This document shows positions 1 to 64,000 of a stretch of 64,000 nt of DNA, piece by piece. Numbering within the stretch: position 1 is the stretch's first letter; every line of letters begins with the position of its first letter. This DNA is from Streptomyces globisporus (GTDB lineage Bacteria; Actinomycetota; Actinomycetes; Streptomycetales; Streptomycetaceae): contig BMTG01000003.1 in the NCBI GenBank assembly GCA_014649555.1, positions 554,694 through 618,693 on the forward strand, read 5' to 3'. The position numbers and the translations under genes were made by a program. A model generated the notes under the pieces. It worked only from the letters and a program-made list of their open reading frames with translations. It had not been told where the DNA came from and did not search any database.

Positions 1-1031
1 TGTCGACGGCCACCGGCGGGACGGTCCGGCGCTCCCTGCGGGACGCCGGCGGCGAGCTGGCCTCCGGCGACGCCCCGCTGGTCAACGAATGCGCCTGCTG
101 CGCGCTGCGCGAGGACCTCGTCCCGGAACTCGAACGGCTCGCGGGGGACGGGGTGACCCGGCTCGCCGTCCTGGAGCTCTGGGACTCCGTCGAGCCGAAG
201 TCCATGGCCGAGGTGATCGCCGCGCACACCGACGCCGCCGAGGTCACCAACGTATTCACGGCGATCGACCCCACGCTCGTCCTGCCCTGCCTCTCCAACG
301 GCGACGATCTGGCCGAGGCCGGTCTCGCGGCGGCCCCGGCCGACCGGCGGACCATCGGCGACACCTGGGCACGGCAGGTGGAGTACGCCCCCGTCCTGGC
401 CGTGGCGCCGAACCCGGCGGCCGACGACGAGGACCGCGCCCTGATCCGGCAGTTGAACCCGACGGCCCGTCAGGCAACGGCCGGATCGGCGGAGTTGGCG
501 CGGCTGGCGTTCGCCGGGTTCGACGTGGAGGCGGCGGCAGCGGGCCAGCACCCGGCCTGCGCGCTGCTGCCGCAGGAGGCGGAGGAAGCAGGGGTGGGCA
601 CACTCGTCTGGCGGCGGCACCGGCCCTTCCACCCCGAGCGCCTGCTCGACGCGCTGGAGGACCTGAGCTGCGCAGCGGCCCGCAGCCGGGGCCGGTTCTG
701 GCTCGCGGACCGGCCCGACACGCTGCTCTCCTGGGACGCGGCGGGCGGTGCGCTCTGCGTGGAGAACACCGGGCCCTGGCTCGCCTCACTCCCCGACGCG
801 GCCTGGTCCATGGTGCCGCCCTACCGGCAGGCGGCCGCCGCGCTGGACTGGCACCCCGAGCACGGCGACTGCTGCCAGCACCTGGTCTTCGTCTCCCCCG
901 GCCTCGACCGCGAGGGGCTGACCGGCCTGCTGGACTCCTGCCTCCTCACGGACGAGGAGTACGGGTCGGGCCGGGAGACGTGGAAGAGCCTGCCCGCCGC
1001 GTTCGACGCGCTCCTCGACCCGGTGCACTGA
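1..1031 (+). CDS. CobW/COG0523-family GTP-binding metallochaperone (5' truncated)
   Basis: The reading frame is open from the left window edge, so the N-terminal GTPase part with Walker A is missing; 342 codons are visible. Near the new N-terminus is the motif [11 protein letters not shown], the family's CxCC zinc-binding signature. The C-terminal half carries the CobW_C hallmark [20 protein letters not shown]0523 proteins are GTPases that deliver zinc or other metals to client proteins. The gene lies 85 bp upstream of a cysteine-free S18 paralogue. In Streptomyces this pairing belongs to the Zur zinc-starvation regulon, so zinc delivery under limitation is the inferred role. No Zur box is visible here; the promoter would be outside the window. 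Confidence 0.85.
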
Positions 1032-1116
1032 GACCCGCCGGCCCACCCCCGTAACTCCGCGGCCCCGGCCCGTACCCACCGACGCACACCCAGCCCACCG
1101 AGCACGAGGAAGCCTC

Positions 1117-1365
1117 ATGGCACGTCAGCAGGACCCCCGCAAGCCGCTCAAGAACCGGCCGAACCCCCTGGATGCCGCCGGGATCACGTACATCGACTAC
1201 AAGGACACCGATCTGCTGCGGCGGTTCATCTCCGACCGGGGGAAGATCCGCAGTCGCCGCGTCACCCGGATCAGCGCCCAGCAGCAGCGCCAGATGGCCG
1301 CGGCCATCAAGAACGCCCGCGAGACGGCCCTGCTGCCGTACTCCGGAACCGCGGCGAGCAAGTAG
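1117..1365 (+). CDS. rpsR2: 30S ribosomal protein S18, zinc-independent paralogue
   Basis: An 82-aa basic protein with the S18 core motifs [17 protein letters not shown] and [27 protein letters not shown] ribosome binding site sits about 6 nt before the ATG. It has no cysteine at all, the C-minus form. Such paralogues replace the zinc-binding S18 when zinc is scarce and so release zinc from ribosomes. It follows a CobW-type metallochaperone gene, as in the Zur-repressed ribosomal paralogue clusters of Streptomyces. Regulation by Zur is inferred from this context only. Confidence 0.9.
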
Positions 1366-1447
1366 CGCGCGACGCCTCTGACCTGCGGCGGGGGCCGCTT
1401 CCGCGGCTCGGGATGCACCACGGCCGCCCCCCGGCGACCATGGACGC

Positions 1448-3067
1448 ATGGGCAGAGACATCCCGGAGAAGGGCGCCCCGGGTCCGACGTCGTCGGATCC
1501 GGGAACAGCGGGCCGACCGGGCGGTCCGCCGAACCAGGGCCTCGCGCTCGCCGCCATGCTGTTCGCGGTGTCGATGACGTTCATCGACCAGACCATCGTC
1601 GCGATCGCCGCCCCTGACATCATCGACGAACTCGGGCTCACCTCCTCGCAGATGCAGTGGGTGGTCAACGCCTACCTGCTCACGCTGGCCGCCTTCTTCG
1701 CGCTGGGCGGCCGGTTGTCCGACATCTTCGGGCACCGCCGCGTGATGCTCATCGGCACGCTGACCTTCGTCATCGCCTCCGCACTGTGCGGCGCGGTCCC
1801 CGACGGGGACTTCGCGCAGGCCTGGCTGATCGGCTTCCGGGCCGTCCAGGGCATCGGCGCGGCCCTGATGTTCCCCGCCGCGCTCGCCGTCGTCATCGCC
1901 GTCTTCCCGGTGGAGCGGCGCGGGCGGGCGCTGGCGCTCTTCTTCGGCATCTCCGGGGCGCTCACCGCGATCGGGCCGCTGCTCGGCGGCTGGCTCACCG
2001 CGTGGACCTGGCGGGCGATCTTCTGGGTCAACGTCCCCGTCGCCGTCATCGCGGTCGTCCTGGCGCTGCTGGCCCGGATCCCGGAGCTGTCCCGCCGCGA
2101 ACCGCTGGACCTGCCCGGGGCGGCGCTGGTCGCCGTCGGCATGGGGCTGACGGTGCTGGGACTGCAGCAGTCGTCCACCTGGGGCTGGGACTCCGTCGCC
2201 ACCTGGGCCTGTATCGCGGTCGGTCTGCTGGTGCTGGCGGTCTTCTGCCGGTTCGAGCTGCGCACCCGCTTCCCGCTGATCAAACTCCAGGTCTTCCGCG
2301 ACCTGGCGTTCAGCGTCGACAACGCCGTGCTGTTCTTCGCCATGATGGCGTTCGTCCCGGTGTTCTTCTTCGCCTCCGTCTACGCGCAGGTCTCGCTCAG
2401 CGCGTCGCCGAACCAGGCCGCGCTGTACCTCCTGTACTTCTTCATCGGCTTCGGACTGGCCTCCCAGTGGGGTGGCCGGATCCTCGACAAACGGGGCGCG
2501 CGCCCCGCGATGAAGCTCGGCACGGCGCTCGGGGCGGTCGGGTTCGCCCTGTGGGCGGGGAAGTTGACGACGCTCTCCATGCACGACCAGTGGCTGTACG
2601 CGGCCATGGCGGGCGCGGGGATCGGCCTGCTGCTGGCGCCGGCCTCGACGGACGCGGTGAACCGGGCGATCGACGCCAGTTACGGCGAGGTCACCGGCAT
2701 CACCCAGACCGTGCGCAACTTCGCGGCGAGCATCGGACTGGCCGTCTACGGCACCCTGCTGACCCATACGACGATCAGCAAGGTGGACGAGACCCTGCGG
2801 GACAAGGGAGTGCCGAGCGGTGAGTCGCACGGCATCGCCGAGTCCATCGCCCAGTCGGTGACCGGTCAGGGGGATTCCCGGGGGCCGTCCGGTTCGGGAC
2901 CGGTGGCCGAGACCGTACGGGACTCGATGTCGGCGATCCGGATGGACTTCGCCGAGGCGAACCAGTGGGTCTTCTACGGGATGGCCATCGCGCTCGGTGT
3001 CGCGTTCCTGATCTCGCTGCGCCATCCGGGGACCCGGGTGACGCAGGAAGAGCCTTCGGGACAGTGA
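1448..3067 (+). CDS. MFS drug efflux transporter, DHA2 (EmrB/QacA) family
   Basis: A 539-aa integral membrane protein, the usual size for the 14-helix DHA2 family of proton-coupled multidrug exporters. After a soluble Pro/Gly-rich N-terminus of about 30 residues come TM1 with the TFIDQTIVAIAAPDI signature, the loop motif A (LGGRLSDIFGHRR) and the antiporter motif C (GPLLGGWL). The C-terminal part has an extended loop before the last helix. It is a single gene, with no adjacent TetR regulator. It probably exports hydrophobic compounds; the substrate cannot be told from sequence. Confidence 0.9.
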   Translation: MGRDIPEKGAPGPTSSDPGTAGRPGGPPNQGLALAAMLFAVSMTFIDQTIVAIAAPDIIDELGLTSSQMQWVVNAYLLTLAAFFALGGRLSDIFGHRRVMLIGTLTFVIASALCGAVPDGDFAQAWLIGFRAVQGIGAALMFPAALAVVIAVFPVERRGRALALFFGISGALTAIGPLLGGWLTAWTWRAIFWVNVPVAVIAVVLALLARIPELSRREPLDLPGAALVAVGMGLTVLGLQQSSTWGWDSVATWACIAVGLLVLAVFCRFELRTRFPLIKLQVFRDLAFSVDNAVLFFAMMAFVPVFFFASVYAQVSLSASPNQAALYLLYFFIGFGLASQWGGRILDKRGARPAMKLGTALGAVGFALWAGKLTTLSMHDQWLYAAMAGAGIGLLLAPASTDAVNRAIDASYGEVTGITQTVRNFAASIGLAVYGTLLTHTTISKVDETLRDKGVPSGESHGIAESIAQSVTGQGDSRGPSGSGPVAETVRDSMSAIRMDFAEANQWVFYGMAIALGVAFLISLRHPGTRVTQEEPSGQ

Positions 3068-3265
3068 GCGGGCCGAAGGGTTCGTGACCCATTGACCGGG
3101 GGCGGATCGCTGCCGGCCGCGGCGGAAACGGCTGGGGCGACCGCAGGCTCCCGGTCGTCGTGGACGGGGGCGTGTGCGGGGCACGCCGGGCGGGGCGGGA
3201 AGCGGACGCGGTCGGGCGGGAGGATGTGGTGCTCCGTCAGCCCGGCGTCGGCACGCCCCGGTGGA

Positions 3266-3709
3266 TCAGAAGGCGAAGACGGCGTTGTCGTTCATGCTGC
3301 CCGCCATCTCGCAGGCGTTGCCGTACGTGGTGCTGAACTGGACCGGCTTGCCCTGCCAGACGCCGTGGGCGGTGACCACGACCGGGTCCCACTGGCGGGT
3401 ACAGGTCCGGTTCGACGGGCCTGCGGCGAGTTCGGCGAACTTGCCCTGGACCGAGGCCAGTTCCTTGCAGGCCGCTGCGGGGTCGGGGTGGGTTCCCTGG
3501 GCGGTGGGCGCGCAGGCGAGCGTCACGGCCCGCTCGACGGTGGCGGTCATCGGGTCCTCGCCGCGGGCGACGGTGAGGACGAGCGCCGAGGGCGCGTAGA
3601 GACTCTCCGCCTTCGCCGGTGCGGCCTGCGCGGTGGCGGTCGCGAAACCACCGAGCAGAAGGGTGCTCGCCGTGATGGTTGCGAAGATGGCGTGAGGGTT
3701 GCGTCGCAT
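3266..3709 (-). CDS. Secreted SSI-family protease inhibitor with Arg at P1
   Basis: A 147-aa Streptomyces subtilisin inhibitor (SSI)-like protein. The ATG at 3709 is chosen because an AAGGAG ribosome binding site precedes it and a Sec signal peptide follows (MRRNPHAIFATI, hydrophobic core, cleavage near AQA-AP). The mature part has the four expected cysteines and the family ending CEMAGSMNDNAVFAF. SSI dimers inhibit extracellular serine proteases. By alignment to the SSI reactive loop (CPMVYDPV), this protein reads CTRQWDPV, which puts Arg at P1. That predicts trypsin inhibition as well as, or instead of, subtilisin inhibition. It is monocistronic and convergent to the MFS gene. Confidence 0.92.
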   Translation of the reverse strand: MRRNPHAIFATITASTLLLGGFATATAQAAPAKAESLYAPSALVLTVARGEDPMTATVERAVTLACAPTAQGTHPDPAAACKELASVQGKFAELAAGPSNRTCTRQWDPVVVTAHGVWQGKPVQFSTTYGNACEMAGSMNDNAVFAF

Positions 3710-4089
3710 TGGTGAAAACTCCTTGTTCGGGTGCCTGATTGCGGTCAGGAGTCTTACGCATGCGGAAAGTAGGCGCACATCGAAGGCCAGCTTCCAGCCG
3801 CAGACGGGCGTTCGAACCGACCGAATGGTCATTCGGGCAGCTCAGAGGCCTCACGCGGATCGTCCAGCATATGGACAATTTCCGGCGGTTCAATCCGAAA
3901 CAACCGCCTGACCTGCGGATACTCCCAAACGCACCGATGCCCCAATCCGCCGCTTCGGCCGGAAAGTACCGCCATCCGAGGTCGCGAACGATCCCGGGAC
4001 ACCCCAGCCACCCCTACGGGCGCCCCGCCGGAGAACCTTCGGGGGTCACACGGAGGACACGATTCCGAATCCCCCTTGACCAGGGCAAT
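3710..4089. other. Divergent intergenic region
   Basis: About 380 bp between the SSI-type inhibitor (minus) and the iron-uptake operon (plus). It is locally less GC-rich around 3820-3920. Short open frames here lack ribosome binding sites and family motifs, so I treat the stretch as non-coding promoter DNA for both flanking genes. Confidence 0.5.
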
Positions 4090-4108
4090 TAAGGTTAGGC
4101 TAACCTCA
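4090..4108 (+). promoter_or_regulatory. DmdR/IdeR iron box
   Basis: The 19-mer TAAGGTTAGGCTAACCTCA matches the actinobacterial iron-box consensus TTAGGTTAGGCTAACCTAA at 17 of 19 positions. It sits immediately upstream of the GTG start at 4114 and overlaps the likely -10 region; a TTGACC -35 candidate lies at 4076-4081. Binding of Fe(II)-loaded DmdR/IdeR would block transcription of the downstream siderophore importer when iron is plentiful. Confidence 0.88.
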
Positions 4109-4113
4109 CGCTC

Positions 4114-5022
4114 GTGATCGCTCCTCCCCTCGACCGAGAAGACCCGCCGCCACGGCCCTCCGCGCCCGCTGCCGGTGCCACCGCACTGCCCGCCGACGGC
4201 GCGGGCCTCGACGCCCGCGACATGACGATCGCGTACGACCGCACCGACGTCGTGCACGGCGCCGACCTCCGGCTGCCGCGCGGTCGTGTCACCGCGCTCA
4301 TCGGGCCGAACGGCAGTGGGAAGTCCACCCTGTTGCGGGCCGTGGCCCGGCTGCACAAGGCCCGCACCGGCAGCGTGACCGTGGCGGCCGAGGCCGAGGA
4401 CGGCGCGCCCGTAGACGCCCTCGCCCTGTCCCGCTCCGACTTCGCCCGCCGCGTCACCCTGCTCGCGCAGAGCCGCAACGCACCGGCCGGGCTCAGCGTG
4501 CGCGACGTGGTCGGATTCGGCCGGCACCCCTACCGGGGCCGGATCCGGGGAACGGACCCGGACGGCGCCCGGAAGGTCGAGCACGCGCTGACCGTCACGA
4601 ACCTCACCGAGTTCGCCGACCGCGGGGTGGAAAGCCTCTCCGGCGGGCAGTTGCAGCGCGTCTGGTTCGCCTGCTGCCTGGCCCAGGACACCGACGTGCT
4701 CCTGCTCGACGAGCCCACCACCTTTCTCGACCTGCGCTACCAGGTGGAGATCCTCGACCTCGTCCGCGATCTCGCCGACACCCACGGCGTCACCGTCGGG
4801 GTCGTCCTCCACGACCTGGACCAGGCCGCCGCCGTGGCCGACCAGGTCGTCCTCCTCTCGTCCGGGCGGATCGTCGCCGCGGGAACGCCCGCCGAGGTGT
4901 ACGCCCCCGAGCGGCTCACCGACGCCTACGGCATCCGCATCGACGTCGAACTCGACTCCCCCACCGGCATCCCGCGCACCCGCGCGGTCGGCCGCCACCA
5001 CCTTCGTACCGAAAGGCCCTGA
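4114..5022 (+). CDS. Iron-siderophore ABC transporter ATP-binding protein (FecE/FhuC type)
   Basis: A 302-aa ABC ATPase that powers ferric-siderophore import. Visible motifs are Walker A GPNGSGKSTLL, the Q-loop region LLAQSRNAPAGLSVRDVV, the signature LSGGQLQRVWFA and Walker B VLLLDEPTTFLD. The start is uncertain. The GTG at 4114 directly follows the iron box with no ribosome binding site, which suggests a leaderless mRNA; an ATG about 36 codons downstream (MTIAYDRTDVV) is the alternative. It is the first gene of a three-gene operon with the binding lipoprotein and fused permease, predicted to be repressed by iron through the adjacent box. Confidence 0.92.
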   Translation: MIAPPLDREDPPPRPSAPAAGATALPADGAGLDARDMTIAYDRTDVVHGADLRLPRGRVTALIGPNGSGKSTLLRAVARLHKARTGSVTVAAEAEDGAPVDALALSRSDFARRVTLLAQSRNAPAGLSVRDVVGFGRHPYRGRIRGTDPDGARKVEHALTVTNLTEFADRGVESLSGGQLQRVWFACCLAQDTDVLLLDEPTTFLDLRYQVEILDLVRDLADTHGVTVGVVLHDLDQAAAVADQVVLLSSGRIVAAGTPAEVYAPERLTDAYGIRIDVELDSPTGIPRTRAVGRHHLRTERP

Positions 5023-5030
5023 ACACCCTC

Positions 5031-6005
5031 ATGAAGAACCAGCACCTGACGTGGCCCGTCCTCGCCGCCGCGGCCGCGCTCGCCCTGACGGCGTGCGGCA
5101 CCACAGAGGCGCCGAAGAAGGAGTCCGCCGGGGACAAGGCCGTCACGGTCACCGACTCGCGCGGCAAGAAGATCACGCTCGACGGCCCGGCCAAGCGGGT
5201 CGTCGGCACCGAGTGGAACGTCGTCGAGACCCTGGTGACCCTCGGCGTGCAGCCGGTCGGCGTCGCCGACGTGAAGGGTTACACCGCCTACGACACGGCG
5301 GCCCCGCTCACCAAGGGCGTCAAGGACATAGGCACCCGGGGCGAGCCCAGCGTCGCCACCGTGGCGAGCCTGAAGCCCGACCTCATCGTCGCCACCACCG
5401 ACCTGTCCGACTCGGCCATCGCGCAGTTGTCGAAGGCCGCTCCGGTCGCCGTGGTCCGCTCGGCCGACGCGAGCCGGCAGATCGACCAGATGGTCGACAC
5501 CGTCGACCTCATCGCCCAGGCCACCGGCACCGAGGACAAGGCCGAGTCCGAGATCGCCTCCTTCCGCAAGGCCGTCGCGGACGGCAAGAAGAAGCTGGCG
5601 GACGCCGGGCTCGACGGCGAGAAGGTCGCCTTCGCCGACGGCTGGCAGGAGGGCAACCAGGTCTCGGTGCGCCCGTACGTCAAGGGCTCGCTGCTCTCCG
5701 ACGTGAACACCGAACTCGGTCTCGTCGACCCGTGGAAGCTGAAGGGCGACAAGGCCTACGGCCTGGCCGCGACCGACGTCGAGGGCCTCACGAAGATCGG
5801 CGACGCGCAGTTCGCCTACATCGCCAACGACTCCGACGGCGGCGACCCGTTCGCCGACGGCCTCAAGGACAACGCGGTGTGGAGGTCCCTCCCGTTCGTG
5901 AAGAACGACGAGGTCCACCGGCTGCCCGACGGCATCTGGATGTTCGGCGGCACCGCGTCGATGCGCGAGTACATCGACGCCCTCGTCGGCGCGCTGACCG
6001 CCTGA
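5031..6005 (+). CDS. Iron-siderophore ABC transporter substrate-binding lipoprotein
   Basis: A 324-aa class III periplasmic-binding-type protein. The N-terminal signal ends in the lipobox LTAC, so the mature protein starts at Cys22 and is membrane-anchored. The fold is recognisable from VTVTDSRGKKITLDGPAKRVVG near the N-terminus and from VASLKPDLIVATT. It captures a ferric siderophore outside the cell and hands it to the permease encoded next. It starts 8 bp after the ATPase gene and ends 2 bp before the permease gene. The exact siderophore cannot be deduced. Confidence 0.92.
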   Translation: MKNQHLTWPVLAAAAALALTACGTTEAPKKESAGDKAVTVTDSRGKKITLDGPAKRVVGTEWNVVETLVTLGVQPVGVADVKGYTAYDTAAPLTKGVKDIGTRGEPSVATVASLKPDLIVATTDLSDSAIAQLSKAAPVAVVRSADASRQIDQMVDTVDLIAQATGTEDKAESEIASFRKAVADGKKKLADAGLDGEKVAFADGWQEGNQVSVRPYVKGSLLSDVNTELGLVDPWKLKGDKAYGLAATDVEGLTKIGDAQFAYIANDSDGGDPFADGLKDNAVWRSLPFVKNDEVHRLPDGIWMFGGTASMREYIDALVGALTA

Positions 6006-6007
6006 CG

Positions 6008-8155
6008 ATGAGTACCCGCACCACAACCGCCCCGCCCGCCCCCGTGAAGACGGGGGCGGGCGCGGCCGGTCCTGCCGGGGCCGTGTCCCCGGCGGCGGCC
6101 GGCCCCCCGGCCCGTCGCGGCCGGATGTTCCTCCTCGGGCTCGCGGGGCTCCTCGCCCTGGGCGCCCTGGCGCTGACGCACGTGAGCCAGGGCACCGCCG
6201 CCGTCGATCTGCACACGCTCTGGAACCTGGCCACCGGCTCGTCGTCCGACCGGACCGCGCACGAGCAGACGGCCGCCGTGGTCCTGGACTCCCGGCTGCC
6301 CCGGCTCGCCGCGGGGCTCCTCGTCGGCTGCGCGCTCGGCGCGGCCGGCGCGGCCCTCCAGTCGGTGTCGCGCAACATGCTGGCGTCCCCCGACACGCTC
6401 GCCGTGAACGCGGGCGCGTACTTCGCGGTGGTCACCGTCGCCGCGTTCGGCATCACCCTGCCCGCACTGCCGGCCGGGGCCACGGCGTTCCTCGGCGGGC
6501 TCATCGCGGCGGCCGTCGTGCTCGGCCTGTCCCGGGCGGGAGCCGGACCCATCCGGCTGGTGCTGGCGGGATCCGCGCTCACCCTCGCGCTGTCCGGCCT
6601 GAGCGGGACGATGCTGCTCCTGCGCTCCCAGCAGACCACCGGGCTGTTCGCCTGGGGCGAGGGTTCGCTCGCCCAGATCGGCATGCAGTCCATCGACCGG
6701 CTCACCCCGGTCGCCCTCGTGGCGTTCGCCGGGCTCATGCTGATGGGCCGACGGCTCGACATCCTCGCCCTCGGCGACGACGGTGCGGCGGTCGTGGGAG
6801 TGAGTCCCCGGCTGACGCGGAGCATCGCGGTCACCCTCGCGGTGCTGCTGGCGGCGGTGTCGGTGGCGGTCGCGGGGCCGGTCGGCTTCGTCGGCCTGTG
6901 CGCGCCCGCGGCGGTCCGGCTGCTCAGCACCTGGATCCCGGGGCTGGTCCGGCACCGGGCGTTCCTCCCCGCGTCGGCGCTCGCGGGCGTGCTCGTGGTG
7001 CTCGGCGCGGATGTGCTGCTGCGCGCGGTGTTCGGCGCCCAGGCGGGGGCGGAGGTGCCCACGGGCATCGTCACGACCTGCTTCGGGGCGCTCGTCCTGA
7101 TCGTCCTCGCCTACCGGTCGCGCGACATGGGCACGGACAGCGGCTCGACGGCGTTCTCCCGGCTGCGCAGCCGGCGCGCGTTCGTCCTCACCCTGGTGGT
7201 GACGGTCGTGGGGCTGGTCGGCGCGGTGGTGGTGGCGACACTCTTCGGCGACGCGACACTGCTGCTGGGCGATGTCGGCAACTGGCTCGCGGGCCGTTCG
7301 GGGCAGTTCGTCAGCTACGTCCTCGACACCCGGGTGCCCCGGGTCGCCGCCGCTCTGCTGGCCGGTGCGGCGCTGGCGGTCGCGGGAACGGCCGTCCAGG
7401 CGGTGTCGCGCAACCCGCTCGCGGAGCCGGGCGTCCTCGGCGTCGTCAGCGGGGCGGGGGTCGGCGCGGTCACCGTGCTCACCGTCGTACCGCTGGCGAG
7501 CTTCTGGCTGATCGGCGGCTCCGCGCTGGCCGGTGCGGCAGCGGCCGCGGCGCTGGTGTTCGGTCTGGCCTCACGGCGTGGTCTGGAGCAGAACCGTCTG
7601 GTGCTCATCGGCATGGGTGTGCACGCGGGTGCGGGCGCGGTCGTGAGTCTGCTGATCGTGCTCACCGACCCGTACAACGAGACGAAGGCACTGGCCTGGC
7701 TGGGTGGTTCGACGTACGGGCGGACGTTCCCCGAGCTGATTCCGGTGCTGGTCGCGCTGGTCGTCGCGCTGCCCGTCCTGGTGCTGATGCGCCGCGAACT
7801 GGACCTGATCGGGCTGGACAACGAGACGCCCGCCCTGCTCGGCGTGCGGATCGGGGCCACCCGGCTGGGCCTGCTCAGCCTGGCCGTCCTCCTGACGGCC
7901 GGAGCCGTGGCGGCGGTCGGCGTGATCGGCTTCGTCGGCCTCGTCGCCCCGCACGCGGCACGCGCCCTGGTGGGCCGACGGCACGCGCGGGTCCTCCCGG
8001 TCAGCGCACTGCTCGGCGCGCTGCTGGTGGTCGTGTCCGACACGGTCGGCCGAACGGTCATCGCCCCGGCGCAGATCCCGGTCGGCCTGCTGACGGCCGT
8101 GATAGGCGCCCCGTACTTCATCTGGCTGCTCTGGCGGTCGAGGCGCGAGGGCTGA
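6008..8155 (+). CDS. Fused double FecCD-type siderophore permease
   Basis: A 715-aa polytopic membrane protein made of two consecutive FecCD permease units. Unit 1 (about residues 40-370) contains LPRLAAGLLVGCALGAAGAALQ; unit 2 (about 380-715) repeats the pattern with VPRVAAALLAGAALAVAGTAVQ. Each unit also ends its core with a GxxGFVGL coupling-helix motif. Most siderophore importers encode these as two genes; here one polypeptide would form the whole channel, as in FhuB. The ATG lies 2 bp after the lipoprotein stop. It starts with a Thr/Ala/Pro-rich cytoplasmic tail. It completes the iron-box operon. Confidence 0.93.
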   Translation: MSTRTTTAPPAPVKTGAGAAGPAGAVSPAAAGPPARRGRMFLLGLAGLLALGALALTHVSQGTAAVDLHTLWNLATGSSSDRTAHEQTAAVVLDSRLPRLAAGLLVGCALGAAGAALQSVSRNMLASPDTLAVNAGAYFAVVTVAAFGITLPALPAGATAFLGGLIAAAVVLGLSRAGAGPIRLVLAGSALTLALSGLSGTMLLLRSQQTTGLFAWGEGSLAQIGMQSIDRLTPVALVAFAGLMLMGRRLDILALGDDGAAVVGVSPRLTRSIAVTLAVLLAAVSVAVAGPVGFVGLCAPAAVRLLSTWIPGLVRHRAFLPASALAGVLVVLGADVLLRAVFGAQAGAEVPTGIVTTCFGALVLIVLAYRSRDMGTDSGSTAFSRLRSRRAFVLTLVVTVVGLVGAVVVATLFGDATLLLGDVGNWLAGRSGQFVSYVLDTRVPRVAAALLAGAALAVAGTAVQAVSRNPLAEPGVLGVVSGAGVGAVTVLTVVPLASFWLIGGSALAGAAAAAALVFGLASRRGLEQNRLVLIGMGVHAGAGAVVSLLIVLTDPYNETKALAWLGGSTYGRTFPELIPVLVALVVALPVLVLMRRELDLIGLDNETPALLGVRIGATRLGLLSLAVLLTAGAVAAVGVIGFVGLVAPHAARALVGRRHARVLPVSALLGALLVVVSDTVGRTVIAPAQIPVGLLTAVIGAPYFIWLLWRSRREG

Positions 8156-8184
8156 CCGGCCGTGCGGGGGTCCCGGGAGCGCGT

Positions 8185-8221
8185 GCGCCGTATCGGCGGA
8201 TTATGACCGCCGGTACGGCGC
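8185..8221. terminator. Bidirectional terminator hairpin
   Basis: Arms at 8185-8199 and 8207-8221 form a 15-bp stem with one wobble and a 7-nt loop. It lies exactly between the converging ends of the siderophore permease gene and the rhamnosidase gene, so it could terminate both. There is no long T-run, as is usual in Streptomyces. Confidence 0.7.
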
Positions 8222-8242
8222 GCGTCGCTCGTCCTGGCCTGC

Positions 8243-11200
8243 TCAGGCCGTGAAGCGGTACTGCCCCGAACCGATCGCGAAGACCGCGCAGCCGTCGTCC
8301 ATACGCAGGAAGCGGGCGCCGGGGTGGGTGACGTCCTCGGCCCGGGCGGCCGGGATCCAGACCTCGGCGGTGGTGTTCACGGGCAGGCCCACGGTCAGGT
8401 GGAAACGGCCCTTCTCCGTCTTCCACTCGGTGGTGACGGGGCCGTGGAGCGAGGCGAATCGGCCCCGGGCGCGGGTGATGCCGCCGCCGGGGCGGGGCCG
8501 CACGGTGACCTTGCGGAAGCCGGGGGCGGCGGGGGCGATGCCCGCGATGTGGGCGTACATCCACTCCCCGACCGAGCCGTACGCGTAGTGGTTGAAGGAG
8601 TTCATCCCGGCGTCCTGGAAGCTTCCGTCCGGCTTGATGGAGTCCCAGCGCTCCCACATGGTCGTGGCCCCGCGGTCGATCTGGTAGCCCCAGCTCGGGA
8701 AGGTCCGCTGGAGCAGCAGGCGGTACGCCACGTCCGTGTGCCCGGTGTCGGTGAGGACGGGGAGCAGGCGCGGGGTGCCGAGGAAGCCCGTGGACAGGTG
8801 CCAGTCCTTCGCCTCGATGAGGGCGAGGAGCCGGTCGGCTGCCGTGGTCCGCTCCTGTCCGGTCAGCAGGTCCATGGAGAGCGCGAGGACGTACGCGGTC
8901 TGGGTGTCGCCCTTCACCCGGCCGCCGTCGGTGACGTAGGCGGTACGGAAGGCGTCGCGGATCTCCGCGAACAGTGCGGTGTACGGGGCCGGGTCCTTGC
9001 CCAGGACCCGGGCGGTACGGGCCACGAGGTCGGCGCTGTGGGCGTAGTAGGCGGTGGCGATGACGTCCTTGGGGGTGTCGTCGGCGATGTTCAGCCAGTC
9101 ACCGTAGCCGGTGGCGGGCCGCAGCCGTCCGGTGCTGTTCTTCTCCAGGTAGTCGAGCCACTTCAGCATCGAGGGCCAGGCCCGCTCCAGCACCTGGGTG
9201 TCGCCGTACGCCTGGTGGAGGGCCCAGGGGACGGTGACGCCGGCGTCGCCCCAGCCGGCCGAGCCCGCGCCGAGGCCGTCGACGTGGGGTGCGACGTCCG
9301 TGAAGGCCCCGTCGGTGGTCTGGTCGTCCTGGAGGTCGCTCAGCCACTTGGAGAGGAAGCGGGCCGACTCCATCGCGTACGCCGCGGTGGGCGCGAAGAC
9401 GTTGATGTCGCCGGTCCAGCCGAGGCGTTCGTCGCGGGCGGGGGTGTCGGTGGGGATGGAGAGGAAGTTGCCGCGCAGACCCCAGGTGATGTTGCTGTGG
9501 AGCTGGTTGAGCATCGGGACGTTCGTCTCGAACTCCATGGTGAGCGGCGCGTCGGTGTGGATCACCCGCCCGACGATCGCGTCGAGGGGCGGCTTGCCGG
9601 GGTAGCCGGTCACCTCGACGTAGCGGAATCCGTGGAAGGTGAAGCGCGGCTCGTACGTCTCCCGGCCGCCGCCCTTCAGGGTGTAGTGGTCGGTCGCGGC
9701 GGCGGTACGGAGGTTGGTGGTGTAGACGGTACCGTCCGGGTTCAGCACCTCGGCGTGGCGCAGCCTTACCGTGGTGCCGGCCCGGCCGGTGACCCGTAGA
9801 CGGGCGGTGCCGACCATGTTCTGGCCGAGGTCGAAGACGAAGACGCCGGGGCGGGGTTCGGTGATCTTCCGGGCCTTGAGCTCCTGGATGACGCGGCAGG
9901 GCCCGTCCGGCTCGGCGACCAGTTCGCCGGTGACCTCCTCCTCGGCGGGCACGGCCTTGGCCCAGGCGGAGTCGTCGAAGCCGGAGCGGAGCCAGCCGTC
10001 GGTCTCCAGGCGGGCGTCGTAGTTCTCGCCGGTGAGGAGGTCCGCCAGGGTGAGGGGTCCTGTGGCGGCCCGCCAGTCGGTACCGGACAGCACCCGTTCG
10101 GTGGTGCCGTCCCGGTAGGTCACCTCCAACTGGCCCAGGAAGGCGGGGTGTTCGCCGTACTGATGCGGGCCGAACATCCCCACGTTGCCCGCGTACCACC
10201 CCGTCGCCAGCTCCACGCCGAGGGTGTTGGCCCCGGAGGTGAGCAGTTCGGTGACGTCGTGCGTCTGGTACTGGATGCGTTGGGCGTAGTCCGTCCAGCC
10301 GGGCGCGAGGCGGTCCGTCCCGACCTTCTTGCCGTTGAGGTGGGCCTCGTACAGGCCGAGGGCCGTGGAGTGGAGCCGGGCCCGTGCGACGGGCTTGCGG
10401 CGCAGCCGGAACTCGTGGCGCAGCTGGGCGACGGGGGCGTAGGCGGCGGCGACCTCGCCCCAGGGGCCCGCGCCCCACGGGGCGAGGACCTTGGCTGCGG
10501 GCCAGGCGCCGTCGTCGTAGTCCAACGCCTTCCAGTCGACCGTGGGTTCGGCGTCGGCGGCCTTCCAGCCGTCGCCGGTCGTGACGGTCCGCGCCCCGTC
10601 GGCGGTGGTCAGCTCCAGGACCCCGAGCAGTCCGGCGGGGCCGGTGACCTCGTTGGTCGCGGCGACGGCGAGGACATGGCGGCCGGGGGCCAGCCGTTCG
10701 GTGACGTCGGTGACCGAGGGGCGGCTCCAGGCCCGGGCGACCTCGTCCGGTTCGGCCCGCGCCACCTCCGTACCGTCGAGGTGGGCGACGTACCCGTCGT
10801 CGGCGGTGAGCACGAGGCGGGCCCGGGTCACCCCGGCCGGTACGTCGAACGCGCCCCGGAACCAGCGGGTCGCGGCGGGGGCGCTGGTCGCCGGGTCGCC
10901 CTCCGGGAACCAGATCCAGGAGCCCTCGTCCAGGGCGGGTGCGCCGACAAGGGCGGCCGGGGCGCCGATCCAGCGGGCGGACCAGTCCGAGGCCTCGGTG
11001 AGTCCGGTCTCCCACCAGGCGGGCTCGGACCAGCCCGAGACCCGGCCTTCGTCGTCCCAGACCCGCACGGTCCAGTAGTAGCGGGTACGGGAGCGCAACT
11101 CCGGCCCGCCGTAGAGGACTTGCGTGGAATCGGTGGACTCGACCTTGCCGCTGTCCCACACGTCGGGCCGTTCCAGGGCGCGTTCGCTCAGCGCGACACG

Positions 11201-11443
11201 GATCTGGTACGCGCTCTGCGTGCGGCCCGGCACGGTGGCGGTGAGCGGCCAGCCGAGGCGCGGGCGGGCGGCGCCGAGGCCGAGCGGGTTCTTCACGTAC
11301 TCGGCGGTCGAGCCGCCCACCCGAAGGCCCTTGGCACCTGGCACGCCGCGTTCCGCGGCCTGTGCGGGTGGGATGGCTCCGGCGATGAGGGTGGTTCCCA
11401 GGGCGGTGGCGGTCGTGCTGAGCAGTCGTCGTCGGCTGATCAC
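8243..11443 (-). CDS. Secreted alpha-L-rhamnosidase, GH78
   Basis: A 1066-aa exported enzyme that removes terminal alpha-L-rhamnose from plant glycosides or polysaccharides. The N-terminus MISRRRLLSTTATALG is a twin-arginine-type signal, with likely cleavage after AQA. Next come the beta-sandwich domains of GH78 (for example SGWSEPAWWETGL). The (alpha/alpha)6 catalytic barrel follows, with the family motif DTPARDERLGWTGDINVF containing the general-acid region, and TTMWERWDS further on. A beta-sandwich C-terminal domain ends the protein. It is the last gene of the minus-strand rhamnose operon, 54 bp after rhaB, and supplies the sugar that the importer and catabolic enzymes use. Confidence 0.95.
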   Translation of the reverse strand: MISRRRLLSTTATALGTTLIAGAIPPAQAAERGVPGAKGLRVGGSTAEYVKNPLGLGAARPRLGWPLTATVPGRTQSAYQIRVALSERALERPDVWDSGKVESTDSTQVLYGGPELRSRTRYYWTVRVWDDEGRVSGWSEPAWWETGLTEASDWSARWIGAPAALVGAPALDEGSWIWFPEGDPATSAPAATRWFRGAFDVPAGVTRARLVLTADDGYVAHLDGTEVARAEPDEVARAWSRPSVTDVTERLAPGRHVLAVAATNEVTGPAGLLGVLELTTADGARTVTTGDGWKAADAEPTVDWKALDYDDGAWPAAKVLAPWGAGPWGEVAAAYAPVAQLRHEFRLRRKPVARARLHSTALGLYEAHLNGKKVGTDRLAPGWTDYAQRIQYQTHDVTELLTSGANTLGVELATGWYAGNVGMFGPHQYGEHPAFLGQLEVTYRDGTTERVLSGTDWRAATGPLTLADLLTGENYDARLETDGWLRSGFDDSAWAKAVPAEEEVTGELVAEPDGPCRVIQELKARKITEPRPGVFVFDLGQNMVGTARLRVTGRAGTTVRLRHAEVLNPDGTVYTTNLRTAAATDHYTLKGGGRETYEPRFTFHGFRYVEVTGYPGKPPLDAIVGRVIHTDAPLTMEFETNVPMLNQLHSNITWGLRGNFLSIPTDTPARDERLGWTGDINVFAPTAAYAMESARFLSKWLSDLQDDQTTDGAFTDVAPHVDGLGAGSAGWGDAGVTVPWALHQAYGDTQVLERAWPSMLKWLDYLEKNSTGRLRPATGYGDWLNIADDTPKDVIATAYYAHSADLVARTARVLGKDPAPYTALFAEIRDAFRTAYVTDGGRVKGDTQTAYVLALSMDLLTGQERTTAADRLLALIEAKDWHLSTGFLGTPRLLPVLTDTGHTDVAYRLLLQRTFPSWGYQIDRGATTMWERWDSIKPDGSFQDAGMNSFNHYAYGSVGEWMYAHIAGIAPAAPGFRKVTVRPRPGGGITRARGRFASLHGPVTTEWKTEKGRFHLTVGLPVNTTAEVWIPAARAEDVTHPGARFLRMDDGCAVFAIGSGQYRFTA

Positions 11444-11497
11444 ACTCGGCTCCGATTCGGCGAGGGGAAGGGGGATGGGGGCAGGGAATGCGGTCGG

Positions 11498-12967
11498 TCA
11501 GGCAGGCAGGGGGCGGGCGTCTTCGGTGCGGCGCGCCGCCGCCTCCCAGGCCGTCGGGTCACCCGACGGCTCGTAGCGGGTCAAGGGCTGGGTGCGGGCG
11601 ATGAGTTCGCGGGTGGAGGCCAGGTCACCGGGCAGGCCGTGGGCCCGCGCCTGGACGAGGACGTTGCCGAACGCGGCCGCTTCGGCGGGGCCCGCGACCA
11701 CGGGCACCCCGCAGGCGTCGGCGGTGAGTTGGCAGAGCAGCGCGTTGCGCGCCCCGCCGCCGACGAGGTGCACGACGTCGGCCTCGCGGTCGGCCAGGTG
11801 CTGCGCCTCGCGGATCGCCCGCCGGTGGGCCAGGGCCAGCGAGTCGATGACGCAGCGCGTGATCTCCGCCCGGCTGTGGGGCACCGGCCCGCCGGTCGCC
11901 CGGCAGGCGGCCGCGATCCGCCCGGGCACGTCTCCGGGGGCCAAAAACTCGGGTGCGGCGGCATCCACCACGTACCGCAGAGCGGGCATGCGGGCGGCTT
12001 CGGCCAGCAGAGGGGTGACGTCGGTCAGCTCCCAGGTGCGCATGCACTCCTGGAGGAGCCACAGGCCCATGATGTTGCGCAGGAAGCGGACGGTGCCGTC
12101 GATGCCCAGTTCGTTGGTGAAGTTCGCGGCGCGGCTCGCCCCGGTGGTGACGGGCGCGTCGAGTTCGAGGCCGGCCAGCGACCAGGTTCCGGTGCAGAGG
12201 TAGGCGAACCGCTCCCCCCGTCCGGCGGGGACAGCGGCGACGGCGGACGCGGTGTCGTGCGAGCCGACGGCCGTCACCGGTACGGGCCCGGGTCGCCCGG
12301 TCCGTTCCTGGACGGCGGGGAGCAGCGTGCCCGCCGGGTCACCGGGCCGGCGCAGCGGGGCCAAGAGAGCGAGGTCGATGCCGAGGCGGTCGGCCAGGGG
12401 GCGGTTCCAGTCGCCGGTGCGCGGGTCGATGAGCTGGGTGGTCGAGGCGTTGGTCAGCTCGGTGCCCTGCTCCCCCGTGAGCCAGTACGCTATCAGATCG
12501 GGGATCAACAACAGACGCCTGGCCGACGCAAGTTGGGGTGTTCCCTGTGCTGCCACGAGTTGGTAGAGCGTGTTGAACGGGGCGTACTGGATTCCGGTCA
12601 CCCGGTAGAGGTCGTCGGGTGGGACCGTGGCCCACACCCGCTCCGGGACGCCTTCGGTGCGCCGATCCCGGTAGTGGACAGGGTTGCCGAGCAGGGACCC
12701 GTCGGCGGCGAGGAGCCCGTAGTCCACCGCCCAGCTGTCGATACCCACTGAGTCGACCGGGCCCGCCGCGCGCAGCCCGTCGAGCACTCCCCCGTACAGG
12801 CCGAGGATGTCCCAGCGCAGGCCCTCCGGCAGGTGCACGGGCCGGTTGGGGAAGCGGTGGGCCTCGGTGAGGCGCAGGGTGTCGGGGCCCACGCGGCCGG
12901 CCATGACCCGCCCGCTGGACGCGCCGAGGTCGACGGCCGCGAAGGTCTTCGCACCGGCGGCGCTCAT
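11498..12967 (-). CDS. rhaB: Rhamnulokinase
   Basis: A 489-aa FGGY-family sugar kinase that phosphorylates L-rhamnulose to L-rhamnulose-1-phosphate. Motifs include the N-terminal phosphate loop AAVDLGASSGRVMAG, DSWAVDYGLL, GSHDTASAV with the catalytic Asp region, and the C-terminal nucleotide motif VGGGARNALLCQLTAD. The ATG at 12967 overlaps the stop of the upstream aldolase/dehydrogenase gene by 4 bp (ATGA), which fixes the start and indicates translational coupling. It is the third step-gene of the operon. Confidence 0.93.
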   Translation of the reverse strand: MSAAGAKTFAAVDLGASSGRVMAGRVGPDTLRLTEAHRFPNRPVHLPEGLRWDILGLYGGVLDGLRAAGPVDSVGIDSWAVDYGLLAADGSLLGNPVHYRDRRTEGVPERVWATVPPDDLYRVTGIQYAPFNTLYQLVAAQGTPQLASARRLLLIPDLIAYWLTGEQGTELTNASTTQLIDPRTGDWNRPLADRLGIDLALLAPLRRPGDPAGTLLPAVQERTGRPGPVPVTAVGSHDTASAVAAVPAGRGERFAYLCTGTWSLAGLELDAPVTTGASRAANFTNELGIDGTVRFLRNIMGLWLLQECMRTWELTDVTPLLAEAARMPALRYVVDAAAPEFLAPGDVPGRIAAACRATGGPVPHSRAEITRCVIDSLALAHRRAIREAQHLADREADVVHLVGGGARNALLCQLTADACGVPVVAGPAEAAAFGNVLVQARAHGLPGDLASTRELIARTQPLTRYEPSGDPTAWEAAARRTEDARPLPA

Positions 12968-15003
12968 CGAAGGAAGGCCCCGGCGACCCCGGCGTCGACC
13001 GGGATGTGCAGGCCGGTGGTGTGGGTCAACTCGCCCCCGGTGAGTGCGAAGACGGCGTTGGCGACATGTTCGGGCAGCACCTCCCGCTTGAGGAGGGTGC
13101 GTTGGGCGTAGAACTCGCCGAGCTTCTCCTCCTCGATCCCGTACGTCGCGGCGCGCTGCGCACCCCATCCGCCGGCGAAGATGCCGGAGCCGCGCACCAC
13201 ACCGTCCGGGTTGACACCGTTGACGCGGATGCCGTCGCCGCCCAGCTCTGCCGCCAGCAGCCGCACCTGGTGGGCCTGGTCGGCCTTGGCGGCGGAGTAG
13301 GCCACATTGTTGGGACCGGCGAAGACCGCGTTCTTCGAGGCGATGTAGACGAGGTCGCCGCCGAGGCCCTGGGCCCGCATGACCCGCGCGGCCTCGCGGG
13401 CGACGAGGAAGGAACCCCGGGCCATGACGGCGTGCTGGAGGTCCCAGTCCCGGACCGTGGTCTCGGCCAGCGGCTTGGAGATGGAGATGCCGGCGTTGTT
13501 GACCACCAGGTCGACGCCGCCGAAGGCGAGTGCGGCCGCCGCGAAGGCGCCGGCCACCTGGTCCTCGCTGGTGACGTCGGCGGTGACGGCCACCGCCCGG
13601 TCGGGGCCGCCCAGTTCCTCGGCGACGGCGGCCCCGCTCGCCGCGTCCAGGTCGGCGACGACCACGCAGGCACCCTCCGCGACGAGGCGGCGTGCGATGG
13701 CTTTGCCGATGCCGCTGCCCGCGCCGGTCACCAGGGCGACCCGGGTGGCGAGCGCCTTGGGCCGCGGTATCCGCCGGAGCTTGGCCTCCTCCAGGGCCCA
13801 GTACTCGATGCGGAACTTCTCCGACTCCTCGATCGGGGCATAGGAGGAGACGGCTTCCGCGCCGCGCATCACGTTGATCGCGTTGAGGTAGAACTCCCCC
13901 GCCACGCGGGCCGTCTGTTTGTCCTTGCCGAAGCTGAACATCCCCACCCCGGGGATCAGCACGATCGCCGGGTCCGCGCCCCGCATCGGAGGCGATCCGG
14001 GCTCCGCGTGCCGGGTGTAGTAGGCGGCGTACTCCTCCCGGTAGACGGTGTGCAGTTCGTCCAAGCGGGATATGGCTTCGGTGAGTTCAACGGTCGGAGG
14101 CAGGTCGAGGACCAGGGGCCTGACCTTCGTCCGCAGGAAGTGGTCCGGGCAGGAAGTGCCGAGGGCCGCGAGCCTCGGGTGCTCGGCGCGGGCGAGGAAG
14201 TCCAGCACGGCGTCGGAGTCGTCGAAGTGGCCGACCTGGGGGTGGTCCCGGGAGGCGAGGGCGCGTACGTACGGGGCGAGGGCGGCGGCCCGTGCCCGGC
14301 GATCGGCCTCGGGCAGCGCCTCGTACCCCTTGATGACCGGTCCGAACGGCTCGGGCCTGCCCTGCTCGGCAAGGAAGGTCTCGGCGGTGCGGATGATGCG
14401 GAGCGCGTTGGCCTCGCACTCCTCGGACGTCGCGCCCCAGGCGGTGATGCCGTGGCCGCCGAGGACGCAGCCGATGGCTTCGGGGTTGGCCGCCTGCACC
14501 GCGGCGATGTCCAGGCCGAGCTGGAATCCGGGGCGCCGCCAGGGGACCCAGGCGACGGTGTCGCCGAAGCAGTCGGCGGTGAGCTTCTCCCCGTCGGCGG
14601 CGCAGGCGAGCGCGATGCCGGAGTCGGGGTGCAGATGGTCGACGTGCGGGGCGTCGACGAGCCCGTGCATGGCGGTGTCGATGGAGGGGGCGGCGGCGCC
14701 CTTGCCGTGCAGGCAGTAGTCGAAGGCGGCGACCATCTCGTCCTCGCGCTCCTCGCCCTCGTGGACGCCGCGCAGGGCGCGGAGGCGGTCGAGGCGGAGG
14801 ACGGCGAGCCCTTCGGCGGTGAGGGTGCCGAGGTCGCCGCCGGAGCCCTTGACCCACATCAGCTCGACGTCGTCGCCGGTGACCGGGTCGGGCGCGACGC
14901 CCTTGGCGGAGGCGTTGCCGCCTGCGTAGTTCGTGTTGCGGGGGTCGGAGCCGAGCCGGTGGGAGCGGGCCAGGAGTGCTGCGGCTTCGGGGTGGAGTGC
15001 CAT
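12964..15003 (-). CDS. rhaEW: Bifunctional L-rhamnulose-1-phosphate aldolase / L-lactaldehyde dehydrogenase
   Basis: A 679-aa fusion. Residues 1 to about 420 form a class II aldolase/adducin domain with metal-binding histidines in HGLVDAPHVDHLHPDS. From about residue 425 a short-chain dehydrogenase follows (ALVTGAGSGIGKAIARRL, NNAGIS, YSAAK). The first domain splits rhamnulose-1-phosphate into DHAP and L-lactaldehyde; the second oxidises the lactaldehyde with NAD. This is the known RhaEW arrangement of Gram-positive bacteria. The ATG at 15003 was chosen because the homologous sequence begins there (MALHPEAAALL) and the longer frame upstream is low-complexity Arg/Pro. It lies between rhaI and rhaB in the operon. 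Confidence 0.92.
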   Translation of the reverse strand: MALHPEAAALLARSHRLGSDPRNTNYAGGNASAKGVAPDPVTGDDVELMWVKGSGGDLGTLTAEGLAVLRLDRLRALRGVHEGEEREDEMVAAFDYCLHGKGAAAPSIDTAMHGLVDAPHVDHLHPDSGIALACAADGEKLTADCFGDTVAWVPWRRPGFQLGLDIAAVQAANPEAIGCVLGGHGITAWGATSEECEANALRIIRTAETFLAEQGRPEPFGPVIKGYEALPEADRRARAAALAPYVRALASRDHPQVGHFDDSDAVLDFLARAEHPRLAALGTSCPDHFLRTKVRPLVLDLPPTVELTEAISRLDELHTVYREEYAAYYTRHAEPGSPPMRGADPAIVLIPGVGMFSFGKDKQTARVAGEFYLNAINVMRGAEAVSSYAPIEESEKFRIEYWALEEAKLRRIPRPKALATRVALVTGAGSGIGKAIARRLVAEGACVVVADLDAASGAAVAEELGGPDRAVAVTADVTSEDQVAGAFAAAALAFGGVDLVVNNAGISISKPLAETTVRDWDLQHAVMARGSFLVAREAARVMRAQGLGGDLVYIASKNAVFAGPNNVAYSAAKADQAHQVRLLAAELGGDGIRVNGVNPDGVVRGSGIFAGGWGAQRAATYGIEEEKLGEFYAQRTLLKREVLPEHVANAVFALTGGELTHTTGLHIPVDAGVAGAFLR

Positions 15004-15154
15004 GGGGTTCCTCGGTGTCCTTCGCGAAGGGAGGGGCGGGGGTTCGGGTGCGGCGGGCGGTAGGCGCGTGCGGAACCCGGCTGCGGCGGTCGGTTCGGCG
15101 GGGCGTAGGCGAGTCAGCGCGCCACGGGTCGGCGTGCGCTGGTCCCGGGACGGC

Positions 15155-16315
15155 CTACGCCCCCCACCCCGCCTGCTGCCCGCCGACCCGCCCCTCGGCG
15201 GTCTTCGTCGCCCAGCCGGAGCGCCGGTAGGCGGCCATCGGGTCGCCGTCGAGGCCCTGTTCCTCACGGACCTCGGCGAGCAGGGGGCGTACGTCGGTGT
15301 TGTAGGCGTCCATCAGCACGGCGTTGGCCTCCAGGACGTCCCCCGTGCGCTGGGCATCGGCCAGGGCCGCGCGGTCCACGAGGAGCGCCTTCGCGGTGGC
15401 CTCCTGGACGTTCATCACCGAGCGGATGATCGCGGGGATCTTCTCCTCGATGTTGTGGCACTGGTCGAGCATGAAGGCGACGTCCGCGGTGAGCCCGCCG
15501 CCGCGGACGACCTCGTACATGATGCGGAAGAGCTGGAAGGGGTCGGCCGCCCCGACCATGAGGTCGTCGTCGGCGTAGAAGCGGGAGTTGAAGTCGAACC
15601 CGCCGAGCCGGCCCTCGCGCAGCAGGGTCGCGACGATGAACTCGATGTTGGTGCCCGGCGCGTGGTGCCCGGTGTCCACGACGACCCGGGCCTTCGGGCC
15701 CAGCTTGAGGCAGTGGACGTAGGCCGTCCCCCAGTCCGGGACGTCGGTCGTGTAGAAGGCAGGCTCGAACAGCTTGTACTCCACGAGCATGCGCTGATCG
15801 TCGCCGAGCCGTTCGTAGACGGCGGCCAGCGCCTCGGCGAGCCGGTCCTGCCGCTCGTGGATGTCGTCCTGGCCGGGGTAGTTCGTGCCGTCCGCGAACC
15901 AGAGCTTGAGGTCCCGGGACCCCGTCGCGTCCATGATGTCGACGCAGGCCATCAGGTGGTCGAGGGCCTTGCGGCGGACGGCGGCCTCCGGGTGGCAGAC
16001 GCTCCCGAGCCGGTAGGCGTCGTCCTGGAAAGTGTTGGCGTTGATCGCCCCGACGGCCAGGCCCCGGTCACGGGCGTGCTCGGCGAGGGCCGCGTAGTCG
16101 TCGACCGTGTCCCAGGGAATATGGAGGGCGACGGTGGGTGCGGCTCCGGTGAACTCGTGCACCTTCGCCGCGTCGTCCAGCTTCTCCTGGGGGGTGCGGG
16201 GCACGCCGGGCCGGGCGAAGACCTTGAAGCGGGTCCCCGAATTCCCGTACGCCCAGGAGGGCGTCTCGATGGCCTGGGACATGAGGGCGGCCTTCACCGT
16301 GGCGTGCTCGGTCAC
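15155..16315 (-). CDS. rhaI: L-rhamnose isomerase
   Basis: A 386-aa TIM-barrel isomerase converting L-rhamnose to L-rhamnulose. Metal-site regions of the RhaI type are visible: LVEYKLFEPAFY, DTGHHAPGTNIEFIVA and FDFNSRFYADDD. The GTG at 16315 is chosen because CAGGAG stands 7 nt upstream and the protein then has the normal length; an in-frame ATG twelve codons later lacks a good ribosome binding site. It is the first gene of the minus-strand catabolic operon, followed by rhaEW after 151 bp. The operator-like palindrome at 16349-16368 lies just upstream. Confidence 0.93.
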   Translation of the reverse strand: MTEHATVKAALMSQAIETPSWAYGNSGTRFKVFARPGVPRTPQEKLDDAAKVHEFTGAAPTVALHIPWDTVDDYAALAEHARDRGLAVGAINANTFQDDAYRLGSVCHPEAAVRRKALDHLMACVDIMDATGSRDLKLWFADGTNYPGQDDIHERQDRLAEALAAVYERLGDDQRMLVEYKLFEPAFYTTDVPDWGTAYVHCLKLGPKARVVVDTGHHAPGTNIEFIVATLLREGRLGGFDFNSRFYADDDLMVGAADPFQLFRIMYEVVRGGGLTADVAFMLDQCHNIEEKIPAIIRSVMNVQEATAKALLVDRAALADAQRTGDVLEANAVLMDAYNTDVRPLLAEVREEQGLDGDPMAAYRRSGWATKTAEGRVGGQQAGWGA

Positions 16316-16348
16316 TTCGTCGCTCCTGTGACGTCGGCGTGAACGCGA

Positions 16349-16368
16349 ATGAATCTGAAACGATTCAT
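16349..16368. promoter_or_regulatory. LacI-type operator for the rhamnose catabolic operon
   Basis: A 20-bp perfect inverted repeat, ATGAATC-N6-GATTCAT, lies 33 bp upstream of rhaI. It includes the core TGAAACGATTCA (16356-16367). A second copy of the core pattern TGAAAC-N2-TTCA occurs at 16522-16533 next to the importer genes. The likely ligand is the LacI-family regulator at 21303-22328. Confidence 0.7.
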
Positions 16369-16521
16369 GCGGGTTGAAGGTAGGAGCGCCCCCGAGAGCT
16401 GTCAACCCTTCCGGCAGACCTGACGCCGTAGAACCTGACGATGGCAAGGGGCAGTTGAGAATTTCCGTTCCACCCCATTGACGCACCCAGAGGGACCTGC
16501 CTAACGTCCCGGCAACTCATT

Positions 16522-16533
16522 TGAAACCTTTCA
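16522..16533. promoter_or_regulatory. LacI-type operator for the rhamnose importer operon
   Basis: The palindrome TGAAACCTTTCA (arms TGAAA/TTTCA) lies 42 bp upstream of the importer ATPase start. It shares TGAAAC-N2-TTCA with the site near rhaI, so one repressor could control both divergent operons. Confidence 0.65.
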
Positions 16534-16575
16534 CGATGCCGTGAAGACGCCCTCCGTATCGTCGAGGAGCCACCG

Positions 16576-18093
16576 ATGACCCACCGGTCCGCCAAGGATC
16601 CGGCCCCCGTGCTGGCCCTGAGGGGCATCTCGAAGTCGTTCGGCGCCGTGCGCGCCCTGCGGGACGTGTCCCTCGACCTGTTCCCCGGCGAGGTCCACGC
16701 TCTCGCCGGGGAGAACGGCGCGGGCAAGTCGACCCTGATCAAGACGCTCGCTGGAGTGCACCGGCCCGACAGCGGCCAGGTTCTGCTGGACGGCGAGCCG
16801 GTCACCTTCCATGGTCCCGCCGACGCCCGCGACGCCGGTATCGCCGTCATCTACCAGGAGCCCACGCTCTTCCCCGACCTGTCGATCGCCGAGAACATCT
16901 TCATGGGCCGTCAGCCCCGCCGGGCGCTCGGACGCATCGACCACCGGGCCACCCGGACCGCCACGGCCGCCCTGATGCACCGGCTCGGCGTCGAGCTCGA
17001 CCCCGACCGCCCGGCGCGCGGCCTGTCCATCGCGGACCAGCAGATCGTCGAGATCGCCAAGGCCCTCTCCTTCGACGCCCGCGTCCTGATCATGGACGAG
17101 CCGACGGCCGCCCTGACCGGCAGCGAGGTGGCGCGCCTGTTCGGCGTGGTCCGGGCGCTGCGCGAGCAGGGGGCGGCCGTGCTGTTCATCTCGCACCGGC
17201 TGGAGGAGATCTTCCGTATCTGCGAACGCGTCACGACTCTGCGGGACGGCGCGCTGATCGCCGGCGAACCGCTGGCGGGCATGACCGAGGAGGATCTCGT
17301 CCGCCGGATGGTCGGCCGCGACCTGGACGAGCTGTATCCGAAGCAGCACGTGGAGGCGGGCGAGGTCGCCCTGAGCGTCCGGCGGCTCACCCGCGAGGGC
17401 GTGTTCACCGACGTCTCCTTCGATGTGCGGTGCGGCGAGATCGTCGGCATGGCGGGGCTGGTCGGCGCCGGGCGTACGGAGGTGGCGCGGACCGTCTTCG
17501 GTGTCGACCGGTGGGACGCGGGCGAGGTCGAGGTGGCCGGGCGGGCGCTCGTCAACGGCGCCCCGTCCGCCGCCATGGCCGCCGGACTCGCCCTGGTCCC
17601 GGAGGACCGGCGGGCCCAGGGCCTGGTGATGGGCATGTCCATCGAGCGGAACATCGGGCTGACCGGGCTGCGCGCCACCCGGCGGGCGGGGCTGATGGAC
17701 CGGGGTGCGGAGCGCAGCCGCTCGCTCGACTGGGCGGTCCGGCTCCAGGTGAAGTACGCCCGCATCGCGGATGCCGTCTCCACCCTGTCCGGCGGCAACC
17801 AGCAGAAGGTGGTGCTGGCCAAGTGGCTGGCGACCGGGCCTGCCGTGCTGATCGTCGACGAGCCGACGCGCGGCATCGACGTCGGCACCAAGGCGGAGGT
17901 GCACCGGCTGCTGAGCGCGCTGGCGGCGGACGGGGTGGCGGTGCTGATGATCTCCTCCGATCTGCCCGAGATCCTCGGCATGGCCGACCGGGTGCTGGTG
18001 ATGCACGAGGGCCGCCTCACCGCCGAGATCCCCCGTTCCGACGCCACCGAGGAGACCGTGATGGCCGCAGCCACCGGGAGGGCCGCCGCATGA
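16576..18093 (+). CDS. rhaT: Rhamnose ABC importer, ATP-binding protein (double ATPase)
   Basis: A 505-aa sugar ABC ATPase of the CUT2 (RbsA/XylG) type with two nucleotide-binding domains. Domain 1 has Walker [17 protein letters not shown] and Walker [12 protein letters not shown], with a degenerate signature ([12 protein letters not shown]). Domain 2 has the degenerate P-loop [15 protein letters not shown], the signature [16 protein letters not shown] and [13 protein letters not shown]. It energises import of a sugar. Because it is divergent from rhaI and shares operator-like sites with it, L-rhamnose is the inferred substrate. Its stop overlaps the next start (ATGA). Confidence 0.9.
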
Positions 18094-19130
18094 CGGTGAC
18101 GACGACCGAACCGGCGCCCGTCGCGCCGATCCCCGCCTCCAGCAGCACCCGGCTGGTGGACCGAGTCTTCAAGATGCGTGAACTCGCCATCTTCGTGCTC
18201 CTGTTGGCGATACTCGCGCTCACCCAGCTGGGCAACAGCGCGTTCCTCTCCGAGCAGGGCATCAAGGACCTGCTGCTCAACGCCACGATCCTGGTACTGG
18301 TCGCCACCGGCCAGGCGCTGGTGGTCATCACCCGCAACGTCGACCTGTCGGTCGGCTCGACGCTCGGCATCAGCGCCTTCGCCGCCGGTACGTATCTCCA
18401 GAGCGGCGGGCACCCGGTGGTGGCCGTGGTCCTGGCCGTGCTGCTCGGCGTGGGCTTCGGTCTGCTGAACGGGCTGCTCGTGAGCCTCGGCCAGGTGCCC
18501 GCCCTGGTGGTGACGCTCGGGACGCTCTACATCATCCGGGGCATCGACTCGATCTGGGTCGGCTCCCGGCAGATCACCGCGGCCGATCTCCCGGACGGTT
18601 TCGTGGACTTCGGCTCCGCCGGGATCTCGGCGGTGCCGTGGCTCGCGCTGATCGCCCTGGCGGTGCTGGTGTCGACGGCGTACTACCTGAGGCACTTCGG
18701 GAGCGGGCGCGAGCTGTACGCGCTGGGGTCCAACCCGGAGGCGGCGCGGCTGGCCGGGATTCCCGTACGCCGACGGATCCTGCTCGCCTACACCTTCTGC
18801 GGGGCGCTGGCCGGGCTCGCGGGGGCGCTGTATCTGGCGCGCTTCGGGAACGTCGACTCCGGTACGGGCAGCGGTTACGAACTCACCGTCGTCAGCGCGG
18901 TCGTGGTCGGCGGGGTGGTCTTCACCGGGGGCTCCGGCACGGTGTACGGCGCGGCGCTCGGCGCGCTGCTGCTGACCTCGGTGAACAGCGTGCTGCCCGC
19001 GCTCGGCGTCAGCTCCGTGTGGGTGCTCGCGATCAACGGAATCCTGCTCATCCTCGCCATCGCGGTCGACCGGATCGTGGCCCTGCGCGTGGCGTCCGCC
19101 CTGAAGAAGAGGAACGCCCGCCATGGCTGA
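18090..19130 (+). CDS. rhaP: Rhamnose ABC importer permease 1
   Basis: A 346-aa CUT2-family (RbsC-like) permease with about ten membrane helices. Family features are [12 protein letters not shown] in the second helix region, [20 protein letters not shown], and the coupling motif region [16 protein letters not shown]. Its ATG overlaps the ATPase stop, and its last 8 bp overlap the second permease gene. It pairs with that permease to form the channel. Confidence 0.9.
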
Positions 19131-20112
19131 CTCCGCACTCGCGCGCGCCGTCCGCTGGGACACGGTCGTCGGCGCCCTCCTGATCGTGGTGCTGCTGCTG
19201 TCCTTCGGCTTCGTCGACGGTTTCGGCAACGCCCTCAATCTGTCGTTCCTGATCGGCAACACCCTGCCCATCGCGCTCATCGCGCTGCCGATGACCCTTC
19301 TGGTGGTCTCCGGGGAGATCGACCTGTCGGTGGCGTCGACGGCCGGCCTCTCGGGGGCGGTGATGGGGGCGCTGTGGAACCAGGGCCTGCCGATCGAAGC
19401 GATCATCCCGATCTGTCTGCTGCTCGGTGTGGTGTGCGGGCTGGTCAACGGGCTGCTCGTGACCCGCCTCGGGCTGCCCTCGCTGGCCGTCACCATCGGG
19501 ACGCTGGCCGCCTACCGGGGCATCGCACAGATCGTGCTGGGGTCGGACGCCGTCACCGATTTCCCGTCCCCCTACCTGGACTTCGCCGCCGGGCGGATCG
19601 GCGACACGTTCGTTCCGTACGCCCTCCTGCCGTTCCTGGCACTGCTCGCCGTCGCCGTCATCGCCCTGCACGCAACGCCGTTCGGGCGCTCTCTGTTCGC
19701 GACGGGTGCCAACGAGGAGGCGGCCAGGTTCGCCGGCGTACGGGTGAAGCGACAGAAGCTGATCCTGTTCACCGTGACCGGTCTGATGGCCTCGCTCACC
19801 GGGGTGTTCTGGGCGTTGCACTACGCGAGCGCCCGCTTCGACAACGCCACCGGTCTCGAACTGTCCGTCGTGGCAGCCGTGTTGCTCGGCGGTATCGACT
19901 TCGATGGAGGCAAGGGCACGCTCGGAGGCGCGATCGCGGGCGTCTTCCTGCTCGGGGCGCTGCAGAACGTGATGAGCCTCGGGGACGTCTCCGCGCAGTC
20001 GCAGATCGTCGTCACCGGCGTGCTGCTCGTGCTCTCCGTGCTCGGCCGTGTCGCCCGCCAGGTCTCCGTCGCGAGGGCGGGGCGGCGGACCGCCTCGGCC
20101 CCGACTCCCTGA
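19123..20112 (+). CDS. rhaQ: Rhamnose ABC importer permease 2
   Basis: A 329-aa CUT2-family permease paralogous to the preceding one. It shows VVSGEIDLSVASTAGLSGA, NGLLVTRLGLPSLAVTIGTL and GANEEAARFAGVRVKR at equivalent places. The 8-bp overlap with the upstream permease gene implies coupled translation and a heterodimeric channel, as in other rhamnose (RhaPQ) systems. The binding-protein gene follows after 46 bp. Confidence 0.9.
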   Translation: MADSALARAVRWDTVVGALLIVVLLLSFGFVDGFGNALNLSFLIGNTLPIALIALPMTLLVVSGEIDLSVASTAGLSGAVMGALWNQGLPIEAIIPICLLLGVVCGLVNGLLVTRLGLPSLAVTIGTLAAYRGIAQIVLGSDAVTDFPSPYLDFAAGRIGDTFVPYALLPFLALLAVAVIALHATPFGRSLFATGANEEAARFAGVRVKRQKLILFTVTGLMASLTGVFWALHYASARFDNATGLELSVVAAVLLGGIDFDGGKGTLGGAIAGVFLLGALQNVMSLGDVSAQSQIVVTGVLLVLSVLGRVARQVSVARAGRRTASAPTP

Positions 20113-20158
20113 CGACCCCGTGCTCGTAACCCGCCCTTCTTCCGCAAAGGACCCTGCC

Positions 20159-21241
20159 ATGCGTACGTCATCGATCCGCCGTACCTGTGCGGCCCTGGCC
20201 GCCGCCACCTCCCTCGCGCTAGCCGTCGCCGCCTGCGGGGGCACCACCAAGAGCGATGTGAAGAAGGAGAGCGGTTCGGCCGCCCCGGCCGGAGAGGCGG
20301 ACCCGAACGCTCCCACCAAGAAGGGCCTGACCGTGGGCTTCCTGCCCAAGCAGGTCAACAACCCCTACTTCACCACCGCCGACAAGGGCGGGCAGAAGGC
20401 CGTCGAGGCGCTGGGGTCCACCTTCAAGGAGGTCGGCCCGACCAGCGCCACCGACACCTCCGGTCAGGTCTCCTACGTCAACACCCTCACCCAGCAGCAG
20501 GTCGACGCCATCGCCGTGTCCGCCCAGGACCCGGGCGCCCTGTGCACCGCGCTCAAGCAAGCCATGAAGAACGGCGTCAAGATCGTCACGTACGACTCCG
20601 ACACCAAGCCCGGCTGCCGCAACGTGTTCGTGTCCCAGGCGGGGGCCGAGGACCTGGGCCGCACGCAGATCCAGCTGCTCGCCGAACAGATCGGCTACAA
20701 GGGCGAGATCGCGATCCTGTCCGCCGCCCAGACGGCGACGAACCAGAACCTGTGGATCGACTACATGAAGGACGAGCTGAAGGACCCGAAGTACAAGGAC
20801 GTGAAGCTGGTGAAGGTGGCGTACGGCAACGACGACGCCCAGCAGTCCTTCCAGCAGACCCAGGGGCTGCTCCAGGAGTATCCGAAGCTCGCCGGGATCG
20901 TGTCGCCGACCACCGTCGGCATCAAGGCGGCGGCGCAGTACCTGTCCGGTTCGAAGTACCGGGGCAAGGTGAAGCTGTCCGGGCTCGGCACCCCCAACGA
21001 TCTGCGGTCGTACGTGAAGAACGGCACGGTCGAGGCGTTCGAGCTGTGGGACCCGGCGAAGCTCGGTGAGCTGGCCGGCCACGCCTCGGTCGCCCTGGCG
21101 TCCGGGCAGATCACCGGCAAGGAGGGTCAGACCTTCGAGGCCGGCGAGCTGGGCACGTACACGATCGGCAAGGACGGGGTGGTCGACCTGGGCAAGCCGA
21201 CGGTGTTCGACAAGGACAACATCGACGACTTCGACTTCTGA
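20159..21241 (+). CDS. rhaS: Rhamnose-binding lipoprotein of the ABC importer
   Basis: A 360-aa class I sugar-binding protein. The signal peptide ends in the lipobox VAAC, giving a membrane-anchored lipoprotein followed by an Asn/Ser/Glu-poor linker. Core motifs of the RbsB/RhaS type are VGFLPKQVNNPYFTTADKGG, QVDAIAVSAQDP and KIVTYDSDTKPGC. The ATG at 20159 starts the signal peptide. It is the last gene of the importer operon, directly before the LacI regulator, and delivers sugar to RhaPQT. Confidence 0.9.
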   Translation: MRTSSIRRTCAALAAATSLALAVAACGGTTKSDVKKESGSAAPAGEADPNAPTKKGLTVGFLPKQVNNPYFTTADKGGQKAVEALGSTFKEVGPTSATDTSGQVSYVNTLTQQQVDAIAVSAQDPGALCTALKQAMKNGVKIVTYDSDTKPGCRNVFVSQAGAEDLGRTQIQLLAEQIGYKGEIAILSAAQTATNQNLWIDYMKDELKDPKYKDVKLVKVAYGNDDAQQSFQQTQGLLQEYPKLAGIVSPTTVGIKAAAQYLSGSKYRGKVKLSGLGTPNDLRSYVKNGTVEAFELWDPAKLGELAGHASVALASGQITGKEGQTFEAGELGTYTIGKDGVVDLGKPTVFDKDNIDDFDF

Positions 21242-21302
21242 TGGTCGCGGATAGGCTGAGGGTCCGTCCCGCGTCCCTCGCCCCTCTGGAGGTCTCCGTC
21301 TG

Positions 21303-22328
21303 ATGGCCCGGTCGGTGGGTATCAAGGACGTGGCCCGGGTCGCCGGAGTATCGGTGGGCACGGTCTCCAACGTCATCAACCGCCCGGACACGGTCGGTCC
21401 CGACACGCGCGCCCGCGTCCTGTCGGCGATCGACCGGCTCGGATACGTCCGCAGCGAGTCGGCACGGCAGTTGCGGGCGGGGCGCAGCCGGATCATGGGG
21501 CTGCTGGTCCTCGACATGGGCAACCCGTTCTTCGTGGACGTGGCGCGCGGTGCGGAGCGGGCCGCCCGGGAGGCGGGGCTCGGCGTCATGGTCTGCAACA
21601 GTGCGCAGAGCCCCGGCGAGGAGGCGGAGTATCTGTCGCTCTTCGCGGAACAACGGGTCCGGGGGGTGCTGCTCACCCCGGCCGACGCGACCGGGCGCAA
21701 CATCGCGGCCTTCCGGCGGCACGACATCCCGTTCGTCCTCGTCGACCGGGTCGCGGAGGGGACCACCGAGTGCTCGGTCTCGGTCGACGACGTGGCGGGC
21801 GGGACGCTGGCGGTGCGGCATCTGCTGGACGCCGGGCACCGCTCCATCGCGTATGTGAGCGGGCCGCCCGGCTTCAACCAGGTCCGCGACCGCCGTACGG
21901 GGGCGCTCGCCGCGCTCGCCGAGGCGGGGCTCGGCCCGGAGGCCCTGCGGGAGCTTCCAACGGAACGGCTGGACGTGGCGGCCGGCCGGGACGCGGGGGC
22001 CCGGCTGCTGGGGCTCTCCGACCGGCCGACCGCCGTGTTCTGCGCCAACGACCTGCTCGCGCTGGGGGTGTTGCAGTCGCTGTTCGCCGCCGGGGTCTCC
22101 GTACCCGATGATCTGGCCCTGGTGGGGTACGACGACATCGAGTTCGCGGCGGCGGCCGCGGTGCCGCTCACATCGGTGCGGCAGCCGGCGGCGACGATGG
22201 GGGCGCTGGCGGCCGGTCTGCTGCTGGAGGAGACCGGGGCGGGGGCGTCCGCGGCGGCGCACGAGCACCGGCGGGTGGTGCTGCAGCCGGAGCTCGTGGT
22301 GCGGCGGTCGAGTCTCGCCGCTCGCTGA
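21303..22328 (+). CDS. LacI-family transcriptional regulator of rhamnose genes
   Basis: A 341-aa repressor. The N-terminal helix-turn-helix and hinge read IKDVARVAGVSVGTVSNVIN, and a periplasmic-binding-type effector domain follows (IMGLLVLDMGNPFFVDVARG, LVDRV, DLALVGYDDIEFA). A GGAGG ribosome binding site lies 9 nt upstream of the ATG. The gene directly follows the importer operon. It is the obvious candidate to bind the two TGAAAC-N2-TTCA sites at 16356 and 16522, with rhamnose or a derivative as inducer. That link is inferred from position. Confidence 0.88.
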   Translation: MARSVGIKDVARVAGVSVGTVSNVINRPDTVGPDTRARVLSAIDRLGYVRSESARQLRAGRSRIMGLLVLDMGNPFFVDVARGAERAAREAGLGVMVCNSAQSPGEEAEYLSLFAEQRVRGVLLTPADATGRNIAAFRRHDIPFVLVDRVAEGTTECSVSVDDVAGGTLAVRHLLDAGHRSIAYVSGPPGFNQVRDRRTGALAALAEAGLGPEALRELPTERLDVAAGRDAGARLLGLSDRPTAVFCANDLLALGVLQSLFAAGVSVPDDLALVGYDDIEFAAAAAVPLTSVRQPAATMGALAAGLLLEETGAGASAAAHEHRRVVLQPELVVRRSSLAAR

Positions 22329-22368
22329 GTCGAGGGCGCCGGGGACAGACCGGGGTGTGGGCCGGTGG

Positions 22369-23034
22369 TCAGAGGTGGGCGAGGAGGCCGTCCAGCGGCC
22401 GGGGCAGGCGGCTGAGGTCCAGGGCTTCGGTCAGCGCCCGGGCGTAGTGCTCCTTGCGCCCGCCGATGGTTCCCATGAAGCGCCGCAGCTGCGCCTCGAC
22501 CGGCCGCTCCCGCTGGGCGGGCTGCCGCTGGAAGAGCCGGAAGGTCCGCAGGTCGCCCTGTTCGTCGATGACCTGCTGGACGCCGTCGGTGCCGAGCGCC
22601 CGGATCAGCTCGTCCTCCAGGTCGGCGTGGCAGGTGAAGAAGCCCAGCGTCTCCAGGTCCTCGGGGGCGAGACCGGAGCCGAATCCGGTGCGCTCCAGCC
22701 CCTGGAGGAAGAAGCGCTGCTCCGCCGCGTCGCAGAGACCGGCGGGCCGGACATCAAGGCCGTCGGGACCCAGGAGCCGCAGGAAACGGGTGATGCTGGT
22801 GGCACCCCCGAGCGGTACGACCACGACGCCTTCGGCGGTCAGGGGGCGGCCCTGGCGTTCGGCGAGCGCCTCGACCGCCGCACGGTCGCTGACACCCTCG
22901 ACGAGCACCACCGTGCGCAGGCCCAGTCCGGCGGCCAGTTCGCGGGCTGCTCCGGCCTCGTCGGGCGCCGGGGTGTCGCTGTCGTCCGCGGCCCAGGAGA
23001 TGACCGTCTGCCGCAAGCGCGTCGCTGTGTCCAC
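22369..23034 (-). CDS. TOPRIM-domain protein (OLD-nuclease-like)
   Basis: About 221 aa. The recognisable part is a TOPRIM core: VVLVEGVSDRAAVEALAE, with the conserved Glu of motif 1, then GVVVVPLGGATSITRFLRLL. It resembles the stand-alone TOPRIM nucleotidyl transferase/hydrolase proteins common in Streptomyces, related to the C-terminal half of OLD nucleases; no ATPase domain is present. The start is uncertain: GTG at 23034 is used, but a longer version from the GTG at 23106 is possible and neither has a clear ribosome binding site. The role is unknown, perhaps DNA repair. It is convergent with the LacI gene. Confidence 0.75.
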   Translation of the reverse strand: MDTATRLRQTVISWAADDSDTPAPDEAGAARELAAGLGLRTVVLVEGVSDRAAVEALAERQGRPLTAEGVVVVPLGGATSITRFLRLLGPDGLDVRPAGLCDAAEQRFFLQGLERTGFGSGLAPEDLETLGFFTCHADLEDELIRALGTDGVQQVIDEQGDLRTFRLFQRQPAQRERPVEAQLRRFMGTIGGRKEHYARALTEALDLSRLPRPLDGLLAHL

Positions 23035-23121
23035 CCGGCCAGTCTCGCACCATGATCGGCGGGTGCGACAAGGGTTTTCGCGTACGTCGACGAGGCCCTG
23101 GTTCACCCGGGCAGCGTTACG

Positions 23122-24318
23122 TCACCGGGGCTCGGGAGGCCTGCGGGCCAGGTACAGGCCGACGCCCAGGGCGAGGACGAGCACACAGCCGGAGAAGGTC
23201 AGTCCGGCGTTCCGGAGCCCGATGCCGAGGGTCAGGGCGCCGACGCCGACGACGGGCAGGGAGATGCCCAGGTAGGCGATGACGAAGAACGCGGACACGG
23301 TCGCGGCCCGGTGCTCGGGCGGAGCCGCCGCGCTGATCGCCGCCACCGCACCCCGGAACGCCAGCCCCTGGCCCAGGCCGCCGCACAGGGCCCCGGCGAC
23401 CAGCAGGGGCAGTGAGGTGAACAGCAGCGAGGCGCCGACCAGGACGAGTCCGGCGACGAGGACGAAGCAGCCACCCGGCAGGGCCCGGCGCTCGCCGACC
23501 CGCCCCATGAGCGCCTGCCCGGCCGTCGAGGCGAGGAAGACGGAGAAGACGACGAGCCCGGTCAGGGCCAGGTTGTGCACGTCGAGCGTCTCGGCGACGA
23601 ATGCGGGGGCGACCGCCGTGAACAGGCCGAGCAGGGAGAACCCGGCGAAGGCGGCCACCGCCGACGTGGTGAACACGCCACGCATCGTGGGCGGGACGGC
23701 CAGGCCCTGGGGTCGCAGCCGCAGTCCCCTCACCCGGGCGGAGGCGACCGTCTCGGGAAGGAACCAGGTCAGCACGGCGGCCACGGCGATCAGCGCCAGG
23801 TGCGCGACGAAGGGCAGCCGCAGGGGCCAGGGGGCGTACTCGGCGAGCAGCCCCGACAGGAGCGGCCCGCAGCCCAGGCCGCCCATGTTCGCGGCGGTCG
23901 CGGCGAGCCCGGCGCGTGCGGCACGCCCCGGCGGGGCCAGCTCCATCACCGTGACCGTCGCGGCGCCGCTGAGCAGTCCGGCGGCGAACCCGGAGAGGAG
24001 GCGGCCGGCGAACAGGGCGGGGAGCCCGCCCTCGAAGAGGAAGCAGAACGCGCTGGCCGCCGAGAAGCCCAGGGCGGCCAGGAGGACCGGTCGCCGCCCC
24101 GCCTCGTCGGACACGTTCCCGGCGAGCAGCAGGGTGGCGATGACTCCGATGGCGTAGACGGCGAAGACGACGGTCACCATCAGCTCGGAGAAGCCGAGCT
24201 GTTCCCGGTACAGGCCGTAGAGCGGGGTGGGCAGCGTGGTGCCCGCCATGCCGATGGCGAAGACGGCCGCGGCGGCGGGGTAGCCGAGGCGCCTCCCGCT
24301 CCGTGGCGGACGGGTCAT
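23122..24318 (-). CDS. MFS transporter
   Basis: A 398-aa, 12-helix major facilitator protein of the sugar-efflux/DHA1-like kind. It has the loop motif GNVSDEAGRRPVLL after TM2 and a repeated loop, MGRVGERRALPGG, in the second half. The ATG at 24318 overlaps the stop of the upstream NTF2-like gene (ATGA), so the two are coupled. Substrate is not evident; export of a small toxic or signalling molecule is likely. Confidence 0.85.
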   Translation of the reverse strand: MTRPPRSGRRLGYPAAAAVFAIGMAGTTLPTPLYGLYREQLGFSELMVTVVFAVYAIGVIATLLLAGNVSDEAGRRPVLLAALGFSAASAFCFLFEGGLPALFAGRLLSGFAAGLLSGAATVTVMELAPPGRAARAGLAATAANMGGLGCGPLLSGLLAEYAPWPLRLPFVAHLALIAVAAVLTWFLPETVASARVRGLRLRPQGLAVPPTMRGVFTTSAVAAFAGFSLLGLFTAVAPAFVAETLDVHNLALTGLVVFSVFLASTAGQALMGRVGERRALPGGCFVLVAGLVLVGASLLFTSLPLLVAGALCGGLGQGLAFRGAVAAISAAAPPEHRAATVSAFFVIAYLGISLPVVGVGALTLGIGLRNAGLTFSGCVLVLALGVGLYLARRPPEPR

Positions 24319-24755
24319 GAACCGGCGGACGGGGCCGCGGGGGTGATGTGGCTGAGCACGCACCGCCAGTGCCCGTCCCGCCGTACGAACACGTCCGTGG
24401 TCCATTCGTCGGCGTCGAAGCGCTGACCACCGTAGTGGGCGGTGTTGGTGATGCGCGCGGTGGCCGTCGCGGTGTCCCCGTGAACCCTGACTCTCGGCGG
24501 GGTGACGGCTTCCATCGCCGAGTGCGTCAGGTCGCCGGACCGGACGTAGCCGAGGAACGCCTCCCGGTCCGTGATGCCGGACTCGGAGACGATGACCCAC
24601 TCCTCGGCCATGAAGCCGGCGATCCGTTCCGCGTCGTTCGCGACGATCGCGGCGGCCCAGGCGTCGACGATCGCGGCGAGCCGGGCGTGCTCGGCTTCGG
24701 GCGTTCCCCGGTCCGGGGGCGGCTCGGCGGTCTCGTGCTCTCCGCTCTCTCCCAT
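24315..24755 (-). CDS. NTF2-like/DUF4440-type protein
   Basis: A 146-aa protein with the small alpha+beta cone fold pattern: an N-terminal helix (RLAAIVDAWAAAIVANDAERI), then strands including WVIVSESG, VRVHGDTATATARI and the closing DGHWRCVLSHIT. Members are often small-molecule-binding or ketosteroid-isomerase-like enzymes; no specific catalytic residue can be assigned here. It is translationally coupled to the MFS gene that follows. Confidence 0.75.
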   Translation of the reverse strand: MGESGEHETAEPPPDRGTPEAEHARLAAIVDAWAAAIVANDAERIAGFMAEEWVIVSESGITDREAFLGYVRSGDLTHSAMEAVTPPRVRVHGDTATATARITNTAHYGGQRFDADEWTTDVFVRRDGHWRCVLSHITPAAPSAGS

Positions 24756-24851
24756 GCGGCGAGCGTAACCGCGGGGCGGGCGGGCCGCGCGTCCTGCGGG
24801 CGCGAGCGCGACCCGTACGCGGCCCGGGGAGCCGGACCCGTACGCGGCGAA

Positions 24852-24897
24852 GGGGCGGGACCGTACGCGTCCGGCGGACTCCGTACGGTCCCGCCCC
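24852..24897. terminator. Strong hairpin terminator
   Basis: Perfect 16-bp inverted arms at 24852-24867 and 24882-24897 with a 14-nt loop. It lies just downstream of the adenosine-deaminase-like gene (minus strand) and upstream of the NTF2-like gene, so it most likely ends the former transcript. No T-run follows. Confidence 0.75.
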
Positions 24898-24928
24898 CGG
24901 TCATCGGCCGGTCAGCGGCGGCGCGGGG

Positions 24929-26533
24929 TCAGCGCGCTCCGCCCTGGCGGCGTTCGAATCCGGCGAACGCGGCTTCCTGGCGCCACTCGGTGGCCGCCTT
25001 CGCGTTGTCCGCGAGATGGCGGGCGCAGGCCGGGGCGGGCGGGGCGACACCGGGCTGCGATCCGGCGCAGGCGCGGACCGGGCGGTAGCCGGTGCGTGCG
25101 GAGCCGGAGGCCCAGAGGCTGTCGCCGTCGAGGAAGGCGTGCTCCAACGAGGCGCGCGCCAGGTCCTTCAGCTCGGTGTAGCTCAGGCCGTAGGTGGCTC
25201 GGGCGTACTGGTACTCGTGGCTGATGTCGATGCGCGAGACGCCGGGGTCGTCGGTGGCGAGGACCACCGGGACGCCGTAGCGGCGGTAGGCGTTGAACGG
25301 GTGGTCGTCGCCCGCCACGCCCAGGATCTGCTTGTTGCTGCTGAACGGCACCTCGACGGCGACACCGCGCCGGGCCATCGTCCGGGCCAGCTGCTGCCAG
25401 TCGTCCTCGTGGACCAGGTCGACGCCGTGGCCGATGCGTTCGGCCCCGGCGACCTGGACGGCCTCGCGGATGTGGAACCTCAGGTCCTCGGGCTTGACCA
25501 GGCCGGGGGTCAGCTCACCGGCGTGCAGGGTGAGCCGTGCGTCCGGGTACTGGGTGCGCAGGTACTGGAGCATCCGCATCTGGAGGCGGTAGTTGCGCAG
25601 GGCACTCTCGCCGTCCTCCGGCTGGACGAGGTTGACGGCGACGAACCGCGGGTCACGCTCGGCGAGACGCATACCGAGCGCCATCTGTGTGAACACACGC
25701 TCGTTCGAACTTCCGCGGGAGACCTGGGAGATCCACCGGACGGGCAGGCGGCAGCCGGGGTCGGGGCGGGCGGTGTCGCAGCGCGCCGTCTCCCGGAACT
25801 GAGCGTCGGCGGCATCCGCCTCCCGTACGGCCTCCTCGACGGCCCCGTCGAGATTTCCGCCGGCGACCAGCTTCCGGTGGAGGGCGGCGAGGTCGGCGTC
25901 GTAGCCCACGGAGTCGGCAAGCTTCTTCGCGGCGTCCGATGCGGGGGTGACCAGGGTCTCCAGATAGAACTGGTTCTGCTCCACAACCGTGTTGGCGACA
26001 TTGGCGAGCATCTTGCCGCGGTCGCGCGTCGCCTCGCCGAACTTGCCGAAGGTGTCGAAGAAGTGGTCGTGGCCCGACTGACCGGCGGGGAAGTCCTGCA
26101 TGGACCAGGCGCGGACGATCCGCTGCCGGAACTTCGCGTCCGTGCGGGCGTCGGCGGCGGGCCGGCTGCCCGGTCCGCAGGGCGGGCGCACCGCGGTGTC
26201 GGTGGCGTCGATACACAGGCCGTTCTCGCCCGCGAGCTGGATCAGGTACTCAGTGGTGACCGCGCCCGAGAGGTGGTTGTGGAGGTCGCCGCCCTTGGGC
26301 ATTGCCGCGAAGAAGCCCTTGAGCCGGGCGGGGTCGTCCCGCAGCGCATCGAGGCGGGCGGCGGTCCTGCGTTCGGCGGGGGTGGTGACGCGGAACGCGG
26401 CCGGGGCGGCGGGGTCCTGGGCCGGTGCGGCGGTGGCGGGGACCGCGGGAAGGATCGTGAGTAAGGCGAGTGCGGCGATCCCGGCCGGGACCAGGGAGTG
26501 GGGACGGTGGGCCGTCCGAATCGTTGAGATCAC
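24929..26533 (-). CDS. Secreted adenosine deaminase-family hydrolase
   Basis: About 534 aa, exported. The GTG at 26533 gives a normal Sec signal (basic start, hydrophobic stretch LVPAGIAALALLTILPA, cleavage near ATAAPA); longer versions would bury it. The catalytic barrel carries the ADA-family metal and active-site motifs: GGDLHNHLSG (HxH), TLHAGEL (catalytic Glu), GHGVDL and VVLATDDPGVS (metal Asp). Cytosolic ADA is about 340 aa, so this form has an N-terminal extension like ADGF/CECR1 enzymes. It probably deaminates extracellular adenosine for salvage; another amino-purine is possible. It is divergent from the LacI regulator gene. Confidence 0.85.
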   Translation of the reverse strand: MISTIRTAHRPHSLVPAGIAALALLTILPAVPATAAPAQDPAAPAAFRVTTPAERRTAARLDALRDDPARLKGFFAAMPKGGDLHNHLSGAVTTEYLIQLAGENGLCIDATDTAVRPPCGPGSRPAADARTDAKFRQRIVRAWSMQDFPAGQSGHDHFFDTFGKFGEATRDRGKMLANVANTVVEQNQFYLETLVTPASDAAKKLADSVGYDADLAALHRKLVAGGNLDGAVEEAVREADAADAQFRETARCDTARPDPGCRLPVRWISQVSRGSSNERVFTQMALGMRLAERDPRFVAVNLVQPEDGESALRNYRLQMRMLQYLRTQYPDARLTLHAGELTPGLVKPEDLRFHIREAVQVAGAERIGHGVDLVHEDDWQQLARTMARRGVAVEVPFSSNKQILGVAGDDHPFNAYRRYGVPVVLATDDPGVSRIDISHEYQYARATYGLSYTELKDLARASLEHAFLDGDSLWASGSARTGYRPVRACAGSQPGVAPPAPACARHLADNAKAATEWRQEAAFAGFERRQGGAR

Positions 26534-26691
26534 CGCCGCATGATCGCGTCGGGCACGGTTCCGGCCCACGCGAAACTCATGGGCGCACCCGGGTTCCACC
26601 CGATCGTGTGCTGTACCGCCCTGACGGCAGAAGGGCCGAAAGAAGTCTTGCGCGATCCCTTGACCGGGGTGGGGCAAGGGTCCACAGTGAC

Positions 26692-26724
26692 TCACTAATG
26701 CGCATTACTAATACGCATTAGTGA
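26692..26724. promoter_or_regulatory. Tandem LacI-type operators
   Basis: Two near-identical palindromes, TAATGCGCATTA (26696-26707) and TAATACGCATTA (26709-26720), 13 bp centre to centre, lie inside a larger 11-bp inverted repeat (26692-26702 / 26714-26724). They lie just upstream of the ribosome binding site of the LacI gene and downstream of a TTGACC -35 candidate (26660-26665). Autorepression of the regulator and its operon is the simplest reading; the divergent deaminase gene could be controlled too. Confidence 0.75.
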
Positions 26725-26738
26725 TCCGGAGGAACACC

Positions 26739-27839
26739 GTGGAAGAACCCAGGAAGCGGGCCAGGCCGGGCCGCGTGCCCGCCCCGGCGGGCCGTACGTC
26801 CCGGCCGCGGCAGGCGGAGGTCGCCCGGCTCGCCGGGGTCTCGCAGGCCACTGTCTCGCTGGTGCTCGGGGCCCGGAAGCAGGGCGCGACGATCTCCGAG
26901 GAGACGCGCCGCAAGGTGCTCGACGCGGTGCGGGCGCTCGGTTACGTCCCCGATCCGGCGGCCAGTCGGCTGGCCGCCGCGCGGAACAACCTCCTGGGGG
27001 TCTTCAGCTTCACGTCCACGTTCCCGACCGATGTGCAGCACTCGTACTACCCGTTCCTGGTCGGCGTCGAGCAGGAGGCCGCGGCCCGCGGCTACGACCT
27101 GGTGCTCTTCACCGGCTCCAGCACGGGCGGCGCGGGGGCGGCCGGGCCGAACGCCCTGGCCCGCGTCCGGCTCGCCGACGGCTGCCTCTTCCTCGGGCGG
27201 CACGCGCCGGCCGAGGAGCTGCGCCGGCTCGTCGCCGACGGCTTCCCCGTGGTCCACCTGGGCCGCCGGGACGAGCTGGAGGGGCTCGCCTGGGTCGGCG
27301 CGGACTACATCAGCGCCAGCCAGGAGGTCGTCGCCCATCTCGCGGCGCTCGGGCACCGGCGCATCGTGCTGGTCCGGGAGGACGACGAGGCGCCCGCCTC
27401 CACCGACCGTGAACACGGCTTCCTCAAGGGCCTGGAGGAGGCGGGGCTGCCCGGCGGTCCCGCCGCCGTCTTCCGCTCCGCCGACCCCGAGCGGGAGCTG
27501 ACCGCGGAGCGGCTGCGCGGCTGGCTCGACGAGGGCGTCACCGCGTTCGTCGCGGAAGAGACGGACACCGGGGACGCCTGGCGCGCCCTGCACGGGGCCG
27601 CGCACTTCGTCGGGATCGACTGCCCGCGCGACGCCTCGCTGGCGCTGCTCGGCAGCCCGCCGCCGGACCTGGCCGAGGAGCCCGTTCCCACCGGATTCGA
27701 CATCCCCCGGCCCCAGTTGGGGGCGGCGGCAGTCCGCATGCTCGCCGCACTGGTCTCCGGGGAGGAGGCGGCCGAACCCCTGGTCGCCTGCACCTTCCGG
27801 CCCGGTTCCACGGCGGGCCCGGCCCCCGCCCGGTACTGA
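26739..27839 (+). CDS. LacI-family transcriptional regulator
   Basis: A 366-aa repressor. The helix-turn-helix reads AEVARLAGVSQATVSLVLGA, followed by the hinge LGYVPDPAASRLAA and an effector-binding domain (LLGVFSFTSTFP, CLFLGRH, WVGADYISASQEVV, LGHRRIVLV). The GTG at 26739 is preferred because GGAGGA lies 5 nt upstream; the GTG at 26721 falls inside the operator repeat. It heads a co-directional set of catabolic genes, with the next gene 58 bp downstream, and probably responds to that pathway's substrate. Confidence 0.88.
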   Translation: MEEPRKRARPGRVPAPAGRTSRPRQAEVARLAGVSQATVSLVLGARKQGATISEETRRKVLDAVRALGYVPDPAASRLAAARNNLLGVFSFTSTFPTDVQHSYYPFLVGVEQEAAARGYDLVLFTGSSTGGAGAAGPNALARVRLADGCLFLGRHAPAEELRRLVADGFPVVHLGRRDELEGLAWVGADYISASQEVVAHLAALGHRRIVLVREDDEAPASTDREHGFLKGLEEAGLPGGPAAVFRSADPERELTAERLRGWLDEGVTAFVAEETDTGDAWRALHGAAHFVGIDCPRDASLALLGSPPPDLAEEPVPTGFDIPRPQLGAAAVRMLAALVSGEEAAEPLVACTFRPGSTAGPAPARY

Positions 27840-27897
27840 CCTCCGGATCTGAGGGCCTGTCATCGCACCACGTACGTCCAGCACTTCAAGGAGAATC

Positions 27898-29511
27898 GTG
27901 ATACCCGAACCCGACATCCTCATCGTGGGCGGCGGACTCGGCGGGGTCGCCGCCGCCATCGCCGCCTGCCGGGCGGGGCGCACCGTCGTCCTCACCGAGG
28001 AGACGGACTGGATCGGCGGCCAGCTCACCTCGCAGGCGGTCCCGCCGGACGAGCACCCGTGGGTCGAGGAGTTCGGCACCACCGCCTCGTACCGCACCCT
28101 GCGTGATTCCATCCGCGACTACTACCGCCAGTGGTACCCGCTGCGGTCCGAGGCGCTGGCCCTGCGCACCCTCAATCCGGGTGCGGGCCGCGTCAGCAAG
28201 CTGTGCCACGAGCCGCGGGTCGCCCTCGCGGTGATGGAGGCGATGATCGCCCCGTACCGCTCCGCCGGACTGCTCACGCTGCTCACCGAGCACCGCCCGG
28301 TGGCCGCCGAGGCGGGCGGCGACGACACCGTACGGTCCGTCACGCTCGCCGACACGCGCAGCGGCAACCGTCTGACGCTCAAAGCCCGTTACGTCATCGA
28401 CGCCACCGAGACCGGCGAACTGCTCGAACTCGCCGGGGTGGAGCATGTGATCGGCGCGGAGGCCCGGAGCGAGTACGACGAGCCGCATGCCCCCGAGGAG
28501 GCGCAGCCCCTCAACCAGCAGGGCATCACGGTGTGTTTCGCGCTCTCGCACCACGAGGACGAGGACCACACCATCGAGCGCCCGGCCGACTACGACTTCT
28601 GGCGCACTTACCAGCCGGAGTTCTGGCCCGGTCCGCTGCTCGGCTTCCTCGCCCCCGACCCGCGCAGCCTGGAGGCGGTCCCGCGCACCTTCGTACCCAA
28701 CCCGGAGCTGGACCCGCTGGACGTCAGCGCCGACCAGTCCGCCGACGCGGGCGACAAGGAGCTGTTCGGCTTCCGCCGCATCCTGGCCCGCAAGCTGCAC
28801 CGTCCCGGCGCGTTCGACTCGGACATCACGCTGGTCAACTGGCCTCTGAACGACTACTGGTTGAAGCCGCTGATCGGCGATGGTGAGGAGACGGCGGCCG
28901 CCGCGCTGCACGGGGCGCGCCAGCTGTCGCTGTCGGTCCTGTACTGGCTCCAGACCGAGGCCCCCCGGGCCGACGGCGGCCAGGGCTTCCCGGGGCTGCG
29001 GCTGCGGCCGGACGTCACCGGCACGGCGGACGGCCTGGCGAAGGCCCCGTACGTCCGGGAGTCGCGGCGGATCAAGGCCGTCACCACGGTCACCGAGCAC
29101 GACGTGTCGATCGACATCGTCGGCCCGTACGGCGGCACCCGCCACCGGGACTCGGTCGGCGTCGGCAACTACCGCATCGATCTGCACCCGTCGACCGGCG
29201 GCGACAACTACATCGACATCGGTTCGGTGCCGTTCGAGATCCCGCTCGGCGCGCTCATCCCCCGCCGGGTCCGCAACCTGCTGCCCGCGGGCAAGAACAT
29301 CGGCACCACGCACATCACCAACGGCTGCTACCGGCTCCACCCGGTGGAATGGAACATCGGCGAGGTCGCCGGCGCCCTGGCCGCCCACTGTGTCGCCGAG
29401 AACGTCGAACCGCACCGGGTGCAGGCCGAGGACAAGCGGTTCGAGGTGTTCGCCCGGCTGCTGGAGCGCGACGGAGTCCAGCGCCACTGGCCGGACGTAC
29501 GCGGCTACTGA
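27898..29511 (+). CDS. FAD-dependent oxidoreductase
   Basis: A 537-aa flavoprotein of the FAD_oxidored (pfam12831-like) group. The N-terminal dinucleotide fold is DILIVGGGLGGVAAAIAACR, followed by the typical ETDWIGGQLTSQAV; a later motif is GKNIGTTHITNGCYRLHPVEW near the C-terminus. AAGGAG lies a few nt before the GTG start. Family members sit in clusters degrading carbohydrates or uronates, but the substrate of this one is not known. It follows the LacI gene and precedes the HyuA-type gene by 184 bp. Confidence 0.85.
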   Translation: MIPEPDILIVGGGLGGVAAAIAACRAGRTVVLTEETDWIGGQLTSQAVPPDEHPWVEEFGTTASYRTLRDSIRDYYRQWYPLRSEALALRTLNPGAGRVSKLCHEPRVALAVMEAMIAPYRSAGLLTLLTEHRPVAAEAGGDDTVRSVTLADTRSGNRLTLKARYVIDATETGELLELAGVEHVIGAEARSEYDEPHAPEEAQPLNQQGITVCFALSHHEDEDHTIERPADYDFWRTYQPEFWPGPLLGFLAPDPRSLEAVPRTFVPNPELDPLDVSADQSADAGDKELFGFRRILARKLHRPGAFDSDITLVNWPLNDYWLKPLIGDGEETAAAALHGARQLSLSVLYWLQTEAPRADGGQGFPGLRLRPDVTGTADGLAKAPYVRESRRIKAVTTVTEHDVSIDIVGPYGGTRHRDSVGVGNYRIDLHPSTGGDNYIDIGSVPFEIPLGALIPRRVRNLLPAGKNIGTTHITNGCYRLHPVEWNIGEVAGALAAHCVAENVEPHRVQAEDKRFEVFARLLERDGVQRHWPDVRGY

Positions 29512-29695
29512 CCGGGGACGCCCCGGCCTGCTTCATCAGCACGACCTGTTTCACCGCACGGCCCCCAGGGGCGGCCGCGGAGCGCCGGGCGGGCGCAGCT
29601 CCACCTGTACCCGCCCGGCCCAGGACCCACGGCGTCTGCCGACGCCCGGTCCTGCCGCCCTCGCCCTGCCCACCCGCACAAGGAGGTGCCCAGCC

Positions 29696-31825
29696 ATGAA
29701 CACCCACCGCATCCGCGTCGGCATCGACGTGGGCGGGACCTTCACCGACGCCGTGGCCGTAGACGCCACGACCCTGCAACTGCTGGGGCAGGTGAAGGTA
29801 CCCACCAGCCACCACCACGAGGACGGTGTCGCCCACGGCATCGTCGAAGCTCTCGACCGGCTGCTGGAGCAGACCGGCCACACGCCCGAGGACGTGACGT
29901 TCCTCGCCCACGGGACCACCCAGGCTACCAACGCCCTGCTGGAGGGCGATGTGGCCACCGTCGGACTGATCGGCATCGGCACCGGCCCGGGCGCCACCCT
30001 GACCCGTCGGCTGGCCGCCTTCCGCAAGCTGGAGCTGACCCCGGGCAAGCGGCTGCCGCTCGCCTACGCCCATGTCGCCGACGCGGACGACGCCCCCGCC
30101 GTACGCGCCGCGCTCGACGAGGTCGTCCGCGAGGGGGCCGAAGTCGTCGTCGCCAGCCAGCCGTTCAGCGTCGACCGCCCCGAGGGCGAGGAGGCGGTGG
30201 CGGCGGCCGCCCGGGAGCGTGGGCTGCCGACGACGGCCGCGCACGACATCACCTCACTGTACGGGCTCCACAAGCGGACCCGGACGGCCGTGGTGAACGC
30301 GGCGATCCTGCCGCGGATGCTCGCCACCGCCGACCTGGTCGACGCCTCGATCACCAAGGCGGGCGTGAGCGCGCCGCTGATGGTGATGCGCTGCGACGGC
30401 GGGGTGATGTCGCTGGACGAGATGCGGCGCAGACCGCTGCTGACGGTCTTGTCCGGTCCTGCGGCAGGCGTCGCCGGGGCGCTGATGCAGGAGCGCATCA
30501 GCGAGGGCCTGTTCCTGGAGACCGGCGGCACGTCCACGGACATCAGTGTCGTGCGACGCGGCAAGGTCGCCGTACGGCACGCGACGATGCTGGGCAGGTC
30601 GTCGTACCTCTCGGCGCTCGACGTGCGGACGGTCGGCGTGGGCGGCGGTTCGATGGTCCGGATCGACGGCGGCAAGGTCGTCGGGGTGGGGCCGCGCAGC
30701 GCGCACATCGCGGGCCTGCCGTACGCCTGTTTCGCGAGCGCGGAGGACCTGCGGGACGCGAAGGTGACCACGATCCGGCCGATGGCCGACGACCCGGCGG
30801 ACTACGCGGTGCTGGACGCGGCGGGCGGCCGGTTCGCGATCACCATGACCTGTGCGGCGAACGCGCTCGGGCGGGTGCCGGAGGGCGACTTCGCCCGCTG
30901 CGACCAGGAGGTGGCGCGGGCCGCGCTCGCCCCGCTGGCCGCCGCGCTCGGCACGGACGTCGCCACGGCGGCGACGAAGCTGCTGGACGCGGGCACCGAC
31001 CAGGTGGAGTCGGTGGTGGAGACGATGATGCGCGACTACCGCCTGGAGAAGGACACCGCGGTGCTCGTCGGTGGCGGTGGAGGGGCCGCTTCGGTCACCC
31101 CGCACCTGGCGGCCGTCACCGGGCAGGAGGGACGGATCGCCCGGCACAACGAGGTGATCAGCCCCATCGGGGTGGCCCTCGCGCTGATCCGGGAGCAGGT
31201 CGAGCGGATCATCCCGGGCGCCGGCCAGGAGCAGATCCTCGCCGTACGGGCGGAGGCCGAGGCGGCCGTCATCGCCCAGGGGGCCGCCGCCGACGGGGTG
31301 GAGGTGGAGGTCACCGTCGACCCGCAGACCAGCACCGTGCGGGCGGTCGCGACCGGCGCCACCGAGCTGCGTACCCAGGACCGCGCCCACCGGGCCGACG
31401 AGGCGGACCGGCTGCGGGCCGCCGCGATGAGCCTGCGCACCGACCCGGCGTCCGTGCGGGTCCTCGCGGGCACCCCCGCCCACACGGTGTACGGCACCGA
31501 GGTGCGCCGCCGCTTCCGCGCGGACCGGCACCCGGTGCGGGTGGTGGACGCGGACGGCGTCGTACGGCTGCACGCCCCGGACGCCCGGGTCGAGACGACC
31601 ACGGTGGGGCGGGCCCCCGAGGTGCTGGCGGGCCTGGTGAAGGAGGCCACGTCCTACGGGGACGGCGGGGTGCGGGCTCCGGCGCTGCGGCTGCTGCTCG
31701 GCTCGCGGATCGCCGATCTGTCGGGGGTCCTCGATCCGGATCCGCTGCTGGCGCTGGCCCGCAGCGAGCTGCGGTCGCGGGCGGCCGACGAGCCGGTCGT
31801 CGCCGTGGTGGAGGTGCGGTCGTGA
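29696..31825 (+). CDS. Hydantoinase/oxoprolinase family protein (HyuA type)
   Basis: A 709-aa ASKHA-fold protein. The N-terminal phosphate-binding motif is VGIDVGGTFTDAVAVD; FLAHGTTQATNALLEG and LSGPAAGVAGAL follow, and the second ATP motif is FLETGGTSTDISVV. It belongs to the family of hydantoinase A, 5-oxoprolinase and acetone carboxylase subunits, which use ATP to activate cyclic amides or ketones. These normally act with a HyuB partner, but none is encoded nearby. AGGAGG precedes the ATG. Its stop overlaps the next start (GTGA). The reaction is unknown. Confidence 0.85.
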   Translation: MNTHRIRVGIDVGGTFTDAVAVDATTLQLLGQVKVPTSHHHEDGVAHGIVEALDRLLEQTGHTPEDVTFLAHGTTQATNALLEGDVATVGLIGIGTGPGATLTRRLAAFRKLELTPGKRLPLAYAHVADADDAPAVRAALDEVVREGAEVVVASQPFSVDRPEGEEAVAAAARERGLPTTAAHDITSLYGLHKRTRTAVVNAAILPRMLATADLVDASITKAGVSAPLMVMRCDGGVMSLDEMRRRPLLTVLSGPAAGVAGALMQERISEGLFLETGGTSTDISVVRRGKVAVRHATMLGRSSYLSALDVRTVGVGGGSMVRIDGGKVVGVGPRSAHIAGLPYACFASAEDLRDAKVTTIRPMADDPADYAVLDAAGGRFAITMTCAANALGRVPEGDFARCDQEVARAALAPLAAALGTDVATAATKLLDAGTDQVESVVETMMRDYRLEKDTAVLVGGGGGAASVTPHLAAVTGQEGRIARHNEVISPIGVALALIREQVERIIPGAGQEQILAVRAEAEAAVIAQGAAADGVEVEVTVDPQTSTVRAVATGATELRTQDRAHRADEADRLRAAAMSLRTDPASVRVLAGTPAHTVYGTEVRRRFRADRHPVRVVDADGVVRLHAPDARVETTTVGRAPEVLAGLVKEATSYGDGGVRAPALRLLLGSRIADLSGVLDPDPLLALARSELRSRAADEPVVAVVEVRS

Positions 31826-32466
31826 CGGCCGCCCTGCTGGACCGGGCGGCGCGTGCGGCCATCGCGGAGCTGGAGGCCGAGGACGACGTCGAGTTCGGCG
31901 TACGGCTGCTGCGGAACACCCCCACGCACGAGCGGCGCGATCCGGCGCTGCTGCGCCACTGGGCCACGACGGCCGACGCGTTCGGGGCGGGGCTGGAGCC
32001 GGTCGCCGCCACGGCGCGGATCGTGGAGAGCGACGGGGGCCTGGCGAAGGGGCTGATGGCCCGCTACACCTCGCGGCCGGTCCCGACCGTCGAGCTGTTC
32101 ACCGACACGCTGGCGCTCGCCGACGAGCTGATCGACCTGCTCGGCTGGCGCCACTGGTATCCGGCAGGTTCGGTACGGGCCGCCGCCATCGCCCACGAGG
32201 CGGTGCACGAGCAACTGCACCACGGGCCGCGGAAGAAGGACCTGAAGCGCGCCCTGGACCACGTCGTGCTGCGCGCCGGACGGCACACCCTGTACGGCCA
32301 TGTCGCGGGCGCCGACGAGATCGCCGCCCATGCCCACGCCCGCACGGTCTGCGGCCTGGGCCGCAGCCCCCTCCTGCTGACGGCGGCGCTGGCCACAGCG
32401 GCCGAGCCGCAGCACGGGTCCCCGCACGGATCCCCGCACGGATCCCCGCACGGAAGAGAGAAGTAA
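31822..32466 (+). CDS. Hypothetical protein with HExxH motif
   Basis: A 214-aa protein of no family I recognise. It is translationally coupled to the HyuA-type gene by a GTGA overlap, so the two products probably work together. A possible zinc motif, AHEAVHEQLHHG, is centred at residues 125-133 (HExxH with nearby His). The C-terminus is a short HGSPHGSPHGSPHG tract from a 12-bp tandem repeat (about 32413-32453). It may be a partner subunit or a metal-dependent enzyme; neither can be shown by eye. Confidence 0.65.
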   Translation: MTAALLDRAARAAIAELEAEDDVEFGVRLLRNTPTHERRDPALLRHWATTADAFGAGLEPVAATARIVESDGGLAKGLMARYTSRPVPTVELFTDTLALADELIDLLGWRHWYPAGSVRAAAIAHEAVHEQLHHGPRKKDLKRALDHVVLRAGRHTLYGHVAGADEIAAHAHARTVCGLGRSPLLLTAALATAAEPQHGSPHGSPHGSPHGREK

Positions 32467-32470
32467 CGCC

Positions 32471-33751
32471 ATGGGCGTCGTCATCCTTCTTGTCATGGCG
32501 GCCGGTGTCGCCGCGATGCTCACCCGCAAGCTCCCCACCGGCTTCGCGCTCGTCCTGCTGGCCGTCGCCATCGCCTTCATCGCGGGCGCACCGCTGACCG
32601 GCGAGAACAGCGTTCTGGACACAGTCCTCCAGGAGGGCGCCCCGGCGCTCGCCGCGACGATGGTCGCCATCCTGCTCGGCTCCTGGCTGGGCAAGCTGCT
32701 GGACGAGACCGGTATCGCGGGCACTCTGGTCCGCAAGATCGTCGAGTTCGGCGGGGACCGGCCGGTGGTGGTCGCCCTCGGTGTCCTCGCGGTCTCCACC
32801 CTGGTCGGTACGGTCACCGGGTCGGCCCCCGCGGCGATGCTCGCCGGGATCATCGGCATCCCCGCCATGATCGCCGTCGGCATCCCCAAGGTCACCGCGG
32901 CCGGAACGATCCTGATGGGCATCGCCGCGGGCATGCCCTTCGAGCTGCCGATCTGGCAGTTCTTCTCCACGGCGCTGGAACTGCCCATCCCGACGGTGCG
33001 CGGCTTCATGCTGAAGCTGTTCCCGTTCGCGCTGGCCGCCGCCGTGCTGTTCGTGCTCGTCGAGACGCGGCGCCGGGGCGTGGAGCACGCCTGGTCGCTC
33101 AAGTCGGCCTCGGCAAAGCCTGTTTCGCGTCGCGAGCAGCTGGGCGACGCCCCGTGGTACGCGCTGCTCACCCCGGTCGTACCGCTGGTGCTGGCCCTCG
33201 GCTTCGAGGTGGCGATCCTGCCGTCGATGCTGGCCGGCGTGCTGTACGCGCTGCTGACCACCACCCGGCCGCGCGAGATGAACAAGCGGCTGCTGCGCAC
33301 CCTGTACGGGGCGTTCGAGGTCGCGGCGGCCCCGATGGTCCTGTTCATCGCGATCGGCATCCTGCTCGCGGCGGTCAAACTGCCGGGTGCGGTCGAGTCG
33401 TTGGAGCCGCTGGTCAAGGCGGTCAGCCCGCAGAATCCGGTGCTGTTCGTGCTGGTGTTCACGCTGCTCGTACCGCTCTGCCTGTACCGAGGTCCGCTCA
33501 ATGTCTTCGGTCTCGGCGCGGGGATCGCCGGGGTCCTCATCGCGGCGGGCATCTACCCGGCCGTCGCGGTGCTGGGGCTCGCCACCTCGTACAACCAGGT
33601 CTTCGGGGTGTCGGACCCCACCAGTACCCAGACCGTGTGGAGCGCGCAGTACGCCGGGGTGACCCCGCAGCAGGTGATGCTGCGGACCCTGCCGTACGTC
33701 TGGGCCGTCGCGCTCGGCGGCTTCTGCGTCACCGCCGCCACCTATCTGTGA
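32471..33751 (+). CDS. Secondary transporter, gluconate/C4-dicarboxylate-like (IT superfamily)
   Basis: A 426-aa, roughly 10-12-helix permease starting 4 bp after the previous gene. It has the two-fold hairpin pattern of ion-transporter (IT) superfamily carriers, with conserved stretches TVTGSAPAAMLAGIIGIPAMIA in the first half and VPLCLYRGPLNVFGLGAGIA in the second. Related carriers move organic acids such as gluconate, citrate or dicarboxylates. It is probably the importer of the cluster's substrate; family placement is approximate. Confidence 0.65.
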   Translation: MGVVILLVMAAGVAAMLTRKLPTGFALVLLAVAIAFIAGAPLTGENSVLDTVLQEGAPALAATMVAILLGSWLGKLLDETGIAGTLVRKIVEFGGDRPVVVALGVLAVSTLVGTVTGSAPAAMLAGIIGIPAMIAVGIPKVTAAGTILMGIAAGMPFELPIWQFFSTALELPIPTVRGFMLKLFPFALAAAVLFVLVETRRRGVEHAWSLKSASAKPVSRREQLGDAPWYALLTPVVPLVLALGFEVAILPSMLAGVLYALLTTTRPREMNKRLLRTLYGAFEVAAAPMVLFIAIGILLAAVKLPGAVESLEPLVKAVSPQNPVLFVLVFTLLVPLCLYRGPLNVFGLGAGIAGVLIAAGIYPAVAVLGLATSYNQVFGVSDPTSTQTVWSAQYAGVTPQQVMLRTLPYVWAVALGGFCVTAATYL

Positions 33752-33779
33752 TCCATCACTTCTCGGGACGGAGAACGAC

Positions 33780-34817
33780 ATGACACAGCACCAGGACTCA
33801 CCCCTCACGCCCGACGCGGGGCAGCCGAGCCGCCGGATCTTCCTGCGCGGGACGGTCGCCGGGATCGCGGCGACCGCCGGACTGGCCGCCACCGGAGCGA
33901 CGGCGAGCCCGGCAGCCGCGGCACCGGGCGGCTTCCCGGACTACAAGCACCTGAAGCCGCTCCTGACGCCCTCCCAGCTGAAGTACAACCCGACGGGCGA
34001 GATCATCTTCCCGTGCGTCCGGGGCGTCTACGACCGGCTGGCCAACCCCTTGGGCCGCTACTACCTCTACTACGCCCCGCACGACGCCCCCGGCGGCATC
34101 TGCCTGGCCTACGGGAACTCGCTGGAGGGCCCGTTCACGGAGTACCCGGCGAACCCGATCGTCTCCAACAACTGGCAGCCGCACTACCAGGTCAGCCATG
34201 TCTCCTCGCCGCACGTCCTGTGGAACGAGGACGTCAAGGAGCTCTGGCTGTACTTCCACGGCGAGAACCACACCACCCGCCTCGCCCGTTCCAAGGACGG
34301 CATCACCTTCACCTACGACAAGACCGTCCTCACCAAGGAGATGCTTCCGGCCGGCACCAGCGAGACGTCGTACGCACGGGTGTTCCGGCACAATCTGCCC
34401 GCGCGGGACGCCCGTTACGTGATGCTGTTCATGGTCAACAACCAGTCGAACCGCCGTGATGTCGGCTGGGGCTGGTCGAAGGACGGCCGCACCTGGACGT
34501 TCGCACAACAGCCGTTGATCCGGCACTCGGACGTCGGCGCGAACAACATCAGCGGCGCACACCTGCTGACCCGTAACAACAGCACGTACGTCGTCTACCA
34601 CACCGGCAAGGAGACCGGCGGGAACATGCTGATCACCGAGGTCGGCAACGACTTCTCCCGCCGCAACTACCTCGGTCTCTTCTACGATTCGAGCAACGCC
34701 GCACCGGAGAACGGCCGGGCCGCCGCGCCCAGCTTCGGTACGGACCGGGGTGTGCCGTACATGGTCTACGAGGCGGGCGAGCGCCTGAAGGGCTCGATCT
34801 GCGTGGCCCGCGGCTGA
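33780..34817 (+). CDS. Secreted beta-propeller glycoside hydrolase-like protein (GH43/GH32 type)
   Basis: A 345-aa exported protein. The N-terminus has a twin-arginine signal (SRRIFLRGTVAGIAATAG; cleavage near AAAAPG). The mature part shows the repeated blade pattern of five-bladed propeller glycosidases: YYLYYAPHDAPGGICLAYG, HVLWNEDVKELWLYFHGE, RLARSKDGITFTY, RYVMLFMVNN and TYVVYHTGKE. Catalytic acids cannot be assigned with certainty. It is the last gene of the LacI-controlled cluster and suggests that the pathway begins with an extracellular glycan or glycoside. Confidence 0.75.
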   Translation: MTQHQDSPLTPDAGQPSRRIFLRGTVAGIAATAGLAATGATASPAAAAPGGFPDYKHLKPLLTPSQLKYNPTGEIIFPCVRGVYDRLANPLGRYYLYYAPHDAPGGICLAYGNSLEGPFTEYPANPIVSNNWQPHYQVSHVSSPHVLWNEDVKELWLYFHGENHTTRLARSKDGITFTYDKTVLTKEMLPAGTSETSYARVFRHNLPARDARYVMLFMVNNQSNRRDVGWGWSKDGRTWTFAQQPLIRHSDVGANNISGAHLLTRNNSTYVVYHTGKETGGNMLITEVGNDFSRRNYLGLFYDSSNAAPENGRAAAPSFGTDRGVPYMVYEAGERLKGSICVARG

Positions 34818-34934
34818 CAAGGGAGTGCGGGGGGAGTGCACCGGACGTCCGTCCCGGCGCACCCCCGCGCGTTAGCCTCACGCCACGGAACTCCGTAACC
34901 GCCGCGTCGAACCCAGGAAGGCTTGCCACCGCCC

Positions 34935-35936
34935 ATGTGCAACCACCCCAACCTGGACGCCGAGATGGCGGCCGCGCTCGCGGCGGACCCGCCGCCGCCC
35001 ACGGTTCTCGACGGCCTGCCGTACGAGGAGTTGGCCGCGTTACGGGCCGAGCGCGCCGCGCGTCCCGTCGGGCCGCCCGTTCCGGGCGTCGTGGTGACCG
35101 ACCAGTGGCTGCCGGGCCCCACCTCCCTCCGGGTCCGGACCTACCGCCCCCGCTCGGCGGACTCCCTCGCGCTGCCCTGTCTGGTGTGGGTGCACGGCGG
35201 GGGCATGGTGCTGGGCTCCCCCGAGACGGATGACGCCCGGGTCTCCGCGTACGCCCTGGAGGCCGACTGCGCCGTGATCTCGGTGGACTACCGGCTGGCG
35301 CCCGAACACCCGTATCCCGCACCGGTGGAGGACTGCTACCGCGCCCTGCGGTGGGCGGCGGACCATGCGGAGTCGCTGGGGCTCGACCCGGGGCGGCTGG
35401 CGATCGGCGGGATCAGCGCGGGTGGCGGACTCGCGGCCGCCACGGCCCTGCTGGCCCGGGACAGCGGCGGCCCCGGCCTGATCTTCCAGTTCCTGCTCTG
35501 CCCGATGCTGGACGACCGCAACACCACCGGTTCCAGCCGGGAGTTCACCGAGGCCGTCACCTGGCCGCGCGCCAACAACCTCTACGGCTGGGCGGCCCTG
35601 CTCGGCCCGCTCGCGGGGAGCGACGAGGTCCCTCCGTACGCCGCGCCCGCCCGGGCGGAAGATCTGTCGGGGCTCCCTCCGGCGTACGTCGACGTCGGGG
35701 AGCTGGAGGTCTTCCGCGACGAGTGCGCGCGGTACGCGCTGCGCCTCATCGAGGCGGGGGTGTCGACCGAGTTCCATCTGTGGCCGGGCGCGTTCCACGG
35801 CTTCGACGGCGTACTCCCCCACCTCGCACTGGCGCGCAGGGCCGCCCGCGAGCAGATCGCGGTGCTGCGCCGGGCGCTGGGCGGGGCTCCTCGGCGGCCC
35901 GCATCCGGTTCGGGCGCGCCCGCCCCCGAGGCCTGA
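34935..35936 (+). CDS. Alpha/beta hydrolase, HSL (family IV) esterase
   Basis: A 333-aa carboxylesterase. The HGGG oxyanion-hole motif is at residues 87-90, and the nucleophile is Ser161 in GISAGGG (usual form GDSAGG). Asp in the ELEVFRDE region and His in GAFHGFD complete the triad. DYRLAPEHPYPAP is a further hallmark. The ATG at 34935 is preferred over an upstream TTG because the AGGAAGG ribosome binding site is too close to the TTG. Substrate is unknown; it appears to be a single gene. Confidence 0.85.
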   Translation: MCNHPNLDAEMAAALAADPPPPTVLDGLPYEELAALRAERAARPVGPPVPGVVVTDQWLPGPTSLRVRTYRPRSADSLALPCLVWVHGGGMVLGSPETDDARVSAYALEADCAVISVDYRLAPEHPYPAPVEDCYRALRWAADHAESLGLDPGRLAIGGISAGGGLAAATALLARDSGGPGLIFQFLLCPMLDDRNTTGSSREFTEAVTWPRANNLYGWAALLGPLAGSDEVPPYAAPARAEDLSGLPPAYVDVGELEVFRDECARYALRLIEAGVSTEFHLWPGAFHGFDGVLPHLALARRAAREQIAVLRRALGGAPRRPASGSGAPAPEA

Positions 35937-36020
35937 GCGCCGGGCGGCGGCGGCTCGGAGGAATCGCCGGCCAGGTCACGGCTCTCGTCTTCGTACGGAG
36001 TCGTGGCTAGGCTCGTCCGC

Positions 36021-37079
36021 ATGCTGAACCGGCTTCCGTTCGCCGAAGCGTTGCGCTCGACCGTGGGCATCCCCGAGCGCAGCAAGCTTCTGGACAGCAG
36101 TCCGCGGTCACGGGTGTGGCGGGTCCGGCTGGCCGACCGGAGTCCGGTGATCGTCAAGCAGATCACCGACGGCGGGGACGCGGGCGCCGACGCGGACACC
36201 CGATTCGCGCGGGAGATCGCCGGGCTGCGCCTGGCAGGACGGGCGATCGGCCCCGCCGTGGCTCCCGCGGTGCTCGCCACGGACCCGCCCTCACGGGTGA
36301 TGGTCCTGGAGCACGTGGACGACCTCGGCAGGACGGACGACTGGATGCCGGGGTACGCCGAGTCGCTCGCCCGACTGCACGCCCTGACCGGACCGGCCGA
36401 CGAGGGCACGCTCCCGGCCTGGTCGGGACCCACGGCCGCCGACGCGGAGTCCTTCCTCACCCTGGCCCGGGCGTTCGACGTGCCCGTCCCGTCCGTGGTG
36501 CTCGATGAACTCACCGGCCTCTTGGACCGGTTGGACCCCACCCCGCATCATGCGCTGCTCCACGGCGACCCGTGCCCCGGCAACGACCTGCGCGCCACCG
36601 ACGGTGTCCGCTTCGTCGACTTCGAACGGGCCTCGCTCGGCAACGGACTGGTCGAACTCGCTTACTTCCGCACCGGCTTCCCCACCTGCTGGTGTGCGAT
36701 GTCGGTCACCGCGGCCCCGCTCGCGGAGGTCGAGGACATCTACCGGACCACCTGGCGCGGCCTTACCGGCCAAGATGTGCCGGGCGACCTCGCCGACGCG
36801 TGCGCCGGCTGGCTGATCCAGGGAGATGCGCTCGTCGAGCGGGCCCACCGCGGGACGGTCGACCAGTTCGCCCGAGTACCCACCGAGGACTTCACGTGGG
36901 GCCGCGTCTCCGCCCGCGAGCGCCTCGTCCACCGCCTCGGCGTGGTCGCCGGCATGACCCGCGACCACGACCACCTGCGCGCCGTCGGCCGCCTCAGCTC
37001 CGCCCTGGCCGCACGCCTGCTGGCGTGCTGGCCGAAACTGCGGCCGCTGCCCGCGCACGACACCCGCCCCTGGTTCTAG
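36021..37079 (+). CDS. Aminoglycoside phosphotransferase-family kinase
   Basis: A 352-aa APH/choline-kinase fold protein. The ATP-binding Lys lies in VIVKQIT (about residue 46), the hinge region is VMVLEHV, the catalytic loop is LLHGDPCPGND, and the metal-binding motif is VDFE, with Glu replacing the usual second Asp. The ATG at 36021 lies 8 nt after TAGGCT, a good -10 element (36008-36013), so the mRNA may be leaderless. The substrate could be a small alcohol, an antibiotic or a methylated sugar; resistance should not be assumed. Confidence 0.75.
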   Translation: MLNRLPFAEALRSTVGIPERSKLLDSSPRSRVWRVRLADRSPVIVKQITDGGDAGADADTRFAREIAGLRLAGRAIGPAVAPAVLATDPPSRVMVLEHVDDLGRTDDWMPGYAESLARLHALTGPADEGTLPAWSGPTAADAESFLTLARAFDVPVPSVVLDELTGLLDRLDPTPHHALLHGDPCPGNDLRATDGVRFVDFERASLGNGLVELAYFRTGFPTCWCAMSVTAAPLAEVEDIYRTTWRGLTGQDVPGDLADACAGWLIQGDALVERAHRGTVDQFARVPTEDFTWGRVSARERLVHRLGVVAGMTRDHDHLRAVGRLSSALAARLLACWPKLRPLPAHDTRPWF

Positions 37080-37969
37080 GCCGAGTCGCAGAGGTTCCGT
37101 CTCCCACAGGCCCGGCGCCCGTTCCGTGTGGTCTCGGCCGGTCGGCTCCGCCGGGTCTCTCGCCCGGGCTCCACTTCGCGCACATCCCTGAGGCCGCCGC
37201 CCATGACGCCGGTGTAGCCCCCCCTCTCTCGGGTAAATGCGGACATCCCCGACGCAGGGCCGGATGCCTGGACAGTGCTCGCAAAGCGCAACCAGGAACA
37301 AAGGATGCGTCAATTACCGGCGGATATTCTTGACCGCCGGGAGAAAATCCGCTGCGTGACAAGTGGAGTCTCTGCGGTTAGTGTTGGACCGGATTCGGGG
37401 CCCGAACTCTCGTATTGGTTCACCCTGCGCGGCCTTGACCGGCCACCGGCTGGAACGCACCACCAGGGGGAGGAAGCCGTGCCTCAGCCAGCTAACCTCT
37501 CAGGGTTACGCAACACTTGCGGGAACAGGTGGAAGACCGCACCGAACCACCGCACCCCGGGCCGGTTCCGCCCGCCGTGGCGCCGCGGACACACACCCGG
37601 CCCGTTGTTCCCGAGGATGTCACAGAGCCTTAACGTGCACAGTCGCACAAGGAATCAAAGGCCCGCGAAAGTGGAACCAGACGCGGGCCGGGCGCGTCTT
37701 GCACGGGGAATTACCTGTCCACGCAGGATATCTACGCGTCGGTAATAAATGCCGACGTGAAATGGGATTTCCGCCTGATTACGCGGCGGCATCCCGGCAA
37801 CAATACGCTCACGCGCCCGCGCGCTCCGCAGTTCCGCCCTCCGTCGCACCGAAGCGGACTTCACGTCCGCAGCGCGGGCATCATCTCGCGAGCGCCGTTC
37901 AACACATTCACAACATGCCGAACGACACGCGGCGTCACCCGCCGCGCTGGAAGTACGAGGGGTTCTGGT
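37080..37969. other. 890-bp region without a convincing gene
   Basis: Reading frames here lack Streptomyces codon bias, ribosome binding sites and family motifs, and the DNA is less GC-rich than its surroundings. It contains short hairpins, for example CCGGCGG-N10-CCGCCGG at 37317-37340 and GCGGAC-N5-GTCCGC near 37855. It is probably the long promoter/leader of the regulator at 37970 and the left edge of the biosynthetic cluster; remnants of decayed genes are possible. Confidence 0.45.
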
Positions 37970-38584
37970 ATGGCCGAGAAGGGCGGACGCGGACTGATGG
38001 TCCTGCACTCGTCACCTTTGATACGCAAGGCGATCCTCGATCTGTTCCGGGGCGATCCGAGCGTCACCGTACTGGGGGGCTGCCCCCACCCGACCGCGGT
38101 CGGCAGCCTCCCCGGCGGCCGGCCCGACGTGGCGCTCGTGGAGTACGAGCAGTGGCAGGAGGTCCTCGGCAACCTGCCCTACTGGAGCGGCACCCGCGTC
38201 ATCCTCTACAGCAGGGACAACGCCCCCCGCAGCGTCGTGGACTGCATCAGGGGCGGCGCCGCCGGGTTCGTCCACGAGTCGTGCCCGCCCGAGTCCATCG
38301 TCAAGGGGCTGCACGAGGTGCTGAGCGGACGCGGCTTCTGGCATCTGGGCGCGGACGAGCCGCAGCCGGAGACCCGGAAGGCCGGGCCGGTAGGCGCGTG
38401 GAAGCTGAGCGGGCGCGAGGAGGAGATCCTCGGCCTCTTACTCCGGCGGCGTTCCAACGAGGAGATCGCCCAGGAGCTCTGCCTCACCCAGCAAACCGTC
38501 AAGAACTACGCGAGCCGGGTCTTCCACAAGGTGGGCGTATCCGGGCGCAAGGAGCTGTTCAGAATGCTGAGGCCCTGCGGATGA
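37970..38584 (+). CDS. LuxR-family regulator with atypical receiver domain
   Basis: A 204-aa NarL/LuxR-type regulator. The C-terminal helix-turn-helix is canonical: LSGREEEILGLLLRRRSNEEIAQEL then LTQQTVKNYASRVFHKVG. The N-terminal receiver is degenerate. The acidic pair of motif 1 is absent (LMVLHSSPLIR), and the phospho-acceptor position reads PDVALVE with Glu instead of Asp. It may therefore work without a sensor kinase. The ATG at 37970 has a GAGGGG ribosome binding site; upstream codons in frame look non-coding. It overlaps the next gene (ATGA) and may be the cluster-situated regulator. Confidence 0.85.
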   Translation: MAEKGGRGLMVLHSSPLIRKAILDLFRGDPSVTVLGGCPHPTAVGSLPGGRPDVALVEYEQWQEVLGNLPYWSGTRVILYSRDNAPRSVVDCIRGGAAGFVHESCPPESIVKGLHEVLSGRGFWHLGADEPQPETRKAGPVGAWKLSGREEEILGLLLRRRSNEEIAQELCLTQQTVKNYASRVFHKVGVSGRKELFRMLRPCG

Positions 38585-39372
38585 CACCGTCACCGACCGC
38601 GCCCGAACCGGCGGCGAGCCCCCTCCTGGCCGAGCGGAACGGACGGGTGGTCACTCTCACACTGTGCCGCCCGCACCGCCGCAATGCGATGTCCACCGCA
38701 ATGCTGGAGCATCTCGCGGCCGAATTAATGCAGTTGACAAACTCGAAGGACGGGGCCCCGGGCGCGTTGGTGCTCACCGGGGCCGGTGGGACCTTCTCCA
38801 GTGGCGCGGACACCCGGGAACCCGACTGGCGCGATCTGTCCCGCCGCGCGGTGCGGCGGGCCCACTTCCGCACGGTGTTCGAGGCGTTGCACGAGGCCCC
38901 CTTCCCCGTGGTCGCGGCCGTGGAGGGGTACGCGCTCGGGGGTGGGCTCGAACTGGCCCTGGCCTGCGATCTGGTGGTGGCCGGCGAGGGCGCCCTGTTC
39001 GGGCTCCCGGAGCTCGGCGTGGGTGCGGTGCCGGGCGGCGGGGCGGTTCACTCGCTGCTGCGCCGCGCCGGACGCGGGGTGGCGGCCCGGATGCTGCTGA
39101 TACCCGGGGAGCGCGTACGGGCCGACGAACTCGCCCGGCTCGGCGCGGTCGAGCGCACGGTACCCGACGGCGAGGCGCTCGCAGCGGCGCGGGAGCTGGC
39201 GGCGTCCGTGGCTGCCGGAGATCCGGCACTCCTGACCGCGGGGGTCCGGCTACTGCGGGACTCCGGGCACCTGGACCGCACGAGCGCGCTCGGGGTGGAG
39301 AACGGCTACTGGTGGCAGGCCGCTTCGGCCGCGAACCGCGAGCCGGCCCTCCCCGGGGTCACCCCCTCCTGA
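38581..39372 (+). CDS. Enoyl-CoA hydratase/isomerase
   Basis: A 263-aa crotonase-family enzyme. The CoA oxyanion-hole segments are SSGADTRE and GYALGGGLELALACDL, and both catalytic Glu positions of true hydratases are present (GGGLE and FGLPELG). It is translationally coupled to the LuxR-type regulator. It could hydrate or dehydrate an acyl-CoA intermediate for the neighbouring polyketide-type pathway; its exact step is unknown. Confidence 0.85.
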   Translation: MTPSPTAPEPAASPLLAERNGRVVTLTLCRPHRRNAMSTAMLEHLAAELMQLTNSKDGAPGALVLTGAGGTFSSGADTREPDWRDLSRRAVRRAHFRTVFEALHEAPFPVVAAVEGYALGGGLELALACDLVVAGEGALFGLPELGVGAVPGGGAVHSLLRRAGRGVAARMLLIPGERVRADELARLGAVERTVPDGEALAAARELAASVAAGDPALLTAGVRLLRDSGHLDRTSALGVENGYWWQAASAANREPALPGVTPS

Positions 39373-39457
39373 ACACCCCGCGACAGAAGCGCTTCGCGCC
39401 ACCGCCGGTAGGCGCTTCGTTGCAGCAGGTGAACCGCCCCGTTACTCTGTTGATCAG

Positions 39458-39475
39458 ATTCAGTAATCAGTGAAT
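39458..39475. promoter_or_regulatory. Possible operator upstream of the ABC exporter
   Basis: An imperfect 18-bp inverted repeat, ATTCAGTAATCAGTGAAT (7 of 9 positions paired), lies in the AT-richer stretch about 115 bp before the ABC ATPase gene. Its size fits a TetR- or MarR-type site. A GbsR/MarR-type regulator is encoded at 58840, but no direct link is visible. Confidence 0.35.
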
Positions 39476-39588
39476 GTGCTGTACGTGCCGTACGCCTGTC
39501 ACTGACCCCCCACCCCCGATGCCCGCCGGACGACCCCGGCCGACCGTGGACGCACGAGCCGTGGGCGCAAGAGGAGAGCAGAAGAGAC

Positions 39589-40545
39589 GTGACCCCTCTC
39601 ATCGAATGTACGGATGTCACCAAGAAGTTCGGTGACTTCACCGCGCTGAGCCGGCTGAACCTGACGGTCCCCCAGGGCGTGGTCTACGGCTACCTGGGCC
39701 CCAACGGGGCAGGCAAGAGCACCACGATCCGGATGCTCATGGGCCTGTCCCGGCCCACCTCCGGCCAGGTCCGGGTGCTCGGCCAGGACCCGACCGACCC
39801 CGAGGTCCGCGGGCGCATCGGCTACCTCCCGGGCGAACTGCGACTGGACGACCGGCTGACGATCGGGCAGACGCTCGCGTCCTGGGGGCGGCTGCGCGGG
39901 CTGACGGACACCGCCCACCGGGACGACCTGGTCCAACGGTTCGGCATCGACCCCTCGCGCAAGGTGCGCGGACTCTCCACCGGCAACCGCCGGAAGGTGG
40001 GCCTGGTCGGCGCCTTCATGGCCCGGCCGGAGCTCCTGATCCTGGACGAACCGACCAACGGGCTCGACCCGTTGATGCAGCAGGTGTTCCTCGGCACCGT
40101 CGAGGAGGCCCGGGACAACGGCCAGAGCGTGCTGCTCTCCTCGCACATCCTCTCCGAGGTCGAGCGCGTCGCCGACCTGGTCGCGGTGCTCCAGGGCGGC
40201 AAGCTCGCCGCCTCCGGCCCGACGCGGGAGTTGCGCCGCCGCGCCGCGCAGCGCTTCCACATCACCTTCGCCGAGGGCGAGGAGGTCCCGCTCACCGGGC
40301 TGGCCGCTCTGGGCGGGGCGTCGGCAGTGGAGCGCCGCGCCCCCGACGGCCAAGAGGTCTCGCTGGCCTGGGCCGGATCGCCCGACGCGCTGCTGGCGTT
40401 CCTGGCGGGCCGCCGGATCACCACGCTCACCGCGCCGGAACCGGACCTGGAGGAGGCGTTCCTGGAGTACTACCAGAGCGACGTCCCCGGCAGCCGGGGC
40501 GCCACGGCCGAGGAGCCGTCACCGGCCGCCGACCCGGTGCGATAG
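39589..40545 (+). CDS. ABC exporter ATP-binding protein (DrrA-like)
   Basis: A 318-aa ATPase of the antibiotic-export (DrrA/CcmA) group. It has Walker A GYLGPNGAGKSTT, the signature variant LSTGNRRKVGLVGAF (LSTGN instead of LSGGQ), Walker B LLILDEPTNGLDP and the H-loop SSHILSE. The GTG start is preceded by GAGGAGAG. It pairs with the permease at 40618. Its place at the start of the biosynthetic cluster suggests export of, or self-protection from, the product, for example an ionophore. Confidence 0.88.
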   Translation: MTPLIECTDVTKKFGDFTALSRLNLTVPQGVVYGYLGPNGAGKSTTIRMLMGLSRPTSGQVRVLGQDPTDPEVRGRIGYLPGELRLDDRLTIGQTLASWGRLRGLTDTAHRDDLVQRFGIDPSRKVRGLSTGNRRKVGLVGAFMARPELLILDEPTNGLDPLMQQVFLGTVEEARDNGQSVLLSSHILSEVERVADLVAVLQGGKLAASGPTRELRRRAAQRFHITFAEGEEVPLTGLAALGGASAVERRAPDGQEVSLAWAGSPDALLAFLAGRRITTLTAPEPDLEEAFLEYYQSDVPGSRGATAEEPSPAADPVR

Positions 40546-40617
40546 CCGCGTACCCCACCGCCACGGGTCTCACGTCACCAAGGCCGCTCCCCCGGGCCGG
40601 CCGGAAGGGAAACACAC

Positions 40618-41424
40618 ATGTCATCGCCCAGCTCGGAGATCTTCCGGCGCGGAGTACAGATCCAGAAGCGCACCCTGATCGCCTGGTCGGCCGCGCTGGT
40701 CCTGCTCGCACTCTCCGTCGTCGGCGCCTGGCCGTCGATGGAGAAGTCCGGCGCCCTGGAGGACTTCGCCTCCGGCGTCTCGCCGGAGATGGCCGCGGCC
40801 TTCGGGATCGACCAGATCAGCAGCGCCAGCGGCTACCTCAAGGGGAACCTGTACGCGGTGCTGCTCCCGCTGCTCCTAGGCCTGATGGCCGTGACCGCGA
40901 CCGCCGCCCTGACCGGCGGCGACGAGGAGGCCGGGCGGCTGGAACTGCTTCTCGCGCTGCCGGTCGCCCGCCGCACCGTCTTCCTGGTGCGGTTCCTCTG
41001 CGTCGCCTTCGGACTGGCCGTCACCAGCGCGCTGGTGTGGCTGTCGGTGTACGGCTCCGTCGTCTCCCTGGACATGGACGTCTCCGGCGGCGGGGTCACC
41101 GCCGTGACGTTGACGGTCGGACTGCTCGCCGTGCTGCACGCGGGGATCGCGTACGCCGTCGTCGGCTTCGGTCTCGGCCGCGGCCCGGCGCTCGGCGCGG
41201 CCGCGGGCGTGCTCGTCGTCGGCTATCTGCTGCACGCCATCGCACCCATGTCCGACACCCTGGAGCCGCTGTCGAACGTGTCCCCCTGGGAGTGGGCGCT
41301 GGGCAGCGACCCGCTGGTCAACGGGGTCCCGTGGGGAGGGGTCGCCTTGCTGGTGGGCCTCGCCGCCGTGGTCGTCGCCGTCGGCACGTACGCGGTGGAC
41401 CGACGGGACGTCAAGAACGCCTGA
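40618..41424 (+). CDS. ABC-2 type exporter permease
   Basis: A 268-aa membrane protein with about six helices. The first helix (LIAWSAALVLLALSVVGAWP) is followed by an extracytoplasmic loop, then LLPLLLGLMAVTATAALTGGDEEAGRLELLLALPVARR, the charged coupling segment typical of ABC-2 permeases. It starts 72 bp after the ATPase gene and forms the channel of that exporter. A terminator hairpin follows, which separates this pair from the ketosynthase operon. Confidence 0.85.
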   Translation: MSSPSSEIFRRGVQIQKRTLIAWSAALVLLALSVVGAWPSMEKSGALEDFASGVSPEMAAAFGIDQISSASGYLKGNLYAVLLPLLLGLMAVTATAALTGGDEEAGRLELLLALPVARRTVFLVRFLCVAFGLAVTSALVWLSVYGSVVSLDMDVSGGGVTAVTLTVGLLAVLHAGIAYAVVGFGLGRGPALGAAAGVLVVGYLLHAIAPMSDTLEPLSNVSPWEWALGSDPLVNGVPWGGVALLVGLAAVVVAVGTYAVDRRDVKNA

Positions 41425-41435
41425 CCCGCAACGCC

Positions 41436-41479
41436 GCAGCGGCCCGGCCTCTCCTCCCACGGAGACGTCGGGCCGCTGC
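41436..41479 (+). terminator. Terminator hairpin after the ABC exporter genes
   Basis: Perfect 11-bp arms (41436-41446 and 41469-41479) with a 22-nt loop lie 11 bp after the permease stop. It separates the exporter transcript from the ketosynthase operon starting at 41615. Confidence 0.65.
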
Positions 41480-41530
41480 TGTGTGTACCGAAGCCCTTAC
41501 CGTACGAGAACAAGGAAGCGGTCAGAAAGT

Positions 41531-41598
41531 GAGTACTGACGGTCATCAGAGTTGACACGCATGAGTACTTGACGGCCATATCGAGGCTCATGTACAGG
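41531..41598 (+). promoter_or_regulatory. Promoter of the ketosynthase operon with direct repeats
   Basis: Two direct repeats, GAGTACTGACGGTCAT (41531-41546) and GAGTACTTGACGGCCAT (41563-41579), are 32 bp apart, three helical turns. The second contains a TTGACG -35 candidate (41569-41574), followed after 18 bp by TACAGG (41593-41598). Transcription would begin about 10 nt before the ATG at 41615. The spacing suggests a dimeric activator or repressor binding on one face of the DNA. Confidence 0.5.
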
Positions 41599-41614
41599 CA
41601 GTTAGCTTCGGTCC

Positions 41615-42907
41615 ATGGACAGCAGCCGAGACCCTTCCCCGGACCCCTCCGATCCCGTCGTGCTGACCGGCATCGGGTGCGTGCTGCCCGGCACCCCCGA
41701 TGTCCATGCCTTCTGGAGCCATGTCTCCACCGGAACGTCACAGGTGACCCGGCTGGAGAAGCCGGCATTCGCCGCCGCCGGGCTTCCGGTGCACGCGGCC
41801 GCGCAGCTCGGCGCGTTCGACACCGCGGCCCGGCTGCCGGACCTCGCTCCGGCCCATGCCGCGAAGTACAACCGGGACATCCTGGCCACGATGGCCGCCG
41901 TCGGCGACGCGCTCGCGGACGCCGGGATCACCCGGGGCCAGATCGCCCCGGAGCGGCTGAGCATCGTCCAGTCCTCCTCCCGCGGCCCGCTGTCCTGGTG
42001 GGCCGAGACCATCACGTCGGGCCCGGAGCAGGACCCGTACGCCGGCAAGGCGACGGCCATGTTCCGCGGGCTGGCCGGCTGCCCGGCCACCCTGGCCGCC
42101 ATTGCCGTCGGGGCGAAAGGCCTGGTCACCACGGTCAGCAGTGCCTGTGTCGGCGGCCATCACGCGATCGGCCTCGCCCTGCGCGAACTGCGGTCGGGCA
42201 GCGCCGACGTGGTGCTCGCCGGGGGCCACGAGTTCCCGATCACGCCCGAGGTCGCCCGCTGCTACCTGGGGCTCGGGGACGGAGTTCTCTCACCGGAGCG
42301 TGAGGACCCCGGCACCGCCGTCCGTCCCTACGACCGGGACCGGCGCGGATTCGCCCTGGGCGAGGGCGCGATGACGCTCTGTCTGGAGCGTGAATCGTCC
42401 GCCCGGGCGCGCGGCGCCCGGATCTACGCGCGGGTCCTGGGCCACCGCGCCCTCAACGAGGCCCACCACGCCACCAGCATGGACCTGGTCGGGGACGTCA
42501 CCGCCTCGGTCGTCTCCGGGGTACTCGACGACGCCGGGCGCAAGCCGGAGGAGATCGGCTACGTCTGCGGCCATGGCACCGCCACCCGGTACAACGACCT
42601 CGCCGAGAGCCGTGCCCTGCGCAGGCTGCTGCCGCACCACGACGACGCGGACCTGCCGCCGCACGGCTCCAACAAGCCGATCTACGGCCACACCTTCGGC
42701 ATGGCCGGGATCATCAACGTCGCCGCCACCTCGCTGATGCTCCACCACCAGCGGCTGGCCCCGACCGCCAACCACCGCACGCCGGACCCGGAGTGCGACC
42801 ACGACCACGTCGCCGAGGGGCCGCGCGACACCGAGTTCGACCTCGCGGTCTCGCTGTCCTTCGCCTTCGGCTCGCAAACCTCCGTCATGGCCCTGGAGCA
42901 CGCATGA
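41615..42907 (+). CDS. Beta-ketoacyl synthase, KAS II (FabF) type, canonical active site
   Basis: A 430-aa condensing enzyme and the first gene of the large biosynthetic operon. The full Cys-His-His set is present: Cys178 in TVSSACVGGHH, His320 in VCGHGTATRYND and His359 in KPIYGHTFGMAG, with the conserved Lys354. It should therefore carry out ordinary decarboxylative C-C condensation. The cluster lacks an acyl carrier protein, so its substrates are probably CoA thioesters. In the macrotetrolide system it would be one of the C-C-forming ketosynthases (NonP, NonQ or NonU). It overlaps the next gene by ATGA. Confidence 0.88.
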   Translation: MDSSRDPSPDPSDPVVLTGIGCVLPGTPDVHAFWSHVSTGTSQVTRLEKPAFAAAGLPVHAAAQLGAFDTAARLPDLAPAHAAKYNRDILATMAAVGDALADAGITRGQIAPERLSIVQSSSRGPLSWWAETITSGPEQDPYAGKATAMFRGLAGCPATLAAIAVGAKGLVTTVSSACVGGHHAIGLALRELRSGSADVVLAGGHEFPITPEVARCYLGLGDGVLSPEREDPGTAVRPYDRDRRGFALGEGAMTLCLERESSARARGARIYARVLGHRALNEAHHATSMDLVGDVTASVVSGVLDDAGRKPEEIGYVCGHGTATRYNDLAESRALRRLLPHHDDADLPPHGSNKPIYGHTFGMAGIINVAATSLMLHHQRLAPTANHRTPDPECDHDHVAEGPRDTEFDLAVSLSFAFGSQTSVMALEHA

Positions 42908-44679
42908 CCACAGCGCCCGAGCGTCCCCTCGCCGGCACTCCCTACCTGGCGAGCGGCCCCGACGACCTGATCAGCCGCTTCGTCCGCGCGGGTGACCACG
43001 TGCACGCGGCGGCGACCATGTCGCGGCCCAATGCCCTGCTGAACGCGGTGTGCCGCACCTTCGCGGGAAGCCGCAGCCTGACCGTGAGCACCACCGCCGT
43101 GCACTCCAGCGCGCACGCGCTGGCCCTCTCCGGAGCCGTACGCAAGGTGATCACCGGATTCGTCGGGGACACCTACCCCTCGCCGCGCCCCAACCGCCTC
43201 TACCGCGAACTGGCCGAGGGCAGGCCGTTCGAGATGGAGATGTGGTCGCTGCTGAGCTACACCCAGCGGCTGATGGCCGGGGCGCTCGGCCAGCCCTTCG
43301 CCACCACCGGCTCGATGCTCGCCGAGACCGACCTCCGGCACGGCAAGGAGGGCGTCCTCCACTCGGTGCCGCACCCCGAGGACCCGGCGCGCACGGTCAC
43401 CCTGCTCAGCCCGCTGCGCCCGCGCCTCACCCTCTTCCACGGCGTCGTCGCCGACCGCCGGGGCAACGTCGTGGCGTGTCCCCCGCTGGGCGAGGGAGCC
43501 TGGGCCGCGTACGCGGCGACCGACGGCGTCCTCGCCTCGGTGGAGGCGATCGTCGACGACGAGGTGATCGCGGCGATGCCCGACCGGGTGGTGATCCCCG
43601 CCGCCCGCGTCCTCGGTCTGTGCGAGGCCCCGCTCGGCGCCCACCCGCAGTCGCTGCGTACGGGCGGGCTCGCCGGAGTGGACGGCTATCTCGACGACTA
43701 CGCGTTCCTCACCGACATCGTGGCCGCCTGCAAGACCCCGGAGACCGCCGCCGCCTGGTACGAGGAGTGGGTCGGCGGAGTGCCGGACCACGCCGCGTAC
43801 GTGGAGAGGCTGGGCGCGCGGCGCCGTAACGAACTGGTCTTCCCCGCTCCCCCGGGCGGTCCCGCCGCCGCGGGGAAGACCCCCGCCACGGTGCCGGCCG
43901 GCACCGGGCCCACCGAGCAGGAGCAGCTGATCGTGCTCGGCGCCCGCACCGTCGCGGACCTGGTGCGGGAGCGCGGCTACGACACGCTGCTCGCCGGGAT
44001 CGGCACCTCGCACATGTCGGCGTGGCTGGCGGCCCGGCTGCTGGCGGACGACGGCGTCCAGGTGCAGGTGGCCGCCGAACTGGGCCTGCAGTCGATGGAT
44101 CCCGCTCCCGGGGACGTCTTCCTCTTCAGTCAGCGGCACGCGGAGCGTTCGCAGATGCTGTCGGGGGTCGCGGAGACACTGGGCGGCGCGGTCGCCGCCA
44201 ACCCTCGCTGCCTGGGCGTGCTGTCGGCTGCGGAGCTCGACCCGGACGCCAACATCAACACGACGCTGCTGCCGGACGGCCGGTGGATCACGGGCTCCGG
44301 CGGGGCCAACGACATCGCCTCGTCCGTGGACTGCGTGGTGATCGCGGTCGCCTCGGCCCGCCGCTACGTCCCGCGGCTGACCCACCTGACCAGTCCGGGC
44401 CTGCGGGTCCGCGAGGTGGTCAGCCAGTTCGGCCGCTTCACCCGGCCGGGAGCCGGCACCGCCTTCGAACTGACGAGCTGGCTGCCGCCGGTACCCGGAC
44501 GGGGCCGCACGGAGGCGGACCTCCCCGACGGGCCCGAGGCGGCGGTCCGCGACCTCACCGGCTGGGATTTCCCCGACGGCTCGACGGGGGTCGGCGCGTT
44601 CCTGACCGACGAGAAGCCCGTCACCAGCGAAGAACTCTCGCTCCTGCGCACCATGGACCCGGAAGGCTTCTACCGATGA
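42904..44679 (+). CDS. Fused CoA-transferase (alpha and beta domains)
   Basis: A 591-aa protein with two class I CoA-transferase halves. Residues 1 to about 312 are the alpha-like half (FVRAGDHVHAAATMSRPNALL, LFHGVVADRRGNVV). An Ala/Pro/Gly linker of about 25 residues follows, and then the beta-like half from about 340. That half has AAELGLQ, with Glu392 as candidate catalytic residue, and GSGGANDIA. It would move CoA between acyl donors. Succinyl-CoA is a precursor of nonactic acid, so making or recycling a dicarboxyl-CoA starter is a reasonable inference. It is coupled to its neighbours at both ends. Confidence 0.82.
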   Translation: MTTAPERPLAGTPYLASGPDDLISRFVRAGDHVHAAATMSRPNALLNAVCRTFAGSRSLTVSTTAVHSSAHALALSGAVRKVITGFVGDTYPSPRPNRLYRELAEGRPFEMEMWSLLSYTQRLMAGALGQPFATTGSMLAETDLRHGKEGVLHSVPHPEDPARTVTLLSPLRPRLTLFHGVVADRRGNVVACPPLGEGAWAAYAATDGVLASVEAIVDDEVIAAMPDRVVIPAARVLGLCEAPLGAHPQSLRTGGLAGVDGYLDDYAFLTDIVAACKTPETAAAWYEEWVGGVPDHAAYVERLGARRRNELVFPAPPGGPAAAGKTPATVPAGTGPTEQEQLIVLGARTVADLVRERGYDTLLAGIGTSHMSAWLAARLLADDGVQVQVAAELGLQSMDPAPGDVFLFSQRHAERSQMLSGVAETLGGAVAANPRCLGVLSAAELDPDANINTTLLPDGRWITGSGGANDIASSVDCVVIAVASARRYVPRLTHLTSPGLRVREVVSQFGRFTRPGAGTAFELTSWLPPVPGRGRTEADLPDGPEAAVRDLTGWDFPDGSTGVGAFLTDEKPVTSEELSLLRTMDPEGFYR

Positions 44680-45719
44680 CCACGACCGCCGAGACCGTCC
44701 CCGACCCGGCGACGGCCCACCTCAGGCCGCTGCCCCCGACCGCGATCGCTCCGGTGCGGCTCGCGGGGATCGGCCACTACTTCCCCGGTGAGCCGATCAC
44801 CAACGCCCACTTCGAGCAGCTCGACGCGCTGGGCATCGACGACGCCTGGATCCGTGAGAACACCGGGATCGTCAGCCGCCACTGGCCGGCCGACGAGAAG
44901 GAGCGCGCGGTGGAGATGGCGGCCAGGGCGGTGGACGACGCGTTGAGCGCCGCCGGTCTGGCCCCCGACGACATCGACCTGGTCATCGGCACGACGTCCA
45001 CGACCCGGCCGCGTACCAACCCCTCCAGCGCCACCAACAACTACATGGACATCTCGCTGCCGCTGCAGAAGCAGGTGGGGCTGCGTCACGCCACCTGCTT
45101 CGACGTCACCTCCGTGGCCTGCGCGGGCTTCATGTACGGCACCGCGACGGCCGCCGCGATGCTCCCGGCGCTCGGCATGCGCAACGCGCTGGTCGTCTGC
45201 GCGGAGAACCCCCGCCCGATCCTGAACTTCGACTACCGCTACTCGGCGCTGTTCGGGGCGGGGGCCGCCGCGGCGGTCTGGTCGGCGGACACGGCGGAGC
45301 GCGGTCTGCTGGACGTGGCGCTGCACGCGGACGGTTCGTACTTCGACGCCTTCGACATCGACGAGAACGACAAGATGCTGATGCGCGGGCGAGAGGTCGG
45401 CGCGGTCGGCCCGAAGCTGCTCTCCCACGTGGGCCGGGAGATCCTGGAGCGCAACAGCCTGACGGTGGACGACATCGACTGGTTCGTGCCGCACCAGGGC
45501 AACCTGAACATGATCAACCAGGTGTGCCAAACGCTGGAGATCCCGCGCGAGAAGCTGCTGACCAACATCCAGGAGCGGGGCAACACCTCCAGCGTCTCCA
45601 TCCCGAGCTGCCTCTCGGAGAACCTGCGCGCGGGGAAGATCCGCTCCGGCGATCTCGTCGCGACCATCGGCATCGGGCGCGGCTTCAGCTGGGGCGCGAT
45701 GCTCCTGCGCATCCCGTGA
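44676..45719 (+). CDS. Ketosynthase III (FabH-like), first of two
   Basis: A 347-aa KAS III-family enzyme with the complete triad: Cys149 (SVACAGFMYG), His273 (FVPHQGNLNMI) and Asn303 (RGNTSSVSIP). FabH-type enzymes condense an acyl-CoA with a malonyl unit; here both partners may be CoA esters. It probably starts or extends the chain from succinyl-, propionyl- or acetyl-CoA. The ATG overlaps the CoA-transferase stop. It is one of five ketosynthases in the operon. Confidence 0.88.
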   Translation: MTTTAETVPDPATAHLRPLPPTAIAPVRLAGIGHYFPGEPITNAHFEQLDALGIDDAWIRENTGIVSRHWPADEKERAVEMAARAVDDALSAAGLAPDDIDLVIGTTSTTRPRTNPSSATNNYMDISLPLQKQVGLRHATCFDVTSVACAGFMYGTATAAAMLPALGMRNALVVCAENPRPILNFDYRYSALFGAGAAAAVWSADTAERGLLDVALHADGSYFDAFDIDENDKMLMRGREVGAVGPKLLSHVGREILERNSLTVDDIDWFVPHQGNLNMINQVCQTLEIPREKLLTNIQERGNTSSVSIPSCLSENLRAGKIRSGDLVATIGIGRGFSWGAMLLRIP

Positions 45720-45784
45720 GCCCGGACGCCGCCTCCCCCGCCGGGCGTCCCCCGGCCCCACCGCACCCTACGGGAAGACGAGAG

Positions 45785-46753
45785 ATGCAGGACGAGACCT
45801 CCATGTGGCGCGAGAGCGGACTGCGCCTGTCCGGATTCGGGCACTACTACCCACGCCTCCTGGTCGAGAACGAGAGCGCCGAGGACCCCGCCGGCAGCGC
45901 GGTGGACGAGGCGGTCATCGGGCGGCTGGACGTCCGCAGCCGCCATGTCGCGGACGAGGAGGAGACCCCCGCGTACATGGGCGTGCGCGCCGCCCGCGCG
46001 GCACTGGAGCAGGCGGGCGTCACGCCCGGCGAGATCGACCTGGTGGTCTTCAGCAACTGGACCGACCGCCAGTTCGTCCCCGAGTGGGCCCCGCACACCG
46101 CCCATCTGCTGGGCGCGGAGGGGGCGTTGGCCTTCGACGTGTGCGGCGCCTGTACGGGCTTCGTGCACGGGGTCCAGACGGCTGCGGCGTACTTCGGCAC
46201 GCACGCGGACTGGCGGCACGCGCTCGTCGTCTCCAGCGAGCGCTTCTCGCGCCGGGTCCGGCCCGGCAGCAAGGGTGAGCTGATCGTGGGCGACGCGGCC
46301 GGGGCGGCCGTACTCTCACGCGGCGCGGAGCCGGACGCGGGGCTGTGGGACTCGCTGCTGATCAGTGACGGTTCCGGCCGGGAGACGGTGACGGTGTACC
46401 CGCCCAACGGGTGGATCAGAAGCAGCCGGGAGCTGGTCTCCGTAGCGGCCGACTCCCACGCCGATCTGGCCGCCCGGATGCTGGCCCGTTCGGGCACCAA
46501 GATGGAGGAGATCGACTGGGTGGTGCCGCACCCGGGCACGGGTCAACTGCACACCGCCGTAAGGGAACGCCTCTCCATCCCGGAGGAGCGCTTCATCACC
46601 AACTACGAGACACGGGCGAACACCGGCAGCGCCTCGGTGCCCATCGTGCTCTCCGAAATGGCGCTGGACGGCCGGCTGAAGCCGGGCGACCTCTGCTACA
46701 CGCCCACGGTGGGGTCCGGCTGGTACTACGGAGGGCTGCTCTTCCGTGTCTGA
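45785..46753 (+). CDS. Ketosynthase III (FabH-like), second of two
   Basis: A 322-aa KAS III-like protein, shorter at the N-terminus than its neighbour. The triad is intact: Cys123 in CGACTGFVHG, His249 in VVPHPGTGQLH and Asn279 in RANTGSASVP. The 65-bp gap before it is one of the few non-overlapping junctions in the operon. It could perform the second C-C condensation of the monomer, or the homologous step on an alternative starter. Its stop region overlaps the following ketoreductase gene by 8 bp. Confidence 0.87.
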   Translation: MQDETSMWRESGLRLSGFGHYYPRLLVENESAEDPAGSAVDEAVIGRLDVRSRHVADEEETPAYMGVRAARAALEQAGVTPGEIDLVVFSNWTDRQFVPEWAPHTAHLLGAEGALAFDVCGACTGFVHGVQTAAAYFGTHADWRHALVVSSERFSRRVRPGSKGELIVGDAAGAAVLSRGAEPDAGLWDSLLISDGSGRETVTVYPPNGWIRSSRELVSVAADSHADLAARMLARSGTKMEEIDWVVPHPGTGQLHTAVRERLSIPEERFITNYETRANTGSASVPIVLSEMALDGRLKPGDLCYTPTVGSGWYYGGLLFRV

Positions 46754-47657
46754 TCAGTCGTCATCTTCCTTGCACACGGGCGGTATCCGGGGTACGGCCC
46801 TGGTCACCGGCGGCAGCCGGGGCCTCGGTTCGGCCATCGCCCGCCATCTCGCCTCCATGGGCTGGCACACCGTGATCTGCGGACGCGACCCGGACAGCCT
46901 GGACACCGCCGTCAAGGCGGCGGCGGACGACGGAACCGCCCTGCACGCCGTACGGGCGGACGTCACCGACGAGGGGTCGGTGGCCGAACTCTTCGAGCGG
47001 CTGGCCGAGGACGCCCCGCCGCTCGGGCTCTGCGTCAACAACGCGGGCAACAACTTCTCCCGCCGCCTGGTGAGCGTGAAGGAGCGGCCCGACGGGCCGC
47101 CGGTGCTCTCCCCGCACCCGCTGGAGGACTTCGAGCGGGTGGTGACCTCGTTGCTCACCGGTACCTTCCTGGTCGGCCGGCACGCCGCGCAGGCGATGCT
47201 GGCCGCCGGCACGCCCGGCGCGATCGTCAACATCTCCTCCACCGTCCGCAGGGGCGCGTACGGGCAGTCCGCCTACTGCGCGGCCAAGTCCGGGGTGGAG
47301 GCGCTGACCCGCACCTGGGCGATCGAACTGGGCGAGTACGGCATCCGGGTCAGTGCGGTGGCCCCCGGAGTCGTCGACGGTGAGGCGCTGCGCCGACGTT
47401 CGGAGGCGAGCAAGCGGCACGCCGCGTACATGGCCGACCTCCGGCGCCATGTGCCGCTGCGCCGCTGGTGCGACGAGAAGGACGTGGCGGAGGCGGTCGC
47501 CTTCGCCGCCGACAACCCCTCCGTGACCGGCACCGTGCTGGAGATCGACGCCGGTGGCCTGCCCGCCCGCGTCCTGCCCCCGGTCGGCCGGACCACCGGG
47601 ACACGTACGACGGCCGCGACGGCGGACCTCCCCGAGAAAGCGGAGAACACAGCATGA
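46746..47657 (+). CDS. SDR-family ketoreductase 1
   Basis: A 303-aa short-chain dehydrogenase starting at a GTG that overlaps the previous gene by 8 bp. The cofactor motif TGGSRGLG is at residues 21-28; NNAGNN, VNISST (catalytic Ser) and YCAAK (Tyr-Lys) follow. A Thr/Arg-rich C-terminal tail extends past the usual end. It would reduce a beta-keto-acyl-CoA intermediate. Four such enzymes occur in this operon, matching the four ketoreductases (NonE, M, N, O) of macrotetrolide assembly. Confidence 0.85.
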   Translation: MSDQSSSSLHTGGIRGTALVTGGSRGLGSAIARHLASMGWHTVICGRDPDSLDTAVKAAADDGTALHAVRADVTDEGSVAELFERLAEDAPPLGLCVNNAGNNFSRRLVSVKERPDGPPVLSPHPLEDFERVVTSLLTGTFLVGRHAAQAMLAAGTPGAIVNISSTVRRGAYGQSAYCAAKSGVEALTRTWAIELGEYGIRVSAVAPGVVDGEALRRRSEASKRHAAYMADLRRHVPLRRWCDEKDVAEAVAFAADNPSVTGTVLEIDAGGLPARVLPPVGRTTGTRTTAATADLPEKAENTA

Positions 47658-48478
47658 CCAGCGGCTTCGCACCCACCCTGCTCGAAGGCAGGACAACCTT
47701 CCTGACCGGCGCCAGCAGCGGCATCGGCGCCGTCCTGGCGACGATGCTCGCCGCGCACGGCTCCCGCGTGGCGCTCATGGCCCGCAGCGAGAAGGAGCTG
47801 CGGCTGCTCGCCGAGCGCATCGAGGCGGACGGCGGGCGGGCGGTTGCGGTCCCCGGCGACCTCACCGACGCCGAGAGTGTGCGCGCCGCCGTCCGTGAGG
47901 CCGAGGAGCGGCTCGGCCCGATCGACCGGCTGGTGCACTGCGCGGGCGAGGCCCGCAACCAGGCGTTCCTGTGCGACCAGGACGAGGACCAGTGGATGGC
48001 CACCATCGACATCAACCTGCTGGGGGCCTTCCGGGTCGCGCGGGCGATCGTGCCGGGAATGATGGAGCGCCGCGAGGGCAACATCGTGATGGTCTCCTCC
48101 ATCGCCGGGAAGCGCGGCCTGCCCGCCAACACCTCTTACTGCGCCTCGAAGTTCGGTCTCAACGGCATGACACAGGCACTCGCTTCCGAGCTGGGCGCCT
48201 TCGGCGTGCGGGTCAACGCGGTCTGCCCCGGGCTCACCGACAGCCCGGCCGCCACCGACGGCGAACGCTACGGCGACCCGTTCATGGCGGCCATCGCCAA
48301 GCACCACGGCCCGCCGGACCTGACCTGGGAGCGGTACCTCAAGCGGGCGGTGAACAGCACCATCCTGCGCCGTCTGGTGCGCCCCGAGGAGATCGCGGCC
48401 CAGGTGCTCTTCCTGCTCTCGGACCTCTCCGGCGGGATGACCGGCCAGGCCGTGAACGTGGACGCGGGGGCTCTGTGA
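47654..48478 (+). CDS. SDR-family ketoreductase 2
   Basis: A 274-aa classical short-chain dehydrogenase of the FabG type: TGASSGIG, the active-site region VSSIAGKRG, YCASK, and the closing substrate-loop/C-terminal motif GMTGQAVNVDAGAL. It is coupled by ATGA to the previous reductase gene and by GTGA to the next ketosynthase. Such parallel reductases may set opposite hydroxyl stereochemistry in the (+) and (-) monomers of a macrotetrolide; that is inference. Confidence 0.86.
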   Translation: MTSGFAPTLLEGRTTFLTGASSGIGAVLATMLAAHGSRVALMARSEKELRLLAERIEADGGRAVAVPGDLTDAESVRAAVREAEERLGPIDRLVHCAGEARNQAFLCDQDEDQWMATIDINLLGAFRVARAIVPGMMERREGNIVMVSSIAGKRGLPANTSYCASKFGLNGMTQALASELGAFGVRVNAVCPGLTDSPAATDGERYGDPFMAAIAKHHGPPDLTWERYLKRAVNSTILRRLVRPEEIAAQVLFLLSDLSGGMTGQAVNVDAGAL

Positions 48479-49863
48479 GCGAGGAGTACGGCCAGGAGCG
48501 GGACGCGGCACCGTCGCCCGGGCGGCTGCTCGCGCCGGCGGCCCGTCCCTGGGCCCCCGGGCCCCGGGACGCGCTGGTCACCGGCATGGGTTTCTGTCTG
48601 CCCGGCCCGGGCGACGAACCGGTGCGCACGGCCGAGCAGGTCTGGGCGACCGCCGCAGTCGGCACCAGCCACGTCGAACGCGACGGCTTCCACCACGGCA
48701 CCGTACGCGGGGCGCGGGAAGCGTTCGGGGAGCTGCTGCCCGACATCCCGTCCCGCTATCTGCGCAGCTACGCCGACGTCCACCTCTACGGTCTGGTCTC
48801 GCTGGTCGAAGCCTGCCGGGACGCCGGACTCGACCACGCGGCGGGGGCGTTGCGCGGTGCGGACGTCCTGACCGCGCGTGCCGGGGTGGACAGCAACTAC
48901 GACAGCTACCGTGCCTGGCACGACGCCGATCCGGCGACGATCAGCCCGAAGGACGCCAAGTCCCTCTTCGTACGGCTCCTGGTGGCGGGCACGTCGAGCG
49001 ATGTCGGCCCGGTCCAGGCCGCGTTGCTCGGTTCCACCGGCGCCAACTACACGGTGAGCTGCGGCTGCGCCTCCTCCTCGGTGCTCCTCGGCATCGCGCG
49101 CACGATGATCGCCTCCGGCCAGAGCGACCTCGTCGTCGTCACCGGAGTGGACCGCTTCGACACCGAACGGGTCCTGCACGGACACCGGTTGCGGGAGGTC
49201 GTCGAGCGGGAGGCCGTCGTCGTTCGGCACAACGACGACCCGCCGGCCGCGCCCCGCCACGACCGGCCGATGCGCCCGTACGACACGGCGGGCGACTGCA
49301 TGAACTACGGCGACGGTTCGGTGACCCTGATCCTGGAGAGCCGGGCACACGCCGCCGCACGCGGCGCCCGCTCCCACGGGGCGGTCCTCGGCCAAGCCAC
49401 CACCCGCTCCGGGCTGAACAGCGCGGTCGCCATCGACACCGGCGGGACCGGGCTGGCGGAGGCGGCCCGCCGCGCCTTGGGCGACCACACCTCTCTGGGA
49501 CGCGTCCCGTACGTCAACGGGGGCGGCGAGGGCGACGCCCTGTTCACCCGCATCGAGTCCAATGCCGTGCGCTCGCTGTGGGGCGACACATCCAGCCAGG
49601 TGATGGTGAGTTCACAGGAGGCGTGCTTCGGCCACAGCGGCGCGCCGCTCGGCAACCTGGGCGCGGCGCTGACGCTGATGATGATGCGCGAGGGCGAGGT
49701 CTGCCCCACCGCCAACTGCATGGTCCCGTCGCCGGTCTGCTCGTTCGACCCGGTACCGGGGACGAAGACCCGCGCCCTGGAGTTCGACCGGGCGCTGAGC
49801 TTCAACTACCAGGTGGGCGGGGTCAACAGCGCGCTGCTGCTGGGAGGTGGTGATGCCCGCTGA
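48475..49863 (+). CDS. Atypical KAS II-family ketosynthase lacking first His and Lys
   Basis: A 462-aa KAS II-like protein. The nucleophile Cys198 (SCGCASSSV) and the second His387 (CFGHSGAPLG) remain. The first active-site His is replaced by Gly (VNGGGEGD, about residue 350), and the conserved Lys before the second His is Glu382. Normal decarboxylative condensation needs both His residues, so this enzyme may not make C-C bonds. In the macrotetrolide system NonJ and NonK are ketosynthases that form C-O ester bonds between nonactyl units; this gene and the next are the best candidates for that pair. It is coupled at both ends. Confidence 0.85.
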   Translation: MSEEYGQERDAAPSPGRLLAPAARPWAPGPRDALVTGMGFCLPGPGDEPVRTAEQVWATAAVGTSHVERDGFHHGTVRGAREAFGELLPDIPSRYLRSYADVHLYGLVSLVEACRDAGLDHAAGALRGADVLTARAGVDSNYDSYRAWHDADPATISPKDAKSLFVRLLVAGTSSDVGPVQAALLGSTGANYTVSCGCASSSVLLGIARTMIASGQSDLVVVTGVDRFDTERVLHGHRLREVVEREAVVVRHNDDPPAAPRHDRPMRPYDTAGDCMNYGDGSVTLILESRAHAAARGARSHGAVLGQATTRSGLNSAVAIDTGGTGLAEAARRALGDHTSLGRVPYVNGGGEGDALFTRIESNAVRSLWGDTSSQVMVSSQEACFGHSGAPLGNLGAALTLMMMREGEVCPTANCMVPSPVCSFDPVPGTKTRALEFDRALSFNYQVGGVNSALLLGGGDAR

Positions 49864-51133
49864 GATACCGCTGCTGCGTCTCTCCGGCGCCGGGTTCGTT
49901 CTCCCGGGGCCGGACGGCCACGCCTGCTCGGACGCGGACACCTTCTGGCGCGTGGTGCGCGACGGGGTGAGCTGCCTCTCCCCGTACTCCCACCCCGAAC
50001 TCCCCCTCCGGATCGCCGGAACGGTCGAGGGCTGGGACCCGGAGCGGGAACTCCCGCTGTCGGAACGGCAGATCCGCCGCTCCTCACGCGCCGGGCTGAT
50101 GGCGACGGGCGCGGTGCACGGTGCCCTGGAACAGGCCGGGCTCACCGCCGCCGACCTCGATCCCGAGCGCACGGCGCTGGTCGCCTGCTCGCTCCAGTTC
50201 GCCTTCCCGGAGACCGAGCGCTACTACCGGCTGGCCCATGCCGAGGGCTTCGCCGCCCTCGGCATGGAGTACTGGCTCAACGGGACCCCGCCCAGCGTGG
50301 TCGGCACCGTGGCCTCCGGGCTCGGGCTGCCGTGCCAGACGCTGAGCGTGGCGGGCTCCTGCAACGTGGCGCTGCGGACGCTCCACCTGGTCCAGCAGAT
50401 GTTCCGGTGCGGGGACATCGACCGGGCGGTCGTCGTCGGCGTGGACACCACCGTGGACCCGGTGTTCGTCGCCGGCACCAGCCACACCGGGCGCAGCGGC
50501 TACCGCGCCTCCTCGCTCTCCGACGACCCCTCCGACGTCCGGCCGCACGACGAGATCCAGACCGGCAACGCCACCGGGGAGGGCGCGCTCGCCGTCGTCC
50601 TGGAGAACCCGGCGGCCACCGGGGACCGGCCGGGGCTGTTGCACCGGGCCCATCTGCGCACCTCCCGCTCCAACGGTCCCTCCACCGTCGCGACCGGGCC
50701 GCCCGCCAATGTGGTGGGGGATGTGCTGGCGACGCTGGCGTCGGCCGGGCGCGGGCCGGGCGATCTCGCGTTCGTCAACGACTACGCGGACGGCAACCGG
50801 TTCGTCGAGGACCACTTGTGCCAGGCGCTGGCCGGGGTACGGGAGGCCGCCGGGTACGGCGGCGAGCTGCTGCTGACCAACCAGGAGGCGGTCTTCGGGC
50901 ATGTCGCCGGGACGGGCGGCCTGGTCAAGCTCCTCGGCAGTCTCCTGATGCTGCGCCACGGCCGTATCGCTCCGAGCGCCAACACCCAGAAGCCGTACGC
51001 GGGTCTGCCGGGCGAACCGGTGCTCGCGGGCGGCCTGGCGACCGGGGGCGACAGCGCGCTGGTGCTCGCCTCCGGGGCGGGCGGCGACGCCACCAGCATG
51101 GTCATCGAATACGAAGGCGGCGACTTGCCATGA
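49853..51133 (+). CDS. Second atypical KAS II-family ketosynthase
   Basis: A 426-aa partner of the preceding ketosynthase. Cys170 (SVAGSCNVAL) and His350 (EAVFGHVAG) are kept, while the first His position is Tyr311 (VNDYADGN) and the Lys position is Glu345. Both proteins share the pattern QEA-x-FGH, which suggests common ancestry and related chemistry, perhaps as a heterodimer. The ATG at 49853 is chosen because GGGAGG lies 5 nt upstream; two GTG codons just before it are alternatives. It overlaps the previous gene by 11 bp. Likely ester (C-O) bond formation, NonJ/NonK-like. Confidence 0.83.
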   Translation: MPAEIPLLRLSGAGFVLPGPDGHACSDADTFWRVVRDGVSCLSPYSHPELPLRIAGTVEGWDPERELPLSERQIRRSSRAGLMATGAVHGALEQAGLTAADLDPERTALVACSLQFAFPETERYYRLAHAEGFAALGMEYWLNGTPPSVVGTVASGLGLPCQTLSVAGSCNVALRTLHLVQQMFRCGDIDRAVVVGVDTTVDPVFVAGTSHTGRSGYRASSLSDDPSDVRPHDEIQTGNATGEGALAVVLENPAATGDRPGLLHRAHLRTSRSNGPSTVATGPPANVVGDVLATLASAGRGPGDLAFVNDYADGNRFVEDHLCQALAGVREAAGYGGELLLTNQEAVFGHVAGTGGLVKLLGSLLMLRHGRIAPSANTQKPYAGLPGEPVLAGGLATGGDSALVLASGAGGDATSMVIEYEGGDLP

Positions 51134-52692
51134 CCCATGTACACAACACGGCTGCACGGCCCGTGGCGGCCGTGGCGGGAGACCCGCTGCGCTCGCCGGT
51201 CGGCACCCGGGTGGTCGTCGACGCGGCCGGGGCCCCGGGCACGTCGGCCGAGGCCCTCGCCGACGCCCTCACCGCCCTCGGCCTGGCACCGGAGACGGCC
51301 GGGGCCCCGGGTGCGGGCGACGCCTCCGCCTACTGCGCGCTGCTGCTGGGCGAGGAGGCGTACGGCGCGGAGCGCTCGCCGGGCCTGGACCGCGAGCGCG
51401 TCCGGGCCGCCGCCCTGGCGATGGCGGCGGCGGGCCGGGGCCGTCTGGTCCTGGTGACCGACGCGACGGGCGAGACGCACGCCGGGACCGACCCCGAGCG
51501 GCACGCCCGGCTCGCCGCCGACCGGGCCTGGTGGCAGCACCTGGTCACCGACGTCGCCGGGCGCGGTGTCGTCGGCAACACCCTGGTCACCGGCTACTCC
51601 CCCGGTCTGGGGCATCTCCTCGCGCCCGTGGCCGAGGCCGGGCTGCTGCGCTATCTCGTGCAGCGCCGGGCGACCACGGCGGCGGATGTGGCGGCCTCGG
51701 TGGGCTTCCTGGTCTCCGAGGGGTGCTCGTACCTGGTCGGGGAGACCCTGCCGGTCGACGGGGGCGCGGGTCTCGGCCAGATCCCGTCGCTGCCCGCGGG
51801 GCCGCCGGCCGCCGTCCCTGCGCCGCGCGGCACCCCGGCGGAGCAGCCGGGCGTGGCACCGGTCACCGGCCCGGACCTGCTGGGCCACACGGTCCTGGTG
51901 GCGGGGGCCAGCAGTGGCATCGGGAGGGCCGCCGCCCTGCATCTGGCGGGGCGGGGCGCGGACGTGGTGCTGGCCGCGCGCCGGACCGGGGCGCTGGAGG
52001 AGGTGGCCGCCGAGATCGAGGCGGCGGGCCGCCGGGCGTGGACGCTGCGCTGCGACCTCTCCGACCCCGAGGACGCGGCGTCGCTCGGTGAACGCGCCTG
52101 GAAGACGGCCGACGGGGTGACCTCGCTGCTGTACGCGGCCGGGCACCTCGGCTTCAGCGCGGTCGGCGGCGACCCCGCCTCCGCCGCCCGGACGTTCACG
52201 GTGAACCTGCACAGCTTCGTCGCGGTCACCGAGTACCTGGCGGCCCGCTGGCGGGACGAGAAGGTACCCGGCGCGGTGGTCGGGGTCTCCTCGGTCAGCT
52301 CCACGCTCAGCCCGGTCGCCGGGCTGGAGTACTACGGGGCGAGCAAGGCGGCGATGGCGCAGTACATCCGCTGTCTCGCGGTCTCGGTGGCCCGCCACGG
52401 CATCCGTGCCAACTGCGTGGCCCCCGGCATCATCGAGACGCCGATGGGTGACGCGGCGGGGCCCGAGCACCGGCGCGGCTGGATCAGCCGGATTCCGGCC
52501 GGGCGGGTCGGCGAACCGCGCGAGGTGGCGGCCGTCCTCGGCCATCTGCTGAGCGGGGCGGCCGCCCGGGTGACCGGTGCGGTGCTGCGCGCGGACGGCG
52601 GCTTCGGCCTCGGGGACGTGGCCCCGCTGCGGCCCGGCTATCCGGAACCGGCACCGGCGGGCTCGAAGGAGGCGCGGGTGGAGGGCCGGTGA
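51130..52692 (+). CDS. Tandem SDR protein: degenerate domain fused to active ketoreductase
   Basis: A 520-aa protein. Residues 1 to about 230 resemble the later half of an SDR (NTLVTGYSPG, ASVGFLVSEGCSYLVGETLP, VDGGAGLG) but lack the glycine-rich cofactor motif and the YxxxK pair. After a Pro/Ala linker, an intact SDR begins at about 245 with AGASSGIG and has VSSVSS and YYGASK. The first part could be a structural pseudo-subunit of the reductase dimer. It is the third of four ketoreductase genes and overlaps both neighbours (ATGA, GTGA). Confidence 0.83.
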   Translation: MTHVHNTAARPVAAVAGDPLRSPVGTRVVVDAAGAPGTSAEALADALTALGLAPETAGAPGAGDASAYCALLLGEEAYGAERSPGLDRERVRAAALAMAAAGRGRLVLVTDATGETHAGTDPERHARLAADRAWWQHLVTDVAGRGVVGNTLVTGYSPGLGHLLAPVAEAGLLRYLVQRRATTAADVAASVGFLVSEGCSYLVGETLPVDGGAGLGQIPSLPAGPPAAVPAPRGTPAEQPGVAPVTGPDLLGHTVLVAGASSGIGRAAALHLAGRGADVVLAARRTGALEEVAAEIEAAGRRAWTLRCDLSDPEDAASLGERAWKTADGVTSLLYAAGHLGFSAVGGDPASAARTFTVNLHSFVAVTEYLAARWRDEKVPGAVVGVSSVSSTLSPVAGLEYYGASKAAMAQYIRCLAVSVARHGIRANCVAPGIIETPMGDAAGPEHRRGWISRIPAGRVGEPREVAAVLGHLLSGAAARVTGAVLRADGGFGLGDVAPLRPGYPEPAPAGSKEARVEGR

Positions 52693-53504
52693 GCGCCGCG
52701 GGAGGAACGGGTGCGCCGCCGGTCGCTCTGGTCGCCGGGGCGTCCTCCGGCATCGGAGCCGCTGTCGCCCGCCGACTGGCCGCGCGTGGGAGTGCCGTGG
52801 CGCTGGTCGGCCGGCGGGAGGCCGAGCTGAAGGAGGTCGCGGAGTCGATCCGCGCGGCCGGGGGCACCGCCCTGCCGCTCGCCCTGGATCTGGCCGAGCC
52901 GGGCGGCCCCGCCGACGCGGTCGCCATGACCACCGCCGCGCTGGGGCAGGTGGGGCTGCTGGTGTGCAGCGCGGGCGCGATCCGGCTGGCCGCCGTCCAC
53001 GAGACGGAGGAGCGGCACTGGGAGCGGCAGCTGCGGGTGAATCTCACGGTGCCGTTCCTGCTGGCCCGCGAGGTGCTGCCCGGGATGCGGGAGCGCGGCT
53101 GCGGCTGGGTCGTGAACATCGGTTCGGGCGTGGGCTCGGAGGTGGTGCCGGGCAGCGGCGGCTACGGAGTCAGCAAGCACGCCGTGCACCGGCTCACCGA
53201 GCTGATCCACGAGGAGAACCGCGACCGGGGCATCCGCGCGGTCACCGTCGCACCGGGCTGGGTCTCCACGCGGCTCGCGGCCCGCCCCGCCGACCTCGGG
53301 GTCCCCGAGGAGGAGGTGCTGGACGCGGAGGACATCGCTGACACCGTCGCCTGGCTGCTGGACCGGCCGGCCCGGATGAGCGTCGGCCCCCTGATCCGCG
53401 TCGAGCCCTCCGCGAGCCGGGCGGCCGCCGGGGACGCCATGACCCGCCATCTGAACCGCTCCCGCGCCGAGGGCGCCGGACGGGCTGCTGAGGAGAACCG
53501 CTGA
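52689..53504 (+). CDS. SDR-family ketoreductase 4
   Basis: A 271-aa short-chain dehydrogenase with AGASSGIG for NADP(H) binding, CSAGAI, the Ser-containing NIGSGVGSE and YGVSK. A GTG start overlaps the tandem SDR stop, and the stop overlaps the following ATG by one base (TGATG). It probably reduces one of the keto groups of the growing acyl-CoA. Confidence 0.85.
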   Translation: MSAAGGTGAPPVALVAGASSGIGAAVARRLAARGSAVALVGRREAELKEVAESIRAAGGTALPLALDLAEPGGPADAVAMTTAALGQVGLLVCSAGAIRLAAVHETEERHWERQLRVNLTVPFLLAREVLPGMRERGCGWVVNIGSGVGSEVVPGSGGYGVSKHAVHRLTELIHEENRDRGIRAVTVAPGWVSTRLAARPADLGVPEEEVLDAEDIADTVAWLLDRPARMSVGPLIRVEPSASRAAAGDAMTRHLNRSRAEGAGRAAEENR

Positions 53505-55213
53505 TGGGCAGGACCACTCTCGTCGAGCACGACGTGCCGGTGGAGATGCGCGACGGAACGGTGCTGCGCGCCGATGTGTGGCGGCCCGCCGACGGGCCGC
53601 CCTCCCCCGCCGTCCTGTTCCGCACGCCGTACGGCAAGTCCCCGCTGGGCCTTGCCACCTTGACCCCGGCGCAATGCGTGGACCGGGGGTACGCGGCGGT
53701 CGTGCAGGACACCCGGGGCCGGTTCGGCTCGGAGGGCGAGTGGGCCCCGCTGGACTGGTCGCGGGAAGGCCCGGACGGGTACGACACCGTCGAGTGGACC
53801 GCGGGACAGCCGTGGTGCGACGGGAACGTGGCCATGGCGGGCACCTCGTACCAGGCGATCGTGCAGTGGCTGGCCGCGATGGAGAAGCCGCCGCACCTGC
53901 GGGCCATCGCGCCGACGATGTCCACCTCCGCGCCGTTCGACGCCGAGCAGCTTGGCGGCTCGCTGCGGCTTGACCACCTCACGAGCTGGCTCGGTCTGAC
54001 GGCTCTGGAGTGGGTGCAGCGCCGGGCGGCGGCGGGCGATCCGGTGGACGGGGCGGTCGTCGCCGAGGTCGTGCAGTTGCTCACCACACCCGAAGTTCCC
54101 CTGCGACGCTGGCCGTTGTCGACGATCCTCGACTTCGAGGGGTTTCCCGGCCGGCTGCGGGACATCTTCGCGGGGAAGGTGGCGACGGTGGCCGACTACC
54201 GCCTCGGCGAGGTCGGTGTCCCCACGTTCTCGGTCGGCGGCTGGTACGACGTGTTCTCCCACGGCACGATCGAGCTCCACCGGGCGATGCGCGCCCAGGA
54301 TCCGGTGGCCGGACGGCATGAGCTGGTCGTCGGCCCCTGGGTCCACTCCGGCCAACTTCCGCAGGTGCAGGGCGAGGTGAACACGGGACCGTACGGCTCG
54401 GCGCAGGGCGCCCGGCTGGCGGATCTGCACCTGGACTTCTTCGACCGCCATCTGCGTCCGTCCGCGGCGGACGCCGGGACGGCGGCGGGTGGTGACGTCC
54501 GGTACTTCCTCTTCGGTGACGACACCTGGCACCGTGCCGAGAGCTGGCCGCCGCCCGAGGCCGTGGACAGCCCGTGGTACCTGGCAGGTCCGGAGGGCGG
54601 CGAGGAGGACGGCAGGCTGCTGCCGGAACCTCCGCAGGAGGGCTTCGGGCAGGACGCGTTCACCTACGATCCGGAGAACCCGGTGCCTTCGCACGGCGGG
54701 CGGGTGCTCCAGCTCGGCCGACTCGCGGCGGGCCCGCTCAACCAGGCTCACCTGGAGGCCAGGCCGGACGTGCTCCTCTACACCTCGGAGCCGCTCACCG
54801 AACCGCTGGACGTCGTCGGCCGGCAGCGGCTGCGGCTCCGCTTCGGCTCGGACGCGCCCGCCACCGCCGTCGTCGCCAAGCTCACCGACGTCCACCCGGA
54901 CGGGCGTTCACTGCTGGTGGCCGAGGCGAGTCTCCGGTTGGACACCGGGAACGGCGCCCCGCCGGACGAGCCGTACGACGCCGATCTGCTGCTCGGGGAC
55001 ACCGCGTGGCGCTTCGCTCCCGGGCACCGGCTGCGCGTCCACGTGACCAGCAGCAACTTCCCCCACCTGGACCGGCATCCGAATGTGCCGGGCCCGGTGG
55101 GCGAGGCGGAGCACTGCCGGCCGGCGCGGCAGACCGTCTGGTACGGCGGCCCGTACGAGAGCGTGCTGCGGCTGCGGGTGCTGCCCGCGCCGAGCACCGG
55201 GGGGATCGCGTGA
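53504..55213 (+). CDS. CocE/NonD-family hydrolase
   Basis: A 569-aa serine hydrolase of the X-Pro dipeptidyl-peptidase/cocaine-esterase group. The N-terminal alpha/beta domain has the characteristic LFRTPYGK and DTRGRFGSEGEW, and the nucleophile Ser in MAGTSYQA. A C-terminal jelly-roll domain follows (FGSDAPATAVVAKLTDVHPDG). No signal peptide is present, so it acts in the cytoplasm. CocE-like enzymes are named partly after NonD of the nonactin cluster, which supports the macrotetrolide reading. It could hydrolyse or transfer an acyl ester of the pathway. Confidence 0.85.
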   Translation: MGRTTLVEHDVPVEMRDGTVLRADVWRPADGPPSPAVLFRTPYGKSPLGLATLTPAQCVDRGYAAVVQDTRGRFGSEGEWAPLDWSREGPDGYDTVEWTAGQPWCDGNVAMAGTSYQAIVQWLAAMEKPPHLRAIAPTMSTSAPFDAEQLGGSLRLDHLTSWLGLTALEWVQRRAAAGDPVDGAVVAEVVQLLTTPEVPLRRWPLSTILDFEGFPGRLRDIFAGKVATVADYRLGEVGVPTFSVGGWYDVFSHGTIELHRAMRAQDPVAGRHELVVGPWVHSGQLPQVQGEVNTGPYGSAQGARLADLHLDFFDRHLRPSAADAGTAAGGDVRYFLFGDDTWHRAESWPPPEAVDSPWYLAGPEGGEEDGRLLPEPPQEGFGQDAFTYDPENPVPSHGGRVLQLGRLAAGPLNQAHLEARPDVLLYTSEPLTEPLDVVGRQRLRLRFGSDAPATAVVAKLTDVHPDGRSLLVAEASLRLDTGNGAPPDEPYDADLLLGDTAWRFAPGHRLRVHVTSSNFPHLDRHPNVPGPVGEAEHCRPARQTVWYGGPYESVLRLRVLPAPSTGGIA

Positions 55214-56877
55214 GCGACGACATACTCGACCCGGCGTCCGCCGCCGTGCCCACCGCCGAGCAGTGCGTCCTGGGCCCGCTGCTGCGCCGCCGTGCCGCCG
55301 CCGCGCCGGACGCTCCGTACGCGCTGATGCCGGACGGGGACCTCTGGACGTACGCCCGGACGCTCCGGGAGACCGAGGAGTCGGCCGCCGCCCTCCAGGC
55401 GCTGGGCGTCGCCCCGGGCGAGCTGGTGCTGAGCTGGCTGCCCAACGGGCCCGACGCGCTGCGCGTCTGGTACGGGGTCAACCTGGCGGGCGCGGTCCTG
55501 GTACCGCTGAACATCGCCTACCGCGGCGCGATTCTGCGTCAGGTGATCGCTGACAGCGGGGCCGGCGTGCTGATCTGCCGGCCGACGCTGGCGGCCCGGC
55601 TGGAGGAGGGGAGCGAGCGGGTCGGGGCGGTACGCACGGTGGTGCTGCTGCCGGGACCCGAGGACGCGCCGGAGGAGGTGGCGGCCCTCGCCGGCCGGCT
55701 CGCCGGGCGCTACCGGGTGGAGACCGGACTGCGCTCGGACCGGGCGGAGTTCACCGAGCCGGTGCCCGCCCCGCAGCCGTGGGACCCGCAGACGGTGATC
55801 TACACCTCCGGTACGACCGGCCCGTCGAAGGGGGTGGTCTCCTCCTACGCGCATTTGTACTCCAGCTGCACCGCCGCCTTCCACGGCATGGCCGGTCCGG
55901 ACGACCGCTATCTGCTCCAACTGCCCCTGTTCCACGCGGGCGGCACGATCGGCGCGTACGGGATGCTGGTGCACGGCGGATCGGTGACGGTCGTCCCCGC
56001 CTTCACCACCGGCGAGTTCTGGCCGCTGATCCACCGTACGGGGACGACGCTGTGCACCCTGCTCGGGGTGATGGCGACCTATCTCCTCAAGCAGCCACCG
56101 CTTCCGCAGGACACCGGGCATCCGCTGCGCGCGGCCTACGTCATCCCGTTCACCGAAGGGGCGACGGAGTTCTCCAAGCGGTTCGGCGTCCAGGTCCGCG
56201 CGTTGTTCAACATGACCGAGGTCGCGTGCCCGGTGCTCTCCGCGCCGGACCAGCACCCGGGCGTTCCGATGCACTGCGGGCCGCCCCGGCCGGGCATCAC
56301 CGCCCGCGTCGTCGACGACCACGACCGGGAGGTTCCGGTGGGCGAGGCGGGCGAACTGGTGCTGCGGCCCGATCGCCCCTGGTCCTTCCTCACCGGCTAT
56401 CTCGGCCGTCCCGCCGAGACGGCCGCCGTCTGGCGCAACGGCTGGTTCCACACCGGGGACGCGTTCCGGCGTGCCCCGGACGGCGGACTGGTCTTCGTCG
56501 ACCGCAAGAAGGATGCCATCCGCCGGCGCGGCGAGAACATCTCGTCGTTCGAGGTGGAGGCGCAGGCCGTGGCCCACCCGGGCGTACTGGAGGCGGCGGC
56601 GGTCGCGGTCCCCGGCGACGAGGGCGAGGACGAGGTGCTGCTGGTGGTGGCGGACCGCGACCCGGCGGACCCGGTGGACCCGGCGGCGCTGCTGGAGTTC
56701 CTCCGGGAGCGGCTGGCCCATTTCATGCTGCCGCGGTACATCCGGGTGCTGCCCGAACTGCCCAAGACCCCCACCGGCAAGCCGACCAAGCACACGCTGC
56801 GCGCCGACGGAGTGGTGGCGGGGACGTGGGACCGCGAGGCCGCCGGGGTCCGCGTCCGCAGGGAGAGGATCGTATGA
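55210..56877 (+). CDS. nonL: Acyl-CoA synthetase (AMP-forming), NonL-like
   Basis: A 555-aa ANL-superfamily ligase. Motifs are YTSGTTGPSKGVV (AMP-binding P-loop), NMTEV, WFHTGDAF and the hinge DRKKDAIRRRGENIS; the C-terminal catalytic Lys lies in KTPTGKPTKH. It activates a carboxylic acid with ATP to the CoA thioester. In macrotetrolide biosynthesis NonL converts free nonactic acid to nonactyl-CoA before oligomerisation, and the gene lies next to the nonS-like gene here. The symbol rests on cluster context, not on alignment. GTGA and ATGA overlaps join it to its neighbours. Confidence 0.8.
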   Translation: MSDDILDPASAAVPTAEQCVLGPLLRRRAAAAPDAPYALMPDGDLWTYARTLRETEESAAALQALGVAPGELVLSWLPNGPDALRVWYGVNLAGAVLVPLNIAYRGAILRQVIADSGAGVLICRPTLAARLEEGSERVGAVRTVVLLPGPEDAPEEVAALAGRLAGRYRVETGLRSDRAEFTEPVPAPQPWDPQTVIYTSGTTGPSKGVVSSYAHLYSSCTAAFHGMAGPDDRYLLQLPLFHAGGTIGAYGMLVHGGSVTVVPAFTTGEFWPLIHRTGTTLCTLLGVMATYLLKQPPLPQDTGHPLRAAYVIPFTEGATEFSKRFGVQVRALFNMTEVACPVLSAPDQHPGVPMHCGPPRPGITARVVDDHDREVPVGEAGELVLRPDRPWSFLTGYLGRPAETAAVWRNGWFHTGDAFRRAPDGGLVFVDRKKDAIRRRGENISSFEVEAQAVAHPGVLEAAAVAVPGDEGEDEVLLVVADRDPADPVDPAALLEFLRERLAHFMLPRYIRVLPELPKTPTGKPTKHTLRADGVVAGTWDREAAGVRVRRERIV

Positions 56878-57767
56878 GCCAGGACATACCCGACGCGGGG
56901 CAGGAGTTCGCGGCCGAGTGGGCGGGGGCGGCGACCGAGTCGTTCGCGGACTTCGCGGACCGGGTGGACGGCAAGGAGGACGTACCGCTGCGGGCCTCCC
57001 TGGCCGACGGGGTCGCCACCCTGACGCTGGACCGGCCGCGCCGACGCAACAGCCTCGATCTGGCGCTCTCCCGCCATCTGCTGCTCGGGCTGATGTGCGC
57101 GGGCGACGACCGCCGGGTGCGCACGGTCGTGATCACCGGGAGCGGCGGGGCGTTCTGCGCGGGCGACGATGTGGAGAGCGTACGGAGGTGGCGGCTGGGC
57201 GACCGGACGGACACCCCCTTCGACCCGATCACCTCGGACGCCCACTACCTCCGGGTCTGCGAGGCGATCCTGCATCTGCCGAAGCCGGTGATCGCGGGGC
57301 TGACCGGAGCGGCGGCGGGCGCCGGGGCGGAGATCGCCTGCGCCGCCGACTTCCGGCTGGCGGACACCCGTGCCTCGATCGGCAGTTGCCTGGCGGGGGT
57401 CGGCCACGTGGGGAACGTGGTGCTGATGTCCCGGCTGACCGGGCCTGCGCGGGCGACGGAGATCTATCTCACCGGGCGCATGGTCTCGGGGGACGAGGCG
57501 GTGCGGCTGGGCCTGTTCGACCGGCTCTGCGCGCCGGAGGATTTCGACCGCGAACTGACGGAGCTGGCAGGCCGGTTCGCCGCGCTGCCGACCGCCTCGG
57601 TGGGCCTGTTCAAGGAGTTGCGCGAGCGGAGCTGGGGGCAGCCGGCCGAGTACGGGCTGCGGCTCCAGGACGCGTACCACCTCAAGACACATGGCACGGT
57701 GGCCGACGCCCGTGAGGGTATGGCCGCGTTCGCGGAGAAGCGCCCGCCGCGTTTCACCGGCGACTGA
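56874..57767 (+). CDS. nonS: Crotonase-family protein, probable nonactate synthase
   Basis: A 297-aa enoyl-CoA-hydratase homologue with the oxyanion-hole segments CAGDDVESV and GAAAGAGAEIACAADF. Of the two hydratase Glu residues, the first is kept (GAGAE), but the second, normally within a PE motif, is missing (ASIGSCLAGVG). It also has an N-terminal extension of about 40 residues. NonS of the nonactin cluster belongs to this family and closes the tetrahydrofuran ring by intramolecular oxa-Michael addition. Position just before a 279-aa hydrolase mirrors the known nonS-nonR neighbourhood. It is the last gene of the coupled operon. Confidence 0.78.
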   Translation: MSQDIPDAGQEFAAEWAGAATESFADFADRVDGKEDVPLRASLADGVATLTLDRPRRRNSLDLALSRHLLLGLMCAGDDRRVRTVVITGSGGAFCAGDDVESVRRWRLGDRTDTPFDPITSDAHYLRVCEAILHLPKPVIAGLTGAAAGAGAEIACAADFRLADTRASIGSCLAGVGHVGNVVLMSRLTGPARATEIYLTGRMVSGDEAVRLGLFDRLCAPEDFDRELTELAGRFAALPTASVGLFKELRERSWGQPAEYGLRLQDAYHLKTHGTVADAREGMAAFAEKRPPRFTGD

Positions 57768-57772
57768 GGGAC

Positions 57773-57825
57773 GGCGGACGGCTCCGTCACGGCCGTCGGC
57801 CGGCCCGGCGGAGCCGTCCGCCTTT
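57773..57825 (+). terminator. Terminator of the biosynthetic operon
   Basis: Perfect 14-bp arms at 57773-57786 and 57809-57822 with a 22-nt loop, followed by TTT. It lies 6 bp after the stop of the crotonase-family gene and marks the end of the coupled operon that starts at 41615. Confidence 0.75.
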
Positions 57826-57985
57826 GCGGCCGCGACGGAGAGAGTATTCTGATTCTGATGATCGAAGCGCTGCGGCACCCCCGCCCGGCGGCCTCGCCGC
57901 CCCCTCCCCCGCCTCTGCCCGCATCCGCGTACGCCTCGCCGTCCCTCCCCCCGTACACCACCGGCCACGACGAGGAGCCCGTACG

Positions 57986-58825
57986 ATGACCGGCCCCGAG
58001 AGCCGTACCGTCGCCGGCTCCCGCGTGGTGGAGACGGCGCACAGTGCCGAGGTCTCCGGCGCCCGGCTGCACTACTGGACGGCCGGTGCGCCGGACCGTC
58101 CGGGCATCGCGCTGACCCATGGTGCGGGGGCCGACCACCGCATGTTCGATCCGCAGATCCCGGCCCTGGTGGAGGCCGGCTTCCGCACCCTGCGCTGGGA
58201 CGTGCGCTACCACGGCGCGTCCGCCTCCGGCACCGGCAGATTCCGTACGGTCTACGCGGCGGACGACCTGGCGGCGCTGCTGGACGCGGCAGGGATGGCC
58301 CGGCCGCTGGTGCTGCTGGGCCAGTCGATGGGCGGCAACATCTCCCAGGAGTACCTGCGCCGCCGGGCCGACGAGGTCACCGCGCTCGTGGTGATCGGCT
58401 CCACGTCCAGCACCCTGCCCATCACCCGGCGCGAACGGCGCGCTCTGGCCCTCTCGCGCGCCCTCATGCGGCTGGTCCCCTACCGCCGTCTCACCCGGTC
58501 GATGGCTCTGGCGTCGGCCGTGGACGCCGGGGCCCGCACGTATCTGCGTGAGACCTTCGCGGCCAACGGGCGGCGCGCCTTCCTCACCACCTGGGACGGC
58601 ATGACCCGGGCGATCGATCCGTCGCCCGGCTACCGCGTGGAGAAGCCCGAGCTCCTGATCTGCGGCGAACACGACGGCACGGGTAACATCCGCTCGGCGA
58701 TGGAGCGATGGAGCGAACGCGATCCCCACAGCGAGTTCCATGTGATCCCCGGTGCCGGACACGTCGCCAATCTGGACCGACCCGACGAGGTCAACCGGCT
58801 GACCGTCGCCTTCCTGAAGGCCTGA
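57986..58825 (+). CDS. nonR: Alpha/beta hydrolase, probable macrotetrolide-resistance esterase
   Basis: A 279-aa (about 30 kDa) serine hydrolase. The nucleophile Ser114 lies in LLGQSMGGN (GxSxG), an oxyanion segment is THGAGADHRM, and Asp and His are in CGEHDGT and GAGHVANLDRP. The start has GAGGAG 7 nt upstream. It lacks a signal peptide. NonR, the self-resistance protein of nonactin and tetranactin producers, is an esterase that opens macrotetrolides, and its gene lies beside nonS. The match in family, approximate size and position supports the name. It has its own promoter region after the operon terminator (about 160 bp). Confidence 0.72.
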   Translation: MTGPESRTVAGSRVVETAHSAEVSGARLHYWTAGAPDRPGIALTHGAGADHRMFDPQIPALVEAGFRTLRWDVRYHGASASGTGRFRTVYAADDLAALLDAAGMARPLVLLGQSMGGNISQEYLRRRADEVTALVVIGSTSSTLPITRRERRALALSRALMRLVPYRRLTRSMALASAVDAGARTYLRETFAANGRRAFLTTWDGMTRAIDPSPGYRVEKPELLICGEHDGTGNIRSAMERWSERDPHSEFHVIPGAGHVANLDRPDEVNRLTVAFLKA

Positions 58826-58839
58826 GACCTGACGAGACC

Positions 58840-59367
58840 ATGACTGCCGACGAGACCATGCACGATGACGACCTCACGCCCGACTCGGGGCCCCTCCCCT
58901 CCACCGGTTCCGGGGAGTTCAGCGCCGCGGAGGCGGCCTTCATCAGCGAGATGGGTTCGCTCATGGAGCGGTGGGGCCTCCCGCAGGCCACCGGACGCCT
59001 CTTCGGCTACCTCCTGCTGCGCAACAAGCCGGTGGACCTCGACACCATGACCCGCGAACTCGGCCAGGCGAAGAGCGGACTGAGCGTCGCCGCCCGCCAG
59101 TTGGAGGCATGGACGCTGGTGCGGCGCACCACCCGACCCGGCAGCAGGCGGATCGACTACGAGGCCGTGGGCGACCTCCAGCACCTGCTGCTGGTGAACA
59201 ACGCCCATATGCGCAAGTTCACCGAGACGCTCACCTCGGGCGTCCCGGTGGCGCGTGGCGAGGCGCGGGACCGGTTGGCGTCGCTGGCCGAGCTGTTCAA
59301 CGGGTACGTGGAGCAGACCGAGGCGCTGGTGGCCGACTGGGAGGCCCGCCGCACCGCCGCCTCCTGA
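58840..59367 (+). CDS. GbsR/MarR-type transcriptional regulator
   Basis: A 175-aa winged-helix regulator of the GbsR-like branch of MarR. The DNA-binding part reads ATGRLFGYLLLRNKPVDLDTMTRELGQAKSGLSVAARQLEAW followed by the wing RRTTRPGSRRIDYEA in separate segments, and a C-terminal dimerisation helix region follows. Two nearly identical start contexts occur (GACGAGACCATG repeated at 58831 and 58849), so translation may begin at 58840 or 58858. It starts 14 bp after the esterase gene and is probably co-transcribed, perhaps sensing the product and controlling resistance. Confidence 0.82.
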   Translation: MTADETMHDDDLTPDSGPLPSTGSGEFSAAEAAFISEMGSLMERWGLPQATGRLFGYLLLRNKPVDLDTMTRELGQAKSGLSVAARQLEAWTLVRRTTRPGSRRIDYEAVGDLQHLLLVNNAHMRKFTETLTSGVPVARGEARDRLASLAELFNGYVEQTEALVADWEARRTAAS

Positions 59368-59474
59368 GCTTTCGTCCCCGTCCCCCCGCCCCCCCTCGGC
59401 CCCCCGCTGCCGAACCCGGTTCCCTCTCCCCAGAGTCCCGACTTCCCGAACTTCCCGACCCCGACGGAGTGATC

Positions 59475-60518
59475 GTGAACGTGTCGTACGACCTGGCGCC
59501 GCGCAACGGAACAGCGGCGGCGACCGCCGAGGCGGACCCCGCGGCCCCGGCACGGCGGAGCGTGGTGGACGCCTGCTCGCTGGTGTACGACGGCGCGGGC
59601 TGGCGGGCCTACCTGAACCGGCTGGGCGAGAACGCCCCCGAGTACCTGGACGTCTTCTCCGCCTCGTTCTCCCGGTACTTCGGGGCCTCGCACGCCGCGT
59701 ACCGCGAGGCGCTGGCCGTCCGGTGGCAGGACGCGGTGGACGTGCTGCTGCCGCCCGGCCGGCCGCCGTTCGACCTCGCCGCGCATCTCGCGGACCGGCA
59801 GCGGCAGGGCGTGACGGCGGAGTTCGCCATGGGCTCGGCGGAGCGGCTGCCGGACGGCCGCACCGTCAACGCGTGGCTGCTGGAGACCGTCCGGGAGGCC
59901 CGCGACCGGATCCACGTCTGGGCCGGGATCTCGCTGCGCGACCCGGCCGACGCACTGCGCGAGGTGGAGGGTTCGCTGGCGGCGGGGGCGTCCGGCCTGT
60001 GCGTGATCCCCTTCCTGGACGGCACCGACCCGGCGGACCCGCGGTTCGCCCCGGTCTGGGACGCGGCGGCCTCCGCCCGGTTGCCGGTCTGGCTGCACAC
60101 CGGCCACCACTTCGCCCGGAGCAGGCCCACCGGCCTGGGCAGCTGGCGCACGGTCGAGACACTGGCGGCACGCCACCGCGAGCTGCTGCTGGTGGCCGGG
60201 CACGCGGGGTGGCCCGACGTACGGGAGACACTGCTGACGGCCGCCCGGCACCCGGGGGTCCACCTGGAGTTCTCCTCGCACCGCCCCCGGCACATGGCCA
60301 AACCCGGCTCGGGCTGGGAGCCGCTGCTCCACCACGCCCGGGGTCTGGCCCGCGACCGGGTCATGTTCGGCACCTCGACCTGGGTCAATCCGGGACCGAC
60401 CGGGCCTCTGGCGGACGAGCTGGCCGAGCTGCCGCTGCCGGACGACGTCGTCACCGCCTGGCTCTCCGGTAACGCGGAGGCACTGGTAGCCCGCTCGGCC
60501 GCGGCTCACCGGGGCTGA
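59475..60518 (+). CDS. Amidohydrolase 2-family metal-dependent hydrolase/decarboxylase
   Basis: A 347-aa TIM-barrel protein of the amidohydrolase-2 (ACMSD-like) group. Conserved segments include AEFAMGSAERLPDG, WAGISLRDPADALREVE, a His pair in VWLHTGHHFARS, LLVAGHAGWPDVRE and VMFGTSTW near the C-terminus. The GTG at 59475 has GGAG 5 nt upstream; an in-frame GTG at 59469 overlaps that site. Relatives decarboxylate or hydrolyse small acids. It may handle a precursor or shunt product of the adjacent polyketide-type pathway, but membership in that pathway is only inferred from position. Confidence 0.75.
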   Translation: MNVSYDLAPRNGTAAATAEADPAAPARRSVVDACSLVYDGAGWRAYLNRLGENAPEYLDVFSASFSRYFGASHAAYREALAVRWQDAVDVLLPPGRPPFDLAAHLADRQRQGVTAEFAMGSAERLPDGRTVNAWLLETVREARDRIHVWAGISLRDPADALREVEGSLAAGASGLCVIPFLDGTDPADPRFAPVWDAAASARLPVWLHTGHHFARSRPTGLGSWRTVETLAARHRELLLVAGHAGWPDVRETLLTAARHPGVHLEFSSHRPRHMAKPGSGWEPLLHHARGLARDRVMFGTSTWVNPGPTGPLADELAELPLPDDVVTAWLSGNAEALVARSAAAHRG

Positions 60519-60576
60519 GCCGCGCCGGGGATCGTCCGGCATCCGGGGTCAGCAAGACGCCCGGAAGTCGACAGAC

Positions 60577-61480
60577 ATGGCCACCATCAACCTCGTCCGC
60601 GGCATGGGAAGCTTCTTCAAGGAGTGCGAGCACCCTGAGAGCCGCTGGCCGAGGTGCCCGCACGATGACAAGATCCCTTACAGCAACGCGGCCGGACGCC
60701 AGGCCGAGGAATCCGGCTTCTCCGCCCAGGAGAAGGCGAAGGCCTGCCTCGCCGAGGTCTACCAGGCCCGGAAGAACAGCCCACAGAGCCAGCACAAAGC
60801 CGAGCGCATCCAGAAGTACGGCCCGATGCGGTTCGAGCAGTACGCCACCGAATGGAGGGCCGGCCCAGCGCGACCTCAGCCCGAGCTCCCTGCAACACCT
60901 CGACTCACTGCTCGTCCGCCTCCCTTACCCTGCACTCCAGAGCCGCCGGATGGGCATTGCCCAACTCCACGGCATACGCGCTGCCGGCGACGACGTGCTC
61001 CGCCTCGTCGCCGACCTCATGAGCGGCTGCGGCATGCGCAACGGGGAAGCGCCGGCCGTCAGCATCAACAACATCGTGGCCAACAACGCGTATCGCATCA
61101 CCGAGCAGGTCAACCAGACCACGAAGACCTACGCCCCCCTCAAGCACCGCAAGGTCGGCGACTACCGCGACGTCTCGCTCCCGGCACGGGTCAAGCACTC
61201 CATCGAGTGGTACGCGGACACGTACGGCACCATTGACGGCTACCTGCTCCGCAGCCCGCGAGACCTGACCAAGCCGATGCTCAACCACGGGATCGGGAAC
61301 CAGTGGCAGCGCATGGAGAAGGCCGGCCTCGTCGATATCCCCGAAGGCATGGTTGTCTACGGCTTCCGCCACTTCTTCGCCTCCAACTGCCTCACCCTGG
61401 TCCGGGAGCCGGACGGTCAGTGGCGCATCGCGGCCTTCCACAACACCGGGCGCAAGCCACCCATAGAGGCCATTGGCATG
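60577..61480 (+). pseudogene. Decayed tyrosine recombinase (phage/ICE integrase)
   Basis: The pieces belong to an integrase of the kind found on Streptomyces integrative elements. The N-terminal part (MATINLVRGMGSFFKECEHP ... KYGPMRFEQYATEW) runs in frame from 60577 to about 60860. The sequence then continues in another frame (QRDLSPSSLQHLDSLL), jumps across a missing core segment near 60980, and resumes in the catalytic domain (LMSGCGMRNGEAPAVSINNI with the box I Arg, ITEQVNQTTK, YGFRHFFASNCL). The C-terminal GH and nucleophile-Tyr box is gone. At least one frameshift, an internal deletion and a 3' truncation make it non-functional. Confidence 0.8.
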
Positions 61481-61485
61481 GTCCC

Positions 61486-61656
61486 GTCACCAGGAAGCAC
61501 GCCACCGCGGGCGGGGAGCAGAATCAGGCCGTGCCGTTCGGGATCGTGGAACGCTTCGGCCCCGACGGGCAGTGGGAGCTGCACTTCGACACTCTGCCCG
61601 TCCTGACCGACCCGGCAACGATCAACAACCTCCTCGCACAGCTCGCCACCCCGTAA
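61486..61656 (+). pseudogene. Possible gene-end remnant
   Basis: An open stretch of 56 codons with plausible codon use (VPFGIVERFGPDGQWELHFD ... NNLLAQLATP) begins without its own start codon right after the recombinase remnant. It looks like the 3' end of a small gene whose beginning was lost in the same rearrangement. No family recognised. Confidence 0.35.
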
Positions 61657-61741
61657 CCTCCGTGCGCTGACACCGGACCCGCCTCGGTGGGGACGAGCAC
61701 GTCAACCCACAAGCCCTCGGTCTTGCGTCCGTATCCCGTGA

Positions 61742-61774
61742 ATCCGAGTGCCGCCCTTCGGTCGGCACTCGGAT
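61742..61774. terminator. Hairpin upstream of the Ku gene
   Basis: Perfect 12-bp arms at 61742-61753 and 61763-61774 with a 9-nt loop. It is probably a terminator for transcription arriving from the left, and it separates the recombinase remnant from the end-joining genes. Confidence 0.55.
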
Positions 61775-61912
61775 GCGTGGTGAAGATGCAGGCTCTCGGC
61801 CGCCGAGCGAGGATCGAAGGTACGGGGCCCGGCGCGTCCCTTACCCGACGGACACGTCCTCGTCCCGGTTCGCCGCCTGGTCCGACACCGATGTGGGGGT
61901 CTGGAGGTAGGT

Positions 61913-62848
61913 ATGCCGCGACCGTTGTGGGCCGGTGCCATCAGCTTCGGGCTGGTCACGATCCCGGTGAAGATCGTGTCCGCGACCGAGGACCATGACG
62001 TCCACTTCCACCGGGTGCACCTCACGGACATGGGACGGGTGCGGACGCGGAAGGTCTGCGAGCTCGACGGCGAGGTCGTGTCCCAGGACGAGATCGGCAG
62101 GGGCTACGAGATCGCGAAGGACGAGACGGTCCCGGTGACGGACGAGGAGCTGGAGCAGATGCCGCTGCCGACGGCGAAGGCGATCGAGATCGCCGCGTTC
62201 GTCGACGCCGACACGATCGACCCGGTCCGCATCAGCGACTCCTACTACCTGGCCGCCGACGGACAGGTCGCCGCCAAGCCCTACACCCTGCTCCGCAAAG
62301 CCCTGGAGCGGTCCTCGAAGGTCGCGGTAGCGAAGTTCGCCTGGCACGGCCGCGAGCGCCTGGGCCTGCTGCGGATCCGAGAGGGCGCGATCGTGCTGCA
62401 CTCCATGAAGTGGCCCGACGAGGTCCGCAACCCCGACGAGCTGGCCCCGCGCGAGGTCGAGGTCGGCGAGGAGGAGATCGACCAGGCGTTGGAGCTGGCC
62501 GAGCGGATGACGATCGAGGACCTGTCCGGCTTCCACGACGAGTACCGCGAGGCTCTGGAGAACATCATCGCGGCGAAGGCCGAGGGCAAGCCCCTCCCCG
62601 CCCCGGCCGAGGACGAGGGGAAGGAGAAGGGCGAGGTCGTAGACCTGATGGCCGCCCTGAACGCCTCAGTCAAGGCCGCGAAGGAATCGCGGGGTGAGGA
62701 CGGCGAGGACGCCACCGTGCACGAGATGCGGCCGTCGAAGACGACCGCCAGGAAGGCACAGTCGAAGAAGACGGCCGCGTCGAAGAAGTCCACGGCGCCG
62801 AAGAAGACGGCGAAGAAGACTGCCGCGAAGAAGCGCAGTGCCTCCTGA
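61913..62848 (+). CDS. ku: Ku protein for non-homologous end joining
   Basis: A 311-aa bacterial Ku homologue that binds double-strand DNA ends as a homodimer ring and recruits ligase. The start MPRPLWAGAISFGLVTIPVK is the family signature; DDEVRNPDEL-type and MTIEDLSGFHDEYREAL segments follow. The last 60 residues are a Lys/Ala/Thr-rich tail (KKTAASKKSTAPKKTAKK), an extra DNA-binding region common in Streptomyces Ku. GGAGG lies upstream of the ATG. It overlaps or abuts the ligase gene, so the pair forms a two-gene NHEJ operon. Confidence 0.95.
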   Translation: MPRPLWAGAISFGLVTIPVKIVSATEDHDVHFHRVHLTDMGRVRTRKVCELDGEVVSQDEIGRGYEIAKDETVPVTDEELEQMPLPTAKAIEIAAFVDADTIDPVRISDSYYLAADGQVAAKPYTLLRKALERSSKVAVAKFAWHGRERLGLLRIREGAIVLHSMKWPDEVRNPDELAPREVEVGEEEIDQALELAERMTIEDLSGFHDEYREALENIIAAKAEGKPLPAPAEDEGKEKGEVVDLMAALNASVKAAKESRGEDGEDATVHEMRPSKTTARKAQSKKTAASKKSTAPKKTAKKTAAKKRSAS

Positions 62849-63824
62849 CCCTCCTGCTGCTGCGGGTGCCGTGCTGCCGAGGATCGCGCCGATGCTCGCA
62901 ACCCCCGGAGACCTGCCGTCCGCGGCAGTTGAGGACCGGTGGGCGTTCGAGGTGAAGCAGGACGGCCAGCGGGCCATGGTCTACCTGCCGGGCGACGGCA
63001 CGATCCTCCTGCGCGCTCGTTCGGGTACGGACATCACCGCCGCCTACCCCGAGCTCCTCCCCCTCGCCGACGCTCTCGGCTCGCGCAGCGCCGTACTGGA
63101 CGGGGAGATCGTCGCCCTCGACGACCAGGGCCGCAGCGACTTCGAGCGCCTCCAGCAGAGGATGGGCCTCGCCGGCGCCGCCGCCAAGGCCGCACGCATG
63201 GCGGCCCGGGTGCCCGCGCACCTGATGCTCTTCGACGTCGTGCACCTCGACGGCCGGCTGCTGACCGGGCTGCCGTACGCGGAGCGGCGGGTGCTGCTGG
63301 AAGGTCTCGGGCCGGCCGGGTCCGCCTGGTCGATGCCCGCGGCGATCACCGGCCACGGCGCCCAGGCATGGGAGATGGCCAAGGACGCCGGGCTGGAAGG
63401 GCTGATCGCGAAACGGCTCACCTCCCGGTACGAACCCGGGGCACGCTCGAAGACCTGGGTGAAGATCAAGGTGCACCGGCTCGCCGACGTCGTGATCGGG
63501 GGGTGGGTACCCGGGCGCGGACGGCTGACCGGTCTGCCCGGGGCCGTCCTGATCGGCGAGCGACGCGACGGATCGCTGCACTACGCGGGGAGCGTCGGCA
63601 CGGGCTGGAGCCATACCGAACGCACCCGCCTCGCCGAACTCCTCCAGACCGCGGCCGTCGCCACCTGCCCCTTCTCCCGGGTCCCGCCCGTGAGTGGGGC
63701 CCAGTGGGTCCTCCCCCGCCTCGTCGGCGAGGTCCGCTACACCTCCCGCACTCGCGCCGGACGCCTGCGCCACCCCTCCTGGCACCGGCTGCGCCCCGAC
63801 CTCGCTCCCGGCGGTCTGGCCTGA
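62838..63824 (+). CDS. ATP-dependent DNA ligase (LigD ligase-domain type)
   Basis: About 328 aa containing an adenylation domain and an OB-fold only; the polymerase and nuclease domains of full LigD are absent. The catalytic Lys is in FEVKQDGQRAMV (motif I); LDGEIVALD (motif III), LMLFDVVHLDG, GLEGLIAKR (motif IV) and TWVKIKVH (motif V) follow. The start is uncertain: the GTG at 62838 overlaps the Ku gene by 11 bp, with GTG 62871 and ATG 62892 as alternatives. It would seal breaks held by Ku. Confidence 0.88.
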   Translation: MPPDPPAAAGAVLPRIAPMLATPGDLPSAAVEDRWAFEVKQDGQRAMVYLPGDGTILLRARSGTDITAAYPELLPLADALGSRSAVLDGEIVALDDQGRSDFERLQQRMGLAGAAAKAARMAARVPAHLMLFDVVHLDGRLLTGLPYAERRVLLEGLGPAGSAWSMPAAITGHGAQAWEMAKDAGLEGLIAKRLTSRYEPGARSKTWVKIKVHRLADVVIGGWVPGRGRLTGLPGAVLIGERRDGSLHYAGSVGTGWSHTERTRLAELLQTAAVATCPFSRVPPVSGAQWVLPRLVGEVRYTSRTRAGRLRHPSWHRLRPDLAPGGLA

Positions 63825-63943
63825 GAGTGCGCCGGGCGGGCGTTCGAGACGGGGCGGAGCAGCAGGACGCTCTGTGCTCCCTCCTAGGGCGACCGCCTGG
63901 CCACCCGGCAAACGTCCGGCTGGTACATCGCGGCTCGTCGGGC

Positions 63944-64000
63944 TCAGCTGAACATGTCGAGGTAGTGCTGTGTGTGGACCGGGTGGTAGTCGCCGAAATC
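63944..64000 (-). CDS. C-terminus of a minus-strand gene (cut by window edge)
   Basis: The last 18 codons of an open frame read DFGDYHPVHTQHYLDMFS followed by TGA at 63944-63946. The frame is open to the window edge and has plausible codon use, convergent with the ligase gene. Too little is visible to name it. Confidence 0.4.
   Translation of the reverse strand, partial: DFGDYHPVHTQHYLDMFS

Follow-up and report, generated by a model that had tools for sequence, protein, structure and literature searches.

The nonactin (non) cluster of Streptomyces griseus is described, in the available portion of one paper (PMC10817512), as encoding five type II ketosynthases (KSs), four ketoreductases (KRs) and no acyl carrier protein (ACP). 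A putative acetoacetate reductase gene, nonI, has also been reported for S. griseus and, according to excerpts of published work, strain DUT11 makes nonactin without it. Strain P-56 is another nonactin maker. The dinactin (din) locus of S. globisporus SCSIO LCY30 (OR351017) is given in the accessible part of its description as 12.0 kb with ten ORFs, NonS being the fourth, NonL the fifth, NonJ the ninth and NonK the tenth. The accessible text of a 2024 paper lists some pathway steps as still unconfirmed. The pamamycin cluster (pam) comprises a pamA operon in the order pamA, B, D, E, O, K, J, M, N, L, H, an operon of pamF, G and C in which pamC encodes an ACP, and genes for an aminotransferase and a methyltransferase (pamX, Y).

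In a 64,000-nucleotide window of an S. globisporus genome (the whole stretch of DNA analysed; contig BMTG01000003.1), we found a block of 20 genes, all on the + strand, at 37757-60518. Pfam scans covering 30 frames in the 33.8-63.8 kb region give this block five ketosynthases, four short-chain dehydrogenase/reductase (SDR) ketoreductases, an acyl-CoA ligase, a crotonase cyclase and a 30-kDa hydrolase. An earlier sequence-only reading had named the same parts, and each was recovered: KS genes at 41615, 44676, 45785, 48475 and 49853, all intact and matching ketosynthase or FabH-type domains in Pfam (for the fifth, GTG 49847 opens the frame and ATG 49853 lies further along it); SDR genes at 46770, 47654, 51163 and 52689; an AMP-binding ligase gene at 55210; a crotonase gene at 56874 for the cyclase candidate; and a 30.4-kDa alpha/beta hydrolase gene at 57986 for the esterase candidate. 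That reading placed the start at 37970, which has to be moved to 37757, where the conserved block begins, and its list lacked a crotonase (38581-39372), an ABC pair (39589-41424), a CocE/NonD hydrolase (53504) and a weak MarR-like gene (58840). Its proposal of a macrotetrolide is supported by gene order relative to din, a NonD-family match and the lack of an ACP in the window. Judged from sequence, this is very probably a macrotetrolide (nonactin/dinactin-type) cluster, in which CoA-thioester nonactic and homononactic units, made without a carrier protein of their own, would be joined to a cyclic tetraester ionophore of the nonactin-tetranactin series.

Read backwards, the ten genes at 48475-60518 (12.04 kb) agree with the partially available din description at its four named positions, in a comparison that covers length and those four positions. 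The gene set is also syntenic in ten named relatives, one shortened and one with an inverted end. KS3 is 90-95% identical to its counterparts in seven of them and 74-76% in the other three, and the proteins from KS1 to the amidohydrolase are each 79.7-99.3% identical in relatives L001-L007. Three relatives belong to, or are close to, species with reported chemistry, namely S. microflavus, S. anulatus and S. werraensis: S. fulvissimus, filed by NCBI under S. microflavus, is a named nonactin producer; for S. anulatus, dinactin and nonactic acids come from a close relative that has a 27.5-kb cluster; and nonactic acid derivatives are ascribed to S. werraensis in the title of a reference. The CoA-transferase, amidohydrolase and LuxR genes, which had been suspected of marking a variant, are all conserved in six of six wide syntenic regions, so we reject that suggestion. 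Crotonase A is likewise present in all six. A divergent relative (G089) shows no match for crotonase A or the amidohydrolase, and these two proteins may therefore be non-essential.

The ketosynthases fall into different functional types. KS1 (41615..42907; PF00109, E 1.1e-33, with PF02801) is a FabF-type decarboxylating ketosynthase that retains its Cys, His, Lys and His in 13 of 13 aligned rows, and would be one of the C-C forming set, of the NonU/P/Q type. Two FabH-type ketosynthases follow, both matching PF08541/PF08545. In the first (44676..45719) the Cys, His and Asn motifs of the window protein are ACAGF, HQ and NTS; in the second (45785..46753) ACTGF was recognised by pattern, and PHPG and NTGS by eye. 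A PDB search with these two returned nothing at strict cut-offs, a threshold effect. Gene order relative to din and active-site residues mark KS2 (48475..49863) as a NonK-type and KS3 (49847..51133) as a NonJ-type ester-forming ketosynthase. Both retain the Cys and the second His. KS2 has Gly in place of the first His and Glu in place of Lys in 19/19 aligned rows; all 13 rows aligned for KS3 likewise have Glu for Lys, and at the first-His position 12 of them have Tyr and one has Phe. Such a loss is what ester formation would lead one to expect, and since the first His and Lys are absent, KS2 and KS3 would not be expected to decarboxylate malonyl units. An AlphaFold model of KS3 (mean pLDDT 56.4) was set aside. 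The first-His loss in NonJ and NonK may have been described before, by Kwon et al. (2002, Science). A similar loss is in print for Pau29, a FabH-like acyltransferase set beside CerJ (PMC4425429, as available in part).

Six-frame searches of the strain's own genome placed inside the window none of 38 matches to the carrier protein family PF00550, none of six to the acyltransferase family PF00698 and none of five to FAS1_DH_region (PF13452). FabA/FabZ had no Pfam match among the 30 frames at 33.8-63.8 kb, and a carrier-protein site motif, a narrow pattern, had no match past 36 kb in reading frames 50-200 residues long. These results bear out the earlier observation that no ACP, acyltransferase or FabZ-type dehydratase is visible, the ACP being the gene whose presence was to count against a macrotetrolide.

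Several other products have to be weighed against these data. A pamamycin-type macrodiolide cluster would share the KS/KR/NonS-like core; one acid would be extended with the help of an ACP, and the product would bear an amino group. The core enzyme classes are common to both, the pamA operon is related, and pamamycin likewise starts from succinyl-CoA; from the parts list by itself the two types could not have been told apart. What separates them is that the ACP, aminotransferase and methyltransferase are missing here, with no PF00550 match in the window and no aminotransferase or methyltransferase Pfam match among the 30 frames at 33.8-63.8 kb. On these grounds the pamamycin type was ruled out, and we consider it very unlikely. 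Nearer to our preferred reading, and overlapping with it, is a macrotetrolide-like cluster whose main product is something else, such as a linear or cyclic dimer or homologues built from unusual extenders. Ring size and side chains are not fixed by sequence, and related strains yield, according to partially available reports, linear and smaller nonactate esters beside macrotetrolides. However, the close identity of the KS1-to-amidohydrolase proteins to those of L001-L007 and the lack of an evident extra tailoring gene in the scanned frames make a different main product improbable.

Aryl polyene, ladderane and aromatic type II polyketide systems are defined by a KS-CLF pair with an ACP. Membership of such an unrelated type II system would fit the FabF-like KSs and the PDB matches of KS1, which include an actinorhodin KS (1tqy) and 6smo, but the window lacks an ACP and shows both the NonD-family match and the gene order of din. 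Clustering of the KSs with another pathway had also been named as evidence against a macrotetrolide; in our tree KS1, KS2 and KS3 instead group with their syntenic-cluster counterparts and stand away from eight further KSs that this genome encodes (four of them outside modular PKS frames), aryl polyene and ladderane references lying outside the tree. The absent ACP, the tree and the NonD and gene-order evidence together led us to rule out aromatic and aryl polyene systems, and an unrelated type II system of any of these kinds appears exceedingly unlikely.

Returning to the macrotetrolide reading, the four SDR ketoreductases lie at 46770..47657 (PF13561, E 9.2e-43), 47654..48478 (PF13561, E 6.6e-59), 51163..52692 (SDR domain at residues 239-481) and 52689..53504 (PF00106, E 2.5e-44). 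The third is probably a two-domain high-molecular-weight FabG (FabG4-like): the seven top-ranked Foldseek hits of its low-confidence model (mean pLDDT 56.4) are without exception HMw FabG/FabG4, aligned over 478-519 columns at TM 0.30-0.35 and rmsd 16-20, and because of these TM values and the weak model we treat the likeness as a lead and not as a result. Its PDB search was empty at strict cut-offs, again a threshold effect. Crotonase A (38581..39372; enoyl-CoA hydratase family, PF00378, E 6.6e-41), whose ATG overlaps the stop of the LuxR gene, retains both catalytic-Glu positions in the five rows aligned from a set of seven, and may be a CoA-level dehydratase filling the gap left by the missing one. 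Crotonase B (56874..57767; PF00378, E 6e-40), assigned with the help of gene order as a NonS-type cyclase (nonactate synthase), has, in 7/7 rows aligned (13 in the set), a Glu at the first catalytic position and none at the second. A fused alpha-beta family I CoA-transferase (42904..44679; PF01144, E 6.1e-23) resembles glutaconate CoA-transferase, its residues 21-311 and 435-499 aligning to chains A and B of 1poi. The Glu of its ELG motif, present in 7/7 rows aligned (12 in the set), aligns with the ENG Glu of a 3-oxoacid CoA-transferase B subunit at a weak E of 0.022. A NonL-type acyl-CoA ligase (55210..56877; PF00501, E 5e-62) is placed also by gene order.

The CocE/NonD family hydrolase (53504..55213; TIGR00976, Peptidase_S15 and PepX_C) scores 637.7 bits against the NCBIfam model TIGR00976 (cut-off 66.3), which takes in CocE-type hydrolases too; among the other NCBIfam matches listed for the ten scanned proteins, none names a nonactin enzyme. 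The 30.4-kDa alpha/beta hydrolase gene (57986..58825; PF00561, E 3.4e-23), a NonR-type esterase candidate, adjoins the NonS-type gene, and its product may have a resistance role. An amidohydrolase-family protein (59469..60518; PF04909, E 1.4e-22) closes the block. A LuxR-type gene with a GerE domain (37757..38584; PF00196, E 1.1e-11) is the probable pathway regulator, and a weak MarR-like gene (58840..59367) matches PF12802 at 20.8 bits, under the 27-bit cut-off. An ABC transporter ATPase (39589..40545; PF00005, E 1e-28) and an ABC-2 type membrane protein (40618..41424; PF12679, E 1.5e-10) are encoded between crotonase A and KS1 in four of the six wide regions; in G285 and G169 no ATPase gene turned up at this place.

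These parts can be arranged into a pathway. The two FabH-type KSs and KS1, by their residues, would form C-C bonds among succinyl-CoA, malonyl-CoA and (methyl)malonyl-CoA in an order that we infer. Succinate would be extended at both ends, so its second carboxylate must be activated, for which the glutaconate-type CoA-transferase is the likely candidate. The four SDR ketoreductases, one probably FabG4-like, would set the hydroxyls, crotonase A would dehydrate to the 2-enoyl-CoA, and crotonase B, by family and gene order, would close the tetrahydrofuran ring by oxa-Michael addition. The NonL-type ligase would then make nonactyl-CoA, and KS2 and KS3 would take up the acyl group on their Cys and make the ester C-O bonds, presumably without decarboxylating malonyl units. 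Export and self-protection might fall to the ABC pair and the NonR-type hydrolase. The parts given here to the CoA-transferase and crotonase A, and any played by the CocE/NonD hydrolase and amidohydrolase, are putative.

A wider picture can be offered tentatively, and we hold it as a whole to be rather doubtful: a fully CoA-tethered pathway in which the glutaconate-type CoA-transferase activates succinate anew at its free end for two-way growth, and in which NonK and NonJ share a single non-decarboxylating KS lineage whose first His and Lys were lost once. A broader set of NonK-like KSs, each paired on a Streptomyces chromosome or linear plasmid with a fully reducing type I PKS of one module, would fall in the same lineage. 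If true, the PKS-paired KSs would be ester-forming, chain-releasing enzymes; a narrow literature search found no description of their function. The S. coelicolor pair SCO6826-SCO6827 might be such a KS-plus-PKS pair of the NonK-like kind; the one paper found on it lists the locus and no more. Nonactin-like ring antibiotics are a known Streptomyces family, and the cluster is one more candidate producer of these ionophores, with fresh interest limited to some mechanistic details. The way active sites differ between C-C and C-O ketosynthases leads to a simple prediction, testable by mutation and assay. The ten named syntenic clusters, which represent two levels of divergence, reveal the genes that stay together, including those for the CoA-transferase, CocE/NonD hydrolase and amidohydrolase, whose pathway steps are putative.

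Among known systems, pam differs from the window in having an ACP, pamF, pamG, an aminotransferase and a methyltransferase; PamS is a NonS homologue according to one review and a putative hydrolase according to another paper. The hmn cluster of Streptomyces sp. SCSIO 66814 and cluster 26 of DUT11, likened here by their partially available descriptions, are nonactin-type, with homologues detected by MS. The S. griseus non cluster and the window have in common five KSs, four KRs and no ACP, and counterparts of NonS, NonL, NonJ and NonK by gene order together with a NonD-family protein, in a comparison of parts list, gene order and protein family. The din locus, as far as its description is available, seems to end at NonK; unlike the reported din, the window carries KS1, the CoA-transferase, two FabH-type KSs, two SDRs, the transporter, crotonase A and the regulator further upstream.

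The window, contig C3 positions 554694-618693 of an 8.25-Mb genome and running to the contig end at 618693, holds a conserved macrotetrolide cluster, for which we infer the product identity and several step assignments. Self-trained gene calling yielded a same-strand run from which 20 genes, at window positions 37757-60518, were assigned to the cluster, with no internal stops in any of the 20 frames and 10 of 19 junctions overlapping, crotonase A being counted from the ATG at 38581. Pfam scans (30 frames, 33.8-63.8 kb) gave the order LuxR regulator, crotonase A (38581-39372), ABC ATPase, membrane protein, KS1 (41615-42907), CoA-transferase (42904-44679), two FabH-type KSs (44676 and 45785), two SDRs, two divergent FabF-type KSs (KS2, 48475-49863; KS3, 49847-51133), two SDRs (including SDR3, 51163-52692), S15/CocE hydrolase, AMP ligase, crotonase B (56874-57767), alpha/beta hydrolase, a weakly matching MarR-like gene and amidohydrolase (59469-60518). 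These scans and the intact frames bear out the parts listed in the sequence-only reading. An APH-family kinase gene (PF01636, 36003-37079) lies just upstream; downstream, Ku-domain and ATP-dependent DNA ligase genes adjoin each other (61913-63824) and are probably an end-joining pair. The cluster ends were set at 37757 and 60518 because neither the APH-family gene at 36003 nor the Ku and ligase genes past 61.9 kb had any match in six wide syntenic regions, which extend approximately 3-6 kb upstream of LuxR and 2.4-7.6 kb past the last gene.

The closest named relatives of this cluster come from Streptomyces. A KS3 query, with one genome per species, returned 10 loci. Seven of them reach 90-95% (S. 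californicus, S. microflavus, S. anulatus, CB02366, S. shenzhenensis, S. werraensis, and SID14436), the other three 74-76% (S. hygroscopicus ATCC 21589, TP-A0356, and S. megasporus). Gene order from KS1 to the amidohydrolase is conserved across the ten, save for L007, where a contig end truncates the cluster after KS3, and L010, where the last three genes are inverted. Among 394 Streptomycetaceae genomes, KS3 was found in seven, the window's own included, all at 91% or above (E ≤ 1e-40). Five of the six wide regions come from strains already among the ten loci and one (G005) is additional. The LuxR, CoA-transferase and amidohydrolase genes, proposed earlier as possible marks of a variant, are ordinary parts, present together with crotonase A in all six, while the ABC pair is present in four.

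Two more distant relatives were also seen. In genome G089 (L043-L044, G089:C1:4728000-4767999), a macrotetrolide-like cluster is both divergent and rearranged; each of the five KSs and each of the four SDRs has a counterpart there (42-60% for KS, CoA-transferase, SDR, S15, ligase, and cyclase genes), and a family III CoA-transferase is additional. The product of this cluster possibly differs from that of the window cluster. L049 (G113:C88:1-20000) is a partial relative: besides FabH types, a ligase and a cyclase it contains two KS2-like genes, at 46% and 39%, and no KS3 match turned up in its 20 kb.

As the sequence-only reading held, carrier protein and acyltransferase are missing: six-frame searches found 38 PF00550, six PF00698 and five PF13452 matches in the window's own genome and none in the window. 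FabA/FabZ had no match in the 30 Pfam-scanned frames (33.8-63.8 kb). Both catalytic glutamate positions are present in crotonase A in all five aligned rows (of seven); in crotonase B the first is retained and the second absent in 7/7 aligned rows (of 13), a pattern that suggests that A is a CoA-level dehydratase and B a cyclase. The lack of a crotonase A match in the divergent G089 region speaks mildly against A being essential. The central carbons of nonactic acid derive from succinate used at both ends, so its second carboxylate would require activation, for which the CoA-transferase is the best candidate. This enzyme is an alpha-beta fusion whose two parts align to chains A and B of glutaconate CoA-transferase; its ELG-motif Glu is present in 7/7 aligned rows (of 12) and aligns, weakly (E 0.022), to the ENG Glu of a 3-oxoacid CoA-transferase. 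SDR3 may resemble two-domain FabG4-type reductases, which took Foldseek ranks 1-7 (TM 0.30-0.35) with a low-confidence model.

The KSs were aligned to each other and to FabF-type structures, and we take the catalytic roles of the Cys, His, Lys and His positions to be the usual ones. KS1 keeps Cys, both His and Lys in 13/13 rows. Both FabH-type KSs (window proteins only) have the Cys, His and Asn motifs. KS2- and KS3-type enzymes keep Cys and the second His; the first His is Gly and Lys is Glu in 19/19 KS2-type rows (including six more distant KS2-like proteins from G113, G137, G229, G284, and G285), and the first His is Tyr (12) or Phe (1) and Lys is Glu in all 13 KS3-type rows, many rows being near-copies, so that these substitutions are not independent events. 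The pattern fits a division of labor in which three enzymes would form C-C bonds by decarboxylation and two KSs would only acylate and form esters. NonJ and NonK are reported as acylating, ester-forming enzymes (PMC10817512). A maximum likelihood tree of 41 KSs (nine rows each of KS1, KS2, and KS3 type, six KS2-like, and eight of the window genome's 17 further PF00109 matches) joins KS2- and KS3-type enzymes (97/90), away from KS1 and the genome's other KSs. This suggests a single origin, a grading we keep because, as the tree program warned, long branches meet at that join.

In 5/5 places examined through gene calls or annotation (L048:10121-17780 in G137, L058:7959-15832, L059:7959-15789, L045 in G229, and L046 in G285), NonK-like KSs (~50-53% to KS2) immediately precede a single type I PKS frame of ~2100 aa; two of these places are on linear plasmids, with IPT/TIG and DUF5988 genes alongside. 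The G137 PKS, the one domain-scanned, reads KS-AT-DH-ER-KR-ACP. In the four chromosomal NonK-like KSs tabulated, Cys and the second His are retained and the first His and Lys are missing. In 26 of 295 Streptomyces genomes the sole KS2 matches fall at 39-53%; G089 and G113, which belong to a different type, count among these. A KS2 match is also present in 22 plasmid records, in every case under 60%.

Several reports connect such clusters to chemistry. One describes a nonactin cluster with 92% of the reference genes, most at 85-90% identity and without nonI, alongside nonactin homologues detected by MS (PMC6019454). A strain close to S. anulatus yielded dinactin and nonactic acids and has a 27.5-kb cluster with 100% similarity to "dinactins" (PMC8866825). 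S. fulvissimus, a name filed under S. microflavus at NCBI, is given as a nonactin producer (PMC4979870), and a reference title names nonactic acid derivatives from S. werraensis. The S. anulatus, S. microflavus/S. fulvissimus and S. werraensis chemistry provides species-level links, not from the window's strain. The macrotetrolide family assignment made earlier holds on a NonD-family match and on gene order. The protein at 53504 matches CocE/NonD (637.7 bits), the only NCBIfam model named after a non gene among the matches listed for ten scanned proteins. The S. globisporus din locus is described as 12.0 kb with ten ORFs, where Dyn4 is NonS, Dyn5 NonL, Dyn9 NonJ and Dyn10 NonK (PMC10817512). 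Read in reverse from 60518 to 48475, the window counts ten genes over 12.04 kb, the crotonase standing 4th, the ligase 5th, KS3 9th and KS2 10th; the NonS, NonL, NonJ and NonK positions thus agree, and by this gene order KS3 is NonJ-type and KS2 NonK-type.
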